Source: Rhodopirellula sp. SM50 | GTDB taxonomy: Bacteria > Planctomycetota > Planctomycetia > Pirellulales > Pirellulaceae | Assembly (NCBI RefSeq): GCF_002289565.1 | Contig: NZ_NTFY01000074.1 | Span: 1-64,000, forward strand | Length of the DNA stretch: 64,000 nucleotides | Direction of reading: 5' to 3' | Shown: piece by piece, positions 1 to 64,000 of the stretch | How positions within the stretch are numbered: position 1 is the first letter of the stretch | Layout: every line of letters starts with the position of its first letter | The notes under the pieces: model-generated | Told to the model about the DNA's origin: nothing | Databases searched by the model: none | Seen by the model: the letters and a program-made list of their open reading frames with translations, nothing else | Made by a program: the position numbers and the translations under genes

Positions 1-17
1 CGGAGAAATGGTATCCG

Positions 18-1616
18 GTGGCCAATCATTTAAGCGTGACTAAGTCCAATTCTATTAAGCAGTTACATCAACAGGGATTGTCTCAAAGGCAAATCGCTGC
101 AGCGGTCGGTGTCGATCGCAAGACCGTCAGACGGCAATTGGCCGGTAACCCGGCAGAAACTGCCCCCAATTCAGATCCAAAAGGGACCAGCGCGCCCACC
201 GGGATTGCGGCCGCCGAACCGGTCGCGGAGTTGGCGGATTTGGGCGAACCAAGCGAGCAGACGGTGCCCAATTCGCCCAGTCAATGCCAGCCATTTCGCG
301 AGGCGATCGAGCAGATGCTCATCGCAGGTCTGTCGGCTCAACGTGTTTTCCAAGACTTGCAAACAGAGCACGCGTACCAGGGCAGCTACTACAGCGTCCG
401 TCGATTCGTCAAGAAACTTCGCACCGAAAAGCCCGAAGCATTTCGCCGTCTCGAAGTCGAGCCTGGCTTCGAAGCGCAGGTTGATTTCGGTACCGGTGCG
501 CCAGTCATCGATGCTAATGGTCGACGACGTAAAACGCATGTGCTGCGCGTCGTGCTGAGTTATTCACGAAAGGGATATGCCGAAGTCGTTTACCGTCAAA
601 CCACCGACGAGTTCATCACCGCACTGGAGAACGCTTTCGCTGCCTTCGGTGGTGTGCCCAAGGTCGTAGTGATCGACAATCTCAAGGCGGCCGTCAAGAA
701 TCCGGACTGGTATGATCCAGAACTGGTTCCCAAGCTCCGAGCATTCGCCGAGCACTACAACACCACAATCTTGCCGACGCGTCCTTACACGCCAAGACAC
801 AAGGGCAAGGTCGAGCGTGGCGTCGACTACGTTCAAGAGAATGGGCTTAAAGGAAAGTCGTTTGCGTCACTCTCTGAAGAGAATGACTACTTGGCCAATT
901 GGGAATCGAACGTCGCCGACAAACGAATTCATGGCACGACTCGCAAGCAAGTCGGAACGCATTTCGAAACGATCGAGAAGTCGGCATTGCAAACGCTTCG
1001 GATCGATCGATTCGCAAACTTTTCCGAGGGACGGCGGAAGGTCAGTCGCGACGGCCACGTCGCAGTGAAGAACGCTTACTACAGCGCACCACCTGAATAC
1101 GTCGGTCACTCCGTCTGGGTGCGTTGGGATTCCCGCACGGTTCGACTACTCGATAACGACCTGACGCAGATCGCAGTTTTCGCTCGAAGTGTTGATGGAA
1201 AACACAACACAAAGCCTCAGCATATTGCCAGCAAGAAGATCAACTCGATCGAGCGTGGAAGTGCGTATTTACTGCGAAAAGCGTCGTCAATCGGTATCTA
1301 CAGTGCGCGTTGGAGTGAAACGATGTTGGAGCAACGGGGGATCACCGGACACCGCGTCCTGCAAGGTCTGATTCAACTTGCGAACAAACATCGTTACGAC
1401 CAAATCGAACAGGCGTGCGACATCGCTTGGCGACACGGCGACTTCCACCTCCGCACACTTCGGAATTTGATCAAACGTAAGGAAGCCGTTCAACAACTGA
1501 TGCCATTCTTGGAAGATCATGAATTGATCCGCCCGTTGGCAAGCTACGACCAATTCGTACACGAGTGTGTACAAAGGAACTTGTATCAATCTCAAGGAGG
1601 AATGACTGATGAATGA
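18..1616 (+). CDS. istA: IS21-family transposase IstA
   Basis: This is the DDE transposase of an IS21-type insertion sequence; it acts with IstB, encoded directly downstream. Residues 10-40 form a helix-turn-helix (LSQRQIAAAVGVDRKTVRR) for binding the element ends. The integrase core follows, with D156 (in VDFGTG), D220 (in VVVIDN) and E266 (in HKGKVER) as the likely catalytic triad. At 532 residues it is of normal family length, so it looks intact. I chose the GTG at 18 because it begins a continuous frame and the window starts just upstream. The stop overlaps the istB start by 8 bases, and AAGGAGG at 1594-1600 serves istB. Residues about 54-63 (PKGTSAPTGI) are encoded by a short repeat that recurs at the end of istB and downstream of it. 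The left terminus of the element is not visible here. Confidence 0.96.
   Translation: MANHLSVTKSNSIKQLHQQGLSQRQIAAAVGVDRKTVRRQLAGNPAETAPNSDPKGTSAPTGIAAAEPVAELADLGEPSEQTVPNSPSQCQPFREAIEQMLIAGLSAQRVFQDLQTEHAYQGSYYSVRRFVKKLRTEKPEAFRRLEVEPGFEAQVDFGTGAPVIDANGRRRKTHVLRVVLSYSRKGYAEVVYRQTTDEFITALENAFAAFGGVPKVVVIDNLKAAVKNPDWYDPELVPKLRAFAEHYNTTILPTRPYTPRHKGKVERGVDYVQENGLKGKSFASLSEENDYLANWESNVADKRIHGTTRKQVGTHFETIEKSALQTLRIDRFANFSEGRRKVSRDGHVAVKNAYYSAPPEYVGHSVWVRWDSRTVRLLDNDLTQIAVFARSVDGKHNTKPQHIASKKINSIERGSAYLLRKASSIGIYSARWSETMLEQRGITGHRVLQGLIQLANKHRYDQIEQACDIAWRHGDFHLRTLRNLIKRKEAVQQLMPFLEDHELIRPLASYDQFVHECVQRNLYQSQGGMTDE
177..201 (+). repeat. AAAAGGGACC-type repeat, copy inside istA
   Basis: The segment reads CAAAAGGGACCAGCGCGCCC followed by ACCGG. 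It matches copies at 2340-2369 and 2428-2457 with one to three differences, all in the same orientation. It is translated in frame within istA, between the helix-turn-helix and the catalytic core, where length variation would be tolerated. Confidence 0.7.
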
Positions 1617-2391
1617 ATCACTGATTCGAACGCTTCGCGACCTTCGTTTGAGCGGCTTAGCCGAGACGCTGGAAGTGCGTCTGGCCGAAGCCGTCTCGAG
1701 CAAGCTGACGCACTTGGAGTTTTTGGAGCTGGTGCTCGCGGACGAGTCACTTGTGCGTGGCGATCGGCGTATCGCTCGGGGCGTCAAGCGAGCCGGCTTT
1801 CGCGATATCCGTCGCTTGGAAGATTTTGATTTCGCCTTCAACAAAAGCATCGATCGGACGAGGGTCTTTGACTTGGCAAGTGGTCACTTCCTGCGTCAAT
1901 CACGTGACGTTCTGTTGTGCGGTCCTCCCGGTACCGGCAAAAGCCATCTTGCCCAAGCGATCGGGCATGCGGTGATCCGTAGTGGCGCCTCGGTGTACTA
2001 CCGGAGCATTTTCGATGTCGTACGTGACTTCCTGCACGACGAAGCGATCGGCGGTGAAGAGAAGGTGATGAATCGCTATCTCAAGCCAGACCTGCTGATC
2101 ATCGACGACATGGGAATGAAGCAGCTCCCTAAACGAAGTGGGGAGTACCTGTTCGAGATCATCATGCGTCGCCACGAGGTCCGCAGCACGATGATGACGA
2201 GCAATCGACCATTGGAAGATTGGGGCAAACTGATTGGCGATGTACCGAGCGCCAGTGCAATCCTAGATCGCTTCTTGCAGTCCGCCGAGATCATGAAGAT
2301 CACCGGTCGAAGCTATCGACTCGGAAAAGGTTCAGAAAGTTCAAAAGGGACCAAAGCGCCCACCGGCTCGGACGCCGAAAAGAAGCCATAG
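1609..2391 (+). CDS. istB: IS21-family helper ATPase IstB
   Basis: IstB is the AAA+ ATPase that assists IstA in target selection and strand transfer. Walker A is GPPGTGKS at residues 105-112 and Walker B is LLIIDDMG at about 162-169. The DnaA/DnaC-like AAA core continues to about residue 235 (SAEIMKITGRSYRL). The start at 1609 is placed by the AAGGAGG ribosome-binding site 8 bases upstream; the 8-base overlap with istA implies coupled translation. At 260 residues it has normal length. The C-terminal extension contains SKGTKAPTG, encoded by a repeat also found inside istA and just beyond the gene. The protein therefore seems to have absorbed a copy of a dispersed repeat into its reading frame. 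Confidence 0.95.
   Translation: MNESLIRTLRDLRLSGLAETLEVRLAEAVSSKLTHLEFLELVLADESLVRGDRRIARGVKRAGFRDIRRLEDFDFAFNKSIDRTRVFDLASGHFLRQSRDVLLCGPPGTGKSHLAQAIGHAVIRSGASVYYRSIFDVVRDFLHDEAIGGEEKVMNRYLKPDLLIIDDMGMKQLPKRSGEYLFEIIMRRHEVRSTMMTSNRPLEDWGKLIGDVPSASAILDRFLQSAEIMKITGRSYRLGKGSESSKGTKAPTGSDAEKKP
2340..2369 (+). repeat. AAAAGGGACC-type repeat, copy at 3' end of istB
   Basis: The segment has TTCAAAAGGGACCAAAGCGC followed by CCACCGG. It lies in frame in the last codons of istB, after the conserved AAA+ domain. It is the second of three same-orientation copies within the element; the third forms the left arm and loop of the hairpin at 2428-2469. Confidence 0.7.
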
Positions 2392-2427
2392 AACCGGCGA
2401 CCAATCGCCGAAATCTCGACCACCAAA

Positions 2428-2469
2428 TTCAAAAGGGACCAGAAGCGCCCATCGGTGGTCCCTTTTCAA
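2428..2469 (+). terminator. Perfect-arm hairpin at right end of IS21 element
   Basis: Two 14-base arms (2428-2441 and 2456-2469) pair with one mismatch, around a 14-base loop; the core is AAAAGGGACC against GGTCCCTTTT. The right arm ends in four T residues, so it could end istAB transcription or be part of the terminal structure recognised by IstA. The left arm plus loop (AAAAGGGACCAGAAGCGCCC) is a third copy of the repeat found inside istA and istB. The exact right end of the element cannot be fixed without an empty-site comparison. Confidence 0.6.
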
Positions 2470-4899
2470 GCGCCCCGTGACAGCAAAGAGATGGTCACCG
2501 GATATCTCGACCCCCGACCGTGGCATGAATACTTTCCCTCAAAACAGCGTCAGTTGCCCGACGAAGTCGTTCCGGCCGGCAATTCCCGAAACGGCAGCAA
2601 TCAGTTCTATGGTGGTCGTTTTGATTGGGATGCCCTCGACATCGACGACGACGAAATGGGAGATGGAAAAGTCGTTGCCTGGGCCGAGAAGCAGCTATCC
2701 GGCAAACACGACAGGCCTTTATTTCTCGCTGTAGGGATGTATCGCCCACATATACCCTGGTACACGCCTCGGAAATGGTTTGACGAATACTCGATCGCCG
2801 AAGTCCCGCTGTCAAAGGGCGGTAACGATGATCTTGCCGACGTTCCGGCTGCAGCTCAGGCGATGTCCAAACACAGTTGGCACAAGTGGTTGGTCGAAAA
2901 TGAGAAGTGGGATGATGCCGTTCAAGCGTACCTCGCTTCGGTCAGCTTTGGAGATGCGATGATTGGGCGTCTGATCGCGGCACTCGATCGTGGACCGTTG
3001 GCCGACAACACCATCATCGTGCTCTGGTCGGACCACGGCTATCACCTTGGGCACAAACAGCACTGGGAAAAACGCGTTCTGTGGGAGCAGGCCACACATG
3101 TGCCGCTGCTCATTGCTGATCATCGATTGAAGTCCTCCGGAACACGCTGCGATCGTCCCGTGAGCTTGTTGGATCTGTATCCGACCTTGATTGATCTTTG
3201 CGAACTTGATCCCGTTGACAATCTCGACGGCCTGAGTCTCAAACCGCATCTGGTAGATCCAACGGCTGAGTCCGACCGAATGGTCTGTACCACATTCAAA
3301 CGCGGAAACCACTCCGTGCGCTCTCAGCATTGGAGGTACATTCAATACGCTGATGGATCGGAAGAGTTGTACGACCATCGAACCGATCCAAGAGAACTCC
3401 GCAACCTGGCCATGAATCCAGCGCACGATGCCGTAAAACAGCGTCTCGCTGGAGGCATGCCATCGTCGGACGCCAGCGAGGACCCACCGACAAAGAACCC
3501 GTCGCGAGCCAAACAAACCGCACGGCCAAGCCCTGCTCTGGGACAGGGAACGATGTCTGGCGAAGTGACATCTTCGTCGGTGCTCCTGCAAACGCGCCTG
3601 ACCGCTCACACTCAATTGGATGAACACGGTGACCTTGCTGGATCCGGCGGCGTGGTGTGTTTCGAGTGGGCGGACAATGAAGACTTTCGTGATGCCCGAC
3701 GAACGCCTCTGCGATCGGTCGACGCTAAACGCGACTATATTACCCGCGAACTCCTTACGAAACTGAACACGAATACGCGATACTTCTACCGGGCTATTTA
3801 TGGAGTTTCTGCGGAGCATCTGACCGGTGGGCCAGTTTGCTCATTCAAAACGTTGCCTGGTAAAGACAATTTGACGCCAGTCCGTTTCATCGTGGGTAGT
3901 TGCATGAACTACAACAAGTTCTTACACGGTAAGCTTGGCAATGCCGGTGACGTGATCACAGCAACCGATGAAGACAAACGGCTAGGATTCCCAGCCTTTG
4001 CCGCGATGGGATCTCTGAAGCCTGATTTCTTTCTCGGTACGGGAGACATTGTCTACTACGACAATTCTTTGCGCGTCGCGAAAACCGTTTCAGAACTGCG
4101 GAAGTGCTGGCACGAGCAGTTTCGCTTTCCAAGAATGATCGACTTCTTTCAGCACGTGCCGACGTATTGGTCCAAGGACGACCATGACTTCCGTTTCAAC
4201 GATTCCGACAACGCGACCGATCGTTTGCCGTTGCCGCGTACAGGCATTGACTTGTTTCGTGAGCAACTGCCCATCGTCCCTCAAGACGGTATGGAAAGCC
4301 CGACCTATCGCACCGTTCGAGTCAATCGTGATGTGCAGATCTGGCTGACCGAAGGACGCGATTTCAGGTCGCCCAATGACATGGCAGACGGTCCGAAGAA
4401 ATCGCTCTGGGGACCGGAACAACGCAACTGGTTACAAATGACTCTCAAGAACAGCGATGCAAAGTGGAAAATTTTGGTGACCCCAACACCGATGGTCGGC
4501 CCTGACATGGCGAAGAAGTCGGACAATCACACCAGCCTGAAAGGCTTTCGTCATGAGGCGGATGCATTTTTTGCGTGGATCGGTGAGAACCAAATTACCG
4601 GCTTGATAACGATCTGCGGGGATCGGCATTGGCAGTACCACAGTATTCATCCATCAGGCGTCCATGAATTCGCATGTGGTGCACTCAACGATGAAAACGC
4701 GAGGCTGGGTATAGCGCCAGGTGCGAAAAACGGCACCGATCCGGAGAAGAAAGTCCGGCAGCCATTTATTTCACCTGAACCGAGCGGCGGCTTCTTACAT
4801 GTGGACGCTGGAAACATCTTTGATGTCACATTTTACAACGATGAAGGTCGAGCGCTCTATGACTTTCAGTTCCCCGAAATGACGGTCACTGATGAATAG
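2455..4899 (+). pseudogene. Sulfatase-PhoD fusion, N-terminus cut off by IS21
   Basis: The first ~310 residues are the C-terminal part of a type I sulfatase of the iduronate-2-sulfatase-like group (MYRPHIPWYTP, then SDHGYHLGHK with metal-binding D and H). The usual N-terminal half is absent, including the metal-binding aspartates and the C-x-P-S-R formylglycine motif. After a linker rich in P, S and K (about 340-362), the protein continues as a PhoD-type phosphodiesterase/phosphatase: an Ig-like PhoD_N segment (about 365-470) and a calcineurin-like core with GSCMNYN, GTGDIVYYDN, KDDHDFRFND and GDRHWQYHS. The open frame begins at a GTG inside the IS-end hairpin, so the first residues come from the IS element. 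There is no signal peptide. The sulfatase half cannot be active as it stands; the PhoD half is complete but probably not exported. The stop overlaps the next gene by 8 bases. Confidence 0.85.
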
Positions 4900-6562
4900 G
4901 GCTTTTCTTACGTCTTGTATTCCAGTCTTTCTCACGTGCTTCTGTGCTGTGTTTGCTCCACTACGCGCCGACGATGTCAAACGCACTCGTCCAGCAGAGT
5001 GGAATAACTTGGTGTTCGGAGGCCAGTTTAAGGATTGTTTTCAGCCGGTCCCTCTCCGGGGAAAACTGACTCACGATGCGTGGGGCGGTGAGAACGTGCT
5101 GCCACGCGACGTGTTGAATGGCATCGAGGATCCTGAGTGGTCTTACTGGGGCGGCAACGCGGTGCGTGGCGAGGACGGTAAGTACCATCTTTATGTCTGC
5201 CGCTGGCCAGAAGACGCCGAACTGGGCCACTTTGACTATCACAATTCGGTCGTCGTTCACGCCGTCGCGGATCATCCGATCGGGCCCTACAAATACCAAG
5301 ACACCATCGGCCACGGACATAATCCAACGCTGTACAAAACCGCCAAGGGTTACGTGATCTACTGCGTCGGGAAGTTTTACTTCTCGAAAGACCTCAATGG
5401 CCCCTGGAAGCACAACGCATTTGATTTCCATAAACGCGAACGTTGGTGCGTGCAGCGACGCGTAAACTTCACGTTCGCCCCGCGCGACGACGGTTCGTTT
5501 ACCGCAATCTCCCGACGCGGATTCGCTTGGGTCAGTCCCGATGGATTCAAGGACTGGCATCTCATCTCTGCCGAATCGGTTTATCCACAGGTCGAAGGAA
5601 TCTTCGAGGATCCGTTGATGTGGAAAGATCACGTCCAATATCACTTAATTGCGAACGACTGGAAGGGACGAATTGCCTATTACATGCGTTCCAAAGATGG
5701 CATCCACTGGGTCACCGAACCAGGCGAAGCTTATGCGCCCGGTATCGACCATTACGAAGATGGAACAACTCCCGATTGGTACAAGTACGAACGCATCCGC
5801 GTACTGCAGGACGCCCACGGGCGAGCCGTGCAGGCACACTTTGCCGTCATCGACAGCGACAAGCATTCGGATCTGCCGAATGATCGCCACAGCTCAAAGC
5901 ACATCATCATTCCGCTAACCGTCGGGCGGCTGATCGAAGTGCAGAACAAACATGCGATTACCGCAGACACCAAGGAAATCCGCGTACGGATTGAGGCAGA
6001 AGATGGGTTTGATCCGCATCGTGATATCGACCTTGATTCCTTGAGGTTTGGCTCGTCGCAGGAAGTCAGCTTTGGCCGCGGCAGCAAACTGCTCACGACG
6101 GAGACTTCCGGCCAGGATTTGATCCTCGTGTTTGACGGACAAGGAAACGGAATCACCGCGGAGAACTTCGCAGCCAAGTTACTGGGGAAAACGAGCCACG
6201 GAAAGTTGCTTATTGGTTGGGCACGGTTGCCAGTTGTGCCTTTCACCCAGCCCGTGCTTTCGTCTCTGTCACCGAAGTTCGAGTACACAAGCGAAGGACT
6301 CGAGGCCTATGTCGAAGTGCAGAACTTTGGCCAAGCCTCGTCGCAGAGAGCGTCTGTGGAAGTCTTGGTGGAAGACAGACTGTTGACTTCCGGTTCAGTT
6401 CGTCCGCTAAAGCCGTTTGAGAAGTCGATGGTGCGATTGATCTGCAACCAACGCTTACGGCCCGGCAGCGAACAGGATGTAACGGTGCGACTGGAACATG
6501 AAGGAGTTCCGGCTGAGACATTCAGCAAGAGCGTTACGCTGCCCGGAGGTCAAGCGAGATGA
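4892..6562 (+). CDS. Secreted five-bladed beta-propeller glycosidase-like protein
   Basis: The protein has 556 residues and a clear signal peptide (about 1-26, ending in PLRA-DDV). The body resembles five-bladed propeller glycosidases of the GH43/GH117/GH130 fold. Seen directly are GIEDPEWSYWGGN near the first blade, GHGHNPTLY, and FEDPLMWKDHVQYHL, a typical EDP motif of such active sites. About 110 extra C-terminal residues (from VLSSLSPKFEY) look like an Ig-type accessory domain that its paralogue at 11174-12532 lacks. The two proteins are clearly homologous throughout the propeller and the following domain (GNGITxxNFAAKLxGK). The gene overlaps the upstream sulfatase-PhoD gene by 8 bases and the downstream GH97-sulfatase gene by 4, so it is co-transcribed. 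The substrate is unknown; the setting suggests a sulfated glycan. Confidence 0.75.
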   Translation: MNRAFLTSCIPVFLTCFCAVFAPLRADDVKRTRPAEWNNLVFGGQFKDCFQPVPLRGKLTHDAWGGENVLPRDVLNGIEDPEWSYWGGNAVRGEDGKYHLYVCRWPEDAELGHFDYHNSVVVHAVADHPIGPYKYQDTIGHGHNPTLYKTAKGYVIYCVGKFYFSKDLNGPWKHNAFDFHKRERWCVQRRVNFTFAPRDDGSFTAISRRGFAWVSPDGFKDWHLISAESVYPQVEGIFEDPLMWKDHVQYHLIANDWKGRIAYYMRSKDGIHWVTEPGEAYAPGIDHYEDGTTPDWYKYERIRVLQDAHGRAVQAHFAVIDSDKHSDLPNDRHSSKHIIIPLTVGRLIEVQNKHAITADTKEIRVRIEAEDGFDPHRDIDLDSLRFGSSQEVSFGRGSKLLTTETSGQDLILVFDGQGNGITAENFAAKLLGKTSHGKLLIGWARLPVVPFTQPVLSSLSPKFEYTSEGLEAYVEVQNFGQASSQRASVEVLVEDRLLTSGSVRPLKPFEKSMVRLICNQRLRPGSEQDVTVRLEHEGVPAETFSKSVTLPGGQAR

Positions 6563-9500
6563 AGTCGATACTGAGAGCCATTCTTATCCTGATAACGTCG
6601 AGCTACGTCCAGCCGATTGGTCAGGCCGCCGAGACAATGGTTAGTCCGAACAGCAAGGTCCAGGCTTCCCTTTTCCGCAGTGACGATGAAGGTCTGCGAT
6701 ACACCGTTGATTTCAATGGCACGCGGGTAATCGAGACATCGCCATTGGGAATCACGGTCGATGGGGTCGACCTCGGGTCGGGGGTGTCGCTCGATCCTCC
6801 TGAAATGTCACACATCGACGAGACCTATGCGACGCGCGGCCACCATTCTCAAGCACGAAACCACTGTAGAGTTTGGAATATCCCTGTCACTCACCAGCAG
6901 AGCGGGCGCAAGTATTCCATCGAGTTTCGCGTTTACGACGACGGGGTGGCGTTCCGCTACATCGTACCGGGCACGGGCATCCAGCATGTCGACGGTGAGG
7001 CATCAGGCTGGAAGCTGATGCCAAACTCAAAGGCCTGGTTCTTTGAACGGTTGACTAAGAAATGGAAGCTGAAGTCTTATGCCGGCGAATGGATTTCGAC
7101 GGATGTCAGCGAGTTGGAAACCGTGTCGCCCCCCGGGCCCGTGCAAGGGACGCCGATTGTATTCGAACTACCGAACGACCTTGGCTACGCCGCAGTGACC
7201 AAAGCGGCAACCTACAACTACAGCGGGATGCGATTGAAAGCGGTCGGCAATCGTCGGTTGGTTGCCGACTTCACAGAAGGCGCCGACGGATTCGACGTGG
7301 ACGGCACGATTGTCACGCCGTGGCGAGTCACGATGCTGGCCGACGATCTGAACAAATTGGTCAATAGCGATCTGATCAAAAATCTGAACCCCGCTCCCGA
7401 CCGTGAATTGTTCGCCGATACCAGCTACATCAAACCAGGACGAACGGTCTGGAGTTGGGAGACACTGGGTCTGGGCGACGCGGCGACGCAAAAAACATTC
7501 ATCGATCTCGCAGCCGAAATGGGATTCGAGTATTCGACGATCGATGACGGGTGGAAGGATTGGGACACACCTTGGCAGACGATTAAGTCACTTTGCGACC
7601 ATGCAAAGGAGAAGCGGGTTGGGGTCTGGCTGTGGGTGCATTCCGACGACATTCGTGATCCGGCGAATAGTTATGCGCAGATGCAAGACTACTTCGAGCA
7701 AGTCGCGAAAACCGGTCCCGTTGGGCTCAAAATCGACTTCATGAACGGCGAGTCCAAGGAACTGGTCGATTTTGAAATCGCGGCGTTGCGAATGGCTGCA
7801 CAGCAGAGACTGATGATCAACTTCCACGGCTGTCACGCATCAACCGGTGAAGAACGCACCTATCCCAACGAGATGACGCGCGAGGGCATTCGCGGAATCG
7901 AAGTCAACAAGATGGCCGAGGGACCGCTCACGGCTTCGCACAACGCCGCCCTACCATTCACACGCTTTGTCGTGGGGCATGCAGATTACACGCCGGTCCT
8001 ATTTGCAAATCCGGGGCCGACAACGTGGACGCACCAGTTGGCGACACTGGTGACGTTCACGACCGGACTGCAAACCTACGCGGAGCATCCCGATACGTTG
8101 ATGAATGGTCCGATTCTTAAAAATGCATTTTCCATGTTGCAAGCGATCCCGCCGGTATGGGACGACACGATCGTGCTCGACGGAAGCCGCATCGGCAAAC
8201 TCGCCGCGATGGCACGACGCAGTGGAGACGAGTGGTTCGTCGGCATTCTCAACGGCGAGCAGTCGCCGCGTCAGCACTCGATCGACCTTGGCTTCTTAGG
8301 CGAAGGCAACTACGATGTGCAGATCGCTCGCGATGACCTCGATGCCCCGCGAGTCAATCTCGTCGGCCTGAACCCTAAAGCCAAACTAAAGGGATTTACT
8401 ACTGCCATTCCTTTCAAGGTCGAGCATCAGATGGTACGTCGTAATGAATCGCTCACCATGAATCTGGCCCCGGGCGGAGGTTATGTTGCATGGTTGACGA
8501 AGAGCGGCGAGAACAAGAAGCAGGTTTCAGCAACGCTCGATGAAGGGGCGAATGCAGACAAGAACGACGAGCACGCTGACAACGGAAAGCAACCGAATAT
8601 CGTCTTGTTTTTCGTGGACGATTTGGGCTGGTACGACCTTGGATACCGCAACCCGAAATTTGAAACGCCCAACATTGATCAACTCGCCAGTGAAAGTCTC
8701 GACTTCCAACGGGCGTACATCGCCAGCCCGACTTGCAGTCCTAGTCGAGCAACATTGCTGACCGGCAAACATCCAGCACGGCTGCAGATGGTCCGCCATA
8801 TCCCGAATGACACGAAGCATGGGTTTGACGAGTTTGGTCGGACGGACAAAGAGTTCAACTTTTGGGAGGGCGACCCTGCGAAGTTTCCCTGCCGCAATTG
8901 GCTTCCGCTGGAACACACCAGCTACGCCGAGGCGCTCAAGGAACTGGGTTACTACAACCAGTTCTTCGGCAAGTGGCACCTTGGTCACGAAGCTTACCAT
9001 CCGGTAATGCAGGGCTTTGACGAGCAAGTTGGCACGACCAACGCGGGGCATCCAAAGTCTTACAATCCACCGTTCTTCAAGAACTCCGACGTCTTCGCCG
9101 GCGTGCAGGATCGGTATCTGACCGACGCCTTGACAGATCAGTCAGTCCGGTTCATCGAGCAGTACGACCGGGCACAACCGTTCATGCTCTCGATGTGGTA
9201 CTACAACGTTCACCGCCCGCCGGTTGGACGCGCCGACCTTGTGAAGGACCTCGAGGAGAAAGGATACAGCAAAGTCGACGCTGTTTATGCGGCTCAAGTC
9301 AAAGCGGTTGACGAATCGGTTGGTCGCATTCGTCAAGCCATCAGGGAAAAGGGCATCGGTGAAAACACGATCGTGATTTTCCTGTCCGATCAAGGCAGTT
9401 GGTACCAAAACCTGCCGCTTCGGGGAAGCAAACGAGTCGACACGCTCTGCGAAGGTGGCGCTCGCGTCCCGCTGATGATTCACTGGCCGGGCGTCACGAA

Positions 9501-9885
9501 GCCGAAGTCGAAGAACAACAGCCTCGTTCAATCGACGGACCTGTTTCCGACGCTCGTCGAAATTGCCGGCGGTGATCGTTCCAAGCATCCAGACCTCGAC
9601 GGCGTTTCGCTGGTATCTGTGATTCGTGAGAACAGCACGCTCGATCGTGGTGAACCACTATTCGGCTACCGCGCCTACGAAGACCTTTACGCCTCCGTCC
9701 GCGAAGGCGATTGGAAACTGCTAGCGTATCGGAGTGGAAAAGTGAACCTCTACAACATCGCTGAAGACGAGCGTGAACAAAACGATCTCGCACAAACTCA
9801 ACCCGCCATTGTGAAGCAACTCACAGAGAAGTTGATCAAGTGGGAGCAGCGGATGAACGTCCAGCAATACTCCGGTGTGAAGTAA
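6559..9885 (+). CDS. GH97 glycosidase fused to type I sulfatase
   Basis: One frame of 1108 residues carries two enzymes behind a single signal peptide (about 1-24). Residues ~27-645 are a GH97 glycoside hydrolase: N-terminal beta-sandwich, (beta/alpha)8 barrel starting near RTVWSWETLGLG, and C-terminal sheet. D393 in GLKIDFMNG and E448 in RGIEVNKMAE lie 55 apart. That fits the Asp nucleophile and Glu acid/base of the retaining alpha-galactosidase branch rather than the inverting SusB branch. A charged linker (about 650-677) leads to an S1 sulfatase at ~678-1105, with FFVDDLGWYD and the CSPSR formylglycine motif at C726. The ATG overlaps the stop of the upstream gene (ATGA). The likely job is joint desulfation and removal of an alpha-linked sugar in the periplasm or outside the cell. 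The substrate is inference. Confidence 0.9.
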   Translation: MKSILRAILILITSSYVQPIGQAAETMVSPNSKVQASLFRSDDEGLRYTVDFNGTRVIETSPLGITVDGVDLGSGVSLDPPEMSHIDETYATRGHHSQARNHCRVWNIPVTHQQSGRKYSIEFRVYDDGVAFRYIVPGTGIQHVDGEASGWKLMPNSKAWFFERLTKKWKLKSYAGEWISTDVSELETVSPPGPVQGTPIVFELPNDLGYAAVTKAATYNYSGMRLKAVGNRRLVADFTEGADGFDVDGTIVTPWRVTMLADDLNKLVNSDLIKNLNPAPDRELFADTSYIKPGRTVWSWETLGLGDAATQKTFIDLAAEMGFEYSTIDDGWKDWDTPWQTIKSLCDHAKEKRVGVWLWVHSDDIRDPANSYAQMQDYFEQVAKTGPVGLKIDFMNGESKELVDFEIAALRMAAQQRLMINFHGCHASTGEERTYPNEMTREGIRGIEVNKMAEGPLTASHNAALPFTRFVVGHADYTPVLFANPGPTTWTHQLATLVTFTTGLQTYAEHPDTLMNGPILKNAFSMLQAIPPVWDDTIVLDGSRIGKLAAMARRSGDEWFVGILNGEQSPRQHSIDLGFLGEGNYDVQIARDDLDAPRVNLVGLNPKAKLKGFTTAIPFKVEHQMVRRNESLTMNLAPGGGYVAWLTKSGENKKQVSATLDEGANADKNDEHADNGKQPNIVLFFVDDLGWYDLGYRNPKFETPNIDQLASESLDFQRAYIASPTCSPSRATLLTGKHPARLQMVRHIPNDTKHGFDEFGRTDKEFNFWEGDPAKFPCRNWLPLEHTSYAEALKELGYYNQFFGKWHLGHEAYHPVMQGFDEQVGTTNAGHPKSYNPPFFKNSDVFAGVQDRYLTDALTDQSVRFIEQYDRAQPFMLSMWYYNVHRPPVGRADLVKDLEEKGYSKVDAVYAAQVKAVDESVGRIRQAIREKGIGENTIVIFLSDQGSWYQNLPLRGSKRVDTLCEGGARVPLMIHWPGVTKPKSKNNSLVQSTDLFPTLVEIAGGDRSKHPDLDGVSLVSVIRENSTLDRGEPLFGYRAYEDLYASVREGDWKLLAYRSGKVNLYNIAEDEREQNDLAQTQPAIVKQLTEKLIKWEQRMNVQQYSGVK

Positions 9886-9930
9886 CGTGAATCCAATATC
9901 GAATACAACACATCGGAGGCCAAATCAGAG

Positions 9931-11163
9931 TTGTTGAACTGGACTGCCGACGACGCGTCTCGCGCGATCGCAAGCACCGCCAAATGGTTAGGGGACAACG
10001 GCTTCCAGCACGTCATTCTCGACTCCGACAACGAAGGCATGGCGCAGCGCGACATGCCCTGGCACCCCACGGTCTTAATCAAAGCGGCGAGAGAAGCGAA
10101 CCCTTCGCTGGTCGTCGCCAATAACACCGCCAGAAAGACCGAGGGTGAAGACTTGAATATGCACTCCGGCAAAAAGGAAGCTGGCAAGCCCTGGCTCGAT
10201 AGCGAATCAAACCCCAAGCGGTCACCGCTGAGCGCTTACTGGTATCAATTCAGCCGAGGAAAGCACGACGCCGATCCGTCTTATCAAAACTACTCTCGGA
10301 TCGGTCGCTACACGAGCGAGATGAAGGAGTACACGCTCAACCGCACGAGGGAACTCATTGAAAAAGACAGCGGCGTATTGCTGCCCAGTACGTGGTTGCA
10401 GTGTGCGCCGGGCGGCGGCGTCGGTGGCCCCTTCGCAAGTCCCGGCGGCGAATCGAACCTTGGCAGCAACGACAATTTGTCCGCCCCGTGGAATCAGGAC
10501 GTTGACAAGCTGCATCCTGATGCCGGTGTCCGCTGGTGGCTGGATTTTGTGAAACAGACCTACGGCCCCTGGAAAGGCGTCACGCAGTCCAGCGCCGTTC
10601 ATCTCGAAAAAGACGGCGAACTATGCATCGAAGCCGAGAGCTTTTCTCATCAGTTTGTCTCGACGTACGCTCTCTACGCCAACGAGCACAAGTGGCATGT
10701 TCACGATGACAAACCGGGCTTCACCGGCAAGGGCTTTGCACAAGTCCTACCCGACGAGTGGCCCGAGCGCGGCAAAGGCCCGATGTCGCCACGCGGCCCC
10801 GAGGGCGCTTGTTTACATTACCCCGTGCGAATCACAACGCCCGGCAAGTACTGGGTGTTCGTTCGAGGATACGCGATCGGCGGCGAATCCAATGGAATCC
10901 ACGTGGGAGTCGACAACATGCTGGGCCCAAAGAAAAAGACGGGTGCGTCCAGCATCGCTGGCTTCCGCCCAATCAAGAAATGGGTGTGGGAATCTGAACG
11001 CAAACCAGGCTATCCCGGAAAGGCAATGCTGGAACTGACCGCAGGCGATCATGTCATCAACGTCTGGAACCGCGACGACGCATTCCGGCTCGACAAGATC
11101 GTGCTGCGTTTGGAAAACTCAAAGCCGGAAGGCGAAGGGCCCGCTGAAAGTACACGTGACTGA
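9931..11163 (+). CDS. Glycosidase-like protein, probably lacking its N-terminus
   Basis: The frame begins with a TTG and has no signal peptide, although its neighbours are all secreted. Fifteen sense codons precede the TTG back to the TAA of the GH97-sulfatase gene, which lies in the same frame. Residues ~1-215 look like the latter part of a (beta/alpha)8 glycosidase-like domain (HVILDSDNEGMA, LVVANNTA, GVRWWLDFVKQTYG). Residues ~230-400 resemble the C-terminal beta-sandwich of GH115 enzymes (ELCIEAESF at its start, DAFRLDKIVLRLE at its end), probably for carbohydrate binding. GGAGG at 9914-9918 could support initiation at 9931, though the 12-base spacing is long. I read it as a 5'-truncated gene; a functional cytoplasmic product is possible but less likely. 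Confidence 0.6.
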   Translation: MLNWTADDASRAIASTAKWLGDNGFQHVILDSDNEGMAQRDMPWHPTVLIKAAREANPSLVVANNTARKTEGEDLNMHSGKKEAGKPWLDSESNPKRSPLSAYWYQFSRGKHDADPSYQNYSRIGRYTSEMKEYTLNRTRELIEKDSGVLLPSTWLQCAPGGGVGGPFASPGGESNLGSNDNLSAPWNQDVDKLHPDAGVRWWLDFVKQTYGPWKGVTQSSAVHLEKDGELCIEAESFSHQFVSTYALYANEHKWHVHDDKPGFTGKGFAQVLPDEWPERGKGPMSPRGPEGACLHYPVRITTPGKYWVFVRGYAIGGESNGIHVGVDNMLGPKKKTGASSIAGFRPIKKWVWESERKPGYPGKAMLELTAGDHVINVWNRDDAFRLDKIVLRLENSKPEGEGPAESTRD

Positions 11164-11173
11164 ATTCAAAACC

Positions 11174-12532
11174 ATGAAAAAGCAACTTTGCACAATCGCG
11201 TTGGTCATTGCATCCACTGCATCCCATCTTTACGGACAGACCGGCGAATCCAGCTACAAAGTTCCCGATGGACTGATTCACGGCGGCGCCTTCATTGATC
11301 GCTTCCTGCCGGTTCCAGTGATCGACGGACTGGAATCCGACGTCTGGGGTGCTGACTCCGTTATTCCTCGCGATGCCGACAACGGGATCGAAGATGCCGA
11401 GTTCTCTCATTGGGGCGGGAAGATCATCACCGGCGAAGACGGCAAAGAACATCTTTTCGTCTGTCGCTGGCCCGAAAACGAGCGACGCGGAAAACGTGAA
11501 GGTCATCGGTTGTGGTCAAGCTCATCTGTTGTCCATGCCGTCAGCGATCATCCGCTGGGCCCTTACAAAGTCATCGAAGAAATCGGCAAGGGCCACAACC
11601 CCGAAATCTACCGGCGGAAAGATGGCACGTTCGTCATCGGTGTCATGGGTGAAAAAGCCTACAAGGCCAAAACGCTGGTCGGACCATGGACGCAAATTCC
11701 GACTGGGTTCATCTTCAAGGATCAAGACCTCAACAAGACCAATCGCACCTACGTGCCGCGCGAAGATGGTTCGCTGTTAATGATGAACAAAAACGGGTAC
11801 GTGTTCATCAGCGAAGACGGAGAAGAACAGTTCACACAGGTCACCGAAAAGAGTGTGTTTCCAAAAATCAAAAACCACTTTGAGGATCCGGTGATCTGGA
11901 AGGATGAAGTGCAGTATCACCTGATCGTCAACGACTGGTACACGCGAAAGGCGTTTCACATGCGGTCGGCCGACGGCATTGAGTGGAAGTGGGATCCCGG
12001 TTACGCCTACGACACTTCGATCATGACGCACGACGAAGGAACAACCGAAAACTGGTTCAAGTTCGAGCGGCCCAAAGTGCGTCAGGATCAGTTTGGCCGC
12101 GCGACACATATGAATTTCGCGGCGATCGACGTGGTGAAGAAGGATGACCTGGCCGGTGACACGCACAGTTCCAAGAACGTCGTCATTCCATTGGTCGTCC
12201 CGCGTCGACTTGAGCTGCTCAGCGAAGGCCCGCTGTCTGCGAAGACGTACAAGATCCGCGTCAAGATTCTGGCTGAGGAAGGTTTCAATCCGCAAACAGA
12301 CGTCGATGTGAAATCGTTAATGTTTGGAGCACCCGAACAAGTCGATTTTGGAAACGGGTGCAAGGTGATTGATTCCGAAGCTTCCGGTTCCGACTTGATC
12401 GTCACGTTTTCCGGAAAAGGCAACGGGATCACGAAAGACAACTTCGCCGCCAAACTGATCGGGAAGAACTCAAAGGGCGCCCTGTTATTCGGGTATGCCA
12501 ACCTGCCAGCGACGGTGGCTTCCAAACAGTAG
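11174..12532 (+). CDS. Secreted five-bladed beta-propeller glycosidase-like protein, second paralogue
   Basis: The 452-residue protein starts with a signal peptide (MKKQLCTIALVIAS, cleavage near LYGQ). The frame is open further upstream to 11051, but the ATG at 11174 gives the signal peptide and lies 10 bases after the previous stop. The propeller shows DNGIEDAEFSHWGGK, GKGHNPEIYRR and HFEDPVIWKDEVQYHLIV, aligning blade by blade with the gene at 4892-6562. It ends after the GNGITKDNFAAKLIGK domain and lacks the extra C-terminal domain of its paralogue. The family fold is that of GH43/GH117/GH130-like enzymes, but the exact family and substrate cannot be set from the sequence alone. The pair flanks the GH97-sulfatase and truncated glycosidase genes. 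Confidence 0.75.
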   Translation: MKKQLCTIALVIASTASHLYGQTGESSYKVPDGLIHGGAFIDRFLPVPVIDGLESDVWGADSVIPRDADNGIEDAEFSHWGGKIITGEDGKEHLFVCRWPENERRGKREGHRLWSSSSVVHAVSDHPLGPYKVIEEIGKGHNPEIYRRKDGTFVIGVMGEKAYKAKTLVGPWTQIPTGFIFKDQDLNKTNRTYVPREDGSLLMMNKNGYVFISEDGEEQFTQVTEKSVFPKIKNHFEDPVIWKDEVQYHLIVNDWYTRKAFHMRSADGIEWKWDPGYAYDTSIMTHDEGTTENWFKFERPKVRQDQFGRATHMNFAAIDVVKKDDLAGDTHSSKNVVIPLVVPRRLELLSEGPLSAKTYKIRVKILAEEGFNPQTDVDVKSLMFGAPEQVDFGNGCKVIDSEASGSDLIVTFSGKGNGITKDNFAAKLIGKNSKGALLFGYANLPATVASKQ

Positions 12533-12596
12533 AATTAGTTGCCAGTCAGCGGCCGCTGGACGTCAACACAAAGTACCTCATTACATAAAGCGAAAC

Positions 12597-14048
12597 ATGA
12601 ACAAAGCAATTCACTTACTCATAGTCAGCGCCGCACTTGCGCTGATCGCAAATGTCGTCGAAGCCACTGAAACCAGGCAGCCCAATATTCTGTTTCTTGC
12701 GGTCGACGACTTGCGCCCCGAACTCGCCTGTTACGGATCGCCCCAGGCTGTCACGCCCAATATGGACGCGTTGTCAAAACAGAGCGTACAGTTTTCTCGA
12801 TCTTACGTTACCTATCCGCTGTGCTTGCCGTCACGTGCTTCGATGCTGACCGGCCGGCGAATTGACTACTCGGCGCGCAGAAAGCGAGTTGGCTTTACGG
12901 ACTTGATCGGAATTCAATCCACGTGGCCGCGAACGTTCCGGGAAGCTGGTTACTGGACGGCAACGATTGGGAAACTTTATCACGGCAACGTTCCCGAGAA
13001 TGATAAGTCCGCGTGGGATGAACCCGGTCTCTTTTGGCATGACAAGACTCATGATTGGTCGCCGGAGCTGATGACAAAAGTCGTCGATCAGGGCGGCGAT
13101 CAGAAAGCGCTCGAATCGTTCATCCAAAAGGGCAAGGGGAGTGGTGCGTTGATCTGGCAATCGATTGACGGTGGCGACGATGCGCTCAACGACGGCAAGA
13201 CGGCGACCAAGGCGATCGATTTCTTGAAGAATCGCCCGAAAGACAAGCCGTTTCTGATTTGCGCAGGCTTCAGTCGTCCGCATATGCCGTGGCTGGCTCC
13301 AAAGAAGTACTTTGACCTGTACCCCGAAGACGCCGGTGAGCTTGCCTACATCCCGGATGGCGAAAAACGCGAAATACTGCCGGAAGACAAAGGAAGCGGC
13401 GTCGGCAACAACGCGACCTGGAACGAAGGCGTCAGCGACGAAGCAGCTCGCAAGCTGGTTCGTGGATACCTTGCCAGCGTCAGTTACGCCGACGCGCAAG
13501 TCGGACGAATTCTGGTCGCGCTCAGGGAGATGAAACTCGACGACAACACCATCGTGATTCTGTGGGGCGACCACGGCTATCACCTGACCGACCACGGACT
13601 GTGGCGCAAGAACACGATCTACCACATCGCCAGCCGGAATCCGTTCATGATGCGAGTCCCCGGCAGGTCCGCCGGCGTTTGCGAAGGAGTCGTCGAAGCG
13701 ATCGACATTTATCCCACGCTACTGGAACTCGCCGGCGTCTCGGCGAATTCCGATATTAAGATTGACGGCCGCAGTTTGGCGCCATTGCTTTCGGATCCAA
13801 AGGCACCGTGGGAGCACAGCGCATTCATTCAAGGCAAGGGCTATCAGGGAATCGTGACACAGCAGTATCGCTACTGCATCAGTAGTGCCTCGCAGCCCGA
13901 AAAGCTGTTTGACCTGAAAGCCGATCCACATGAATGGAAAAACCTGGTTGCCGATCCGGAGTACAAGGATGTCGTTGAGACGCTGCGCATTCAGGTGCAG
14001 GAGGGATTCAGCGGCGACAATGTTTTTGATGCCCAGGTAAAAAGGTAG
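12597..14048 (+). CDS. Secreted sulfatase, iduronate-2-sulfatase-like
   Basis: This 483-residue type I sulfatase has a signal peptide (MNKAIHLLIVSAALALIA, cleavage near VEA-TET). The metal-binding LAVDDLRPELACYG is at about 34-47. The formylglycine motif is CLPSR at C76 (PLCLPSRASMLTGRR). Further signatures are SRPHMPWLAPKKYF and WGDHGYHLTDHGLWRK, typical of the iduronate-2-sulfatase-like subgroup. The ATG at 12597 was chosen because it gives the signal peptide; the open frame upstream to 12495 has no leader. Activation would need a formylglycine-generating enzyme, not encoded in this window. Co-location with glycosidases suggests removal of sulfate esters from an extracellular or periplasmic polysaccharide. 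Confidence 0.93.
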   Translation: MNKAIHLLIVSAALALIANVVEATETRQPNILFLAVDDLRPELACYGSPQAVTPNMDALSKQSVQFSRSYVTYPLCLPSRASMLTGRRIDYSARRKRVGFTDLIGIQSTWPRTFREAGYWTATIGKLYHGNVPENDKSAWDEPGLFWHDKTHDWSPELMTKVVDQGGDQKALESFIQKGKGSGALIWQSIDGGDDALNDGKTATKAIDFLKNRPKDKPFLICAGFSRPHMPWLAPKKYFDLYPEDAGELAYIPDGEKREILPEDKGSGVGNNATWNEGVSDEAARKLVRGYLASVSYADAQVGRILVALREMKLDDNTIVILWGDHGYHLTDHGLWRKNTIYHIASRNPFMMRVPGRSAGVCEGVVEAIDIYPTLLELAGVSANSDIKIDGRSLAPLLSDPKAPWEHSAFIQGKGYQGIVTQQYRYCISSASQPEKLFDLKADPHEWKNLVADPEYKDVVETLRIQVQEGFSGDNVFDAQVKR

Positions 14049-14122
14049 AGAATCGTTCGAGGCGGTGTCAGAATGGCAACGCATTTCCCTCGCAAAACCG
14101 TTGATTTCTGATTGAGAATGAG

Positions 14123-14278
14123 ATGAAAGATCGTACCGTGAGGGTCGGTGATCGTACGTCGATGGCCGAAAACCTGAACTTCCAGATTGGTGGCAGTTGG
14201 CGTTGGAGCGACGATCCTGCTTCACATTACGTTCCCGCAGCAGCAGGTTGGCGATTATACTCACGCGCTGAAGGTTAA
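14123..14278 (+). pseudogene. Short 51-codon frame, possible gene remnant
   Basis: This stretch between two sulfatase genes holds an ATG-initiated frame of 51 codons with plausible coding composition (SWRWSDDPASHYVPAAAGWR). No family is recognised and no ribosome-binding site is evident. It may be the end of a lost gene or chance. The remainder of 14049-14393 shows nothing else I can name, apart from the A-rich run-up to the next start. Confidence 0.25.
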
Positions 14279-14393
14279 ATTTTCAAGATGAAGTCGGCGA
14301 GCAACACGACCTATTCTCATTTCTCTTGCCGCTCACGAAACCGCCAAAGACAATTTCCAAAACACGTTCTTCAACAACGAAGGGAATCGAACT

Positions 14394-15953
14394 GTGATAA
14401 AGACTGCAATGAAATGTTTGGCGATCGGCGTGATGCTGATTGTCACAATCTCTAACGCCTCTGGCGACCGGCCGGATCCGAGACCAAATGTCCTTTGGAT
14501 CACCATCGAAGACTGGTCGCCGGACCTCTCTTGTTATGGGACCAAAGGCATTCACACGCCGCACGTCGACAAACTTGCCTCGCAGGGCATTCGCTACGAA
14601 CGCGCGTTTACGACCTCGCCGGTTTGTTCGACATCACGCTCGGCCATGATGACCGGATTCCACCAAAACTACATCGGCGCACACCAGCACCGCACGGAGG
14701 ACAAGAAACCGCTCCCGTATGGCATTCGTCCGATCCCACATCTGTTTGCCGACGCCGGGTACTACACGTGTCTGATGAGCTGGAAAACTGATTGCAACTT
14801 CCTGCCCGATACAAAAGAAGAACTGTTCATGGGCGTGGACTGGAAGGACCGCAAGCCAGACCAACCCTTCTTCGCCCGCATCACCTTTGGTGGCACGCAT
14901 CGTAAGTGGGAGCGTGACCCTGAGCGGCCGATCGACATCAAGGACGTGGAACTGCCACCGTACTATCCCGATACGCCGTTCATTCGCCGCGACTGGGCCA
15001 ACGGTCTGGAGCAGATGCAGTTGGTTGACCGCGAAGTCGGCGCGATCCTAAAGCGACTCGACGATGAAGGTCTGGCCGACAACACGATCGTGTTCTTTAT
15101 TGGCGATCATGGACGCTGCCACATTCGCGGAAAACAGTTCCTCTACGACGAAGGAACGCGAATCCCGATGATCATGCGTTGGCCCGGGAAAGTTCAGCCG
15201 GGACAGGTCAATGACGATATGGTGATGTCGATCGACATCTGTGCGACAGTCCTCGAAGCGGCCGATATCACCCCTCCGGTGCCACTTCACGGCATGAGCT
15301 TGCTGAGCGACGAGGTGAAAAATCGCTGTTACACCTTTTCCGCCCGTGACAAGATGGACACAACGCACGACGCGATGCGCAGCATTCGGTCAAAGGATTA
15401 CAAGCTGATTTTGAATCTGATGCCGGAACGCGCCTACTGCCAATTCAGTTTCTACAAAGAGGGCGCGTATCCACCGCTCGCTGAATTGAACATCCTGAAT
15501 TTGGAAGGAAAACTTACACCTGAACAAGCGGCCTTTATGTCGTCCAATAAACCGCCGGTTGAATTGTTCGACTTGCGCAGTGATCCGCACGAGGTCCACA
15601 ACATCGCTGACGATCCGAAATACGCTGACGTGAAGTCGGAATTACTGACCGAACTCAACCGTTGGCGAGAAGAAGTCATTCGCGATCAGGGAGTTTCCTA
15701 CGCGTTCCGTGCCGAGGGCGTCTTCCCCTTAGAGCGGCCCGTTGAGCAAACGGTTGGTCAGTGGGTTGTCGCGCATGCTGACGATTTTGATTTTCAACAA
15801 AATGGAGTTCCCCCCTGGTATCCAACGCGAACACCCCAGCAGTGGCGAGAGGTGCGCGAGATCTGGGAGCCTTGGGTATTTCGCGATGTCGACAGCGAAA
15901 TGAAGCGTCCTGTGATTCCGTTCACGAAAAAGCCCAAAGTCCGCAAGAAGTAA
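14394..15953 (+). CDS. Secreted sulfatase with CSTSR active-site motif
   Basis: The 519-residue protein has a short signal peptide (MKCLAIGVMLIVTI, cleavage near NASG). The start is either the GTG at 14394 or the ATG at 14409; both give the leader. The sulfatase fold is clear: VLWITIEDWSPDLSCYG with an E-D pair where D-D is usual, LADNTIVFFIGDHGRCH, and a C-terminal LFDLRSDPHEVHNIADD. The formylglycine motif reads CSTSR at C78, with Thr where Pro or Ala is typical. Such a change occurs in some sulfatase subfamilies and need not abolish maturation. About 80 residues after the usual end (VSYAFRAEGVFPLERP) are subfamily-specific. It is the last intact gene of the glycan cluster, 345 bases after the previous stop. 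Confidence 0.92.
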   Translation: MIKTAMKCLAIGVMLIVTISNASGDRPDPRPNVLWITIEDWSPDLSCYGTKGIHTPHVDKLASQGIRYERAFTTSPVCSTSRSAMMTGFHQNYIGAHQHRTEDKKPLPYGIRPIPHLFADAGYYTCLMSWKTDCNFLPDTKEELFMGVDWKDRKPDQPFFARITFGGTHRKWERDPERPIDIKDVELPPYYPDTPFIRRDWANGLEQMQLVDREVGAILKRLDDEGLADNTIVFFIGDHGRCHIRGKQFLYDEGTRIPMIMRWPGKVQPGQVNDDMVMSIDICATVLEAADITPPVPLHGMSLLSDEVKNRCYTFSARDKMDTTHDAMRSIRSKDYKLILNLMPERAYCQFSFYKEGAYPPLAELNILNLEGKLTPEQAAFMSSNKPPVELFDLRSDPHEVHNIADDPKYADVKSELLTELNRWREEVIRDQGVSYAFRAEGVFPLERPVEQTVGQWVVAHADDFDFQQNGVPPWYPTRTPQQWREVREIWEPWVFRDVDSEMKRPVIPFTKKPKVRKK

Positions 15954-15989
15954 CACAGCAATTTTGGGCATTCCATTTCTCTAGCGCTG

Positions 15990-16098
15990 ATGATCGCTTC
16001 ATTCAGCGTTGTATGCGGGCACGACCGACCCAACTTTGTTTTGTATTTTCGTCGATGATCTTGGCTGGAACAATCTCGGCTCAACCTTTTTGAACTAG
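15990..16098 (+). pseudogene. Relic of a sulfatase N-terminus with a 1-nt frameshift
   Basis: From the ATG at 15990 the frame encodes a leader and the first sulfatase strand, MIASFSVVCGHDRPNFVLYF, then hits a stop. In the +1 frame from 16051 the text continues as VDDLGWNNLGSTFLN and a TAG. Removing one T from the TATTTTC run (16044-16050) restores NFVLYFVDDLGW, the hallmark metal-binding start of type I sulfatases. The homology ends after about 45 residues, before the formylglycine motif. This is a frameshifted and 3'-deleted sulfatase gene lying directly downstream of an intact one. Confidence 0.72.
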
Positions 16099-17117
16099 GT
16101 CGGATGGGTTCATACTCGCAGCCCTTGACGCTGTCTCTTTGTCGCTGCGCGACCTGTCGGCTCATGATCGTCCTGTGTTGCCTGACGTCGTTGAACGACT
16201 CGAACGCTGTAACACTTAACGAATGGGCGCGTACTTTGCGTTTTGACGCTTCGCTGCATTGTCTGCATAGTCGCCTACGGCGGTCGCCGCTCAGCATCCC
16301 AACGCTGTCCGGTTTGTTACGATGCCCAGAAATTCAACGCCGTTCGCTTCGGTAGCGTGCGGCGACAGAGAATCGTCCCGTTCGTCCAAAGATACGCGTT
16401 GACGAGACCAACTCAATTGGCGGACGCTAAAGGTGGACAACTCGCCCCAAAGAAGCTCCGCTCGATCACTCTCAAATCGCTTCGGTTGGACCACCCGCCA
16501 GCTGGAACGAAATCCGCTTTAGCGCGGAGGTGTCGGCCACCGAAGCGGGTTTCGGACCGCAGCTTGCACGCTCCGGTGGCCGGCGCTGGGGCGTGTATCT
16601 TGGGCCTGGGAACAAGTCACGCGGCGTCCATCCAGCGGCGCAGCAGGGTGCGGAAGGCGATGCATGGGGCCACCCACCACGTACGATCCGTGCTTGCCTG
16701 CTGCTGAATTGCTAGCAAGGACATTGGTCTTCGTTGCCGTCCTTGTTTGATGGATGTCACCAAATGGCCCTGCAAGTCGAGTTGGAGGGGCGTTGGCCTT
16801 GGCAGGGTCCGGCAGCGAAAAACTCAAGCAACACGGGACAGCAAACTGACTAACGTTCATGTCAGGCGAAGCGGCTTGATTCGACAGAGTCAAAACGGCT
16901 GGCGGTTGTTGGCACAGGCATCGCTGGATCGCCAATTTGCCGTCTCCCGACCTGTCTTCATCGACAACATTCGGAATTTGTTTTTGGCGGATGAGCGAAT
17001 GATTTACGGCGGCATTCCAATGGCGTCTGCGTAGCGAAAACCTGAAGTTTTAGCGCCCTGATCTGTCGGCTCCCTTGCCCCAAACTAACAGTGAAATTCC
17101 CGTCTATTGGAGAGCGT
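16099..17117. other. Long intergenic stretch with a dispersed repeat
   Basis: I find no convincing gene here. Open frames exist on both strands, but they have arginine- and cysteine-rich composition without family resemblance. Positions 16486-16585 share strong similarity, in reverse orientation, with 62095-62202, another gene-free stretch. This suggests a repeated non-coding element. Confidence 0.5.
16486..16585 (+). repeat. Dispersed intergenic repeat, copy 1
   Basis: This shares TTGGACCACCCGCCAG, GCGCGGAGGTG and GCGGGTTTCGG, in the same order and similar spacing, with the reverse complement of 62095-62202. Neither copy lies in a recognisable gene, and both sit between unrelated genes. Confidence 0.55.
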
Positions 17118-17609
17118 ATGATCTTTCGCATCAAAGAGAAGTTTTGGTCGTGGGGAAATGACTTTGCCATCACCGATGATGAGGGCAAGCCGCTGTATCA
17201 TGTCGATGGCAAGGCGTTTTCGTGGGGAGATAAGCTCTCCTTTCAAGATGGAAGTGGCAGGGAAATCGCACTGATCAGCCAGAAGTTGCTGTCTTGGAAA
17301 CCGAGATATCAAATCATTATCGACGGCGCTGTTTTTGCGGAAGTGACGAAGGAGTGGACATGGCTCAACAAGAGATTCACGCTCGATGTTCCAGGCCCCA
17401 ATGATTTCACGATCGACGGTTCTTTCTGGGCTCATGAGTTCACGTTCGAGAGACAAAACCGAGTCGTGGCTACGGTCAGCAAGAAGCTCTGGGCGTGGAC
17501 GGACAGCTACGGTGTTGACATTGTTGAGGGAACAGATGAAGTTGCAGTACTTTGCGCTTGCATTGTGATCGACCAAGTTCTGCATGATGAGTCGAGGAGC
17601 AGTGACTAG
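17118..17609 (+). CDS. LURP-one-related (LOR/YxjI-like) protein
   Basis: The 163-residue protein consists of repeated beta-strand pairs of the tubby-like LURP-one fold: RIKEKFWSWGNDFAITDDEGKP, then KLSFQDGSGREIALISQK, EFTFERQNRVVATVSKK and SYGVDIV. Bacterial members such as YxjI are widespread, cytoplasmic or membrane-associated, and of uncertain function. I chose the ATG at 17118, which has GGAG at 17109-17112, over an in-frame GTG at 17091. A zinc-ribbon gene follows after 66 bases on the same strand. Nothing in the sequence shows a ligand or partner. Confidence 0.8.
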   Translation: MIFRIKEKFWSWGNDFAITDDEGKPLYHVDGKAFSWGDKLSFQDGSGREIALISQKLLSWKPRYQIIIDGAVFAEVTKEWTWLNKRFTLDVPGPNDFTIDGSFWAHEFTFERQNRVVATVSKKLWAWTDSYGVDIVEGTDEVAVLCACIVIDQVLHDESRSSD

Positions 17610-17675
17610 ACTTTATAGGTCGATCGCAGCGCGTGTGATTGACCATTGCCAATCCGTGATAAAGGAGAGACTGTC

Positions 17676-18032
17676 GTGTTGTGGGAACTGTATCAACAAT
17701 CGCAGATTCGTGATGCCAGCGCAACGGCAAGCAGGGCGGAATCGAAATCACGAAACATCAGCTACGAGATCGCTCGGCTGGAGGACAAGGTCGAATCCTT
17801 GGCGCTGACATGCCAAGCGCTCTGGGAAGTCGCCCGTGACCATTCGGGACTCAGCGATGAGCAACTGTTGGCCAAAGTGAGTGAGATCGACTTGCGCGAT
17901 GGAGTGGCCGACGGAAAGATGGGAAGCGGTACGGAGTCGTGCCGCAGGTGCGGACGCACGATCAGCAAGCGACACATGAGCTGCATGTACTGTGGCGAGC
18001 AGATCGCCAAACGGCACACCTTTCAGCCGTGA
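17676..18032 (+). CDS. Small coiled-coil protein with C-terminal zinc ribbon
   Basis: The start is the GTG at 17676, preceded at a 6-base distance by AAAGGAGAG (17661-17669). The 118-residue product has a predicted helical or coiled-coil middle (residues ~18-55, NISYEIARLEDKVESLAL). It ends in a zinc ribbon with CRRCGRTISKRHMSCMYCG, two CxxC knuckles. No known family is recognised with confidence. Its position just after the LURP-one-like gene suggests a two-gene unit, but the role is unknown. Confidence 0.7.
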   Translation: MLWELYQQSQIRDASATASRAESKSRNISYEIARLEDKVESLALTCQALWEVARDHSGLSDEQLLAKVSEIDLRDGVADGKMGSGTESCRRCGRTISKRHMSCMYCGEQIAKRHTFQP

Positions 18033-18035
18033 TTT

Positions 18036-18053
18036 GCCGGTCGGCGGACCGGC
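18036..18053 (+). terminator. Hairpin after zinc-ribbon gene
   Basis: GCCGGTC and GACCGGC form a 7-bp stem around a 4-base loop, three bases after the stop codon. There is a pyrimidine-rich tail but no clean T-run, so termination is plausible, not certain. Confidence 0.4.
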
Positions 18054-18770
18054 CTCCCCCATTCCCTTTCAACCCTGGAAGAAAAGGAAATCGGTGAGAA
18101 GATTTCGGAGGGATGGAAATGGCGCCACGGATGACAGCGCAGACCCACGGATCACGATCGGCGGGAATGTCCGTGGGGCGGCATTGCCACTGGTGATCTC
18201 GGTTCCTCGGCCAGTGTTCAGCCCAGCAATCGCCCCCGCGTGCACCGGTGTTGCCACACAGCCGTACGTGGCCCTGTGCTCGCCGCGTACTCATGCTGCG
18301 TCCAGTTTGACGGACCGATCAAGATCCAAGTACTTGATGGAGCGACGACACAAACGGACTGGACCGAAACGGATCGACAGTCGATTTCCTTCGTCTTCGA
18401 TGGAAAGATGATGGAATGCGGCCGCAAGGATGAGCCTCAGCAGGCCAACGGCAGGGAAAACTCCTTTCCGGAACGAAGTTCTGCGCCGACTTCAGCCACG
18501 GAGGCCCGCTTACCGAAGCCGTGTCCATTAAGAGTTCTCCGTGACCTATCGCGTTTTTGTGGCCAACACCTGATGGCATGGGCTCGGCAACGGCTTCGAG
18601 GCGACTTCCTCGGCCATCGACCAACGCGACACGGTAGACGTCCACTTGTTTATGCTGCGAGCTGGTCGTTGGGCGACTTCGAATCGCTCTGACTGACCTC
18701 GCCGGATGATAGAATCCTCTCAACCAACCAGCGCCGTTTCCCCGCCACAAGCGACAGCATGGAGCATGCG
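18054..18770. other. Gene-free stretch with possible decayed coding pieces
   Basis: No intact gene is visible. Around 18541-18690 a start-less frame, interrupted by a stop near 18571, reads LGNGFEATSSAIDQRDTVDV. This looks like real protein sequence, but I cannot assign it to a family. It may be another gene relic. The last bases before 18771 carry the ribosome-binding site of the transporter gene. Confidence 0.3.
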
Positions 18771-20102
18771 ATGAACTGGAATATCCTGACGCAGGGACTG
18801 CTGGTGCTAATCTGCTTGGGTATCGGATCCCGAATGGGCGGCGTCGCGGTGGGACTCTGGGGCGGCATCGGCGTGCTGCTACTTTGCACGTTCTTCCATC
18901 TGGAACCCGGTGGTTTTCCCATCGCGGCGATGGCGATCATTTTTTCCGTCGTGACCGCTGCCGGGGCGATGCAAGCTGCTGGCGGGATCGACTATCTGGT
19001 CGGCATCGCACATCGAATTCTCAAGTCGCGGCCGCACTATGTGACGTACGTGGCTCCCTACGTGTCATGGATCTTTACGATCGGCGCCGGTACGGGGAAT
19101 GTCTACTATTCGCTTCTGCCGGTGATCGAAGAGACTTCCTACAACAACAAGGTCCGGCCCGAACGACCTCTCGCACTGTCGCCGGAAGCCTCGCAGTTAG
19201 GGATCACCAGCAGTCCGGTTTCCGCGGCGATGGCCGTGATGCTGGGAATATTGGAACCGCTGGGATTTAAGCTCAGCCATATTCTGCTGATCGTTCTTCC
19301 TTCGACGGTGCTCAGCATCGCTGTGGCCGCGTTCATCCAAAATCGCGTGGGCAAGGAACTGGATCGCGATCCCGCCTTTCTCAAGCGTTTGGAAGCAGGC
19401 AATGTTCAAGAACCGGATTTCAAACCACCCGTTCTGGAGCGTATGCCGAGGCGAGCCAGATGGAGCGTTTCTGTGTTCTTGTGTGGCATCCTGCTGGTGG
19501 TCTTGTTCGGTTTTGTCGATTCACTCCGGCCGCAGATCGAGATGCAGGATGGCGCAACCGAACCCATGGCAATGACCCAATTGATCACCATCGTCATGAT
19601 GGTGGCCGGGATCATCATCATCTTGATCGGCAAGGTAAATCCCGGCGATGTTCCCAAGAGCCACGTGTTTCAGTCCGGCATGGTGTCTGTTTTGGCGCTG
19701 ATGGGAATTGCCTGGATGGCGAATACTTTTATCGGCGCGCACAAGGAGTTGCTGTCGTCGTTCATGCTGGGGCAAGTGGAACAGCACGTCTGGATGCTTC
19801 CCATCGCCTATTATGCGACGGCGGCGTTAACGACCAGCCAGTCAACGGCCACTTTGATCGTGACGCCCTTGGCGATCGCCATGGGGATCTCACCGGCGAT
19901 CATCGTCGCGTCGTGGATGGCGGTCATCGGTGTCCACTTCTTTCCCGCAAACGGGAGTCAGATTGCCACGATACAGTTCGACCGTTCCGGCACGACCCGG
20001 ATCGGTGGTTTTGTGTTGAATCACTCGTTCTTGCTGCCGAACATCGTGGTGGCGTCCGTCAGCGTACTCACGGCATTTCTCATCGCCTCGACATGTTTCT
20101 GA
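18771..20102 (+). CDS. Dcu-type C4-dicarboxylate transporter
   Basis: This 443-residue integral membrane protein has about ten to twelve hydrophobic segments and resembles the DcuA/DcuB anaerobic C4-dicarboxylate exchangers. Conserved-looking segments include GAGTGNVYYSLLPVIEE, LSPEASQLGITSSPVSAAM and a C-terminal HSFLLPNIV. Members exchange fumarate, malate or aspartate for succinate across the inner membrane. I placed the start at 18771, with GGAG at 18761-18764 six bases upstream; an in-frame ATG at 18759 would overlap that site. It stands alone, with no dicarboxylate-metabolism gene nearby, so its role is inferred from family resemblance only. Confidence 0.88.
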   Translation: MNWNILTQGLLVLICLGIGSRMGGVAVGLWGGIGVLLLCTFFHLEPGGFPIAAMAIIFSVVTAAGAMQAAGGIDYLVGIAHRILKSRPHYVTYVAPYVSWIFTIGAGTGNVYYSLLPVIEETSYNNKVRPERPLALSPEASQLGITSSPVSAAMAVMLGILEPLGFKLSHILLIVLPSTVLSIAVAAFIQNRVGKELDRDPAFLKRLEAGNVQEPDFKPPVLERMPRRARWSVSVFLCGILLVVLFGFVDSLRPQIEMQDGATEPMAMTQLITIVMMVAGIIIILIGKVNPGDVPKSHVFQSGMVSVLALMGIAWMANTFIGAHKELLSSFMLGQVEQHVWMLPIAYYATAALTTSQSTATLIVTPLAIAMGISPAIIVASWMAVIGVHFFPANGSQIATIQFDRSGTTRIGGFVLNHSFLLPNIVVASVSVLTAFLIASTCF

Positions 20103-20481
20103 AAAGGTGCGGCGATCCGAGGCAACGGGAATTCGCAGGTGCAGTCACTCCCCCAGAGCTGATCTCTCCGGTCGCGATGCCGGCGGCCAACTCAGAAAGC
20201 ATTCATTCCCCCACGAACAGGAACGGTCACCAGTGTCGGCCACCGGAGCAGAGTGGCGGCAAGCTGAACCGCCCGCGATGATTGACGGTGCACCGACTGC
20301 GACGGAAGGATTTCACATCTCTGACTCGCAAACACGTTGGTTTTGTCGACTTTCTGCGAAGTTCTGTAATGCCCCCCGTACCTGAAGGTGCGGACCCTGT
20401 TCTTGACGCAAGAACCTGATCCGTGCGCTCGGCAAATGGCCGGCGTCGAATCACATCACATTCGATTGAACGGAAAAAAAC
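20103..20481. other. Gene-free stretch
   Basis: I see no supported gene or RNA here. A short segment near 20229-20260 (GTGTCGGCCACCGGAGC) weakly resembles the dispersed repeat at 16486-16585. The run of A residues at 20473-20479 directly precedes the next start; no strong ribosome-binding site is visible. Confidence 0.4.
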
Positions 20482-20880
20482 ATGGGCGACGGAATCATTG
20501 ACGAAAGAAGTGTCTCTCCTCCTGCGGCTCTGTTGGCCGACTTTGGTTTTGATGACGATAACCTCAAGTCGAATCACAAGGTTTGGTTGGAATCCGCGGT
20601 CGTTGACCGCATTCGTTCCACGGCAATGAAGCCATCGGAAGGCTATTGGCAAATCCGCTTTGAGGGGGCGGCCAGCCAGGTCGGGAGCGACGGCTACAAC
20701 CTGCAATTGTCAAAGCGCCGAGCCGAACAGGTGCAGAACTACATTCGGGGACGGCTCTCGGGGCATCCGCTGATGTTCCAGGTGATACCCCGGGGCGAAA
20801 GTTTGCCGGTCGACCCTTCGGTCAAGGACAACGCTCAGCTAGCGGCCATCGCGGAGAGAGTATTCGTTCTAACCCCATGA
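20482..20880 (+). CDS. Small OmpA-like domain protein
   Basis: The 132-residue product lacks a signal peptide. It carries an OmpA/MotB-like segment at about residues 50-110: IRFEGAASQVGSDGYNLQLS followed by KRRAEQVQNYIRG, the usual strand-helix with N-x-x-LSxxRAxxV. In family members this domain binds peptidoglycan and is usually attached to a membrane anchor or leader, neither of which is seen here. The stop overlaps an ATG at 20877 (ATGA) that opens a frame starting like a PAAR-type protein. OmpA-like and PAAR-like genes often occur together in contractile-injection loci, but no other such gene is in the window. Confidence 0.6.
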   Translation: MGDGIIDERSVSPPAALLADFGFDDDNLKSNHKVWLESAVVDRIRSTAMKPSEGYWQIRFEGAASQVGSDGYNLQLSKRRAEQVQNYIRGRLSGHPLMFQVIPRGESLPVDPSVKDNAQLAAIAERVFVLTP

Positions 20881-21260
20881 GGGCTTCGATGCCAAACCTG
20901 CCTGCAGCAAAACGGATGGACCCTGTGATCGGTGTCGATGTTCACGCGGCCAGACAAGTCGGCCGCCTTCGACGCATCGGACTATCTGCTCTGGGCGCCT
21001 TCGAGGTATCGCGTGGTTGTCGGATCACGTCCGATGCGGATCGGGCATTGGTGGAAAAAATCGTTGCCAAGGCATTTTCACGCCGGCAGCTGCGCGCTCG
21101 AGGGGTGTCAGCGCACGGCATTGCGCAACTGAAAATGGGAATTCCGGTCTCTCGTGGAACAGATCGCACACTCGTGGGAAAAGCCTTTCCACAAGCGGCT
21201 GCGAAAGGATTCGGAATGCACCACTGGCCAAGGTTCGGCCACGAGGTGATCGTCGGGTGA
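20877..21260 (+). pseudogene. Possible truncated PAAR-like gene
   Basis: The start of this frame, MPNLPAAKRMDPVIGVDVH (from the ATG at 20889), resembles the opening of PAAR-like spike-tip proteins, which commonly begin with PAAK/PAAR, D and a GxDxH-type turn. After GVDVH the resemblance stops and the composition becomes arginine- and alanine-rich. The first in-frame ATG at 20877 overlaps the OmpA-like stop. The final 236 bases overlap the end of the convergent kinase gene, which argues against the downstream part being coding. The best reading is a gene cut off after about 19 codons. The evidence is a short motif only. Confidence 0.35.
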
Positions 21261-23613
21261 GCACGTGAATTGAGTTGCGAACTTCGGCGGCCTGCTCCTT
21301 GGTGGCGGACTGCTCCGCGGTGGCGGACTGCTCCTCGGTCGGGATGTCAGTTTCCGGTTCTTCGAGCCGCCGCTGACGACGGGTCATGTGGAATTGCGAG
21401 ATGACATCTGTGGGAGTGGTGCTGGCCGAGTAATACAGTCTTGTTGCGTCGCGCGAAAGGTGAGCCGAAGTGGTACTGCCGGAATGGTACTGCTGGATTT
21501 CCAACGGAATGGGTTCACCGAACGGCACGAGCGTGGATCGGCGGACGCGCATCGCGAGCCGTCGATAGATCTGTTTGCCCGGAATGAACAAGGCGGTAAT
21601 CGTGACCAGTCCGTCCGACGAAAGTGCCGGTTCGGTCTCGCGTGCTTCGGTCACGGACGCCGCGAGAGGGCCGACGAGATGAAACCCATCCGTGATCGAG
21701 GAACGCTCGGCGACCCAGGTCTCCAGTCCGAATCCGTTTGTGTTGTGGCTTGAGCAAAAGACCAATCGAGTTGCGTCGCTGTTGAGCCACGCGCCGATCT
21801 GCCGATGCGGAAACTGCAGCGTTTTGATCAATTCGCCTTTGCCGAATGATGCTTCGACCGAGTCTCTTTGAAAGATCCAAAGGTTCGAATCATCATCCGG
21901 TGCGGGTTTGGTCCAGAGGCTGACCACCACACACAGCCCGTCACCCGAGATCGCCGACGACTCACATCTCCTCGGATTGACCGGCAAAGCGATCTCGCTT
22001 GCCTCACCGAAAGGTTTTTCGATCGAAGTTCGTTTGGCGATCCAGAGCCTGAAGTCATTGACAAAAACCAACGTCAGTTCGTCGTCGGTCAAGCTCGGCG
22101 TCAGGACCTGTTCGAAGTTCTCCACGATCACGGGCTCGGGTTCACTCCAAGTCCAGTCGGTTGAGGTCAGAACGTCGATCGGCCTTGGTTGTGGTATTCG
22201 TTGAATCGCATCAAGATCGGCAGCCCGGTTGCGTTCAAGCACGGTAAGGATCGAGTACACCACGGCCGATCCGACGATCGCGCAGGCGAAACAAATCGCG
22301 AAAAAACCTTGCTTGCGGGGCTTGGGCATCGACCCGATTGGGTCGTCCGGAATACTCGGCATCGACAGGGTCGAGATCGCGTCGGTGAGTGCCGGACTCG
22401 TTTCGGCGAGCGCGGTGGTCGGGGCGTCAGCTCCCATGGCGAGTCTGCCGAGCGCCGGCAGATCTGCCCCATCGCAGAACGGACTCAAGGCTTCGACCAC
22501 TTCGTGCGGTTGCTGAAAGCGGGCCTGGGGATCCTTGTCGAGCATGCGTGCGATGATGGAATCGAGTTCCCCCGGTAAGTCCTCTCGCACTGCACGAAGC
22601 GGTGGGGGCACCTCGTTCACCACCGCGTTGAGCTTGGCAAGGATCGCTTGATAACGATCCCCATGAAACGGCACATGACCGGCCAGCAAGCGGTAGAGAC
22701 TTGCACCGAGGCTGTAGATGTCGGCGGTCATTCCGACGTCCGGCTTTCCCGACGCCTGCTCGGGCGCCATGTAATCGATCGTTCCCATGATCTGGCCGGT
22801 CGCAGTCAACTCGTAACGCGACGCTTGCTCATCGGCACTCAAACGTGCCAGGCCGAGGTCAAGCAGCTTCACCACGCCGTCGACGTCCACCATCATGTTC
22901 GATGGCTTGATGTCCCGGTGGACGAGACCATGTTCATGGGCGTGCTGCAATCCGCAGGCGGCTTGTCGAATCATCTCACACGCGTCGGCAATTCGCAGCT
23001 TTCCGCAACGTGCAGCGATCTCGGACAGCGTCAGACCGTTCACACGCTCCATCACCAGGAACTGCGTTCCGTTGTGTTCGGTGGCACTAAATGCACACAC
23101 GATATTATGGTGACTGAGCTGTCCGATTGCCGCCATCTCGCGCTGGAACCGCTTTAGGACCTGCGGGTTCACGTTCGTCAGAATCTTGATCGCGACGGGG
23201 CGATTGAATCGATGGTGGACGGCATCATAGACGGCACCCATTCCGCCGCGTCCGAGCAATCCGACAACGCTGTAGCCTGGGAATTCGGGAAACGCGTGAG
23301 CGTGAGGCTCAGGCGGGCGTACTGACACGCTGGCGCCGAAATGTTTCGCGTCAACGTCACCGTCGAAGTTGTCAAGTTGATCACCCACCGCTTGCACGAG
23401 TCCGGCGGCGATCCGATTCCAGCCCTCGTCGTCGCGTTGGGCGTCGTCCCGACCGGCGGCAGCCGCCCATTCAGATTCATCGGCTCGATCGGCCAAGCGT
23501 TGCTGGCACGCAGCGCAATCTTCAATGTGATCTTCGCAAGCGGTGTATTGTTCGCCATCGAGATCACCCCGACGCAATGCATCGAGTTGCTCATTCGTCA
23601 GGCACCGGTTCAT
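21025..23613 (-). CDS. Receptor-type Ser/Thr protein kinase with zinc finger and PD40-like propeller
   Basis: This 862-residue kinase begins with an anti-sigma-like zinc-finger segment (C26, H29, C33, C36). Its Hanks-type kinase domain spans about 112-380, with GRGGMG at 121-126, K143 (VAIK), HRDIKPSN at 232-239, DLG at 252-254 and APE at 283-285. All catalytic residues are present. A transmembrane helix lies at about 435-457. The outer part (about 480-740) contains beta-propeller-like repeats (LSSDGLVTITALF, LSRDATRLYYSAS) resembling PD40/TolB sensors. Around residue 758 there are three 6-residue tandem repeats (EEQSAT, AEQSAT, KEQAAE). The last ~85 residues are arginine- and proline-rich, look unlike the rest, and overlap a convergent frame. 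It starts 5 bases after the pseudokinase stop, so they are co-transcribed. Confidence 0.9.
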   Translation of the reverse strand: MNRCLTNEQLDALRRGDLDGEQYTACEDHIEDCAACQQRLADRADESEWAAAAGRDDAQRDDEGWNRIAAGLVQAVGDQLDNFDGDVDAKHFGASVSVRPPEPHAHAFPEFPGYSVVGLLGRGGMGAVYDAVHHRFNRPVAIKILTNVNPQVLKRFQREMAAIGQLSHHNIVCAFSATEHNGTQFLVMERVNGLTLSEIAARCGKLRIADACEMIRQAACGLQHAHEHGLVHRDIKPSNMMVDVDGVVKLLDLGLARLSADEQASRYELTATGQIMGTIDYMAPEQASGKPDVGMTADIYSLGASLYRLLAGHVPFHGDRYQAILAKLNAVVNEVPPPLRAVREDLPGELDSIIARMLDKDPQARFQQPHEVVEALSPFCDGADLPALGRLAMGADAPTTALAETSPALTDAISTLSMPSIPDDPIGSMPKPRKQGFFAICFACAIVGSAVVYSILTVLERNRAADLDAIQRIPQPRPIDVLTSTDWTWSEPEPVIVENFEQVLTPSLTDDELTLVFVNDFRLWIAKRTSIEKPFGEASEIALPVNPRRCESSAISGDGLCVVVSLWTKPAPDDDSNLWIFQRDSVEASFGKGELIKTLQFPHRQIGAWLNSDATRLVFCSSHNTNGFGLETWVAERSSITDGFHLVGPLAASVTEARETEPALSSDGLVTITALFIPGKQIYRRLAMRVRRSTLVPFGEPIPLEIQQYHSGSTTSAHLSRDATRLYYSASTTPTDVISQFHMTRRQRRLEEPETDIPTEEQSATAEQSATKEQAAEVRNSIHVLTRRSPRGRTLASGAFRILSQPLVERLFPRVCDLFHERPEFPFSVAQCRALTPLERAAAGVKMPWQRFFPPMPDPHRT
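21289..21342 (-). repeat. Three 18-bp tandem repeats in kinase tail
   Basis: The segment repeats a GGCGGACTGCTCC-like unit three times with small differences. It encodes EEQSAT-AEQSAT-KEQAAE on the minus strand and marks the point where the kinase gene changes composition. Confidence 0.7.
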
Positions 23614-23618
23614 GACGG

Positions 23619-25457
23619 CTAATTCCCCGGTCGCAGTCGATCGTGCCCGTGATAGACCGCGATCGACGGATGCGACTGCGCATAGTCTTGTAGTCTGTCA
23701 ACCGAAAGCGTTGGTCCGTCGAGGTGCAGTTCACGCAATGCGGTCAGCTCACCGAGCGATTCAAAGATGGCGTCGGAACATCGACTGAGATTCAGCTTCC
23801 GCAAGGGGCGCATCGACGGCAACGCGTGGCGATCGGCAGAAGTCAATTCGAGCTCGAGCAGCACCAGTTGGTTCAGCGGCAAATCCGACAACGGCGCAAT
23901 TCCCGAATCGCTGCCTTTCCATTTCGACTGATCGAAATTCATGTAGAGCGATTGCAACCGTTTCATTTTCGCGATCGACTCGAACACGTCGCCACGAAAG
24001 TCGCCCGTGATCAGCAGTGTCCCGAGATTCGGGAATCCACGGACGATCTCATCGGTACTCTCGGGTGTCAGCCGCGAGAGATCGAGTCTTTGCAGATGGT
24101 GCATTCCCGCCAGGGCACGAACCTTTTCCGGCGTGACGACATCATCGCCGACGCCGAGATATTCGAGATCGGTCAGCAACGTCATCGCTCGATACGCACG
24201 TTCTGTCAGTCTCCGGCTCTCGGCGCGAAAGTAGCCGACTTTCCACTTCGTGGACTCCACGAGGCGAAGCCGATCGATCAATCCCGTGACATCGTCATCG
24301 CTTGAGACGTGAATGGCAAAGCTGCCGCCCAGGAAATCGCACTCGCCGTTGCGTTCGCTGAGCCACATGCGCAGCGGATGCTTGCCAACGTCAAGGGCCG
24401 CCGAGGAAGTTGAAATCGAACGTGTCGCCGCGTCGTTGATCGATCCCGAATGCGGCAAGGCGATCGGCGCCACCGGATCGAGGGCGATGGCCGCCGATTC
24501 CGCGGTCGGAATCCGTGACCGCTCTAGTCCGATGGTGACACCGACGACCGAAAGGGCCAACAACGAGGAGATCGAGACAGTCAGTGTCGGAAGACTGAGG
24601 AACGGCCGGACCAGAGTTCCCCAGCCGCGCTTACGATCGACCGTTTCTCGAAGCCGACGCAAATCGGCGGCATCGCAAAAGGGGGCGATCGCTTCGGCCA
24701 CGTCTGACATCCGGTAAAATCCGTCGTCTGAATCCGAGTCGAGCATGCGCCGGAGCACTTCGTCGACCGGGGCGGGCACTTCAGGGCGTATCGATCGGAC
24801 GGAAACGCTCCGCGTTTTGCCTTCCATTGGCCGCTTCGATGTGAGCAGCTGACGAAACGTGCGGCCGAGATGTTGAATGTCGTCTCGAACCTTCATGACA
24901 TCCGTTGCGTGCGGCGGCGTGACGCTGAGAATCTTGATCAAACCGTTGCTGCACAGAATCAGGTTGTCGGGATTCAAGTCGCATCCGATCAGCCCATGCT
25001 CGTGAAAGTGCTGGCACCCGTCGGCGACTCGACGAACGACCTCGCATGCATCGGAGATCGCTAGCGGGCCATGACGCTTCAGGATGGTGGTCAACGTTCG
25101 GGCATCGATCCATTCCCTGACCAAATACTTGATCCCGCCGGATTCCCCGGCGTCGAGCGCTCGTACGACGATCGGATGGTCGAGTCGTCCGCAAAGTGAG
25201 ATTTCCTGGTCCAGCAGAGTGGATTCGGCCGCGGATCCCGTCGCGCATTTGATCGCCACCTTTCGACGCAACCGCTCGTGAAAGGCTTGGTACGTCGTTG
25301 CATGGACCTCGTCGGTCACCTGCCCATCGATACGATAGTCCGGGATCAAAGGCGAGGTCGACGGATCGATCCGACCGCGATCCGCCGGGTCTCGATTCGA
25401 GGAAGAGACCTTTTCCTCGGAGATGTGCCCCACGGACTGCTGTGACAAGCGATTCAT
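23619..25457 (-). CDS. Membrane pseudokinase with leucine-rich repeats
   Basis: The 612-residue protein has a kinase fold at about 40-275, but the machinery is degraded. There is no glycine-rich loop (GQVTDEVHATTY). The ATP lysine K70 is kept (VAIK). HRD is replaced by GCD at 158-160 (IGCDLNPDN), and DFG is replaced by SVT at 178-180. It is therefore probably a pseudokinase that binds or regulates rather than phosphorylates. A transmembrane helix at about 293-315 (SISSLLALSVVGVTIGL) is followed by leucine-rich repeats at about 420-600 (LEYLGVGDD, LQRLDLSRL, LRKLNLSRC, LRELHLDG). The partner kinase starts 5 bases downstream. The pair, with one active and one inactive kinase, suggests a hetero-complex sensing different ligands through LRR and propeller domains; that is inference. 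Confidence 0.85.
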   Translation of the reverse strand: MNRLSQQSVGHISEEKVSSSNRDPADRGRIDPSTSPLIPDYRIDGQVTDEVHATTYQAFHERLRRKVAIKCATGSAAESTLLDQEISLCGRLDHPIVVRALDAGESGGIKYLVREWIDARTLTTILKRHGPLAISDACEVVRRVADGCQHFHEHGLIGCDLNPDNLILCSNGLIKILSVTPPHATDVMKVRDDIQHLGRTFRQLLTSKRPMEGKTRSVSVRSIRPEVPAPVDEVLRRMLDSDSDDGFYRMSDVAEAIAPFCDAADLRRLRETVDRKRGWGTLVRPFLSLPTLTVSISSLLALSVVGVTIGLERSRIPTAESAAIALDPVAPIALPHSGSINDAATRSISTSSAALDVGKHPLRMWLSERNGECDFLGGSFAIHVSSDDDVTGLIDRLRLVESTKWKVGYFRAESRRLTERAYRAMTLLTDLEYLGVGDDVVTPEKVRALAGMHHLQRLDLSRLTPESTDEIVRGFPNLGTLLITGDFRGDVFESIAKMKRLQSLYMNFDQSKWKGSDSGIAPLSDLPLNQLVLLELELTSADRHALPSMRPLRKLNLSRCSDAIFESLGELTALRELHLDGPTLSVDRLQDYAQSHPSIAVYHGHDRLRPGN

Positions 25458-25582
25458 TCGAAGCTTATCCGAAGCGCTGTACGATCGTACTCAGGTTGAC
25501 AAGTCCTCACCATTGTAAAGGATTTGAACGGGATGCGGACGGCGATTGTTGTTTTTTGAGGGCTCGCCGGCAATTCTGACGC

Positions 25583-25876
25583 TCAGGTGCGTTTTCCGTT
25601 GTTTGGCGCATGCTTTGCTAAAGCCTTTTCGGCCGACCAGGACTTTTCTGCGACCCGCGCCGCGATCGCACCCCAGCCTGCGTGGCCGTCAATCGGTCGA
25701 CGTACGACCGATTGGATCAACAGCAGATCGAGTTGAATCTGGCATGATTGGCATCCTTCGATGTGGTTCTCCATCGCGAGGAGACGCGCTTCGTCGGGGT
25801 CGCCGTCGACCAGGTCCTGCAACTGCTCTCGCGTGGGACAGGTCTCCCTTCCGCTTGAATCGACTTCGGTTTTCAT
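25583..25876 (-). CDS. Small free-standing zinc-finger (anti-sigma-like) protein
   Basis: The 97-residue product has C13 and then an H38-x3-C42-x2-C45 zinc site (ENHIEGCQSCQIQLD). It closely matches the zinc-finger start of the kinase encoded at 21025-23613. I chose the ATG at 25876, preceded by AGGA, over a longer open frame to 26068 whose extra residues are arginine-rich and lack family features. Anti-sigma zinc fingers of this type bind ECF sigma factors. Here the finger lies between the sigma factor gene and a pseudokinase gene that lacks one, as if the usual N-terminal segment had become a separate gene. It has no membrane segment. Confidence 0.75.
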   Translation of the reverse strand: MKTEVDSSGRETCPTREQLQDLVDGDPDEARLLAMENHIEGCQSCQIQLDLLLIQSVVRRPIDGHAGWGAIAARVAEKSWSAEKALAKHAPNNGKRT

Positions 25877-26125
25877 CGTGATCCTGCGCGGAATCGGGGA
25901 AGGAGCTTGTACGGCGACTCTCGACCATCTGTACGAGAGGGGCGCCTTCAATCTGCGGGAGAAAACTGCAGAGAAGCGAATTTGGTCTCTCGAATCGCGA
26001 TCAGGCGGCCCCCGCAGGAACGCTCGTGCTGTGTCACAGCCTGATTGGAGTAACAAGGGATTCAGCAACCGTTGGTGTCTAGCCTTTAGGCGATTTCCGG
26101 TCGCTGCTACGCAGCGACATTGGGC

Positions 26126-26280
26126 GGCTAAAGCCCAATGCCGCTAAGTTAAGCGTCGTTTCTTTAGATGAGGGCCCGTAGGCTCGCGCCAAACGGCTGA
26201 TATTCGTTTGATATCAGCCGGTTCGCGCCAGCGTCCGGACCCCTCATCCATGTTAACTTAGCGGTATTGGGCTAAAGCCT
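26126..26280. repeat. 155-bp imperfect palindrome (MITE- or REP-like)
   Basis: The outer arms are 26127-26153 and 26254-26280 (CCGCTAAGTTAA against TTAACTTAGCGG, extended by GCCCAAT against ATTGGGC). The inner arms are CGGCTGATAT and ATATCAGCCG around a 7-base loop near 26210, with partly matched sequence between, including ATGAGGG/CCCCTCAT. The left arm can also fold on itself (TTGGGC/GCCCAA). It lies between the sigma factor gene and the zinc-finger gene, so the transcript would contain a very long hairpin. Such palindromes are typical of small non-autonomous mobile elements, but no target duplication was checked. Confidence 0.75.
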
Positions 26281-26325
26281 GCACACCCACACTTAAGCCC
26301 GTGCCATCGGCGGCACCCGGTGACT

Positions 26326-26955
26326 TCACCGCGAATGGCCATCCGCGGACAGACGCGACATTTCTCGTGCTTCCATCGCTTGGACTTCCGCGTTAATCAG
26401 TTTCTGAACTTGGCTTCGCGTGGTGTAGACGCTTGCGATCTTCATCCCACATACCGCGGCCACGTCGATCGCCTTTTGACCTCCATGCGTCAGGCGTTCC
26501 CAAGCTTCAAAGCGTTGCGGGGAAACACGTTGCCTGACACGCCGGACCGCCTCGTCGAGCAGTTCGAGGTCGAACGCGTCGGCCAACTGGTCGGAGAGCT
26601 CCCGCCTGGCTTCGACGCTGGAAAGTCGCTCCAGAACTTGATCGCCCCCGACCAGATCGTGTCGTTCGCGGAAGAAATCGGTCAGGGTGTTCTCGGTGAT
26701 CCGCCGCAACCATCCCTTAAACGTTTGGCTGCTGTCATATTCGAACGAGCCGAGTCGACGGGCGAGTTTGAGCAGCACGATCTGCGTCACATCTTCGGCA
26801 TCACTGTTCTGGAGCTGGCGATGAAGACACCATTGGTAAATTCGATAACCGTATCGGTCGACGAATCGGCGCCATGCCGCTTCATCCCGGTCGTTTCTAC
26901 GAATCCTCAGCAACAAACTGATGTCTGTCGAGGAAGAGTCGGTACCGCTGTCCAT
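26326..26955 (-). CDS. ECF-type RNA polymerase sigma factor
   Basis: The 209-residue protein has region 2 at about 25-100 (RFVDRYGYRIYQWCLHR, then DAEDVTQIVLLKLARRL, and TFKGWLRRITENTLTDFFRE). Region 4 is at about 135-190 (AIDVAAVCGMKIASVYTTRSQ). The frame is open upstream to 27258, but the ATG at 26955 gives the standard ECF length. ECF factors in planctomycetes are often encoded next to Hanks kinases, which are thought to control them by phosphorylation. This gene is followed on the same strand by a zinc-finger protein, a pseudokinase and a kinase. It is divergent from the giant surface-protein gene 293 bases away, which makes that gene a natural candidate target. No promoter motif could be assigned. 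Confidence 0.88.
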   Translation of the reverse strand: MDSGTDSSSTDISLLLRIRRNDRDEAAWRRFVDRYGYRIYQWCLHRQLQNSDAEDVTQIVLLKLARRLGSFEYDSSQTFKGWLRRITENTLTDFFRERHDLVGGDQVLERLSSVEARRELSDQLADAFDLELLDEAVRRVRQRVSPQRFEAWERLTHGGQKAIDVAAVCGMKIASVYTTRSQVQKLINAEVQAMEAREMSRLSADGHSR

Positions 26956-27247
26956 ACGTTTCGCTAATACGAGAAGACCCCAATGAATCTTAGCACTTTG
27001 GCACCAGCGGCTGGCGGTGAACCGAACCGATTTCCGAGTTTTGATCGAGATTTTGAATTTCGGTGAAAACTGTCCGCCGGCGGAATCGTTAACGCGCCGA
27101 ATCGTTGGCCGCCATATCACAAAACGTTTCAGAGTTTTTGAGGATGTGCGTCTTTGAGGCGTAGGTTCCGTCTCCTTCACTCGTAATTCCGTCGGATCAA
27201 TTCCCCGACGACTTGCGGTCGGGTCGCAGCGCAGGCACGAACACCGA
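26956..27247. promoter_or_regulatory. Divergent intergenic region between sigma factor and giant gene
   Basis: These 292 bases must hold the promoters for the minus-strand regulatory set and for the giant gene. A short perfect palindrome, TCCGCCGGCGGA, lies at 27069-27080. I cannot identify -35/-10 pairs or a strong ribosome-binding site in front of the giant gene. Confidence 0.45.
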
Positions 27248-30200
27248 GTGAAAGCCATGACAAGAACCCTTCAAAACCCTTCAGTCCAACGTCCGCAGGA
27301 CCATCGAAGGCTTGTCGCGAAGCGTCGGCAATCGCGGCGACGATCGCTGCTCGAAAAGCTGGAAGACCGCCACCTGCTGGCCGCTCATCTTGACGACGCA
27401 CCGATCAGCGAGCCGATTCAAGGGCAACTACTGAGTGTCCTGCAGACGCTCGACCAGGCCGCCGATGCCCTGGCGGTCGATCCGCTGCTGGAAACCGAAA
27501 TCCCGATCGCCGGGCGAAGTCTGAACGATCTGCTCGGGCCGGTTGACTTGTCGAGTGATGCCGACTGGGGCGATTTGATACAGTTTGAAACGGTCGCGAT
27601 CAACTACTTTGCCTCGTTCGACCCTGCCAGTGGCTTGTTTGACACCGCCAATCAAGGCCTCGATCCGATGGCCAGCGGATTGGCGGCGCAGTTGCAAAGT
27701 CACGTCGACATGCACCTTGGTGGTCACTTTGGCGCCAGCCCCGTTGCGACCGTCGAAGGCGGGATCGACAGCACGACCGATCAACTGATCTTTCAGATCA
27801 CGCTGAGCGAAACCGAGACGATTTCGATCCAGCCGTCACTCGACGCGATCGGCAACGAGTGGAAGGACCTGGGCATTGAATTCGACTCGGCCGCCACCGT
27901 CGAGCTGACTTCGACGGCGGACATCGATCTCCAGTTCGGAGTCGGCGTCGACCAACCGACCGGCAACGACCCCTTCTTCGACATCAACACGTTCGACATC
28001 GGCGCGGCGATCACCGAGACGACCGGCGCGCTCGCCTATTCGATCGGCGGAGGAGCGATCACCGGGAACGCGTCGATCAATAATCTGCTCGCCGATGTAA
28101 CTGGCAGTCTTTCCCTGTCCGGTGCGGGATCAATCGCCGACCGAATCACCGTCACCACCGGCAACGATGATGTCAACGTCGATCTCGCCTTCAACGACGC
28201 GACGCTCTACGCACAGACACTTGCCGCCGCAACCTTCACGGCTAGCGATGCGAATCTTTTCGATGGCACGGAAGCAACCATCTCGCAAAACACCGTCGCG
28301 TTGGAGCTGGATCTTTCCGGGCAACCGTTGATCGATGGCCTGGAAGCACTGGCCGACTGGTTGGACGATGCCGTCACGGAAGATCCAGACGACGCCAGTG
28401 ATCAACAAATCGCGGCGTTAGCATCTAAACTGCCGTTGATCAATCGCAGTCTCGGTGAACTGCTGACCGAGTCCTCCAACCGTTCTTTCACGGACGCGGT
28501 GCTGACCACGCCGACCGTCAATGGCGACTTCCAAGAATTCACGGCCACGCTGACCGGCGACGCGGCAACCCAGGGCATCTCCACCCATTCGCTTGCCCGT
28601 TTCAAAGCGACCAGCGGCGATTACCTGCCGGCCGAGGTGGCTCACGTTGAAGGTAAGGTCGTGACCCTCCGCTACGACGCCGCGCGAAGCGACGCGCCGG
28701 ACACGACGACACCCGAAATCGAATTCTCCATCGGTGGATCACTCGGCGAATCACTCCGTGCCGCGCTCGAACGCTATCACGATAGCGACTCGGTACCGGC
28801 GCTGGGCACCGTGCTGACCGATCTGCAAACAACACTCGGCATCAACACGGGGGCGATTGCGTACGACCAGGCGACCAAAACGCTTTCACTGGTTCCAACT
28901 TTCAGTCCGGCACCACTACAACTCCCAGTTCGACTGGACTTCACCGATCAGGTCGACGGTCTCGAGTCTGACGCCGAATTCACGCTGAGCGCCACGCCAA
29001 CGTTCACGTTGCCGCTCCAAATTGATCTCACGCAGGGCGTCAACGACGGCGATCGAGTGTCCGTCGTCAACGACACGAACCCCGAAGTCAGTATCCAGCT
29101 TTCTGCCGCATTGGATGATCCGTCGTTAGTCGCTTCTCACAACTTGATGAAAGGCATCATCGCGGAAACGACGGCCAACTCGGGCATCGTCCTCAACACG
29201 ACCATTGACCTCAGCTTGGAAAATGCGGGTGGCGTCGCCATCAACGAGTTGACCGAGAGTAATCAGTCTTTCCTGCAGACCTCGATCAGCGGATCGATAG
29301 ATATCCCATCCCTGTCACTCACGCCAACGGGACTCACCGGCGCCGTCGGGTCGCTGGACATTCAAACCACCAGCGACGGCACGAACACGGGCGTGATGAA
29401 CTTCACCGGCTTCGATTCCGATGGAGACGGGTTTGTCGATTCGGTTGGTGGCCTGCAAGCAATTGCTGTGGGCGGCTTCAAATCCTTCGAAGACCTCGCC
29501 GCGACGGACTTGCTGCAGATGGTCGTCGAGCTCGGTGACGCGATCGAGTCGGTTGCCGGCAAGCTGGACGTGCCCGGCGGCATCCCCTTTGTCGACGAAA
29601 CGATCAACACCATCGTCAGCTTCACCGATCAGACCTCGGCGCTGGGAAGTCTGCTGTTCGATCGCGCCCAGGTGATCGGCGAAAGCGAAATCGCGGCGAC
29701 GACCGGCGTGCTGCCCGAAGACGTCACGTTCCTGGTTCGGATTGAAGACCAGGATCCGGTGTTCGTCACGGTTTTGGCCAGTCAGACGAGCAGCAACACG
29801 TCCATCGACGATCTGTACGCCGACATCAACGCGGCGCTAACGGTGGCGGGTTTGGCCGGCAAGGTCGCGGCGGTCCGTCCGGCCGGCGACCGCGAAAACC
29901 GGCTGCACTTGCAGATCTCTGATCCCGCCGTCGGAACGGCGATCGATATCACCACCCTCGGGATCACCGGACAGGCGGCCGCACCCAGCAGCGGTCGACT
30001 CGGCGCAGACGTCAATCTGTCGGTCACGATCGATACCAACAACTTCGCTGGCCCCGCGGTCGTCAACGTCTCGCTGCCAGCCGCCGACACGCTGTCCAAC
30101 ACGAATCCCGAGGACCTGGTGCGCAGCTTGAACGCGGCAATGGCGGTCGACGTCGGCGACGGCAGCTTGCTCAGCAGATACCTCGTCGCGCGGCTGGTTG

Positions 30201-33200
30201 GCGATCGAATTCAAATCAACGCGGTCAGCTCCACCACCACTTCGGTTGCAATCAGTGGCGGTGACAAGCTCGGATTCGATGCCATTCAACCTGCCGATGA
30301 CAACCCGGCAGCGAGCGTACTCGGTCTGGGGACCTCGCTGTCGGCGATCGCCGAAATGGCCATTGGCAGCGTTCAAGACCTGGTCGACATTCTCAACGCG
30401 CACACGCCCAGCGCGACAACACTGACTTACGACTCAGCGAACAATCGTGTCACTTTCGATTTGAAACTCGAGCAGTCGTTCAGCCAACCGATCGACTTGA
30501 GCTTCTCCGAATCGACCGATCTCGGTTTTGCCGATTTGAACTTCGGCGGCGGCGCGGATGCGAGTTTTGACGCCGCGGCGGGCGTGGAGCTTTCGGTCGG
30601 TATCGATCTGGACCGCGCCGGTTCGGGCGGCACGATCGATGCGTCGACCACGCTCGTGTCACTCGGTGAGAGCTTTGCCGTGCACGCGGCGGTGACGTCA
30701 ACGGCCGCGGCCGACTCATCGGCGGGAACGCTGACGCTGCGACTCGATCGACTCGACGGCAGCAACGAAACCGTCAGTGTTTCGCTGGCGGCCGCCGAAC
30801 TCGATGACAACTTTACCGCCGAAGATTTAAGCTTCGACCTCAATGACACCTTCGCAGCCCAAAGCAATCCGCTGCGTGCTTCGCTGGATGACGCCGGCAA
30901 GCTCGTAATCACCTCGGAGGATGCCAGCGTTCGCGCGGTGACCGTCACCGCAGCGGCGTTCGGGTTCGCGGGAACCGAGACGAGTACCTCGCCCGACTTG
31001 ATGATCGTGCTCGCCGATGGCAGTTCGGCAGCCGTCTCGCTCAACAACGCACAAACGCTCGGTGACGTGAAAACCGCGATCGAAGCGGCATCGGCAAACC
31101 TGGCCGTTTCTTTCGTCGGCGACCAGATTCAGATCACAGACAACAGCACACCGGTCGATGACGCCCGGATGAAGATCACTAATGCCGCCGGGTCAATGGC
31201 CGCGACGGGACTGGGCATTCAGTTCACCGCGCTAGCAGATGACGACGAAGCGACCTCCTTCGATGACACCACGACGATCCGCGGCGACAACCTGCTGCTG
31301 GGCGAGTTGACCGATCAATTTTTCATCGACACGTCCAGCACCCGCGTTTACGCCGGCGCCGAGATCAACGCGTCGGACATCCATCTGACCGCTTCGGTCG
31401 GTTTCCTGGAATTGGGGGTCGTCGGCGGATCGATCTCCAATAGTGATGCGGGCAAAACCGGCCTGGGCATCGATGCCGAATTGTCATTAGCCGACAACGG
31501 CGACGGCGATGGGCTGCTTCGCTTGAGTGATTTTGCCAGCGGTGGTATCGCGACGGCCATGGATGCGGTTACGCCGACGTTCGGCTACGGCGGCACGGTC
31601 ACGCTGCCGCTAAGCATTCCGCTGATGCCGGGCGAGTCACCGGTACTTGAACTGACGCTGATCGCTGATGCCGGCGACGCGACGCGGCCCGACCTGTCGG
31701 TCAACGCGCCGAACCTGCAAGGTTTGATCGGTGACTTTTCGAACCTCTCGATCGCGGATCTGCCCGCGATGCTCCGCGAAGTGGTCAGCCTGTTGTCCTC
31801 CAGCGAGATTTCGGGACTCAACACCGTCATCCCCGGCATCAACCAGTCGCCCAACGACCTGCTGAAGTTCACCGACTCGCTGCTTGAAGCGGCTGACAAT
31901 CTGATCGATCAAATCAACATCGACACGATCGTCGGTCTGATCGAACAAGCCGAACAGGCGGTCAATTTGCTCGACGCGGCAAACGAGCAAATCGAGTCGC
32001 TGACCGCGGCGCTGCAGCGGTTGACCTCGGCGGTCGGCGAAGTCCGATCCGCTGGCACCAGCAGCATCGGTCGGCTGGTTTCAGCCTTCACCCATTTGAA
32101 GTCGGAGCTTACCGCTGCGGCAGACGCCGGTGTTGACGTCTCATCGCTGACGGATCTTCGGTCACAGCTTGCCGACGAGATCCTGTTTACCGACCGCGCC
32201 GCCAAACTGCTTGAAACCGCGATCAATGACGCCATCGCCGATGCGCTCGGCGCAGTCACCGGTGACCTGCCGGTCAGTGTCAGCGCCGAGATCGTCGACG
32301 GCAACGGCGCAGCCGCCGGTTATCACCCGGTCGTCAAGCTGGGCATCGGCATCAACCCGACCGTCACCCAAAACGTCGGATTCGATCTGCCGCTTCCCGA
32401 ACTCGGACCGCTGACCGTCAACTCGTCGGGCGATCTGGCGGTCACGCTCGGTGGCAAGATGCAGTTGGACGTCGGCTTCAATTTCAACACGTTGACACCG
32501 TACGTTTTTCCTTTCGATGACGGCGGTAACACCGATCCGAGCGACGACACCGGCACGCACTTCGCCTTGACCGCTGCGATCGATGCGGCACTGAACCTGA
32601 ATGCGGCGATCGGCGGACTGAACGCGGGGCTCAGCGGAACGGCGTCGCTGGCCGCCGCCAGTGACAACACGCTGCCGGCCAGCATCACGGTTTCGATCAA
32701 CGAAAACGCTGCGCCGTCGGACGGCAACACGATCATGGGCATCCCGATCGCGCAGCTGCTGGGCTCCCCGGCAGCGGGTTTCAGCTTCGCACTCGACGGC
32801 GCCGTTGACACGACGCTCGACGCGACGATCGCCGGACTGAACGTCGCCGATGCGATCGACATCGACTTTGACCTCAACTCGCCTTCACCGACGATCAACT
32901 TCGACAACCTCAAGACCGCGGTCAACGATTACTTCGCGGGCTTGACCGACCTGAGCAGCATGAGCCTCGACCAACTGATCGGCGGCACCCGCGCCGTGCT
33001 AAACACGATCGAGTCGGGACTCTCGTCGGACTTGCTGACTTCGTTGCCGCTGATCGGGGAAGGCGTCGATTTGAGCAACAGCTTCATCGGCGAACTGCAA
33101 GACCTGGTCGATCAGTTCGAAACGCTGGTCAACTCGACCGAGAACGGTGTCGACGCGCTCGTCGGAGAAGTCCAGGCATTGATCTTCAACAACCTCGGAC

Positions 33201-36200
33201 CGGCCGGCGCCAACATCCTGAAGCTCAACCCGGTCTTTCACGACGATCCCAACCAGAACGACGCCACCGAAGTCGCCGATCACCGCGACGTCGAAGTCAC
33301 ACTCTCGGACCTGAGCAGCACGCCAATTCGCGAAGCCGCCTTCGAGATCAACCTCAATCTGGCCGGCCGCGACGTGATCGATGCCGACTTTGACCTCGGG
33401 CTGGACGCCGTCGTGTTCGAGTTCGAAACCGAAGGCGGCGTGGAACTGTCGTGGGACTACGACGTTTCGCTCGGCTTTGGGATCAGTTTTGAAGACGGCT
33501 TCTTCTTTAAAGTCAACCCGAACACGACCAACGACGCCAACGGATTCCCAACCGGCGCTGGCGGTGCGGCGGAGCTGAATCTGAACGCCCAGGTGAATCT
33601 CAAGCCCGGCACGCGGCTTTCCGGCGGACTGTTTTTCTTGAACGTTGACGCGGTTTCCAATCCGATTGAAGACTACAACGGTGACGGCGACGTCAACGAC
33701 ACGCTGAACGAAGCCGCCGCGGGAATTGACTACAACCGCGACGGTGACAAGAGCGATATCGTCCGGGAGTCGGACCGCAACGGCGATGGACGGTTCTCGC
33801 GCGGCACCGGTTTGGCCGGCCAAATCTTCATCGACCTCAACGACCCCGACGACAACGGAAAACTCTCACTCGGGGAGATCGGCGCCGCGGGCTTGATCAA
33901 CGCCGGGATTCAAACCGAGGCCTTCGTCGACCTGTCGCTGACCGCCGATACCGATGCCGGTTCGGCGCTGCCGAAGCTGACGACCGACATGACGCTGGAC
34001 TGGTCGCTCGGTTACAACACCAACCAGGGCTTTGCCGGCGGCGGACTGCCCGACGTTGCCTTCCACGACGTCTCGCTGGACCTCGGCAGTTTCTTTGAAT
34101 CGATCGCCGGTCCCGCCTTCGATTTGTTCGAAACGCACATCGAGCCCGCGCGGCCGATCATCGATTTTCTGCGACAACCTGTGCCGGGCTTCAGCGACAT
34201 CTCGGTCGAAACCGGCGGGGACCCGATCACGTTCCTGGACCTGGGCGCTTACGCCTCGGGATTGGGACCGGCACAAGTCGCCAAAGCCAAACGCGTGCTC
34301 AACACGCTCGATAGCATTCTGAACGCCGTCGACACCATCAAGGGTTTCTCGTCGGCCGATGGGTTGAACATCAACTTCGGCAGCTTCCGTCTCGGCGGCG
34401 ATCTGATGGGATCGGGCAAGCCCACGATCGACACCTCCGGGTTCTCCAGCCCGTTCGGCTCGTCATCCACACCGGGCGAGATCAGCCCCAGTGTGTTCAG
34501 CCAGATCAACCAGGGCGGCAGCTCGAGCGCCAAAGCGAATACGACATCGCAGCTAAAGAAACTGAACCGGTCCGGCGACGGCGGCGGGTTCGGGTTGAAC
34601 ATTCCACTGCTTTCCAACCCGACCAACGCGTTCAAGTTGCTGACCGGCGAGACGGTCGAGTTGATCGAGTGGGACATCCCGACGCTGGACCTGAGTTTGC
34701 CGTTTAGTGCCAGAATGGGACCGCTCGGCCCGGTACCGGTGTTTGGAAAAATCAGCGGCAGCGTCGACGCCAGGTTCGACTTCTCGATCGGATTCGACAC
34801 TCGGGGAATCTCCGATACGGGATTCTTCCTGGACGGGTTGTACTTCGGTGACCTCTCGAACGTCTCGACCGGCGACGACATCAACGAAGTCGAATTCGGC
34901 ATGAAGATCCGTGCCGGCATCGGCTTCGACGTGCTGCTCGCCAGCGTTTACCTGGCCGGCGGTGTCGGTGGAACGGTGGGCCTGAATTGGAATGATTTGG
35001 ACGGCAACGGCAAGATCTATTTCGACGAACTGGCCGCGCTGGCCTCGCTGCAGTCACCCGACGGCATTCCGGGGGCTTGCGTATTCGACGCGTCCGGACG
35101 CTTGAACGCCGAACTGGTGATCGAGTATTCCGCGCTGTTCATCAGCGGCGAGATCGAATTGATCGACACCACGCTGTTTGATTTCAACTACACCTGCGGC
35201 GTCGAGATCGCGACGCTGGAGGATAGCGGGCGACTGGTGCTCAACGCCGGCCCCTTCGCGTCCAATCGCGATGCGAGTTCCGATGGCAGCGAGGCCGAGT
35301 CGTTTGAAGTCACGGACATGGGCGGCGGCGAAATCCAGGTCGCCTACGACTTTGCGATCGATTCGGACACCACGGTGAAACTTCGCCGGCGGTTTACGGG
35401 CGTCCATTCGATCTACTTCGATGGCGGTGGCGGCAACGACTCGCTGATCGTTGATGCCAGTGTCACCGTTCCCGTCACGCTCAACGGCGGCGCCGGCGAC
35501 GACACGCTGACCGGCGGCAGCGGAAACAACACCTTCGTCGGCGGCAGTGGCAACGACACGATGCTCTCGCGCAGTGGCAACGATCGCTTCCTGTTCGAAA
35601 ACGGCTGGGGCAGCGACACGTTGGTTGACGAAGGCGGCGCGGTCGACGAATTCGACTTCAGTGCCGTCACCGATGACTTGTCGGTTTCGCTCGGCAGCAT
35701 CAGCGTTTCCGACGGTCGCGGCAACCAGATCGTCAGCCCCAGCGGTGGACTGGTCGAAGGCATCGAATCGATGATCGGCGGCAGCGGTAACGACACGTTG
35801 ACCTTGCAGGACGCCGCCGACGCGGTTCGCGTCTGGACAATCAACGGCCCCGGACGCGGCAACATCGACGGTGAGTTCTTCTTTGACCGCTTCGAAAACC
35901 TGAGCGGCGGCGTTCAGGAAGACCGCTTCCGGTTGCGTGGCGGCAGCCTGGACGGACAAGTCAACGGGGCGGGCGGAAGTGATTCGCTCAACTATGCGAC
36001 ATCGAACGCGCCGGTGGAAATCAACTTGCAGACGTCGACGGCGCCTTTGATCGGATCCTTTGCCAACATCGAATCACTCGTCGGTGGGAATTCGAGCGAT
36101 GATCGTTTGATCGGCCCGACGGCCGGCTCGGCCTGGACGATCGACGCGACCAACGCCGGTACGATCAACAGTACGCTTTCTTTCTCGCGGATCGAAAACC

Positions 36201-39200
36201 TGACCGGTGGCAACAACGCCGACACGTTTGCCGTTGGCGCAAACGGGCGACTGACCGGCAAGCTGATCGGCTTCACCACGATCGGCACCAACGATGTCGA
36301 CCACCTGGATCTGTCAGCGAAGACCACTCCGCTGGCCGTTTCGATCAACAAGACCAACGAAGGCATTGTCAGTGGCGTCGTCGACTTCGAAGGCATCGAA
36401 AGCATCACCGGCGGAATGGACAACGACGAGTTTGACTTCGCGCCACTGGCCCGCCTGACGGGAACACTGGACGGCAGCGGTGGCGATCGCGACCACCTGG
36501 ATTTCAACAGCTGGTCGTCGCCGATCAACGTGGACTTGAATCTCGCCTCGGGTGGTCCGCAAGTCGGTGGCATTCGCAACGCCGAGTTTCTGACCGGCGG
36601 TTCGGCCGGCGATACGCTCAAGGGCAACGCGTCGGCAAACCGCATCATCGGCGGCCTGGGTGGCGACATGATTGATGGCCGTGGCGGTGACAACGTAATC
36701 GCCGGCGACAACGTCGCGATCGTCGAAGCCGGCGGCGTGGTTTCGGAAATCCGCTCGCTCGACGGTGGAACCAGTGACACGATCAGCGCCGCTGGCGGCG
36801 ACAACGTGGTGCTTGCCGGCGCCGGTGGTGACAACGTTACCTTAGGAAACGGCGATAACTTCGTCGCCGGTGACCTCGCACTGGTGACGCTCTCGGGTGG
36901 CGAAGTCGTCGACTTCCGCAGCATCCTGCCGGCGGTTGGCGCGGGTGATACGATCACCGTTGGCAGCGGTCACGACATCATCATCGCCGGTGACGGCGCG
37001 GACACTGTGAATGACTCCGGTGGACGCAATGTGATCCTGGGCGATCGCGGCAATGTTGCGCTGATCTTTGGGATTCCACTTCGCGCCACCGGAACATCGT
37101 CACCCGGCAGCGGCAACGACACGATCAACAGCGGCAACAGTTTCGACGCGATCATCGGCGGTGGCGGCGGCGACACGATCAATGCCGGCGCGGGTAACAA
37201 TCACGTGTTCGGCGACGACGGCACGATTGATTTTGTCAACAGCTTGCCAAGCACTTTGATTCCAGTCGCGTCAACATTCGAAGGGAACGACTTCATCACG
37301 ACGCTGGGTGGACGTGACATCATCCACACCGGCAACGGCGACAACACGGTCATTGCTGGCGACGGTAACGACGACGTGTTCGGCGGCTCCGGCATCGATA
37401 TCATTCAAGGGGAAGGCGGCGATGACTTTTTGGTCGGCGGACTGGGCGATGACGACATCTTCGGTGGCGCGGGCAATGACGTGATCTTCGGTGGCGTCGC
37501 TTTGGGAACGCGTGGAAACTATGACGATCCCAGCGACTTCACGCTGCCGCCTGGTTTCGCCGATGCCCAAGCGGCGCACTTCACCAATTACACGCCGACG
37601 GTCAAGATCACGCCGCTGATCGTGATGGACCTGTCAACGGGCACGCTTGATTCGATTCCTGGAGTGATCGGTGACGGCCGCGATAATCTCGACGGCGGCG
37701 ACGACAACGATGTGATTTTCGGTGGCGTTAACGTCGATATTCTGCTCGGCGGATCAGGAAGCGATTATCTCGATGCCGGTTCCGGAGCCGACTTGTTCGT
37801 TGAAGGCGGCGCGGGAGACGACGTGGTACGCGGTGGGGCGGGCAACGATATCCTCCGCGGTGGCGACGGCATCGATCATCTGCTCGGCGATGACGGCGAC
37901 GACGAGTTGCACGGTGAAAAGGGAACGGCAACCGACGACCAGGCGGGCCAACGCTTGTTCGGCGGACCGGGGCGTGACACGCTGTTCGCCTTCGCGCCGA
38001 CGACTGACGTTGCAACCGAACGTTTGCTTGTCGGCGATCAACTGTTCGGCGGACCGGGCGGCGACTTTCTGCACGGCAACCTGCGCATCGAAGTGCTCGA
38101 CGGGGGCAGCGGCAACGACTTCATCACCGGCGACGAGTTCGCCGGACCACTCTACGCCTCTCGAACCGATGCGGACGTCAACGGCGCCGACGACCTGCTG
38201 CTCGGTGGCGGCGGCGAAGACCAATTGTTCGGCGGTGGCGGCAACGACACGATCTGGGGTGGTCCGGGCACCGACTACATTCATGGCCAACGCGGCGCGG
38301 ACACTCAGTACGGCGGCGGCGGCATCGACATCTTTGTGTTGCCGACCAACCTTGCCACGTCCGACGGACTGGACCGAGTCAGTCCGGGGGGCGCGTTCAA
38401 CTTGGACGTGATCGACGGACACTTCGGCAACTTTCCGGGCGAAGCAACGCCGGTCGATGACAACGCGACTGACATCCTGGCGATTGATGGCACGAGCGCC
38501 CCGGACACGATTCTTGTCGGTGCAAGTGGCGGCATGGCCGCCATTCGTTACGGAATTCACACCATTCCAGTCGACCTGTTTGATGCCGATGGAACTCCGC
38601 TCGTTCAGCAATTCCGTATCGCGGGGCTGGCCGGCAACGACACCATCGGCTTCTACACCCAGTTGGCCGTTGACGCGGGTGTGTTTCCTGCGGTCGCCGG
38701 ACTCGACCCGCTGGACTTGACACCGTTTGCCGATCGCAGCGATTGGGTCGGAGTCTTTGACGGCAACAGCGGTGACGACCTGCTGATCGGCAGCGATGGC
38801 CGCGACCGCATGGACGGCGGTATCGGCAGCGACACCGCCTATGGCTTCGGCGGCGACGACCGCCTTTGGGGCGACGGTGGCGACGGTTCAACAAGCGACA
38901 CGGACACGCTGTACGCAGGTCAGGGAAACGACGACCTGGTCGGTGGCCTGGGAAAGAACAACCTGTACGCATGGAGTTTTGATCCGCAACCCGCACTCGT
39001 CGCACCGGGAACTCCGGAGGCGTATCCCGATCGCGGTTTTGGAGTCTTCGTCGATGAAAACGGAACGCTGTTCAACGACGATGGCGATTTGAACGACAAT
39101 GGCGTCTTCGACGAAGACGAATCGGTCACGATCGGCCCCGTTCGCTTGGCACGCATCCAGGAAAAGACTGGGCTGAACCGAATCCTCGGTAGCGAGCAAG

Positions 39201-42200
39201 CCGACAACTTGTACGGCGGCACGACACTCGATTTTATGTACGGCAACGGCGGGGCGGACGTCCTTTACCGCGCCGATGGGACAAGGTTCGAGTCGGCCGA
39301 TGATGGCGCTACCGGCGGTGGACTCGAAGGCGACGAGTGGAAACAGTACGCCCGCGACTCCGATCAGGTCTGGTACATCGGCGGCACCAACGCGGCCGAT
39401 CAAATCACGGTCGACTTTGTGACCGAACCGGGCGTTGTGGCTGATCGACACCTGGTCACACGGCTGACGGAAAACAACGGCAACTTCTCCTTCGCCGCCA
39501 ACGTGCGACTGGACTTTACCGCCACCGACGAGAATGACAACGAAGTCTGGCGCAGCGACGACCTGGACTTCAAGCTCGATGACTTGCAATCAGCCGGTGA
39601 CGCCGCCGCGCGCGCTGATGCGCTGACAACCATCGCGACGCAACAGATCGATGAGTCCGAGTTGTTGATGGAGTTGCTTCCGCCGGAAGGCGATTTCCTG
39701 GTCATTCTGATCGATTCACTCGGGGGCAACGATTCGATCAACGTCGGTCCCACCGTCCAAAAGACCGTCTGGATCGATGCCGGCGACGGGGACGATGTCG
39801 TCAAAATCCAGAGCGGCAATTCCATCCTGGTCGACAAGACGGAAAGCTCCGTCGGCAGCACCGAACTGGGAAGCACCGGTGCCGCGAGTCGCAACGATGT
39901 GCCGCGCCAAGCCTTCAACCTGCTGTCACCGGTCGAGGGAAACGACACCGCGTTTGATGGCACCGAGTTGGAGTCGGGAGTGATCGAGTTCAACGACCTG
40001 TCGATCGATAGCCCTGATGACGTGGACTGGTACTCGTTCACGTTTGCCGCCGATGGCACGGCCGCCGGGTCGATCTCCACGGAAAGTGGTGGACCGATCG
40101 ATAACCTGGAGTTGTCGGTCTACACCGCCGCACAGCTGGATCCGATCAGCGGGCCGCTCGAGGGCGAAACACCGATCTTGAACGTGCAATCGTCTGGCGA
40201 CAGCGCAACACTGACAGGCCTGAGTGGGCTGGACGCAGGCACGACCTACTATCTGCGCATTTCAAGCGAGCAAGTTCCGACGCTTTACGATTTGCGTTTC
40301 AACTTGGACGGAATTGCGATCAACGGTAGTCAACCAAAAGTGAGTCTGTCGCTGCGGGAAGATACGATCCGCCGCGATGTCATCATCGGTGGCGCGGGCA
40401 ACGACATCCTGCAAGGTGGCGGCGGTGAAGAATGGATCTTCGGCGGTATCGGTAACGACGTGCTGACCGGCGGTAAGGACCGGCAAGCGAGTGACCTGTT
40501 GTTCGGCGGCGACGGTGACGACACGTTTCAACTCATTTCCGACGCGCTGCCGCTGCTTGCCAATCAACCCAACACGAATTTTGATCCGGCGACGCAAACC
40601 TACTTGCCCACCTTCAGCGATCAGTTCATCGGCGGCGACGGTACCGACCGCGTGTTGTTCTTGGGCGGTGACCTTGATCGTCGCGGACTGCCTGTGCCCG
40701 ATTACAGCTCGCTGCGCTACAACACCGGGCTGCACCGCTATGAATTCACTAGTCTGGTATGGGACATCGGGCTGCAGAGATACCGAACCACCTTCATCGA
40801 CGCCAACGGAAATGATGTTCAAGACGGCGGCGAGTTTACCGTCTACGAACAAGAGTACTTGTTCTATCAAACACGCGACGTTGAATTGACTCAGTTCGAT
40901 ACGCGCGCCGGCGATGATGTCGTCCACGCGGATCCGGAGTTTCAATTCCTTCCCATTGACATCAGTGGGGCGACGCCAGTTTTGGATGCAACCGCCGATG
41001 CATCCCTGTTTGAAGAATGGGGCATCGACCTGGGTGATTTCGAGCAAGGGGCTAGCGAAGCGGCACTCACCATCAACTTGGGACCAGGTAATGATTACGC
41101 CTTTGGTACTTTGCTGGCAGATACGATCCTTGGCGGCCCCGGCAATGACTTCATCGCCGGTCAACAAGGCAACGATCAGATCGATGGCGGATCGGGTGAC
41201 GATTCCATCTTTGGTGGTACGGCGGACGACGCCACTCAAACGGGTTTCCCGCATTACCCGACACTCCCGGCTGGATTCGTTTCCGGTGTCTTTGAATCCG
41301 AATTGTTCGTGTATGGGCTGGCGACACCATCACTGCCGTTTTCATCCACCCGCGGCGGCGTGCAGTTGGAAACTCCACCAACAACCGAAACGGGATTCGA
41401 GTCGTCGTCATTTGGTCTGACGGGTGCGGACGACGGTGATGTGCTTTCAGACCTGCGGACGATCGGTGATTTCAACGGCGATTTTGAGGACGACTTCATC
41501 GTCAGCGGTCGCGAGGTCAGCTACGTCTTGTTGGGTCCGGTCGACTTAAATGACCTCTCGTCGGTCGAGAACGAAGCGAGTTTCATCATCGATCACAACG
41601 CGATCGGATCTCCCGCCGAGCGACAAGGAAACATCAACGGAGATCGCTTCGGAGACTTGACGTTTGTTCGTCGTCAGACAGATCCATCCAGTGGCGCGAC
41701 GCAAACGATCGTCACCGTGGTCCTGGGTAACGAATTGCCCAAACCGGGTCTTTTGTGGCCGCGAGAGTGGAACCAGGAATTCGTCGGCGACTTCTTGAAT
41801 CCAACGATCAGCCGCACGATCCAGCTAGACGAAACACAGCTCTTCGCCGGCAGCCATCCGTCCGTCCAACTGCTCGACCACGACGGTGACGACAACGACG
41901 ACGTTCTTGTCTTCGCCTCGGACATCCCGCCCGGTGGCAGCAATGCCGGATACATCTTTGGTGGAGCAGAGCTGACGTCGGGCGACACTTCGGTCGCCGG
42001 GGCGGTTGCCTCGCTCGATCCGTCCGCATTGGGACTCTCCGGCGGCGGTTATTCGGCGATCGTAATCGGTGACGTTGACGGCGATGACGTCGACGACATC
42101 ACGTATGCGGACGCTGACAACGTGACCGTCAACACCACTCAGTTGGCAACGGTGTTCGGTCCTGAACCATTCAAGATCGCGAGCCTCGGCGACGTCAACA

Positions 42201-45200
42201 ACGACGGCTATGACGATGTCGCGCTCGTGCTGCCCGACGGAGTCGAAGTTCACTATGGCGGTGTCGACGTCGCCAGCTTGTTCAGTAGTGCCGGTGTCGT
42301 GATCCCGGGTTCTGGCCTTTCGCCGATTGCTGGTGATTTCAACGGTGACACGCAAGTTGATCTTGCCATGATCCAGCCGTCCAACACGGCAAGTGACAAC
42401 GTCGCGGTCTTTTACTCCGCCGCAAACCTTTCCGGCAACGTTGCGATCGGAAACGCGGATGTCACCTTGCCGTTTTCGGGACAGCTGATCCCGCCCGATG
42501 CGTTCCTCCGCTTCGACAATGATGTGTTACGGCTTCCACATTCCGTTCTCGATGGCAGGACCAAGTTGACGATCAGCCTGACCGCGCGTCCGCATTTTGC
42601 CAACGGTCACTCGGCCTACGCGCTGATCAGTGGCGCGAATGCGACCGACTCGAACGAGTTTCTGCTCGAGTTCGCCAACCCGACCACCGTGCATCTGACG
42701 GTTGACGGCAACAGTTACAGCTGGACAGTGCCCGACACAAGCGATCGCTTCCACCACTGGGCTTTGACGATCAATGATTCACCCAGCACGGTCGCGTTGT
42801 TTCTCGATGGCGTCTCGATGAACGATGCCAACATCGGCAGCGATCCCAACCGCTACGATTACACGGGCGGAGCAATCGACCTGGCGGCCAACGGGTTGGT
42901 GATCGGCCAGGAACAAGATTCCGTCGGCGGAAACTTTGACGCGAATCAATCGTTCGTCGGGGAACTGGCCGAGTTGAGCGTGTGGAATGTTGCGCTCGAT
43001 GCCGCGACGATCGCGAGCCTGGAAAGTAGCGGCGTGGTCGGCACAGAGACGACGCTCGACCACTGGTACCAATTCGCGGCGTCGACCGGTGACAACGTCT
43101 CGGACGGCAAAGGCACCGCCGACGGAACCTTGGACGACGAACCGTTGCGGCCACAGCGAGATTCGGGATTCAGTTCCATCGGCGGCGCGCTGATCGCACC
43201 GGGCATCGGCCTCAATTCGGATGACATCGACGACCTGTTGATCCCGGCTGGACTCTCGTCCAACCAGTTGGGCCAGCGTGACGCGGGAAGGGTCTACGTC
43301 GTCTACGGATCGTTGGGCGAAAGCATGCTTCCAACCGACTTCGACGTGTTGGAGAATTTTTCGGTATCGGGCAGCGGTTCCTTCGTTGTCGATCGTGGGA
43401 CAGGACGTCCGGCGCTGTTCGACGATGGCGGCAATCCGTTCAGTCTGCAAAGTCAATCCGAGAAATGGTTCAAGTTCACGACGCTTGGTGACGGCAAGAG
43501 CGGCGATGCGATTCGTTTCGACGGACAGGTCATCGGCGATCTGCTGGATGCTCGCGGCAGGGTCCTGGCAGCGGGTCAGCAGGCGTTTGACCTCCGCGCC
43601 ATTGAAGCGGGCACGTACTACTTGCGCGTGTTCAGCCAGGATCGTTCCGACGCGACGTCCAGCGGGTTCGGGCCTGCCGATGTGATCGTCGATACTTTGC
43701 TCGATGAAAACGACGGTAACACCGCCAGGACAGGGAATCTGATTGCAAGTCCGGGCGGTTCCGGAATCAGTCTGCGTGAAGCGATTCTTGCGGCAAACAA
43801 TTCGCCCGGTTCACAAACCATCCGTTTCGCGACCGGCTTGAGCGGATCGATGGAGCTCGCATCGACGCTCGGAGAAATCACGATCTCGGACGACTTGATC
43901 ATTGTCGGACCGGGAGCCGATCAGCTGACGTTGGACGCGGGAGAGGACGGATTCCGAATCTTCGACATCAATGATGGCGTTGGTAATACGATCATCGATG
44001 TGGTGATCGACGGTGTCACACTGACCGGTGGAGACGCATCCGGCGATGGCGGTGCGATTCGCAGTGTCGAATCGCTGCAGATTTCCGGCAGCCGAGTCGT
44101 GCAGAACAGCTCGAGTCGTCATGCGGGCGGAATCTTCAACGACGGTGGAAGCCTCACGATTGTCGACAGCACGGTCTCAGGCAACGCAGCGAACAACACC
44201 GGCGGCGGCGTCCGCAGCGAGGACGGCACATTGACGGTTTCTGGTTCAATGTTCGCGCTGAACACATCCGGTTTTGGCGGAGGCGGCATCTTCAGCCTTC
44301 GAAACGACCTGACGATCGACAACAGCACGTTTTCGCAGAACGAGGCTCGAACGAACGGGGGCGGAGTTTTCGTCGGACAAGGCAACAACACGAGTGAAAT
44401 CTACAACTCGACGTTCACGTTGAATAAGAGCGACAGTAACGCCAACAATGTCGGACTCGGTGGCGGGATTCGGGATCACAACGGAGTCTCAATTCTGCTT
44501 CACAACACGATTGTCGCTGGCAATACCACGGGAAGCACCGGCGCATTCGATGACTTCTCGGGAAGCACCGGCGCGGCAAGTTCCTTCAACCTGATCGGAT
44601 CCGATGCGGGATTGACCGGCATCACCCATGGGGCCCAGGGCAATCAAATCGGAACGGCGGCCAATCCGATCGATGCAATTCTTGGCGATTTGGCTGGCAA
44701 CGGCGGACCGACCGCCACTCATCTTCCCGCCGCTTCCAGCCCTGCGATCGACGCCGGCAGTACGTCCACGTGGGTCGACCAACGTGGGCGACCGCGTCCA
44801 CTCGATGGCAACGGAGACGGCGTCGCGGCGGCTGACATCGGTGCGGTCGAAGTCGGCGACGCCTTCACCATCGAATTCGAGGCTCCGATTCGCGGTCAGT
44901 CCCATGAATCCTCGACGCTACCGGATCGTGATCGACTGACGGGCGGTCAAGGTCAAGACATTTTGGTTGGCGGTCCCGGACTGGATCTGTTGATCGGTGA
45001 CAGCGGCAACGACGAATTCCGTGGCGAACCGATTGAGATTCTGGACGGATCGATCATCGAACCGCAAACCAGCCCGCTGGCCGCGGAATTATCCTACAAC
45101 GACGTGCTGAATCCTCTCGACCCGATCGTCGACGAGATCTCCGACGTCGGATTGCTGGTCGCCATTCATCAGCAACTCGGCCGCCCGGTGACCAATGGCG

Positions 45201-48200
45201 GCACGGTCGTTCACAGCGAGTTACGGGCATCCGAGTTGGCTTCGATCACCTTCCTGGACGCCTCGTACCGCGGTATCACGGATCTGGCCGGCATCGAGAA
45301 TCTGGTCAATCTCCGCACGCTCGATCTGGCAGGAAACAATCTTAGCCATGAAGCGTTACAGCATCTGCGGCCGAGCGTTTCCACCGCGGCGTTGCGGAGC
45401 GGTGAGTTGATCGGATTGTCGCGACTGGAAAGTCTGGACATCAGCAACAACATCGACATCGAATATCTCGATGCGCTCGACAACCTGGTGACACTGGAAA
45501 GCCTGAACGCGCTCGGGACCCGCGTGGACGCGTTCGCACCGAGCACAACCGATACGCTTGATCAACTCATCCATTTGACGACGCTCACATTGCCGATCCC
45601 GTCCTTCGCAGGTTTCGATCACTTCGAAACCGCGCGGCTGGGAACCGATGCACCGTCGAGCAGTTGGACCTTTTTCGACAACGGGCAAAGCACCGTCAGC
45701 ATCGTTTCCGACGGCATCAACGGCACGCAATCGCTGGAAATCCGCCCGGTTCCAACACCGATCATCAACAGCAGCGAAGACTTTGAGTCGGCAGCATTGG
45801 GCGATACTGCGCCAGTGGATTGGGCATTCGTTTTCGAACGATTAACAAGTCCGCGTGTCATTATGGATGGGGTCGCTGCAACGCAGTCACTCCTTCTCTC
45901 GCCACCACTTCCGATGTTGCATGAGGATTTCAACTCCGCGGTGGTCGGTCCAACGGCACCGGCGGGCTGGAGTTTCTACCAAGACGCAAACACGAGTTTG
46001 GACGTCGAGGTTGTCAGCAATGCCATTTTTGATACGAACTCATTGCGACTTGCGCAGAGTTCAGTGACGCCGATTACCGAGGATTTTGAATCGACAACTC
46101 CCGGGAATGTGCCTGTTGATTGGGCCTTTACGGGGAGCGGCGCGAGAGATGTCGAGGTGGTCGATATCGGGACCCAGACCCACCAGCTTGAGATAGAAGC
46201 CGGTTTCCTCGGCATGGGTTTGGGGGAGGCGTCTTGGACCGTTGGTGATCTTGGCGGAATGGCTCAACCCGTTCTCCGCTTCGACCGTTCCGGTCTTATC
46301 AACGATGCCTTTTCAGGCAGCTTCACAGGCAGCGCCAATGCGGATGGAGTCGCAGTCAGCAATGACGGCTCCACTTGGTATCCGATCTGGGATAACGCTA
46401 CCAACGTCGGTTTGGAGGGAACCGGGATACCGCTCACGGGACTACCCATCGTGCCGGGCCCTGGTTTCCAAATTCGATTTCAAAACTATAGCGATTTTGG
46501 CACCGAAACAGTCAGATTCGACAACATCGAAATCTCCGACGCAGCTCCCGACGCGCTGAAGGAGGCGACATGGTCGGTCGATTTGAGTGGCATCAATCGT
46601 CCTGTGTTGAGTTGGATTCAACGCGATGACGGTTTGGACGAACTGACTCCATTTGCCAGTTCACCGTTCACGGGTCATTCCAATGCTGATGGCGTGGCCG
46701 TGAGCAACGATGGAGGAACGAATTGGTATCCGATTTGGAACGAAGCTGCACAGACGGGTACTGATTCTGTCGAGCTCGATCTGACTACCGTCGGTCTGCC
46801 CTTTACTCCCGGTGCCTCCTTCCTCGTCAAGTTTCAGAGCTATGGAGACGATGGCAGCAGGCTCTACGACAATATCCAAATCGTCGATATCGATCCGCTG
46901 ATTGTTTCCAGCGAGGATTTCAATTCCGCGGTGGTTGGTCCGACGGCACCGGCGGGCTGGAGTTTCTACCAAGACGCAAACACGAGTTTGGACGTCGAGG
47001 TTGTCAGCAATGCCATTTTTGATACGAACTCATTGCGACTTGCGCAGAGTTCAGTGACGCCGATTACCGAGGATTTTGAATCGACAACTCCCGGGAATGT
47101 GCCTGTTGATTGGGCCTTTACGGGGAGCGGCGCGAGAGATGTCGAGGTGGTCGATATCGGGACCCAGACCCACCAGCTTGAGATAGAAGCCGGTTTCCTC
47201 GGCATGGGTTTGGGGGAGGCGTCTTGGACCGTTGGTGATCTTGGCGGAATGGCTCAACCCGTTCTCCGCTTCGACCGTTCCGGTCTTATCAACGATGCCT
47301 TTTCAGGCAGCTTCACAGGCAGCGCCAATGCGGATGGAGTCGCAGTCAGCAATGACGGCTCCACTTGGTATCCGATCTGGGATAACGCTACCAACGTCGG
47401 TTTGGAGGGAACCGGGATACCGCTCACGGGACTACCCATCGTGCCGGGCCCTGGTTTCCAAATTCGATTTCAAAACTATAGCGATTTTGGCACCGAAACA
47501 GTCAGATTCGACAACATCGAAATCTCCGACGCAGCTCCCGACGCGCTGAAGGAGGCGACATGGTCGGTCGATTTGAGTGGCATCAATCGTCCTGTGTTGA
47601 GTTGGATTCAACGCGATGACGGTTTGGACGAACTGACTCCATTTGCCAGTTCACCGTTCACGGGTCATTCCAATGCTGATGGCGTGGCCGTGAGCAACGA
47701 TGGAGGAACGAATTGGTATCCGATTTGGAACGAAGCTGCACAGACGGGTACTGATTCTGTCGAGCTCGATCTGACTACCGTCGGTCTGCCCTTTACTCCC
47801 GGTGCCTCCTTCCTCGTCAAGTTTCAGAGCTATGGAGACGATGGCAGCAGACTCTACGACAATATCCAAATCGTCGAGCGAACCCCAACAGGTCTCTCTG
47901 AATCAACCTGGAGTGTTGATCTCAGCAAATCGAGTCATCCTGAACTCCAATTCGATTACAAGGATATCGGAGATCATACCAATGCTCCATTTTCCGGTTC
48001 CTTCACCGGATCGTTCAATGCCGATGGTGTCGCGGTTTCGAACGATGGGACGACGTGGTACCCGGTTTGGGATGCGGTTTCAGTCAGCGGAACGCAGACG
48101 GTCACGATTGACTTGACGACTAAAAGTCTGCCCTTCCTGCCGGGTGCGAATTTCCAGGTCCGCTTCCAAAATTATGGCTTCGAAGGCTCACGCGTCTTTG

Positions 48201-51200
48201 ACAACATCTCGATCACCGACGTCTCGCCAGAAGGCGATGGCTATGCCGACTGGGCTGTCGACTTGAGCAATGCCGTTCAGCCTGTTTTAAGCTTCACCCA
48301 CGATGCCACCACGCCGGAGTGGAGCTTCAGTGGAGTATTTACCGGCATTCAAAGTGCCAGTGGACGTGTCGAAGTCAGCAACGATGGCGTGAACTGGTTT
48401 ACCGCTCTCGACTTGGATCAGAACGATGGGGTCGAACCGATCGCGATCGACCTGAGCGCCCTTCCGATCACTCCCGATGCCGGATTCCGCGCCAGGTTTC
48501 GACACATCGGTCACGACGGATCGTTCCGACTTTTCGATGACATCCGAATCGTGGATGTCGCCGCAAAACTGAATCCGGACGATCAGAATCTTGTCTTCCC
48601 GGAACAGTCGACCATCTCGATCGAGCTCGCCGCGTCGCAGACTTGGCAGGTCGTTGATCCGCTAGGTGCGACCATCGCCAGCGGGGCAAGCACCCAAGTC
48701 AACTTTGACGCCGCCGACAACGGCACGTACATGGTCCGCAAGCAACGCGTCGACGCCTCGGGCTTCGATGACTGGTTCCCCGTCGCCGTGGTCAACGCCG
48801 CGCCGACGATCGTGCAATTGCCCGACTTTGCGCTTGCCAACGGCAATGGCGGCGCCAACGAGGGTGATACCGTGACGCTCGGTGCCCGTAGCAACGGCGC
48901 CACGCAGGTCACGGTGCCGGTTCAGCTCAATGGCGTTCGATTCGATGACCTGATCCTCTCCGACTCGGGCGTCGCCGACCTGCCGTCATTGGCGATCAGC
49001 ACACAAATCATCGATCCGGCCGGTGTCACCACCGACCTCTCGCATGCGGCACTCGAGTTCAATAACAACGTCCTGATTCTTGATTCGTCGGTCGTCGATC
49101 AGCGAAACAGTTTGACTTCGGCGTTCTGGGTCAAGCCGACGGGGGCATTCCCGCAGACCATCCTCAGTGCCCAAAATGCCTCGGCAAACCCGGAATTGGA
49201 AATCACGCTCACTGGAGCGACAACGCTGACGGTTCACGACAAGGGGACTTCTCAAGACTTCACCGTGCCTGCGATCGACGACGGCGAATGGCACCAGGTG
49301 ACGGTCGTCCGTGATACGGCTGCCGGCGAAGTCCGTGTCTACGTCGATGGCGCCGAGTCGGCGGAGCGATTGACGGCGACACTGGCATCGCTGACGGTAT
49401 CCGACGAAGGTCTGTATGTTGGACAAAAGTTGGGTCAATTCGTGACCTCGGCCCTGAACGGCACGCTCGATGAATTGGCCTTCTGGAATCGTGCCCTGAC
49501 CGCGGACGAGATCGGAGAACTTGCCTCGCAGAACGAGATTCTTCAAGACTCCAATTTGATCGGCTACTGGCCGCTCAACGCCGGCGGTGGCAGCGTTGTC
49601 CTCGATTCAAGTTCGGGTGGTCACGACGGACGACTGACAACCTTGACGAACGAACCCGTCGAAACCCACCGTTACCCGCTGACCGCGAACCTGGACGACT
49701 CACTGGGCGGTCCGTCACTTGTCGGTGCGGGCACCGTGACGGCCGACGGATATGTGTTTAACGCGGGCGAAGGTCCCAACGTCAGTGGCATCGTCGATCC
49801 AGCAAGCTATTCGATTGAATTCGAATTCGCGATCGACAATACGTCCGGTTACAAGAAACTGCTCGACTTCAAGGATCGAACGTCAGACAACGGACTGTAC
49901 GTCTTCAATGGAATCGTTAGGTTTTACAACAGAAGCGGCAATCCGTCGGCGGGCTCGATTTCGATCCTCGCCTCGCAGTCACATAAGTTACGGATCGATC
50001 GCGACGGAACATCGAAACAAGTTCAAGTCTTCGTCGACGACGAGCTTCAAATCTCGTTCGTCGATGCACCCGATGATTCGGTGTTCGACGGCCCGGGCGG
50101 CATCATCCACTTGCTCCGAGACGACGCCCTTCCGAGCGAAAATCCGAGCGGTGTGCTGACGTCGCTGCGCACGGTCGACTTAGCCGGCTCGTTGCAGCCG
50201 CCGCAGTGGTCCACCGACGTGCCGGCGGAATCGATCCGATCGGTTCAGCTCGTCGACAACGGCGACTATACCTTCCGTGTTTTGATTCACGATGACGACG
50301 GCGGGTTCGCCGCCGCCGACCGCGTCTTCTCAGTCAATAACGTCGATCCGGTGATCAGTGATCCGCCCGCCGCGGCGGCTCCACTCGCAGCGTCTGCCGG
50401 GACGACGATCAAACTGGACAAACGCGTCAGTGATGTCGGCGTCGACGATACGTTCACTTACCTTTGGGAAGTCACGAATGACAACGGCCAGGCAATTCTG
50501 ACTTCGGATGAACTGAAGTTCGAGTTCACGCCCGAGTACGCCGGCAACTACACCGCCAAGCTGACGGTGACGGATAAGGATGGCGGCATCTCCAGTGTGA
50601 CCGAAGAATTCGAAGTCAAACCGGTCGTGGCGATCAACGCTCCCGCGTCCTCCGAAGCGGGCAAGCTGATCACGTTGACTCCCGATGGTTCGACGCCGCT
50701 CGCCCCGGCGGGACTGCTACGAGGCGATGCCCGATCGGTCGAACGGGGTTATCAGTGGGAGTTTGTCAGCGTGCCGCCGACTGCGCCAATCGTCGGAGCT
50801 CTGGATGAGCGAGAACTCAACTTCTTTCCCACCGTCGCGGGCAACTACGAAGTCAAGCTGATCATCACCGACCAGTTCTACACCACGGTCGGCGGCACCA
50901 AAACGCTGAACAGTTCGATCTCCAATGAAACCACTTCGGTGTTGACCGTCGGCGCGGCGGGAGCGATCTCGATCGTGGCACCGACCCAACCGGCCGGTGA
51001 AGGTGACACGCTCGTGTTCTCTATCGCGGGGCTGCCGCCGGTCATCGAAGATCGCGCCTTCGACTGGATTGTCGTCGGCGGAGCGTCGAACACGCTTCCA
51101 GTCGAAGACCCGGCAACGTTTGCCTTTCAGCCGACCGACGATGGAATCTACACCATCAGCTTGACCGTGATCGATTTGGTCATGGGACGATTCTATTTCC

Positions 51201-54200
51201 GATCGGCACCCGACGTGATCGTCACCGTCCACAATGCCAAGCCGGTGATCGTCGCCAACGCCGTCGAAGGCCTCGAAGGTTCGCCGGTGACGCTCACTGC
51301 CACGGTCACCGATCCCGGCGTCAGTGACACACACACCTACTCGATCGATTGGGGTGACGGAACGGCTGCCTCCACGGGCAACGTCACCGGCGGCAACATT
51401 TCCGTGACACGTGCGTCGGGCTACACACAAGACGGCACGTACACCGCGACGATCTCGGTTACCGATTCGGGCACGCCGGCGGCGACGCGCACGATCAGCG
51501 TTCCCCTTGTGATCCGCAACGTCGTACCGACGGGCGTCGACGACACGCCGGCGACCGACGAAGACACTGCGCTGACCGGACTGAATCTAGTCACCAACGA
51601 TACCGATCCCGGCGCCGATCTGCTGAGCGTCGATTCGGTCGCGTTGGTCTCAAACAAAGGAGCCACCGTCACGCTCGTCGGCGGACTGGTCACCTACGAC
51701 CCGCGCGGCTCGGCGACATTGAATGCTTTGATGGCCGGCCAAACGGTGATCGACGAATTCACCTACGTCGTCAGCGACGACTTCGGTGACAAGGACACCG
51801 CGACGGTCTCCGTGACGGTCACCGGTGTCAACGACGCGCCGATCGCCAACACGGATCGGGCTTCGATCACGGAAAACTCGACCAACGTCACCGGCTCACT
51901 GCTCGCCAATGATACCGATGTCGACACCGGCGTCAGCATCCTGGCGGTCAGCGAGATCGCCGGTGTCAGCAACGACGCGACCGATGTGGTGGGCAGCTAC
52001 GGAACGCTTGACTGGAACAGCGACGGCACCTTTACCTACACGCTGGACAACGCCAACGGGGCCGTCGAGCAACTAGTCGCCGGGCAAAAGCTGGAAGACA
52101 GCTTCGAGTACACGATGACCGACGGCGTGCTGACAAGCACCGCCTCGCTGACCGTCGCGATCAACGGCGTCAACGACCCACCGGTCGCGGCTGCTGATTC
52201 GGCAGCCGTCGATCTGCGAACAGCGACGACGGCGATCGGCCAGTTGCTGGACAACGACGGCGATGTCGACGATGTGATCGCCCTGGCCACCGTCAACGGC
52301 GACGCCGCCAATGTCGGTAAACAGTTCACATTGCCCTCTGGCGCGCTGCTGCGAGTCAAAACGGACGGCGAGTTCGAATACGATCCCAACGGTGCCTTCG
52401 ATTCGCTACCCGGTGGAGCGTCGCAAGTCGACACCTTCGCCTACACGATCACCGACACCGCGGGCAACACGGCTGCCAATACCGCGGCGATCACCGTGAT
52501 CGGCAAAAATGACGCGCCGCGTTCGATCACGCTCGGCAACACCAGCGTGTTTGACGATGCGACGGCGGGAACGGTCGTTGGAGCACTGGCGAGCTTCGAC
52601 GTCGACAACGGTGACACGACCACGATCACCATCGATCCGGCAAACAACGGCGGTGGTCGCTTCGCGGCAAGCGGAAACGAACTGGTAATCGCCACTGGAG
52701 CACCGACTCTGACCGTCGGCAGCCATGTGATCACGCTGGTCAGCACCGACGCAATCGGCGCGTCCTTGGAGCAATCCTTCAACGTTTCCATCCTCCCCGC
52801 GCCGGTCGATCCGACGCCGGAACTGGACATGGCCGCACTTTCGGCCTCCGCGCTGACCGTTCGTCGCAACGGCAATCATTTTGAAGTCGTCGATCAGACC
52901 GACACCGTCGTGCTTTCGCAGCGACTTGATCAAACCCAATCGCTGGTGATTCGCGGCACGGACGCGGCCGACGAGCAAGTGACGGTGGACTACGCGTCCG
53001 GCGGCGCGTTCGAATTGTTCCGCGGCATCAACTTCGAAGCCGGCGACGGCGGCATGGACGGACTCTCCGTGATCGGCATCCCGGCGACGATGACTGCGAC
53101 GCATGTGTCCAGCGGCGCGGGAGCCGGAGACGCTCAAGTCGTGATCAATGACGGAAGCCTTCAAAACGCCGTGCAGTTCAGTGGCGTCCAGCCGCTCAGC
53201 ATCACCGGCATGGCACAGATCCGCTTCGACGCCAACACGATCGGAACGAGCACGCTGGACATTGGAGGGCAAACACTGACGCTTGACAGCAGCGGCCCGG
53301 TGAACCTGCCCGACCGCACACTGCTCAACGGCGGCACGATTTCTTCGACCGGGTTGATTTCGCTGGGCAGTGGTGAAACGCTGACCGGCAACGGCACGGT
53401 CGCGGGTCCGTTCAGCGGACAGGCCGGGTCGGTCGTGATGCTCGACGGTGACTTGACCGTCGGTGACAGTTCGGCCGCCGGCTTCGCGACCGATGGTGAA
53501 CTTCACGTCAGCGCCCACGCGCTGACGTTGCTGGATTCCGATCGAGTGGTGCTCGGATCGTTAACCGATCTGGGCAACGCCACGCTGGCAGGTCAATTGA
53601 TCGCGGCCAACGGATTTGTGCTCGAGTCCGGACGCAGCGTCACCGGTTTCGGCACGCTTGATTCGACCAACGACATCGCGCTCAGCTCACTGGTCAACGG
53701 TTCGGTCACGGGCAACAGCGCCGCCCAGCCGATCACGCTGAGCGGATTCATCAAGGGCATTGGGGCGCTGGACCACGTCAACATCACCGGCCAGCACAGC
53801 CCCGGATTAAGCCCGGCACAGGTTGTCGGTGGCAGTGTCAACTACTCCAACACCGCGACCGTCGAATTGGAAATTGGTGGCACGACGCCGGGCTCGACCG
53901 GTCACGATCAACTTCGTCATACCGGCCTATTATCGGTTGATGGTGATCTGGTCGTGACGCTCATAAACGACTTTGTTCCCGCCGCGGGCGATGAATTTTT
54001 GCTGATCACCGCCGATGGCGGCGTGAGTGGAACATTTGATACCGTGACGCTTCCCGAGCTGCCCGACGAACTCGGTTGGGAACTGAGTTACTCGGCCAGC
54101 GAAATGCGTCTGGCAGTCGTCAGCCTGCCGGCGATCGAGTCGGTGCTGGTCAATGGCAGCACGGCAGGGGGCCGATCGATGATTCGGTCGCTGGAGGTCA

Positions 54201-54706
54201 CGTTCTCGGCCGAAGTCAACGCCGCCGTGCTGGCCGGCGCCTTCACCATCACCAATGTCACTACGGGACAGAACGTCGGACTGATCAATGTTTCGGCACA
54301 AGACATCGGGGGCAAGACCGTCGCCACGCTGACCTTTGACGGTGATTCGACCGACGATCCGAACCAGAGCGACCCGGATCCGGATTCGCTGGCCGACGGC
54401 AATTATCGGTTGGTGGTCGCGTCGAATCAGGTCCAACTGGTGTCGACCGGTCGCGAGATGAAGAACGATTTCGTCTTCGGACGCCCGATCGCGGGAGGCA
54501 CGGATGTCGATGACTTCTTCCGCTTGTTCGGCGACAGCGATGGGGACCGCGATGTCGACGGCCAAGACTACGGACGCTTCGGGCTGACCTTCTTGAAGAC
54601 CAGCGATGATGACGGATTCAACTCCGTGTACGACTTCGACAACGATGGCGACGTCGACGGCCAGGACTATGGGCGATTCGGCCTAAGATTCCTCCGTACG
54701 ATTTAA
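27248..54706 (+). CDS. Giant 9152-residue exported multidomain surface protein
   Basis: The N-terminus carries the planctomycete export motif (RRRSLLEKLEDRHLLAA, residues 30-46). Approximate domain order: recurring beta-rich segments with a repeated P-x-I-x-x-S-x-x-x-LL motif and flagellin-hook-like units (47-2100); EF-hand-like loops (near 2143, DYNGDGDVND, and 2580); RTX-type GGxGxDxL repeats (2723-3700, with further patches); FG-GAP repeats (4735-5070); LamG (5085-5270); CSLREA beta-helix (5478-5875); leucine-rich repeats (5992-6105); six jelly-roll repeats (6227-7115); two LamG-like domains (7268-7648); PKD-like domains (7698-8092); VCBS/cadherin-like domains (8092-8432); a glycine-rich beta-helical passenger-like part (8695-8950); and a dockerin-like pair (9088-9152). 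Many calcium sites are expected. Start is GTG 27248 or ATG 27257. It is probably an adhesin or matrix protein; carbohydrate binding is likely from LamG and the setting. Confidence 0.93.
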   Translation: MKAMTRTLQNPSVQRPQDHRRLVAKRRQSRRRSLLEKLEDRHLLAAHLDDAPISEPIQGQLLSVLQTLDQAADALAVDPLLETEIPIAGRSLNDLLGPVDLSSDADWGDLIQFETVAINYFASFDPASGLFDTANQGLDPMASGLAAQLQSHVDMHLGGHFGASPVATVEGGIDSTTDQLIFQITLSETETISIQPSLDAIGNEWKDLGIEFDSAATVELTSTADIDLQFGVGVDQPTGNDPFFDINTFDIGAAITETTGALAYSIGGGAITGNASINNLLADVTGSLSLSGAGSIADRITVTTGNDDVNVDLAFNDATLYAQTLAAATFTASDANLFDGTEATISQNTVALELDLSGQPLIDGLEALADWLDDAVTEDPDDASDQQIAALASKLPLINRSLGELLTESSNRSFTDAVLTTPTVNGDFQEFTATLTGDAATQGISTHSLARFKATSGDYLPAEVAHVEGKVVTLRYDAARSDAPDTTTPEIEFSIGGSLGESLRAALERYHDSDSVPALGTVLTDLQTTLGINTGAIAYDQATKTLSLVPTFSPAPLQLPVRLDFTDQVDGLESDAEFTLSATPTFTLPLQIDLTQGVNDGDRVSVVNDTNPEVSIQLSAALDDPSLVASHNLMKGIIAETTANSGIVLNTTIDLSLENAGGVAINELTESNQSFLQTSISGSIDIPSLSLTPTGLTGAVGSLDIQTTSDGTNTGVMNFTGFDSDGDGFVDSVGGLQAIAVGGFKSFEDLAATDLLQMVVELGDAIESVAGKLDVPGGIPFVDETINTIVSFTDQTSALGSLLFDRAQVIGESEIAATTGVLPEDVTFLVRIEDQDPVFVTVLASQTSSNTSIDDLYADINAALTVAGLAGKVAAVRPAGDRENRLHLQISDPAVGTAIDITTLGITGQAAAPSSGRLGADVNLSVTIDTNNFAGPAVVNVSLPAADTLSNTNPEDLVRSLNAAMAVDVGDGSLLSRYLVARLVGDRIQINAVSSTTTSVAISGGDKLGFDAIQPADDNPAASVLGLGTSLSAIAEMAIGSVQDLVDILNAHTPSATTLTYDSANNRVTFDLKLEQSFSQPIDLSFSESTDLGFADLNFGGGADASFDAAAGVELSVGIDLDRAGSGGTIDASTTLVSLGESFAVHAAVTSTAAADSSAGTLTLRLDRLDGSNETVSVSLAAAELDDNFTAEDLSFDLNDTFAAQSNPLRASLDDAGKLVITSEDASVRAVTVTAAAFGFAGTETSTSPDLMIVLADGSSAAVSLNNAQTLGDVKTAIEAASANLAVSFVGDQIQITDNSTPVDDARMKITNAAGSMAATGLGIQFTALADDDEATSFDDTTTIRGDNLLLGELTDQFFIDTSSTRVYAGAEINASDIHLTASVGFLELGVVGGSISNSDAGKTGLGIDAELSLADNGDGDGLLRLSDFASGGIATAMDAVTPTFGYGGTVTLPLSIPLMPGESPVLELTLIADAGDATRPDLSVNAPNLQGLIGDFSNLSIADLPAMLREVVSLLSSSEISGLNTVIPGINQSPNDLLKFTDSLLEAADNLIDQINIDTIVGLIEQAEQAVNLLDAANEQIESLTAALQRLTSAVGEVRSAGTSSIGRLVSAFTHLKSELTAAADAGVDVSSLTDLRSQLADEILFTDRAAKLLETAINDAIADALGAVTGDLPVSVSAEIVDGNGAAAGYHPVVKLGIGINPTVTQNVGFDLPLPELGPLTVNSSGDLAVTLGGKMQLDVGFNFNTLTPYVFPFDDGGNTDPSDDTGTHFALTAAIDAALNLNAAIGGLNAGLSGTASLAAASDNTLPASITVSINENAAPSDGNTIMGIPIAQLLGSPAAGFSFALDGAVDTTLDATIAGLNVADAIDIDFDLNSPSPTINFDNLKTAVNDYFAGLTDLSSMSLDQLIGGTRAVLNTIESGLSSDLLTSLPLIGEGVDLSNSFIGELQDLVDQFETLVNSTENGVDALVGEVQALIFNNLGPAGANILKLNPVFHDDPNQNDATEVADHRDVEVTLSDLSSTPIREAAFEINLNLAGRDVIDADFDLGLDAVVFEFETEGGVELSWDYDVSLGFGISFEDGFFFKVNPNTTNDANGFPTGAGGAAELNLNAQVNLKPGTRLSGGLFFLNVDAVSNPIEDYNGDGDVNDTLNEAAAGIDYNRDGDKSDIVRESDRNGDGRFSRGTGLAGQIFIDLNDPDDNGKLSLGEIGAAGLINAGIQTEAFVDLSLTADTDAGSALPKLTTDMTLDWSLGYNTNQGFAGGGLPDVAFHDVSLDLGSFFESIAGPAFDLFETHIEPARPIIDFLRQPVPGFSDISVETGGDPITFLDLGAYASGLGPAQVAKAKRVLNTLDSILNAVDTIKGFSSADGLNINFGSFRLGGDLMGSGKPTIDTSGFSSPFGSSSTPGEISPSVFSQINQGGSSSAKANTTSQLKKLNRSGDGGGFGLNIPLLSNPTNAFKLLTGETVELIEWDIPTLDLSLPFSARMGPLGPVPVFGKISGSVDARFDFSIGFDTRGISDTGFFLDGLYFGDLSNVSTGDDINEVEFGMKIRAGIGFDVLLASVYLAGGVGGTVGLNWNDLDGNGKIYFDELAALASLQSPDGIPGACVFDASGRLNAELVIEYSALFISGEIELIDTTLFDFNYTCGVEIATLEDSGRLVLNAGPFASNRDASSDGSEAESFEVTDMGGGEIQVAYDFAIDSDTTVKLRRRFTGVHSIYFDGGGGNDSLIVDASVTVPVTLNGGAGDDTLTGGSGNNTFVGGSGNDTMLSRSGNDRFLFENGWGSDTLVDEGGAVDEFDFSAVTDDLSVSLGSISVSDGRGNQIVSPSGGLVEGIESMIGGSGNDTLTLQDAADAVRVWTINGPGRGNIDGEFFFDRFENLSGGVQEDRFRLRGGSLDGQVNGAGGSDSLNYATSNAPVEINLQTSTAPLIGSFANIESLVGGNSSDDRLIGPTAGSAWTIDATNAGTINSTLSFSRIENLTGGNNADTFAVGANGRLTGKLIGFTTIGTNDVDHLDLSAKTTPLAVSINKTNEGIVSGVVDFEGIESITGGMDNDEFDFAPLARLTGTLDGSGGDRDHLDFNSWSSPINVDLNLASGGPQVGGIRNAEFLTGGSAGDTLKGNASANRIIGGLGGDMIDGRGGDNVIAGDNVAIVEAGGVVSEIRSLDGGTSDTISAAGGDNVVLAGAGGDNVTLGNGDNFVAGDLALVTLSGGEVVDFRSILPAVGAGDTITVGSGHDIIIAGDGADTVNDSGGRNVILGDRGNVALIFGIPLRATGTSSPGSGNDTINSGNSFDAIIGGGGGDTINAGAGNNHVFGDDGTIDFVNSLPSTLIPVASTFEGNDFITTLGGRDIIHTGNGDNTVIAGDGNDDVFGGSGIDIIQGEGGDDFLVGGLGDDDIFGGAGNDVIFGGVALGTRGNYDDPSDFTLPPGFADAQAAHFTNYTPTVKITPLIVMDLSTGTLDSIPGVIGDGRDNLDGGDDNDVIFGGVNVDILLGGSGSDYLDAGSGADLFVEGGAGDDVVRGGAGNDILRGGDGIDHLLGDDGDDELHGEKGTATDDQAGQRLFGGPGRDTLFAFAPTTDVATERLLVGDQLFGGPGGDFLHGNLRIEVLDGGSGNDFITGDEFAGPLYASRTDADVNGADDLLLGGGGEDQLFGGGGNDTIWGGPGTDYIHGQRGADTQYGGGGIDIFVLPTNLATSDGLDRVSPGGAFNLDVIDGHFGNFPGEATPVDDNATDILAIDGTSAPDTILVGASGGMAAIRYGIHTIPVDLFDADGTPLVQQFRIAGLAGNDTIGFYTQLAVDAGVFPAVAGLDPLDLTPFADRSDWVGVFDGNSGDDLLIGSDGRDRMDGGIGSDTAYGFGGDDRLWGDGGDGSTSDTDTLYAGQGNDDLVGGLGKNNLYAWSFDPQPALVAPGTPEAYPDRGFGVFVDENGTLFNDDGDLNDNGVFDEDESVTIGPVRLARIQEKTGLNRILGSEQADNLYGGTTLDFMYGNGGADVLYRADGTRFESADDGATGGGLEGDEWKQYARDSDQVWYIGGTNAADQITVDFVTEPGVVADRHLVTRLTENNGNFSFAANVRLDFTATDENDNEVWRSDDLDFKLDDLQSAGDAAARADALTTIATQQIDESELLMELLPPEGDFLVILIDSLGGNDSINVGPTVQKTVWIDAGDGDDVVKIQSGNSILVDKTESSVGSTELGSTGAASRNDVPRQAFNLLSPVEGNDTAFDGTELESGVIEFNDLSIDSPDDVDWYSFTFAADGTAAGSISTESGGPIDNLELSVYTAAQLDPISGPLEGETPILNVQSSGDSATLTGLSGLDAGTTYYLRISSEQVPTLYDLRFNLDGIAINGSQPKVSLSLREDTIRRDVIIGGAGNDILQGGGGEEWIFGGIGNDVLTGGKDRQASDLLFGGDGDDTFQLISDALPLLANQPNTNFDPATQTYLPTFSDQFIGGDGTDRVLFLGGDLDRRGLPVPDYSSLRYNTGLHRYEFTSLVWDIGLQRYRTTFIDANGNDVQDGGEFTVYEQEYLFYQTRDVELTQFDTRAGDDVVHADPEFQFLPIDISGATPVLDATADASLFEEWGIDLGDFEQGASEAALTINLGPGNDYAFGTLLADTILGGPGNDFIAGQQGNDQIDGGSGDDSIFGGTADDATQTGFPHYPTLPAGFVSGVFESELFVYGLATPSLPFSSTRGGVQLETPPTTETGFESSSFGLTGADDGDVLSDLRTIGDFNGDFEDDFIVSGREVSYVLLGPVDLNDLSSVENEASFIIDHNAIGSPAERQGNINGDRFGDLTFVRRQTDPSSGATQTIVTVVLGNELPKPGLLWPREWNQEFVGDFLNPTISRTIQLDETQLFAGSHPSVQLLDHDGDDNDDVLVFASDIPPGGSNAGYIFGGAELTSGDTSVAGAVASLDPSALGLSGGGYSAIVIGDVDGDDVDDITYADADNVTVNTTQLATVFGPEPFKIASLGDVNNDGYDDVALVLPDGVEVHYGGVDVASLFSSAGVVIPGSGLSPIAGDFNGDTQVDLAMIQPSNTASDNVAVFYSAANLSGNVAIGNADVTLPFSGQLIPPDAFLRFDNDVLRLPHSVLDGRTKLTISLTARPHFANGHSAYALISGANATDSNEFLLEFANPTTVHLTVDGNSYSWTVPDTSDRFHHWALTINDSPSTVALFLDGVSMNDANIGSDPNRYDYTGGAIDLAANGLVIGQEQDSVGGNFDANQSFVGELAELSVWNVALDAATIASLESSGVVGTETTLDHWYQFAASTGDNVSDGKGTADGTLDDEPLRPQRDSGFSSIGGALIAPGIGLNSDDIDDLLIPAGLSSNQLGQRDAGRVYVVYGSLGESMLPTDFDVLENFSVSGSGSFVVDRGTGRPALFDDGGNPFSLQSQSEKWFKFTTLGDGKSGDAIRFDGQVIGDLLDARGRVLAAGQQAFDLRAIEAGTYYLRVFSQDRSDATSSGFGPADVIVDTLLDENDGNTARTGNLIASPGGSGISLREAILAANNSPGSQTIRFATGLSGSMELASTLGEITISDDLIIVGPGADQLTLDAGEDGFRIFDINDGVGNTIIDVVIDGVTLTGGDASGDGGAIRSVESLQISGSRVVQNSSSRHAGGIFNDGGSLTIVDSTVSGNAANNTGGGVRSEDGTLTVSGSMFALNTSGFGGGGIFSLRNDLTIDNSTFSQNEARTNGGGVFVGQGNNTSEIYNSTFTLNKSDSNANNVGLGGGIRDHNGVSILLHNTIVAGNTTGSTGAFDDFSGSTGAASSFNLIGSDAGLTGITHGAQGNQIGTAANPIDAILGDLAGNGGPTATHLPAASSPAIDAGSTSTWVDQRGRPRPLDGNGDGVAAADIGAVEVGDAFTIEFEAPIRGQSHESSTLPDRDRLTGGQGQDILVGGPGLDLLIGDSGNDEFRGEPIEILDGSIIEPQTSPLAAELSYNDVLNPLDPIVDEISDVGLLVAIHQQLGRPVTNGGTVVHSELRASELASITFLDASYRGITDLAGIENLVNLRTLDLAGNNLSHEALQHLRPSVSTAALRSGELIGLSRLESLDISNNIDIEYLDALDNLVTLESLNALGTRVDAFAPSTTDTLDQLIHLTTLTLPIPSFAGFDHFETARLGTDAPSSSWTFFDNGQSTVSIVSDGINGTQSLEIRPVPTPIINSSEDFESAALGDTAPVDWAFVFERLTSPRVIMDGVAATQSLLLSPPLPMLHEDFNSAVVGPTAPAGWSFYQDANTSLDVEVVSNAIFDTNSLRLAQSSVTPITEDFESTTPGNVPVDWAFTGSGARDVEVVDIGTQTHQLEIEAGFLGMGLGEASWTVGDLGGMAQPVLRFDRSGLINDAFSGSFTGSANADGVAVSNDGSTWYPIWDNATNVGLEGTGIPLTGLPIVPGPGFQIRFQNYSDFGTETVRFDNIEISDAAPDALKEATWSVDLSGINRPVLSWIQRDDGLDELTPFASSPFTGHSNADGVAVSNDGGTNWYPIWNEAAQTGTDSVELDLTTVGLPFTPGASFLVKFQSYGDDGSRLYDNIQIVDIDPLIVSSEDFNSAVVGPTAPAGWSFYQDANTSLDVEVVSNAIFDTNSLRLAQSSVTPITEDFESTTPGNVPVDWAFTGSGARDVEVVDIGTQTHQLEIEAGFLGMGLGEASWTVGDLGGMAQPVLRFDRSGLINDAFSGSFTGSANADGVAVSNDGSTWYPIWDNATNVGLEGTGIPLTGLPIVPGPGFQIRFQNYSDFGTETVRFDNIEISDAAPDALKEATWSVDLSGINRPVLSWIQRDDGLDELTPFASSPFTGHSNADGVAVSNDGGTNWYPIWNEAAQTGTDSVELDLTTVGLPFTPGASFLVKFQSYGDDGSRLYDNIQIVERTPTGLSESTWSVDLSKSSHPELQFDYKDIGDHTNAPFSGSFTGSFNADGVAVSNDGTTWYPVWDAVSVSGTQTVTIDLTTKSLPFLPGANFQVRFQNYGFEGSRVFDNISITDVSPEGDGYADWAVDLSNAVQPVLSFTHDATTPEWSFSGVFTGIQSASGRVEVSNDGVNWFTALDLDQNDGVEPIAIDLSALPITPDAGFRARFRHIGHDGSFRLFDDIRIVDVAAKLNPDDQNLVFPEQSTISIELAASQTWQVVDPLGATIASGASTQVNFDAADNGTYMVRKQRVDASGFDDWFPVAVVNAAPTIVQLPDFALANGNGGANEGDTVTLGARSNGATQVTVPVQLNGVRFDDLILSDSGVADLPSLAISTQIIDPAGVTTDLSHAALEFNNNVLILDSSVVDQRNSLTSAFWVKPTGAFPQTILSAQNASANPELEITLTGATTLTVHDKGTSQDFTVPAIDDGEWHQVTVVRDTAAGEVRVYVDGAESAERLTATLASLTVSDEGLYVGQKLGQFVTSALNGTLDELAFWNRALTADEIGELASQNEILQDSNLIGYWPLNAGGGSVVLDSSSGGHDGRLTTLTNEPVETHRYPLTANLDDSLGGPSLVGAGTVTADGYVFNAGEGPNVSGIVDPASYSIEFEFAIDNTSGYKKLLDFKDRTSDNGLYVFNGIVRFYNRSGNPSAGSISILASQSHKLRIDRDGTSKQVQVFVDDELQISFVDAPDDSVFDGPGGIIHLLRDDALPSENPSGVLTSLRTVDLAGSLQPPQWSTDVPAESIRSVQLVDNGDYTFRVLIHDDDGGFAAADRVFSVNNVDPVISDPPAAAAPLAASAGTTIKLDKRVSDVGVDDTFTYLWEVTNDNGQAILTSDELKFEFTPEYAGNYTAKLTVTDKDGGISSVTEEFEVKPVVAINAPASSEAGKLITLTPDGSTPLAPAGLLRGDARSVERGYQWEFVSVPPTAPIVGALDERELNFFPTVAGNYEVKLIITDQFYTTVGGTKTLNSSISNETTSVLTVGAAGAISIVAPTQPAGEGDTLVFSIAGLPPVIEDRAFDWIVVGGASNTLPVEDPATFAFQPTDDGIYTISLTVIDLVMGRFYFRSAPDVIVTVHNAKPVIVANAVEGLEGSPVTLTATVTDPGVSDTHTYSIDWGDGTAASTGNVTGGNISVTRASGYTQDGTYTATISVTDSGTPAATRTISVPLVIRNVVPTGVDDTPATDEDTALTGLNLVTNDTDPGADLLSVDSVALVSNKGATVTLVGGLVTYDPRGSATLNALMAGQTVIDEFTYVVSDDFGDKDTATVSVTVTGVNDAPIANTDRASITENSTNVTGSLLANDTDVDTGVSILAVSEIAGVSNDATDVVGSYGTLDWNSDGTFTYTLDNANGAVEQLVAGQKLEDSFEYTMTDGVLTSTASLTVAINGVNDPPVAAADSAAVDLRTATTAIGQLLDNDGDVDDVIALATVNGDAANVGKQFTLPSGALLRVKTDGEFEYDPNGAFDSLPGGASQVDTFAYTITDTAGNTAANTAAITVIGKNDAPRSITLGNTSVFDDATAGTVVGALASFDVDNGDTTTITIDPANNGGGRFAASGNELVIATGAPTLTVGSHVITLVSTDAIGASLEQSFNVSILPAPVDPTPELDMAALSASALTVRRNGNHFEVVDQTDTVVLSQRLDQTQSLVIRGTDAADEQVTVDYASGGAFELFRGINFEAGDGGMDGLSVIGIPATMTATHVSSGAGAGDAQVVINDGSLQNAVQFSGVQPLSITGMAQIRFDANTIGTSTLDIGGQTLTLDSSGPVNLPDRTLLNGGTISSTGLISLGSGETLTGNGTVAGPFSGQAGSVVMLDGDLTVGDSSAAGFATDGELHVSAHALTLLDSDRVVLGSLTDLGNATLAGQLIAANGFVLESGRSVTGFGTLDSTNDIALSSLVNGSVTGNSAAQPITLSGFIKGIGALDHVNITGQHSPGLSPAQVVGGSVNYSNTATVELEIGGTTPGSTGHDQLRHTGLLSVDGDLVVTLINDFVPAAGDEFLLITADGGVSGTFDTVTLPELPDELGWELSYSASEMRLAVVSLPAIESVLVNGSTAGGRSMIRSLEVTFSAEVNAAVLAGAFTITNVTTGQNVGLINVSAQDIGGKTVATLTFDGDSTDDPNQSDPDPDSLADGNYRLVVASNQVQLVSTGREMKNDFVFGRPIAGGTDVDDFFRLFGDSDGDRDVDGQDYGRFGLTFLKTSDDDGFNSVYDFDNDGDVDGQDYGRFGLRFLRTI
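35415..38340 (+). repeat. RTX calcium-binding repeat block in the giant gene
   Basis: The encoded text repeats GGxGxDxLxGGxG nonapeptides (for example GGAGDDTLTGGSGNNTFVGG). Longer spacer segments of about 60-70 residues, repeated with divergence, lie between the runs (ENLTGGNNADTFAVG, EFLTGGSAGDTLKGN). Extra patches occur near 38790-38960, 40380-40530, 41080-41220 and 44940-45020. RTX repeats fold into a beta-roll on binding calcium outside the cell. Confidence 0.9.
45923..46887 (+). repeat. 965-bp direct repeat in the giant gene, copy 1
   Basis: This block matches 46913-47877 at an offset of exactly 990 bases. I count four base differences: three in the first 40 bases and one near the end (GCAGG against GCAGA). 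None changes the protein. It encodes two jelly-roll domains with SNADGVAVSNDG and WYPIWN motifs. Confidence 0.93.
46913..47877 (+). repeat. 965-bp direct repeat in the giant gene, copy 2
   Basis: This is the second copy of the 45923-46887 block, separated from it by 25 bases. Two further, clearly diverged jelly-roll units follow (about 47880-48560, FNADGVAVSNDGTTWYPVW). This shows that the family expanded in steps, with the 965-bp doubling the most recent. Confidence 0.93.
54505..54703 (+). other. Dockerin-like EF-hand pair at the C-terminus of the giant protein
   Basis: Two calcium-loop repeats, DSDGDRDVDGQDYGRFGLTF and DFDNDGDVDGQDYGRFGLRF, end the giant protein. They resemble the paired F-hand motifs of type I dockerins, which are frequent at the C-termini of large planctomycete exported proteins. 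A matching cohesin is not encoded in this window. Confidence 0.8.
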
Positions 54707-54777
54707 TCCCACCAAAGAAAAACCTCCTCACACCGAGACCTGATGTCGGCGACTTGCGTTTCGGTGGCCAAGCTTGG

Positions 54778-54794
54778 ACTGCTGTCCCAGCAGT
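54778..54794 (+). terminator. Small hairpin after the giant gene
   Basis: ACTGCTG and CAGCAGT form a 7-bp stem with a 3-base loop, about 70 bases after the stop codon. There is no T-run, so its role as a terminator for the two convergent genes is only possible. Confidence 0.35.
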
Positions 54795-54888
54795 GGGATC
54801 GGTCTAGTGAAATAGATCGTCCCGGTGCTTGTTTCCGATCCGGGGAATAGGAAATCACGCGGCCGGAAACTGCATCGAGGTCGGGCGG

Positions 54889-55770
54889 TCAGTCGCTGGT
54901 CACATGCTGATCAAGGAAATTGTACAACTCTTCCGTGGCCCGATCGTCGGGCTTGCCCAAGTCATTGTTCAGCCGGCTGTGGTTGCTATCGCGTACTCCA
55001 AGTGCCTTTGCCGGAATGTCGGCGCTCCGCAGCACCTCCTCCAGACGCCCCGCCTGGGCCCGCGTGTCGGGATTGCCAGAGAAGTACAGGATCAAAAACG
55101 GCGGAATGCCTTTGCCTTTCTCAACATGAGTGACCGCGGAATAGTCGACGTGTTTTTGCGGGTCGTTTCCGAACTTTTGGCGATGTCCAAACGTGAACAT
55201 CTTGCCGCCGTAGAGCATCTGGCGGAGCTCGGCCGTCATGATGATCTTGGGGATGTCGTAGGTGTCGCCATCGACGGGAATGCAGCCCTTCAAAATATCC
55301 AGCGAAGCCCCCGCCTGTTCGACGTACCGCTCGTCGATACAGATCAAGGCGGCCAGTTGGGCACCGGCTGAATGGCCACCGACAAAGATCCGCTGGGGAT
55401 CACCGCCGTACGTCCCAATATGCTTGTGTACCCAGCCCAGCGATTTGGCGACATCCCCGATCAGCTCCTCCATGCTGACCTCCGGCAAGAGGCGGTAGTT
55501 CGTCGAGACGAAGAGAAAGCCACGCTCGGTCAAGGCCTGCGGTTTGACGCCCACGTCGCTCTTGTCGCCGACCTGCCAGCCACCACCATGGATCCAAAAC
55601 ACGACGGGCAGCGGTTCCGATGCCGACACCTCGGGCGTGTAGATATCAAGTTTGTGACGCGGGTGGCCGTTGTCCACATAGGCAACGTCTGTTTCGACAT
55701 TCTGGCCCAGAGCCATATTGCCACAGGCAAGACCCATCCAAAGCGCCACGCTGAATCTGATCTGCATCAT
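54889..55770 (-). CDS. Secreted alpha/beta-hydrolase (esterase-like)
   Basis: I chose the ATG at 55770, which gives a 293-residue protein with a clean signal peptide ([17 protein letters not shown], cleavage near LGQ-NVE). A longer open frame to 55830 adds 20 residues with no feature. The oxyanion-hole motif HGGGW is at 61-65 and the nucleophile elbow GGHSAGAQ holds S134. A late [11 protein letters not shown] supplies the probable histidine. This pattern is that of the hormone-sensitive-lipase/carboxylesterase group, whose planctomycete members often remove acetyl or feruloyl groups from polysaccharides. It converges on the giant gene. The substrate is not evident. Confidence 0.88.
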
Positions 55771-55890
55771 TGAAGCCGCCCGCAAGCAGTAAGGAGACGA
55801 AGGGAACGCTGAGCAGCATGACGATAACACGACAGTACTACATCAAAAACATCAGCCGACAGCACAGCGTATCCGACGCCAAAGGCATGT

Positions 55891-56139
55891 GCCACCATTT
55901 CCGTCCTCGACCACCTGTCTCTTAGCTGGGCCAACGACGAGGTCATTGCCCCGGATCACTCGCACCATGTCACCGTCTAGTGGTGTTCAATCGAGGATCC
56001 TGACGATCAGGGGCACAGCAAGGACACCCACAATGATGGGATTCTTTCGACGGCTGAAGACAGCGGTGCGGTTTCGTTGTACCAAGACATCATTCTGCCC
56101 CGCATGATTCTGCCATTGCGTGACACCGGAAACGGTTAG
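55891..56139 (+). pseudogene. Relic of a pectate-lyase-like gene with an internal stop
   Basis: The frame reads TISVLDHLSLSWANDEVIAP, then DHSHHVTV, a TAG at 55978-55980, WCSIEDPDDQGHSKDTHNDG and on to a TAG at 56137. The pattern D-H-x-S-x-SW-x-x-DE-x-I followed by HHVTVQW and an NDQGHSKG-like stretch is characteristic of right-handed beta-helix pectate-lyase-like proteins. The TAG stands where Gln (CAG) is normal, a single C-to-T change. Both ends of the gene are missing. It lies between the esterase and DUF3160 genes. Nothing else is recognisable in 55831-55890 or 56140-56293. Confidence 0.65.
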
Positions 56140-56293
56140 GATGTTGAAAGCCCGAGAAAAAGTCCTGAACCCTTTGTCTCAAGCAACTGCAATAAAAGAA
56201 GATGGGGCTGTATGCAGACCAGCGACGAGCCAGTTGGCCGGTCGTCCGCCCTGTTCAATTTCCCCAAGACGAGAAAGCAATGGTGGCTCGCTG

Positions 56294-58687
56294 ATGATGA
56301 GCGAAAGTGTCGACCGGAAGTCCAGCAACAAGACGCGTTGGCTGTTGATCGCCGTCGCGGGCGCGCTCGCCGTCGTCGGGTTGCTGTATTTATTTGATCG
56401 CATCAGTGTCTTCGGTCCACCTCCGCGACAGTTGCGAGATCGCTGGGAAGCCGGTCATTTCGATCTTCCAGATGACGAACGGCAACGACTTCGAGGAATC
56501 TCGGTCGAGTTCGATTCCTCCAACGAGAGATACGCAGAGCATGCGATTGAGCAAACCCAGTTAGCCAGTTCGCACGTGATTAAACGGGACGGGCCGGTGA
56601 AGCGTCGCGAGCAACTTGCCGACTTTCAGGCAGATCCATCGCGCAAAGTCGCCGTGACGACGGAAGAGTTCCGACACTTCTATCAAGCGTACGCCAATCA
56701 AGACCATCCGGTATTCATCACGTCCGACTCGATCTTGAATGCGTTTCATCGGATTCTCGAAGACTCGATCCTCAAACTGGAATTCCGGCAAGTTGAACGG
56801 TTGCAAAGACTGCTGCCGATGCTCGACGAGCGGCTTGCTGTGACGCGCCGGCCCACTGATTCCGAAGTCGCCCGATTTGCCCGTCGTCGCGCACAAACAA
56901 TCATCGGCGTTGCTCGTCAGCTGATCGATCCGAGCTATGAACCCGATTCCGAGATCCGCCGAATCATTCAAGAAGAGACCGAACGTGTGGAAAGCGGAAC
57001 GGGTCAATCCATGCCCGACTGGCTCGGCGAACCCAAGCGGTCGTTTCTTGCCATCGACTATTCGCGGTTTACGCCCGAGGGGCTCCACACCCGCAGCGAT
57101 CCGCTTCGCCGTCACTACCGGTCGGTCCGATGGTTGCAAACCATTCCATTTTACGTGGGCGATGACGAACATCTGCTTTCGCTCAGACTGATAGGTGAGG
57201 CGGCCAACGGCACGAGTTGGGCGTCATTCGCAGAGACGTATCGCGACTTCTTTGGTGGTACCGACGACTGGAATTTGCAGACTTTGAATTCGCTGCAACC
57301 AGACCGCGGCGAATTGCCGGATTCGATCGACACGCTCCGTCGCAAGCTCTTGCAACACCTCAACGCCACGGGGCCGCCGAGCAAAATCAACGATCGGGTC
57401 GCCGAGGAATTTGCACCGCCTGATCCTGAAAGCTTGTCCCTCCGTGTCTTGTCCGCGTCTCGAACCCCCGAATCAATCTTGTTCCAGGCGACGGCTGATT
57501 GGACGAAGCCTCCGGCGTCCGTCGGATTGCTCCTCTGCACCGCGTTGGGTTCGAAACTTGCTCGCCAGCAGCTTGCCGAATCGAACGAGTCGGAATCGAT
57601 TGCCAAAATCGATTCGGTTGGCAGCTTGCTCGCTGACGACTCCGTTTATGGTGAATACCTACAGTGCCTCGCCACGCTATTGAAGCCGATTGATTCATCA
57701 CCGGGATTCATGTCGACCGACCGCTGGCAGCTGAAGAGCTGTCAGACCGTTTTGGGCGGCTGGACTCAAATGCGTCATACCTTTGCGTTGCAAGCGAAGC
57801 AGAACCGCATCGTTCTCAACCAATCATCGCACGTCGGGGCAGGTTTCGTCGAACCCAACCCCGAGTTCTTCCGCCGCCTCGGGCGATTGGCATCCAGAAT
57901 CGAAAAGTCGCTCGATGAATTGGGTGCGTTTGAAATCAGCTACGAGCACATGCGTTTTCGATTGAATGAATCCGCCCGTTTCTTCATGCTGATTCGCACA
58001 CTGGAGCAGGAAGGGATAGGAATAAATAAATTCAGAATACAATTGACAGTTGAGGATCGTGAGTTTGTTTACGAGGTCTTTGAAAAGATGGGTGAATCGA
58101 ACCCTCAGAACTGGCTGAGTTTTGCCCCACTGGACGGAAAACATTCCGAGCTCATTTTGGCCGCGATTGTTCAGGTTTCAGACTACATCGAACGACGCGA
58201 GTTGCCAAACGATCGTGCCGCGCGGGGGGCGATCCTCAAGGGCGAAAGCAGTTCGAATCGTGTTCGCTGGCAGCGATTGGCGAAAGTTAGCGAGCGGCTT
58301 GGAGACTTGGCGAGCAAGCAACTGGACCATCAGTCGCTCACCGCCCAAGACGAGCAATTCATCACCAACTACGGCGAAACACTTGCCGCTCTGCTCAACT
58401 ACGAATTGTATTCAGCCTCGGATCCGCTCGACGATGCGATGCGCTGCGTGAGCGTCTTGACGCAAGCCAATGGCAATCACGTTCACATCGCAGTGTCTCG
58501 TCCCCAGGCAATCTATGTGTTGTACCCTGATCAGGGCCAGGAACTGCTCTGCCGTGGAGCTGTTTTTCCGTACTTTGAATTCACCGACGACGCGATTGTC
58601 GACGATCAGTCCTGGAAGACACGAGTCGATTCGGCGAATTCTCCAGCACGTCCGAACTGGCTCAAGCCACTATTTACGGACGAATAG
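56294..58687 (+). CDS. DUF3160 family membrane-anchored protein
   Basis: The protein starts at ATG 56294 (or 56297) and has 797 residues; an open frame back to 56120 adds residues that overlap the pectate-lyase relic and lack features. A transmembrane anchor lies at residues ~15-34 (LLIAVAGALAVVGLLYLFDR). The remainder matches the DUF3160 type of large helical exported protein: FRHFYQAYANQDHPVFITSD, DSILNAFHRILEDSILKLE, and near the end HVHIAVSRPQAIYVLYPD. The family is found in planctomycetes and some other bacteria and has no settled function. The gene stands alone on this strand. Confidence 0.82.
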   Translation: MMSESVDRKSSNKTRWLLIAVAGALAVVGLLYLFDRISVFGPPPRQLRDRWEAGHFDLPDDERQRLRGISVEFDSSNERYAEHAIEQTQLASSHVIKRDGPVKRREQLADFQADPSRKVAVTTEEFRHFYQAYANQDHPVFITSDSILNAFHRILEDSILKLEFRQVERLQRLLPMLDERLAVTRRPTDSEVARFARRRAQTIIGVARQLIDPSYEPDSEIRRIIQEETERVESGTGQSMPDWLGEPKRSFLAIDYSRFTPEGLHTRSDPLRRHYRSVRWLQTIPFYVGDDEHLLSLRLIGEAANGTSWASFAETYRDFFGGTDDWNLQTLNSLQPDRGELPDSIDTLRRKLLQHLNATGPPSKINDRVAEEFAPPDPESLSLRVLSASRTPESILFQATADWTKPPASVGLLLCTALGSKLARQQLAESNESESIAKIDSVGSLLADDSVYGEYLQCLATLLKPIDSSPGFMSTDRWQLKSCQTVLGGWTQMRHTFALQAKQNRIVLNQSSHVGAGFVEPNPEFFRRLGRLASRIEKSLDELGAFEISYEHMRFRLNESARFFMLIRTLEQEGIGINKFRIQLTVEDREFVYEVFEKMGESNPQNWLSFAPLDGKHSELILAAIVQVSDYIERRELPNDRAARGAILKGESSSNRVRWQRLAKVSERLGDLASKQLDHQSLTAQDEQFITNYGETLAALLNYELYSASDPLDDAMRCVSVLTQANGNHVHIAVSRPQAIYVLYPDQGQELLCRGAVFPYFEFTDDAIVDDQSWKTRVDSANSPARPNWLKPLFTDE

Positions 58688-58998
58688 AACAGATCTCCTT
58701 ATAAGAGGAATTGAATCCGCGGATGCAACATCCGGGCCAGGCGATTTGGTCGCTACGTGGGACGTCGGTTGTATAAGTGGCGGAGGTGATCATAGCTGAA
58801 TTCGCCAAGACTTTCGCAGCGCCGGCCCTCTCTGGCGTTTGCTTGCTGCGCAAACGCCGTCTCTCCCAGAGGGGGAGATTCTAAATTGGTTGCCAAATTC
58901 TACAGTAAAAGAATCAACGTCCCTAGCAGCGACAGTGGACGGTCGCTCAAGCCTGCACGCCAACACTTACGCCCGTGCTATTGCGTCATCCACTGTTT
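58688..58998. other. Gene-free stretch with a palindromic repeat
   Basis: No gene is supported. Positions 58824-58886 contain GGCGTTTGC-TTGCT-GCGCAAACGCC, a strong stem-loop, flanked by CTCTCT and CTCTCCCAGAGGGGGAGA. It looks like a dispersed palindromic element or a bidirectional terminator between the DUF3160 gene and the convergent membrane-protein gene. Confidence 0.5.
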
Positions 58999-59721
58999 CT
59001 ATTCACCGGTCCGTTGTTTTCCACCGGAGACCGCCACGAGCAGTGTGGATACGGCGAAACCCAAGACCGATCCTTGGAAAAGGAAATCAGAACGCAGGAT
59101 GCCATTGATGCTTCGCGCCAAAGCACTCGGCTCCACCGTTTCTCGCGCGAGGATCTCTGAGAATGGGAGTATCGAGGCCTGACCCCAATACACCATGATC
59201 AACAGAACGGCGAAGCTGACCGCACCGATCAACACCGCACGTCGCGCGAGTCGCCCGTTGTCCGTCATCATGGTCGCTGCCGTAGCGATGCCTGTCGTCG
59301 CGGCCAGCAGTAGAGCATAGCCGACCAGCATCGGGATTTTGGCCGATACAAACGAACTCACAAATCCTTCGGAGTCGATACTCTCGGCACTTGCCAAGTC
59401 GCGGAACGCGGACATCATCAACCAGTCTCCGAATGCGTTGGATGCCGCGCCGACGACCAACAACAACGCTGCGAATCCAAGTAGCGTCCGGGCGACTATT
59501 CTGGGTTTTCGCCGTAAGAGTGTTAGAAACATCATGCCCAGACCAAACATCACCGCACCGAGTCCACCCACCGGCGCCATCCACGTCACGTTTGAGACAC
59601 GCGATTCGGGCTGCATCATTTCACCAATCAACGACATCATCCGAAACGGTGTCAACGACGTGAACAACAGCATCAGAAGGCAGCCAAGCGGTGCGAGAAA
59701 CACGAAAAATGGTCTGATCAT
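58999..59721 (-). CDS. Unknown multi-pass membrane protein
   Basis: The 240-residue protein has about six hydrophobic segments: FFVFLAPLGCLLMLLFTSL near the start, GGLGAVMFGLGMMFLTLL, TLLGFAALLLVVGAASNAFG, PMLVGYALLLAATTGIATAA, AVLIGAVSFAVLLIMVYWG and LGFAVSTLLVAVSG at the end. I do not recognise a family and see no catalytic or ligand motif. The start at 59721 yields an N-terminal transmembrane helix and is plausible, although no strong ribosome-binding site is visible. It is flanked by gene-free stretches on both sides. Confidence 0.65.
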   Translation of the reverse strand: MIRPFFVFLAPLGCLLMLLFTSLTPFRMMSLIGEMMQPESRVSNVTWMAPVGGLGAVMFGLGMMFLTLLRRKPRIVARTLLGFAALLLVVGAASNAFGDWLMMSAFRDLASAESIDSEGFVSSFVSAKIPMLVGYALLLAATTGIATAATMMTDNGRLARRAVLIGAVSFAVLLIMVYWGQASILPFSEILARETVEPSALARSINGILRSDFLFQGSVLGFAVSTLLVAVSGGKQRTGE

Positions 59722-60004
59722 GGATTCGGAAACTGCGGATTGGCGGGCGACGAAGAGAACGGCATGAGCATTTTTCCAGGCTCAGTTTAACGTGTCGTCG
59801 CCGGCTCAAGTGGCCGCCGAGGCATTTGGATTGGGCGAACATGCGGTCGCCTTGGCCGACTGCGGCGCGCGAAGTCGCTCCGGCGCACACTTCGTGAAAT
59901 CGAAGAGAGCGAATATCGGAAATGCAAAAAACGACGTCGGATGAATGGGGCGAGGTCAAGCTTCGCCCGCGCGAGCAACTAAACTGGGGCGATTCGCCTC
60001 CTTC
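59722..60004. other. Gene-free stretch with a possible gene remnant
   Basis: A start-less frame at about 59775-59943 reads AQVAAEAFGLGEHAVALADC, with plausible coding composition and a stop at 59941-59943. I cannot assign it; it may be the tail of a lost gene. No RNA gene or promoter is recognised. Confidence 0.3.
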
Positions 60005-60278
60005 ATGCAATTCCGCTTCATGAGACTTGGAACCTTCCTCGCGTTCGCCTTCGTGGTGACGTCCACCAGTGCAGAAGAGATTCGTTTTGCTGTACCGCGT
60101 CTACCTGGGCACTGGCGACCCGCACGATGCAGAGATGGCCCGATTCCTGCTCCACAACACCCGTCGACACGTCGATATCGACGGCTCATTGGCCTACGGC
60201 CAACCGGGGATGTGCACCGAAGCCCTCAACTTGAGCATCGACCACCGTCGCGGACTTGGCTTGACTGAAGTCAAATGA
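60005..60278 (+). pseudogene. Deletion-fused relic: leader of a secreted protein joined out of frame to a tail
   Basis: The ATG at 60005 opens a good signal peptide (MRLGTFLAFAFVVTSTSAEE) that becomes arginine- and proline-rich after IRFA, around 60090. In another frame, from about 60080 to the stop at 60278, the text reads LLYRVYLGTGDPHDAEMARF, then GSLAYGQPGMCTEALNL, which looks like the end of a large secreted or metabolic enzyme. The simplest reading is a gene that lost its middle, leaving leader and tail in different frames. The family of the tail is not identified with confidence. Confidence 0.5.
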
Positions 60279-60359
60279 CACAGCTGGACGATGATCGTGA
60301 CCCCTGTGATGCGGTTGCCGCCTGCGTCTGCCCACCTAAGATCCCTGTTTATCCCCGGA

Positions 60360-61976
60360 ATGTCGTTTCTAATGACAAATTGCAAAGTCGCCCGCACCTG
60401 CCGCCCGATTGCAGCGCTGGTGTGCGTCGTTTTTCACTGCGTCGTGATGATCGATGGCTTGGCCCAGACGCCGGAGATCAAACCACAGTCGCTGCAGTTT
60501 TCTCGCCAAGCCGTGCGACGAATGGTCTTTGACACGCCCCAACAGATTCCTCTTGCCGCATTGGACCCGGCCACGATCGTCGGTTTGGACCTGATGCATC
60601 CCGTCGTGGGAGACTCAACAGGCGAGTCTCTCGTTTCGATCGACGACGGCAGGCTGAAACTCTCGACCGCAAACGGCGCGTCGTCGGCGCGGTGGATCGG
60701 AGGTTTCAATCCCTTTGCGACTTACGAACTAGGCCTGCACCGATTCGATGGCAGTGGACGAATCGGAATGCTGTTTCGTGACAGGCATCAGCACAACCAC
60801 CTTTCCGCGGCCGTCCTTGTCAACAACGGCGAGTACGAGGCGATCGAGTGGCTGGTGATGAAAGAGGGGCAAGAAGTGGACCGGCAGAGATTCGCATGGC
60901 CCCAAGGCGTGAACACGACGGGGACGGTTCGGCTGCGGGTGCAGCTGCTAGCCGTTGGCGCGAACCTTTACATCGAGTCGGAAGGAACGTCGCACTTGGT
61001 CGGGTATCCCGATTTCAACCAACATCTCGAACTCCGCCGCAAGGAATTGATTCGTCGTTTTGAGTTTTGTGTGTCCAGCGATTTGGAGGCGCATTCTTCG
61101 GTTGAAATCGACGAGGTGATTTCGGCTTTGACACCGGGCTGCGGCCAAGCCGACATTCGTGCCATCACCACGCGCAGCGGAATGCCGTTGCTGGATCAGG
61201 GTCGGGTGTGGCTGACCATGACCGTGCGGGGGCGAGCGTTACCGCATCCGCTACAGGGCGTGTTTTCCCTGAACCCGTCGGTGTTTGATCTCCGCTTCGA
61301 GGGAATCATTGTTTTCGACATGGGTGACGGTCTCTGGCGCAATGAACTCGCTTCGCATTTGTTTTATGACGAGCCGTCGGGGCAATGGCGAGGTTGGACC
61401 ACTGGATTCAGCGCGCTCGGTACGACATCGCAAAAAGAAGAAAAAGCGATCCTGGCGGTCTGGAGTGAGCGCGATCCTCGCCAGGGCTTTTCCATCATGC
61501 ACGCCCGACCGGTCGGGCTGCAGGGGGAACACGAAGACCCGCACGGCGTGTATGACTCACAGGCCGACAAGTGGCGGTTATTGCTGTCCGAGCGTGCCGG
61601 AAAGTATCGCGCGGGAATGTGGGAATCCGATCAGTGGGACCGCGGGTATCAGCGTTTGGCTGGCCCGGTGGAAATGGACAGCACGGGGACGTTGATCCAA
61701 CAGGTTGGCAAGTCACGCTATGTCTTCTTCGGCAGTGCCGATCGCAAAGTTTACATTCGTTCTTATCCCGATCTGAAGCCGGTTGGCGAACTGAACATGC
61801 ACTTGCCGCCGTGGAATGAAAACACGGGCACGCGGATTTGGCCGAACATCATCCCGTTGCCCGATGGGTATCCTGCGCCGTACATCGCGTTGATGATGGA
61901 TCGCCAGAACTATCCCAAGATGCCGGCGCGCAATTGGACGTACGGTGCCATGTATCTCTTCTACGCCCATCCTTGA
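60360..61976 (+). CDS. Secreted jelly-roll plus beta-propeller protein, glycosidase-like
   Basis: The protein begins with a signal peptide (RPIAALVCVVFHCVVMIDG, cleavage near LAQ-TPE). Start candidates are ATG 60360 and ATG 60372; the open frame to 60291 is less likely. Residues ~60-255 form a LamG-like jelly roll (GRIGMLFRDRHQHNHLSAAV, EVDEV-like end at VEIDEVISAL). Residues ~270-538 show propeller-blade features of GH43/GH32-type folds: LASHLFYDEPSGQWRGWTTG, EDPHGVYDSQADKWRLLLSE and GTRIWPNIIPLPDGYPAPY. Catalytic residues cannot be set with certainty. It is a plausible exported glycan-binding or glycan-cleaving protein, but stands apart from the main cluster. Confidence 0.7.
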   Translation: MSFLMTNCKVARTCRPIAALVCVVFHCVVMIDGLAQTPEIKPQSLQFSRQAVRRMVFDTPQQIPLAALDPATIVGLDLMHPVVGDSTGESLVSIDDGRLKLSTANGASSARWIGGFNPFATYELGLHRFDGSGRIGMLFRDRHQHNHLSAAVLVNNGEYEAIEWLVMKEGQEVDRQRFAWPQGVNTTGTVRLRVQLLAVGANLYIESEGTSHLVGYPDFNQHLELRRKELIRRFEFCVSSDLEAHSSVEIDEVISALTPGCGQADIRAITTRSGMPLLDQGRVWLTMTVRGRALPHPLQGVFSLNPSVFDLRFEGIIVFDMGDGLWRNELASHLFYDEPSGQWRGWTTGFSALGTTSQKEEKAILAVWSERDPRQGFSIMHARPVGLQGEHEDPHGVYDSQADKWRLLLSERAGKYRAGMWESDQWDRGYQRLAGPVEMDSTGTLIQQVGKSRYVFFGSADRKVYIRSYPDLKPVGELNMHLPPWNENTGTRIWPNIIPLPDGYPAPYIALMMDRQNYPKMPARNWTYGAMYLFYAHP

Positions 61977-62373
61977 TGGTGCGTCATGCGGAGCGAGTTG
62001 ACCGTAGTCTGCGTTTTCCCTACTGAGCGGTTTTGCCGGTGGCGGGAACGCGTCGATCCACCGATCGATGAAGCTGGAGCATTTCGACCAACATCCGGTG
62101 TCGGCCTTCGGAGCGCGCTACGGAGAGGGCCGAAACCCGCGTCGGTCTGCGCCACCTCCGCGCCCACGCCGGATTTCTTCTGGCTGGCGGGTGGTCCAAC
62201 CTCGGCAGATTTGGATGCTGTGCAATTTGCAGCGGTGTCGCAAAGCACGATTCACACAATTGACACATGACGGTTCGGCCTTACGCAGTTGAGGAGCTGG
62301 TACTGAGCCGCACTAAAGTGCCTGGGTCGCGGAATACCCGCCATGTCGTGAGAGTTGTAAAAGCCCGCATGCT
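61977..62373. other. Gene-free stretch with dispersed repeat, copy 2
   Basis: No gene is supported on either strand. Positions 62095-62202 match, in reverse orientation, the repeat at 16486-16585. It lies between two convergently transcribed genes. Confidence 0.5.
62095..62202 (-). repeat. Dispersed intergenic repeat, copy 2
   Basis: The reverse complement contains TTGGACCACCCGCCAG, GCGCGGAGGTG and GCGGGTTTCGG in the same order as 16486-16585. The copies are diverged at about one base in four. Confidence 0.55.
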
Positions 62374-63966
62374 CTATTTCTGCAATTCCTTAAGATGGTC
62401 CGCAGACCATTTGTCGCCGTGATCGGCGGCTTTCAGATACCAGGCGATTGCTTCGGCGCGGTCTTGGGGGACGGCACGTCCGTGTTCGTACATGTGGCCC
62501 ATCAATCGTTCCGCGGTCGGGTGATTTTTCTCGACCGCTTTCTGGAGCCACTTGAGTGCGGCTGTATCGTCTTTCTGGTAGTAGCGTCCTTGTAGCACCA
62601 TGGACGCAAGAGCAGACTGCGCGCTCGGATCACCGGCGCGGGCTGCGATCACATAGTTCTCCGCCGCTTGCTTGAAGTCCTTCTTTACTCCATCGCCGTT
62701 TTCGTAGATCTGCCCCAGCATGGTGTTGCTCTTCACATAGCCCTTTTTCGCAGCAGATCTTAACAGCTCAACTGCCCTGGCTTCGTCTTTGGAAACGCCG
62801 CTGCCAAATAGGAGCAGCAAGGCGAAATCGTTTTCAGCCATCGTGTATCCTAGCTTCGCGGCTTTCTCGTACCATTCGGCCGCCTCTTCGACGTCTTTCT
62901 TAGTTGCATAACCGTTGTAGTAAAACCGTCCAACGGCATAGCAGGCGGCGGAATCGCCCGCCTCAGCAGCGCTACGATAGTATTGGAACGCGGCGGGGTA
63001 GTTCCGCACGACGCCACGTCCCGATTCGTGTGCAAAACCAAGATACAACTTGGCGGCGGGGAGATCCCCTATATCCTTACCCTTTCGAAAACAACCGACC
63101 GCTTTCTCATCGTTTCGTTTCAGGTAATCCCCTGTCCAGTACATGCGGCCTAAATGAAACCAGGCCCAGGGATCATTCTGTTGAGCTGCTTTTTTGAACG
63201 CTTCCGCCGCCTTAGCCGGTTTCTTTTCCTCGCCTTTGAATGAATCGTAATAAATCGTCCCGATTCCCACGTACCCAGACGACAAACCTCCTTCGGCGGC
63301 TTGCTCGTACCAACGAAGAGCTTTTTCTAAGTCTTGTTTGACGTGAACGCCGGTGCGATAGTGGACGGCCATGATCGCTTGAGCGGCCGGCGAGCCCTGG
63401 ACGGCAGCGTGAAGGAGCCACTTCATCGCGCGATCTTCGTCGACCTTGACTTTTTCATGACCATTCCAGAAGGTTCGATATAAGAAAATGGCCGCTTCAT
63501 GATTGTCGTTTTCTGCGAGGTATTCGACCGCCTTGATGCGTTGCGGAACGGACATCGGCGTCAATTCAAGATCCATTGAAATCGATTCCCCATCCCGCAT
63601 GACTTCAAGATCAACGGTTTGCCCGATTTCGAGATCCCCATCGAGCAGTCCTTTTAAATGGGAAGCCGTTTTCAGCTCCGTATCACCCCAACGAATCAAG
63701 ACGTCGCCCTCCCGAACGCCGGCATTGAACAGAGGAGTTTCTGGTGCAGCGAGTAAGACGACGACTCCTTTTGCCTCGTCTAGTCCATTTTCTTGGACAT
63801 CTTCCGCAGTGACGTCCCGCTGGCTGATGCCGATATAGGGTGTGCTGGTGTCCAGCAGTGAATACTGCGCAAGGAGATCTGAACAGGACAGTACTGAGAA
63901 GACTGCTACCGCAATCGCTGCAGTGAGAAAATTCAGGTTACACAGATTAGATAGATGAATTCTCAT
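62374..63966 (-). CDS. Secreted PDZ and Sel1-repeat protein
   Basis: The 530-residue protein has a signal peptide (FLTAAIAVAVFSVLSCSDLL, cleavage near LAQ; VLSC is a weak lipobox). A PDZ domain lies at about 44-137 (YIGISQRDV, VVLLAAPETPLFNAGVREGD, then VLIRWGDTEL). From about 150 to 525 there are roughly ten Sel1-like TPR repeats of ~36 residues (AMKWLLHAAVQGSPAAQAIM, AAEWYEKAAKLGYTMAENDF, AIAWYLKAADHGDKWSADHL). No protease domain is attached to the PDZ. Such proteins act as scaffolds for periplasmic complexes. The ATG at 63966 was chosen for the signal peptide. Confidence 0.9.
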   Translation of the reverse strand: MRIHLSNLCNLNFLTAAIAVAVFSVLSCSDLLAQYSLLDTSTPYIGISQRDVTAEDVQENGLDEAKGVVVLLAAPETPLFNAGVREGDVLIRWGDTELKTASHLKGLLDGDLEIGQTVDLEVMRDGESISMDLELTPMSVPQRIKAVEYLAENDNHEAAIFLYRTFWNGHEKVKVDEDRAMKWLLHAAVQGSPAAQAIMAVHYRTGVHVKQDLEKALRWYEQAAEGGLSSGYVGIGTIYYDSFKGEEKKPAKAAEAFKKAAQQNDPWAWFHLGRMYWTGDYLKRNDEKAVGCFRKGKDIGDLPAAKLYLGFAHESGRGVVRNYPAAFQYYRSAAEAGDSAACYAVGRFYYNGYATKKDVEEAAEWYEKAAKLGYTMAENDFALLLLFGSGVSKDEARAVELLRSAAKKGYVKSNTMLGQIYENGDGVKKDFKQAAENYVIAARAGDPSAQSALASMVLQGRYYQKDDTAALKWLQKAVEKNHPTAERLMGHMYEHGRAVPQDRAEAIAWYLKAADHGDKWSADHLKELQK

Positions 63967-64000
63967 GGCTTCGGAATAGAGGATGTCTCTGGTTTCAACT

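Follow-up and report, generated by a model that had tools for sequence, protein, structure and literature searches.

A dockerin-like C-terminal tag shared by a 9,152-residue planctomycete protein and many other presumably exported proteins, with lineage-specific codes and different ends on homologous backbones

To our knowledge, little is understood of the way in which planctomycetes retain and arrange the many giant proteins that they export. According to the available sections of PMC11573180, Planctomycetota are the biggest contributor to bacterial huge proteins, amongst whose frequent domains are Big_9, Cadherin_4/5, HemolysinCabind and Dockerin_1. In dockerins, recognition has been assigned to positions 10, 11, 17, 18 and 22 (PMC3413522, as far as available), and positions 10 and 11 are described as specificity determinants in the accessible text of PMC8063739, in which dual binding is proposed for the type II dockerin BcDocCel48 and which, in the same portions, leaves open whether the symmetry of dockerins serves a function or is left over from a duplication.

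The window, i.e. the whole stretch of 64,000 nucleotides analysed here, is filled to 43% by one gene whose 9,152 codons form a single uninterrupted frame without a stop. Its main features, apart from its end, are as follows.

27248 to 54706, forward strand: gene for the 9,152-residue protein, an open frame with GTG at 27248 as start and an in-frame ATG at 27257 as alternative start
27335 to 27385, forward strand: putative N-terminal planctomycete export motif of the LEPR-XLL / Planc_extracel type, residues 30-46 (PF07595, 18.7 bits, cut-off 25.5)
35423 to 38833, forward strand: main RTX repeats (GGxGxD), residues ~2726-3862 (PF00353, motif positions)
40388 to 41203, forward strand: second RTX region, residues ~4381-4652 (PF00353, motif positions)
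42569 to 43039, forward strand: first LamG/pentraxin-like domain (PF00354/PF13385)
44672 to 44854, forward strand: choice-of-anchor Q stretch (NF041518, 56.9 bits, cut-off 25)
45245 to 45355, forward strand: leucine-rich repeats (PF12799)
45923 to 47877, forward strand: in-frame tandem duplication of 990 bp, 908 bp of which are identical, inside an array of similar ~110-residue repeats
49079 to 49513, forward strand: second LamG domain (PF13385)
50375 to 52201, forward strand: PKD, cadherin-like, Big_9 and VCBS domains (domain models)

A first-pass annotation had already taken 27248-54706 as one frame, and this is borne out by the lack of stops and by collinear homologues elsewhere. In G138, a frame of 8,996 aa on a single contig is collinear with the giant of the window and matches its residues ~750-8983 piecewise, the five longest pieces being 50-59% identical; further collinear homologues are present in G127 (8,320 aa) and as P0002 and P0003, and one public homologue carries the name Stieleria sp. 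Since the homologues in G138, G127 and amongst public proteins are collinear, the giant frame is not a chance frame. It is not a unique protein either, as at least 18 open frames of more than 5,000 codons exist in the genome, the largest having 13,985 (union of two genome searches), and both the size and the domain mix of the giant are ordinary for planctomycetes. The 990-bp duplication, which corresponds to residues ~6226-6877, is either a recent event or an assembly issue, its copy number being that of the assembly.

The 9,152 residues include only two cysteines. Divergent from the giant lies a gene for a sigma-70 region 2 protein (26326-27258, reverse strand), followed on the far side by two kinase-domain genes (23619-25457 and 21025-23613, both reverse strand); kinase genes adjoin the homologous giants in G138 and G127 as well. 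With respect to type I secretion, as known for RTX proteins, no ABC exporter was found amongst the nine neighbour genes scanned, the scan covering the window beyond its first 18.7 kb.

With respect to domain content, models were called when exceeding their own curated cut-offs, with a further listing at E<=0.01. Over cut-off were PF00353 RTX (14 stretches in the first half of the protein, one in the second), Laminin_G_3, Laminin_G_2, Pentaxin, Big_9, Cadherin_4, Cadherin_5, PKD_4, PKD, K319L-like_PKD, LRR_4, VCBS and choice-anchor Q. The RTX, LamG, LRR, PKD and VCBS parts named in the first-pass annotation are thus confirmed, and its tally of over ten domain types is true of model names (13 models) but not of folds, of which there are about eight types in our grouping; jelly-roll and LamG, listed there as separate types, are one fold. 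Models for the FG-GAP and CSLREA parts that it also named were not reported at E<=0.01 for the giant; FG-GAP is listed for the homologues P0002 and P0003. The export motif that it named reaches 18.7 bits, the Planc_extracel cut-off being 25.5, and has no NCBIfam match, the stretch from residue 30 to 46 terminating in LEKLEDRHLLAA.

The last ~200 residues of the giant consist of an Ig-like module and a 65-residue pair of calcium loops, in the following referred to as the tag.

54101 to 54505, forward strand: Ig-like module ahead of the tag (alignment of tagged proteins)
54506 to 54703, forward strand: putative docking tag at the C-terminus, made of two calcium loops and their helices (genome search, alignments, profile matches)
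54533 to 54595, forward strand: first half of the tag, a 12-residue loop plus helix, with the code Gly-Gln at loop positions 10-11 (alignment)
54632 to 54694, forward strand: second half of the tag, likewise with the code Gly-Gln (alignment)

RTX repeats are present in a protein whose C-terminus is the tag. The combination of RTX repeats with a dockerin-like end had been thought unusual; however, P0007 from Rhodopirellula bahusiensis has both, and both domains are listed in the available part of PMC11573180. No Pfam match at E<=1 was obtained on the giant's own Ig-like stretch, and on the Ig-like module of two other tagged proteins Big_5 (PF13205) remained below its cut-off (16.5 and 15.4 vs 23.6 bits).

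By comparing the last 69 residues of the giant with the genome, 32 places were found at E<1e-22, the next match having an E-value of 4.6e-4. The tag-bearing frames span 474 to 12,028 codons, 11 of the 32 exceeding 5,000, and a giant paralogue on C139 bears the same tag; tags of this type also occur in named Stieleria and related records, which, together with the homologue named Stieleria sp., points to Stieleria as the probable genus. In all 30 loci of the genome that were examined the tag ends 0-6 residues before the stop codon, with no hydrophobic anchor following it in any of these, and 29 columns are invariant across the alignment of 30 tags. The passengers, as determined for 19 of the 32 tagged proteins, comprise S8, M23, M64, reprolysin-like, FG-GAP, GEVED, cohesin, beta-helix and other families, with no glycoside hydrolase family amongst the 25 families listed for them; with a view to a cellulosome-like scaffold, two cohesin-bearing tagged proteins were scanned singly (one of them cut by the stretch), in which one or two cohesin stretches were recognised but no module for carbohydrate binding. 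A regular expression for the planctomycete N-terminal motif matched 29 of 35 tagged ORFs vs 13 of 560 untagged ones, counted over the ORFs of G000 and G148 with, for the tagged ones, the start inside the fetched DNA, many of the untagged ORFs probably being spurious.

The similarity amongst the tags might in principle reflect recent copying. However, fourfold synonymous sites are 37.5% identical vs 75% for amino acids (mean over 28 tags), the expectation from pooled usage being 0.27-0.47 depending on the codon box. Moreover, in a comparison of 29 tags of the genome and 55 of 75 named loci, orthologous tags are 89% identical (73 pairs); for non-orthologous tags the identity is 72% in 265 sampled pairs from the same genome and likewise 72% in 386 sampled pairs from different genomes. 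Because synonymous sites are near chance and similarity within genomes equals that between them, recent copying or gene conversion can be rejected in favour of selection, homogenisation within genomes not being apparent, and the tag is accordingly under purifying selection. The Ig-like module is less conserved (36% identity between non-orthologues vs 72% for the tag).

Proteins of ~1,370 aa with N-termini that are similar by eye carry the tag in the tag-poor G138 as well as in the tag-rich G000 and G148 (L201 6077+, L182 and L148), and are a candidate for the ancestral tag carrier; L182 has no Pfam match.

As to the nature of the tag, the dockerin-like end postulated by the first-pass annotation is a real and strongly conserved element, but one that misses the Pfam cut-off: on Dockerin_1 the tag of the giant scores 10.6 bits vs a cut-off of 22.9, without an NCBIfam match, and the Stieleria-type tags reported by this model reach 10.4-18.1 bits, all below 22.9. 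In one scan, no Dockerin_1 match was reported for L022 and for the longer tail of the window giant. A canonical dockerin by the Pfam cut-off can therefore be rejected. Nevertheless, the alignments reveal two repeats, each of a 12-residue calcium loop plus helix, as in dockerins, and a broad tag profile aligns with 2y3n, the Cel48 dockerin (type II) of Bacteroides cellulosolvens, at E 2.6e-6, over 58 columns that span both halves and contain no gap. Amongst the alignments shown, this profile scores 31.0 bits on a single stretch of 2y3n vs 16.6 for the best calmodulin; calmodulins reach a whole-sequence E-value of 6.2e-7 when summed over two stretches, and with a narrow Stieleria profile the first dockerins come at E 0.04, outranked by an S100 fusion (0.021). 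Because the whole-sequence E-values of calmodulins are like that of the best dockerin, the sequence proves a pair of EF/F-hands rather than a dockerin, and since the profile evidence is mixed and the Dockerin_1 scores lie below cut-off, the tag is called dockerin-like here. From its loop sequences it would be expected to bind calcium, and it might adopt a dockerin fold.

Further evidence comes from the ends of the homologous giants. Nine of them with a complete end, including that of the window, show four kinds of end on a homologous backbone; P0004, P0005 and P0006, two of which are named partial, have no recognisable end and were left out of this count. The homologue in G138 aligns up to residue 8983 of the window giant and then continues into a different Ig-plus-loop module (type C), of which there are seven copies in G138 and, at E<=1e-4, none in any of the 13 further genomes of the genus. 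A third kind of end is found in G127, P0002 and P0003, giving 15-17 bits with Dockerin_1, and the third giant of G138 and P0007 end in Pfam dockerins over cut-off, with a tail. For comparison, the two giants with the Stieleria tag have 10-11 bits on Dockerin_1 and the two with a type C end no match at E<=1, by which the type C end was rejected as a canonical dockerin. Profile comparison gave no sign that the end modules of types A and C descend from a common ancestor (probability 8.4% and 0.2%). All seven PDB matches of the type C profile are cellulase or xylanase entries, though weak ones (E 0.16-0.47), the matched stretch being the dockerin in the two alignments seen and, as we presume, in the other entries as well. 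A cluster of four giant genes, each with a type C end, lies at 6.59-6.69 Mb of G138 C1 (L204-L207).

Copy numbers of the tag vary widely: at E<=1e-5, the 14 genomes of the genus contain 32, 31, 31, 25, 23, 23, 18, 9, 6, 5, 4, 2, 2 and 1 copies, and relatives at E<=1e-7 occur in 83 of 241 genomes of the family. Amplified versions with other codes exist in G142 (25 copies), G190 (14) and G210 (12). At positions 10-11 of the first-half loop, all 29 tags of the window's own genome have Gly-Gln, 23 of 25 in G142 have Leu with Thr, Ser or Ala, and Val-Phe or Ile-Phe prevails in G190 (12 of 14) and G210 (9 of 12); the lineage codes are classes rather than fixed pairs. Both halves are identical at these positions in 28 of 29, 12 of 25, 5 of 14 and 5 of 12 tags, respectively. 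The five copies examined in G160 and G223 differ from one another in their first-half codes, of which there are five, and G237 is mixed; therefore, not every lineage is uniform. Single tags may also have unequal halves, such as GQ/SL in G127 (L049) and AA/GQ in G086 (L239). In G142, seven tagged genes lie in a row (C24, 28-65 kb; L315-L317).

These data bear on the possibility that the tag, as is the case for other C-terminal signals, acts in sorting and is recognised by a machine for secretion or anchoring, for which a passive partner would not be needed. Its C-terminal position in 30 of 30 loci of the genome, and the presence of the export motif at the N-terminus of 29 of 35 ORFs, would be in line with such a role. 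A sorting signal, however, would be expected to be conserved between close relatives, yet the codes change within one family, both halves together; moreover, amongst the divergent tags, 13 of 83 have more than 10 residues after the tag (in one case at least 501), including tails of 20-46 residues and one internal copy, and a hydrophobic anchor is absent from the 30 loci. A sorting signal is thus considered rather improbable.

The joint change of both halves was analysed by counting same-residue matches between the two halves of one protein in comparison to shuffled pairings. The set comprised 112 aligned tags (83 divergent tags and 29 of the window's own genome), in which each of the four amplified genomes was reduced to one consensus, pruned to 26 representatives with less than 75% identity. 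At positions 10, 11, 17 and 18, 64 of 104 pairs match vs 15.8 expected (27 representatives), the maximum of 20,000 shuffles being 32, so that the residues at the recognition positions 10, 11, 17 and 18 are repeated in both halves as they are in dockerins. When each genus was represented by a single tag (n = 8; the amplified type if there was one), 26 matches were still obtained vs 7.3 expected (P 0.00005). Amongst the 26 representatives, matching is in excess at positions 9, 10, 11, 13, 14, 17, 18, 20 and 21, e.g., in 19 of 26 vs 3.7 expected at position 10 and in 16 of 24 vs 5.3 at position 17. Position 7 (13 of 26 vs 7.0) and, weakly, positions 5 and 8 are in excess as well, as is position 22 (8 of 20 vs 3.8, P 0.01). 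No excess was found at positions 2, 3, 4, 6, 15, 16 and 19 in the same set; the pooled control positions 2, 6, 15 and 19 together give a small one (19 of 103 vs 13.0, P 0.02), and positions 1 and 12 are nearly invariant. The symmetry persists under stricter pruning (23 and 16 representatives), with position 13 fading at the strictest level (P 0.06). As synonymous identity between halves (0.30-0.39 in four genomes) is at the level found between different proteins (0.31-0.35), recent conversion between the halves is not the cause. The question of function or relic in dockerin symmetry thereby becomes testable by sequence, with matches concentrated at the recognition face and synonymous sites at chance level.

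With respect to the partner of the tag, the search for a cohesin-like partner suggested by the first-pass annotation gave nine cohesin matches in the genome at E<=0.001, some within tagged proteins, but the number of tags in a genome does not follow its Pfam cohesins. Pfam cohesins over cut-off are present in 8 of 12 genomes tested, all eight of the genus. In line with these matches, the tags could be ordinary dockerins of the genome's Pfam cohesins. However, at E<=1 no Pfam cohesin was found in G142, G190 and G210 with their 25, 14 and 12 tags (G210 being 84% complete), and in G127 with its nine tags the best has an E-value of 0.16. In turn, G138 has cohesins yet only one or two tags of the Stieleria family, next to its seven type C ends. 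In addition, there are 44 Dockerin_1 matches in the genome, the eight aligned of which share another code, of the T-A-L-D-A-L type, and these are likelier partners of the genome's cohesins than the tag. That the tags are such ordinary dockerins is consequently very unlikely. The cohesins inside tagged proteins instead suggest a two-tier arrangement, in which ordinary dockerins plug into cohesins and the tag into something else.

Amongst the neighbours of the tags only generic families were apparent by eye, and no tag-linked receptor gene, in 57 stretches from G000 and G148 (54 around tags, two around cohesin genes and one further along the contig of the window) and in eight stretches of G142. 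The largest neighbour family occurs in 15 of the 57 stretches, the neighbours being sulfatases, kinases and other generic genes as judged by eye. In G000, two adjoining divergent cohesin genes of ~420 aa and 1.2 kaa are located at 112.7-115.8 kb of C106 (L152), and cohesin gene pairs are placed likewise in several other genomes of the family.

That no neighbour gene family generally accompanies the tags, and that several tag-rich genomes lack a Pfam cohesin, could also be explained if the tags of different proteins bound each other via their two symmetric faces, giving a lineage-specific matrix without a separate receptor; symmetric halves and lineage codes fit such self-assembly as well as they fit a receptor. 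On the other hand, the covarying positions are those by which dockerins meet cohesins, i.e. those of a heterotypic pairing, and pairing of tag with tag is thus considered unlikely.

Taken together, the reading that we regard as reasonably probable is that of a dockerin-type docking plug with lineage-private codes, one shared partner and exchangeable ends. Such a role, worded in the first-pass annotation as docking on a surface partner, is well supported at the level of sequence by the 32 copies, the purifying selection, the replacement of ends and the symmetry at dockerin specificity positions. The giant would be a surface protein of many domains that is exported and for which the Ig-plus-tag module at the C-terminus serves as the plug. 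With two F-hand calcium loops, each nearly a copy of the other, the tag might plug in either of two orientations into one partner common to all tagged proteins of the cell, by which giants, peptidases and cohesin-bearing, scaffold-like proteins would gather at the same surface or matrix site. The code of the recognition face would differ by lineage, and homologous giants might have been re-plugged by exchange of the end module.

Beyond this, it can be proposed, if only tentatively, that planctomycetes of this family possess a re-codable plug-and-socket surface system, in which one dockerin-like code, private to a lineage, is multiplied onto many of its exported proteins, giants included, and in which the reader is either a receptor class missed by current cohesin models or another tag. 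If so, a code change would re-wire the whole surface proteome at once, and the code could serve as an identity mark of the own kind. The shared tag predicts which exported proteins sit together, offers a small bait for receptor fishing, and supplies protein engineering with dockerin-like codes that evolved in nature and are possibly orthogonal.

Amongst known systems, the Dockerin_1-bearing huge proteins of Planctomycetota (PMC11573180) belong to the same class as the giant, with RTX, Big_9, cadherin and dockerin domains; in contrast to these, the present tag lies below the Dockerin_1 cut-off and is not mentioned in the available text of that paper. Likewise, nothing on this tag was found in open-licence PMC papers as judged by title and the start of the abstract. 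The 'Planctosome' model in Nemodlikiaceae (PMC6461901) has in common with the tag the presence of cohesin/dockerin modules in planctomycetes outside cellulose degradation; however, it concerns recognisable modules of another lineage, and the accessible part of the paper describes neither lineage-private tags nor an exchange of ends. The known scaffold system with X60 modules resembles the giant in that a C-terminal module of a large scaffold protein is followed by a symmetric F-hand pair, with recognition residues at 10, 11, 17, 18 and 22 of each half, and differs in that no cellulase is amongst the passenger families listed here and in that the tag remains below the Dockerin_1 cut-off. Finally, BcDocCel48 (2y3n; PMC8063739, as far as available) is the best dockerin match of the tag profile and likewise has two matching halves, but is one dockerin, from a cellulolytic bacterium, whose cohesin partner is known, whereas the tag has another code and other passengers. 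Within its group, the giant is an ordinary protein with an end that is out of the ordinary.
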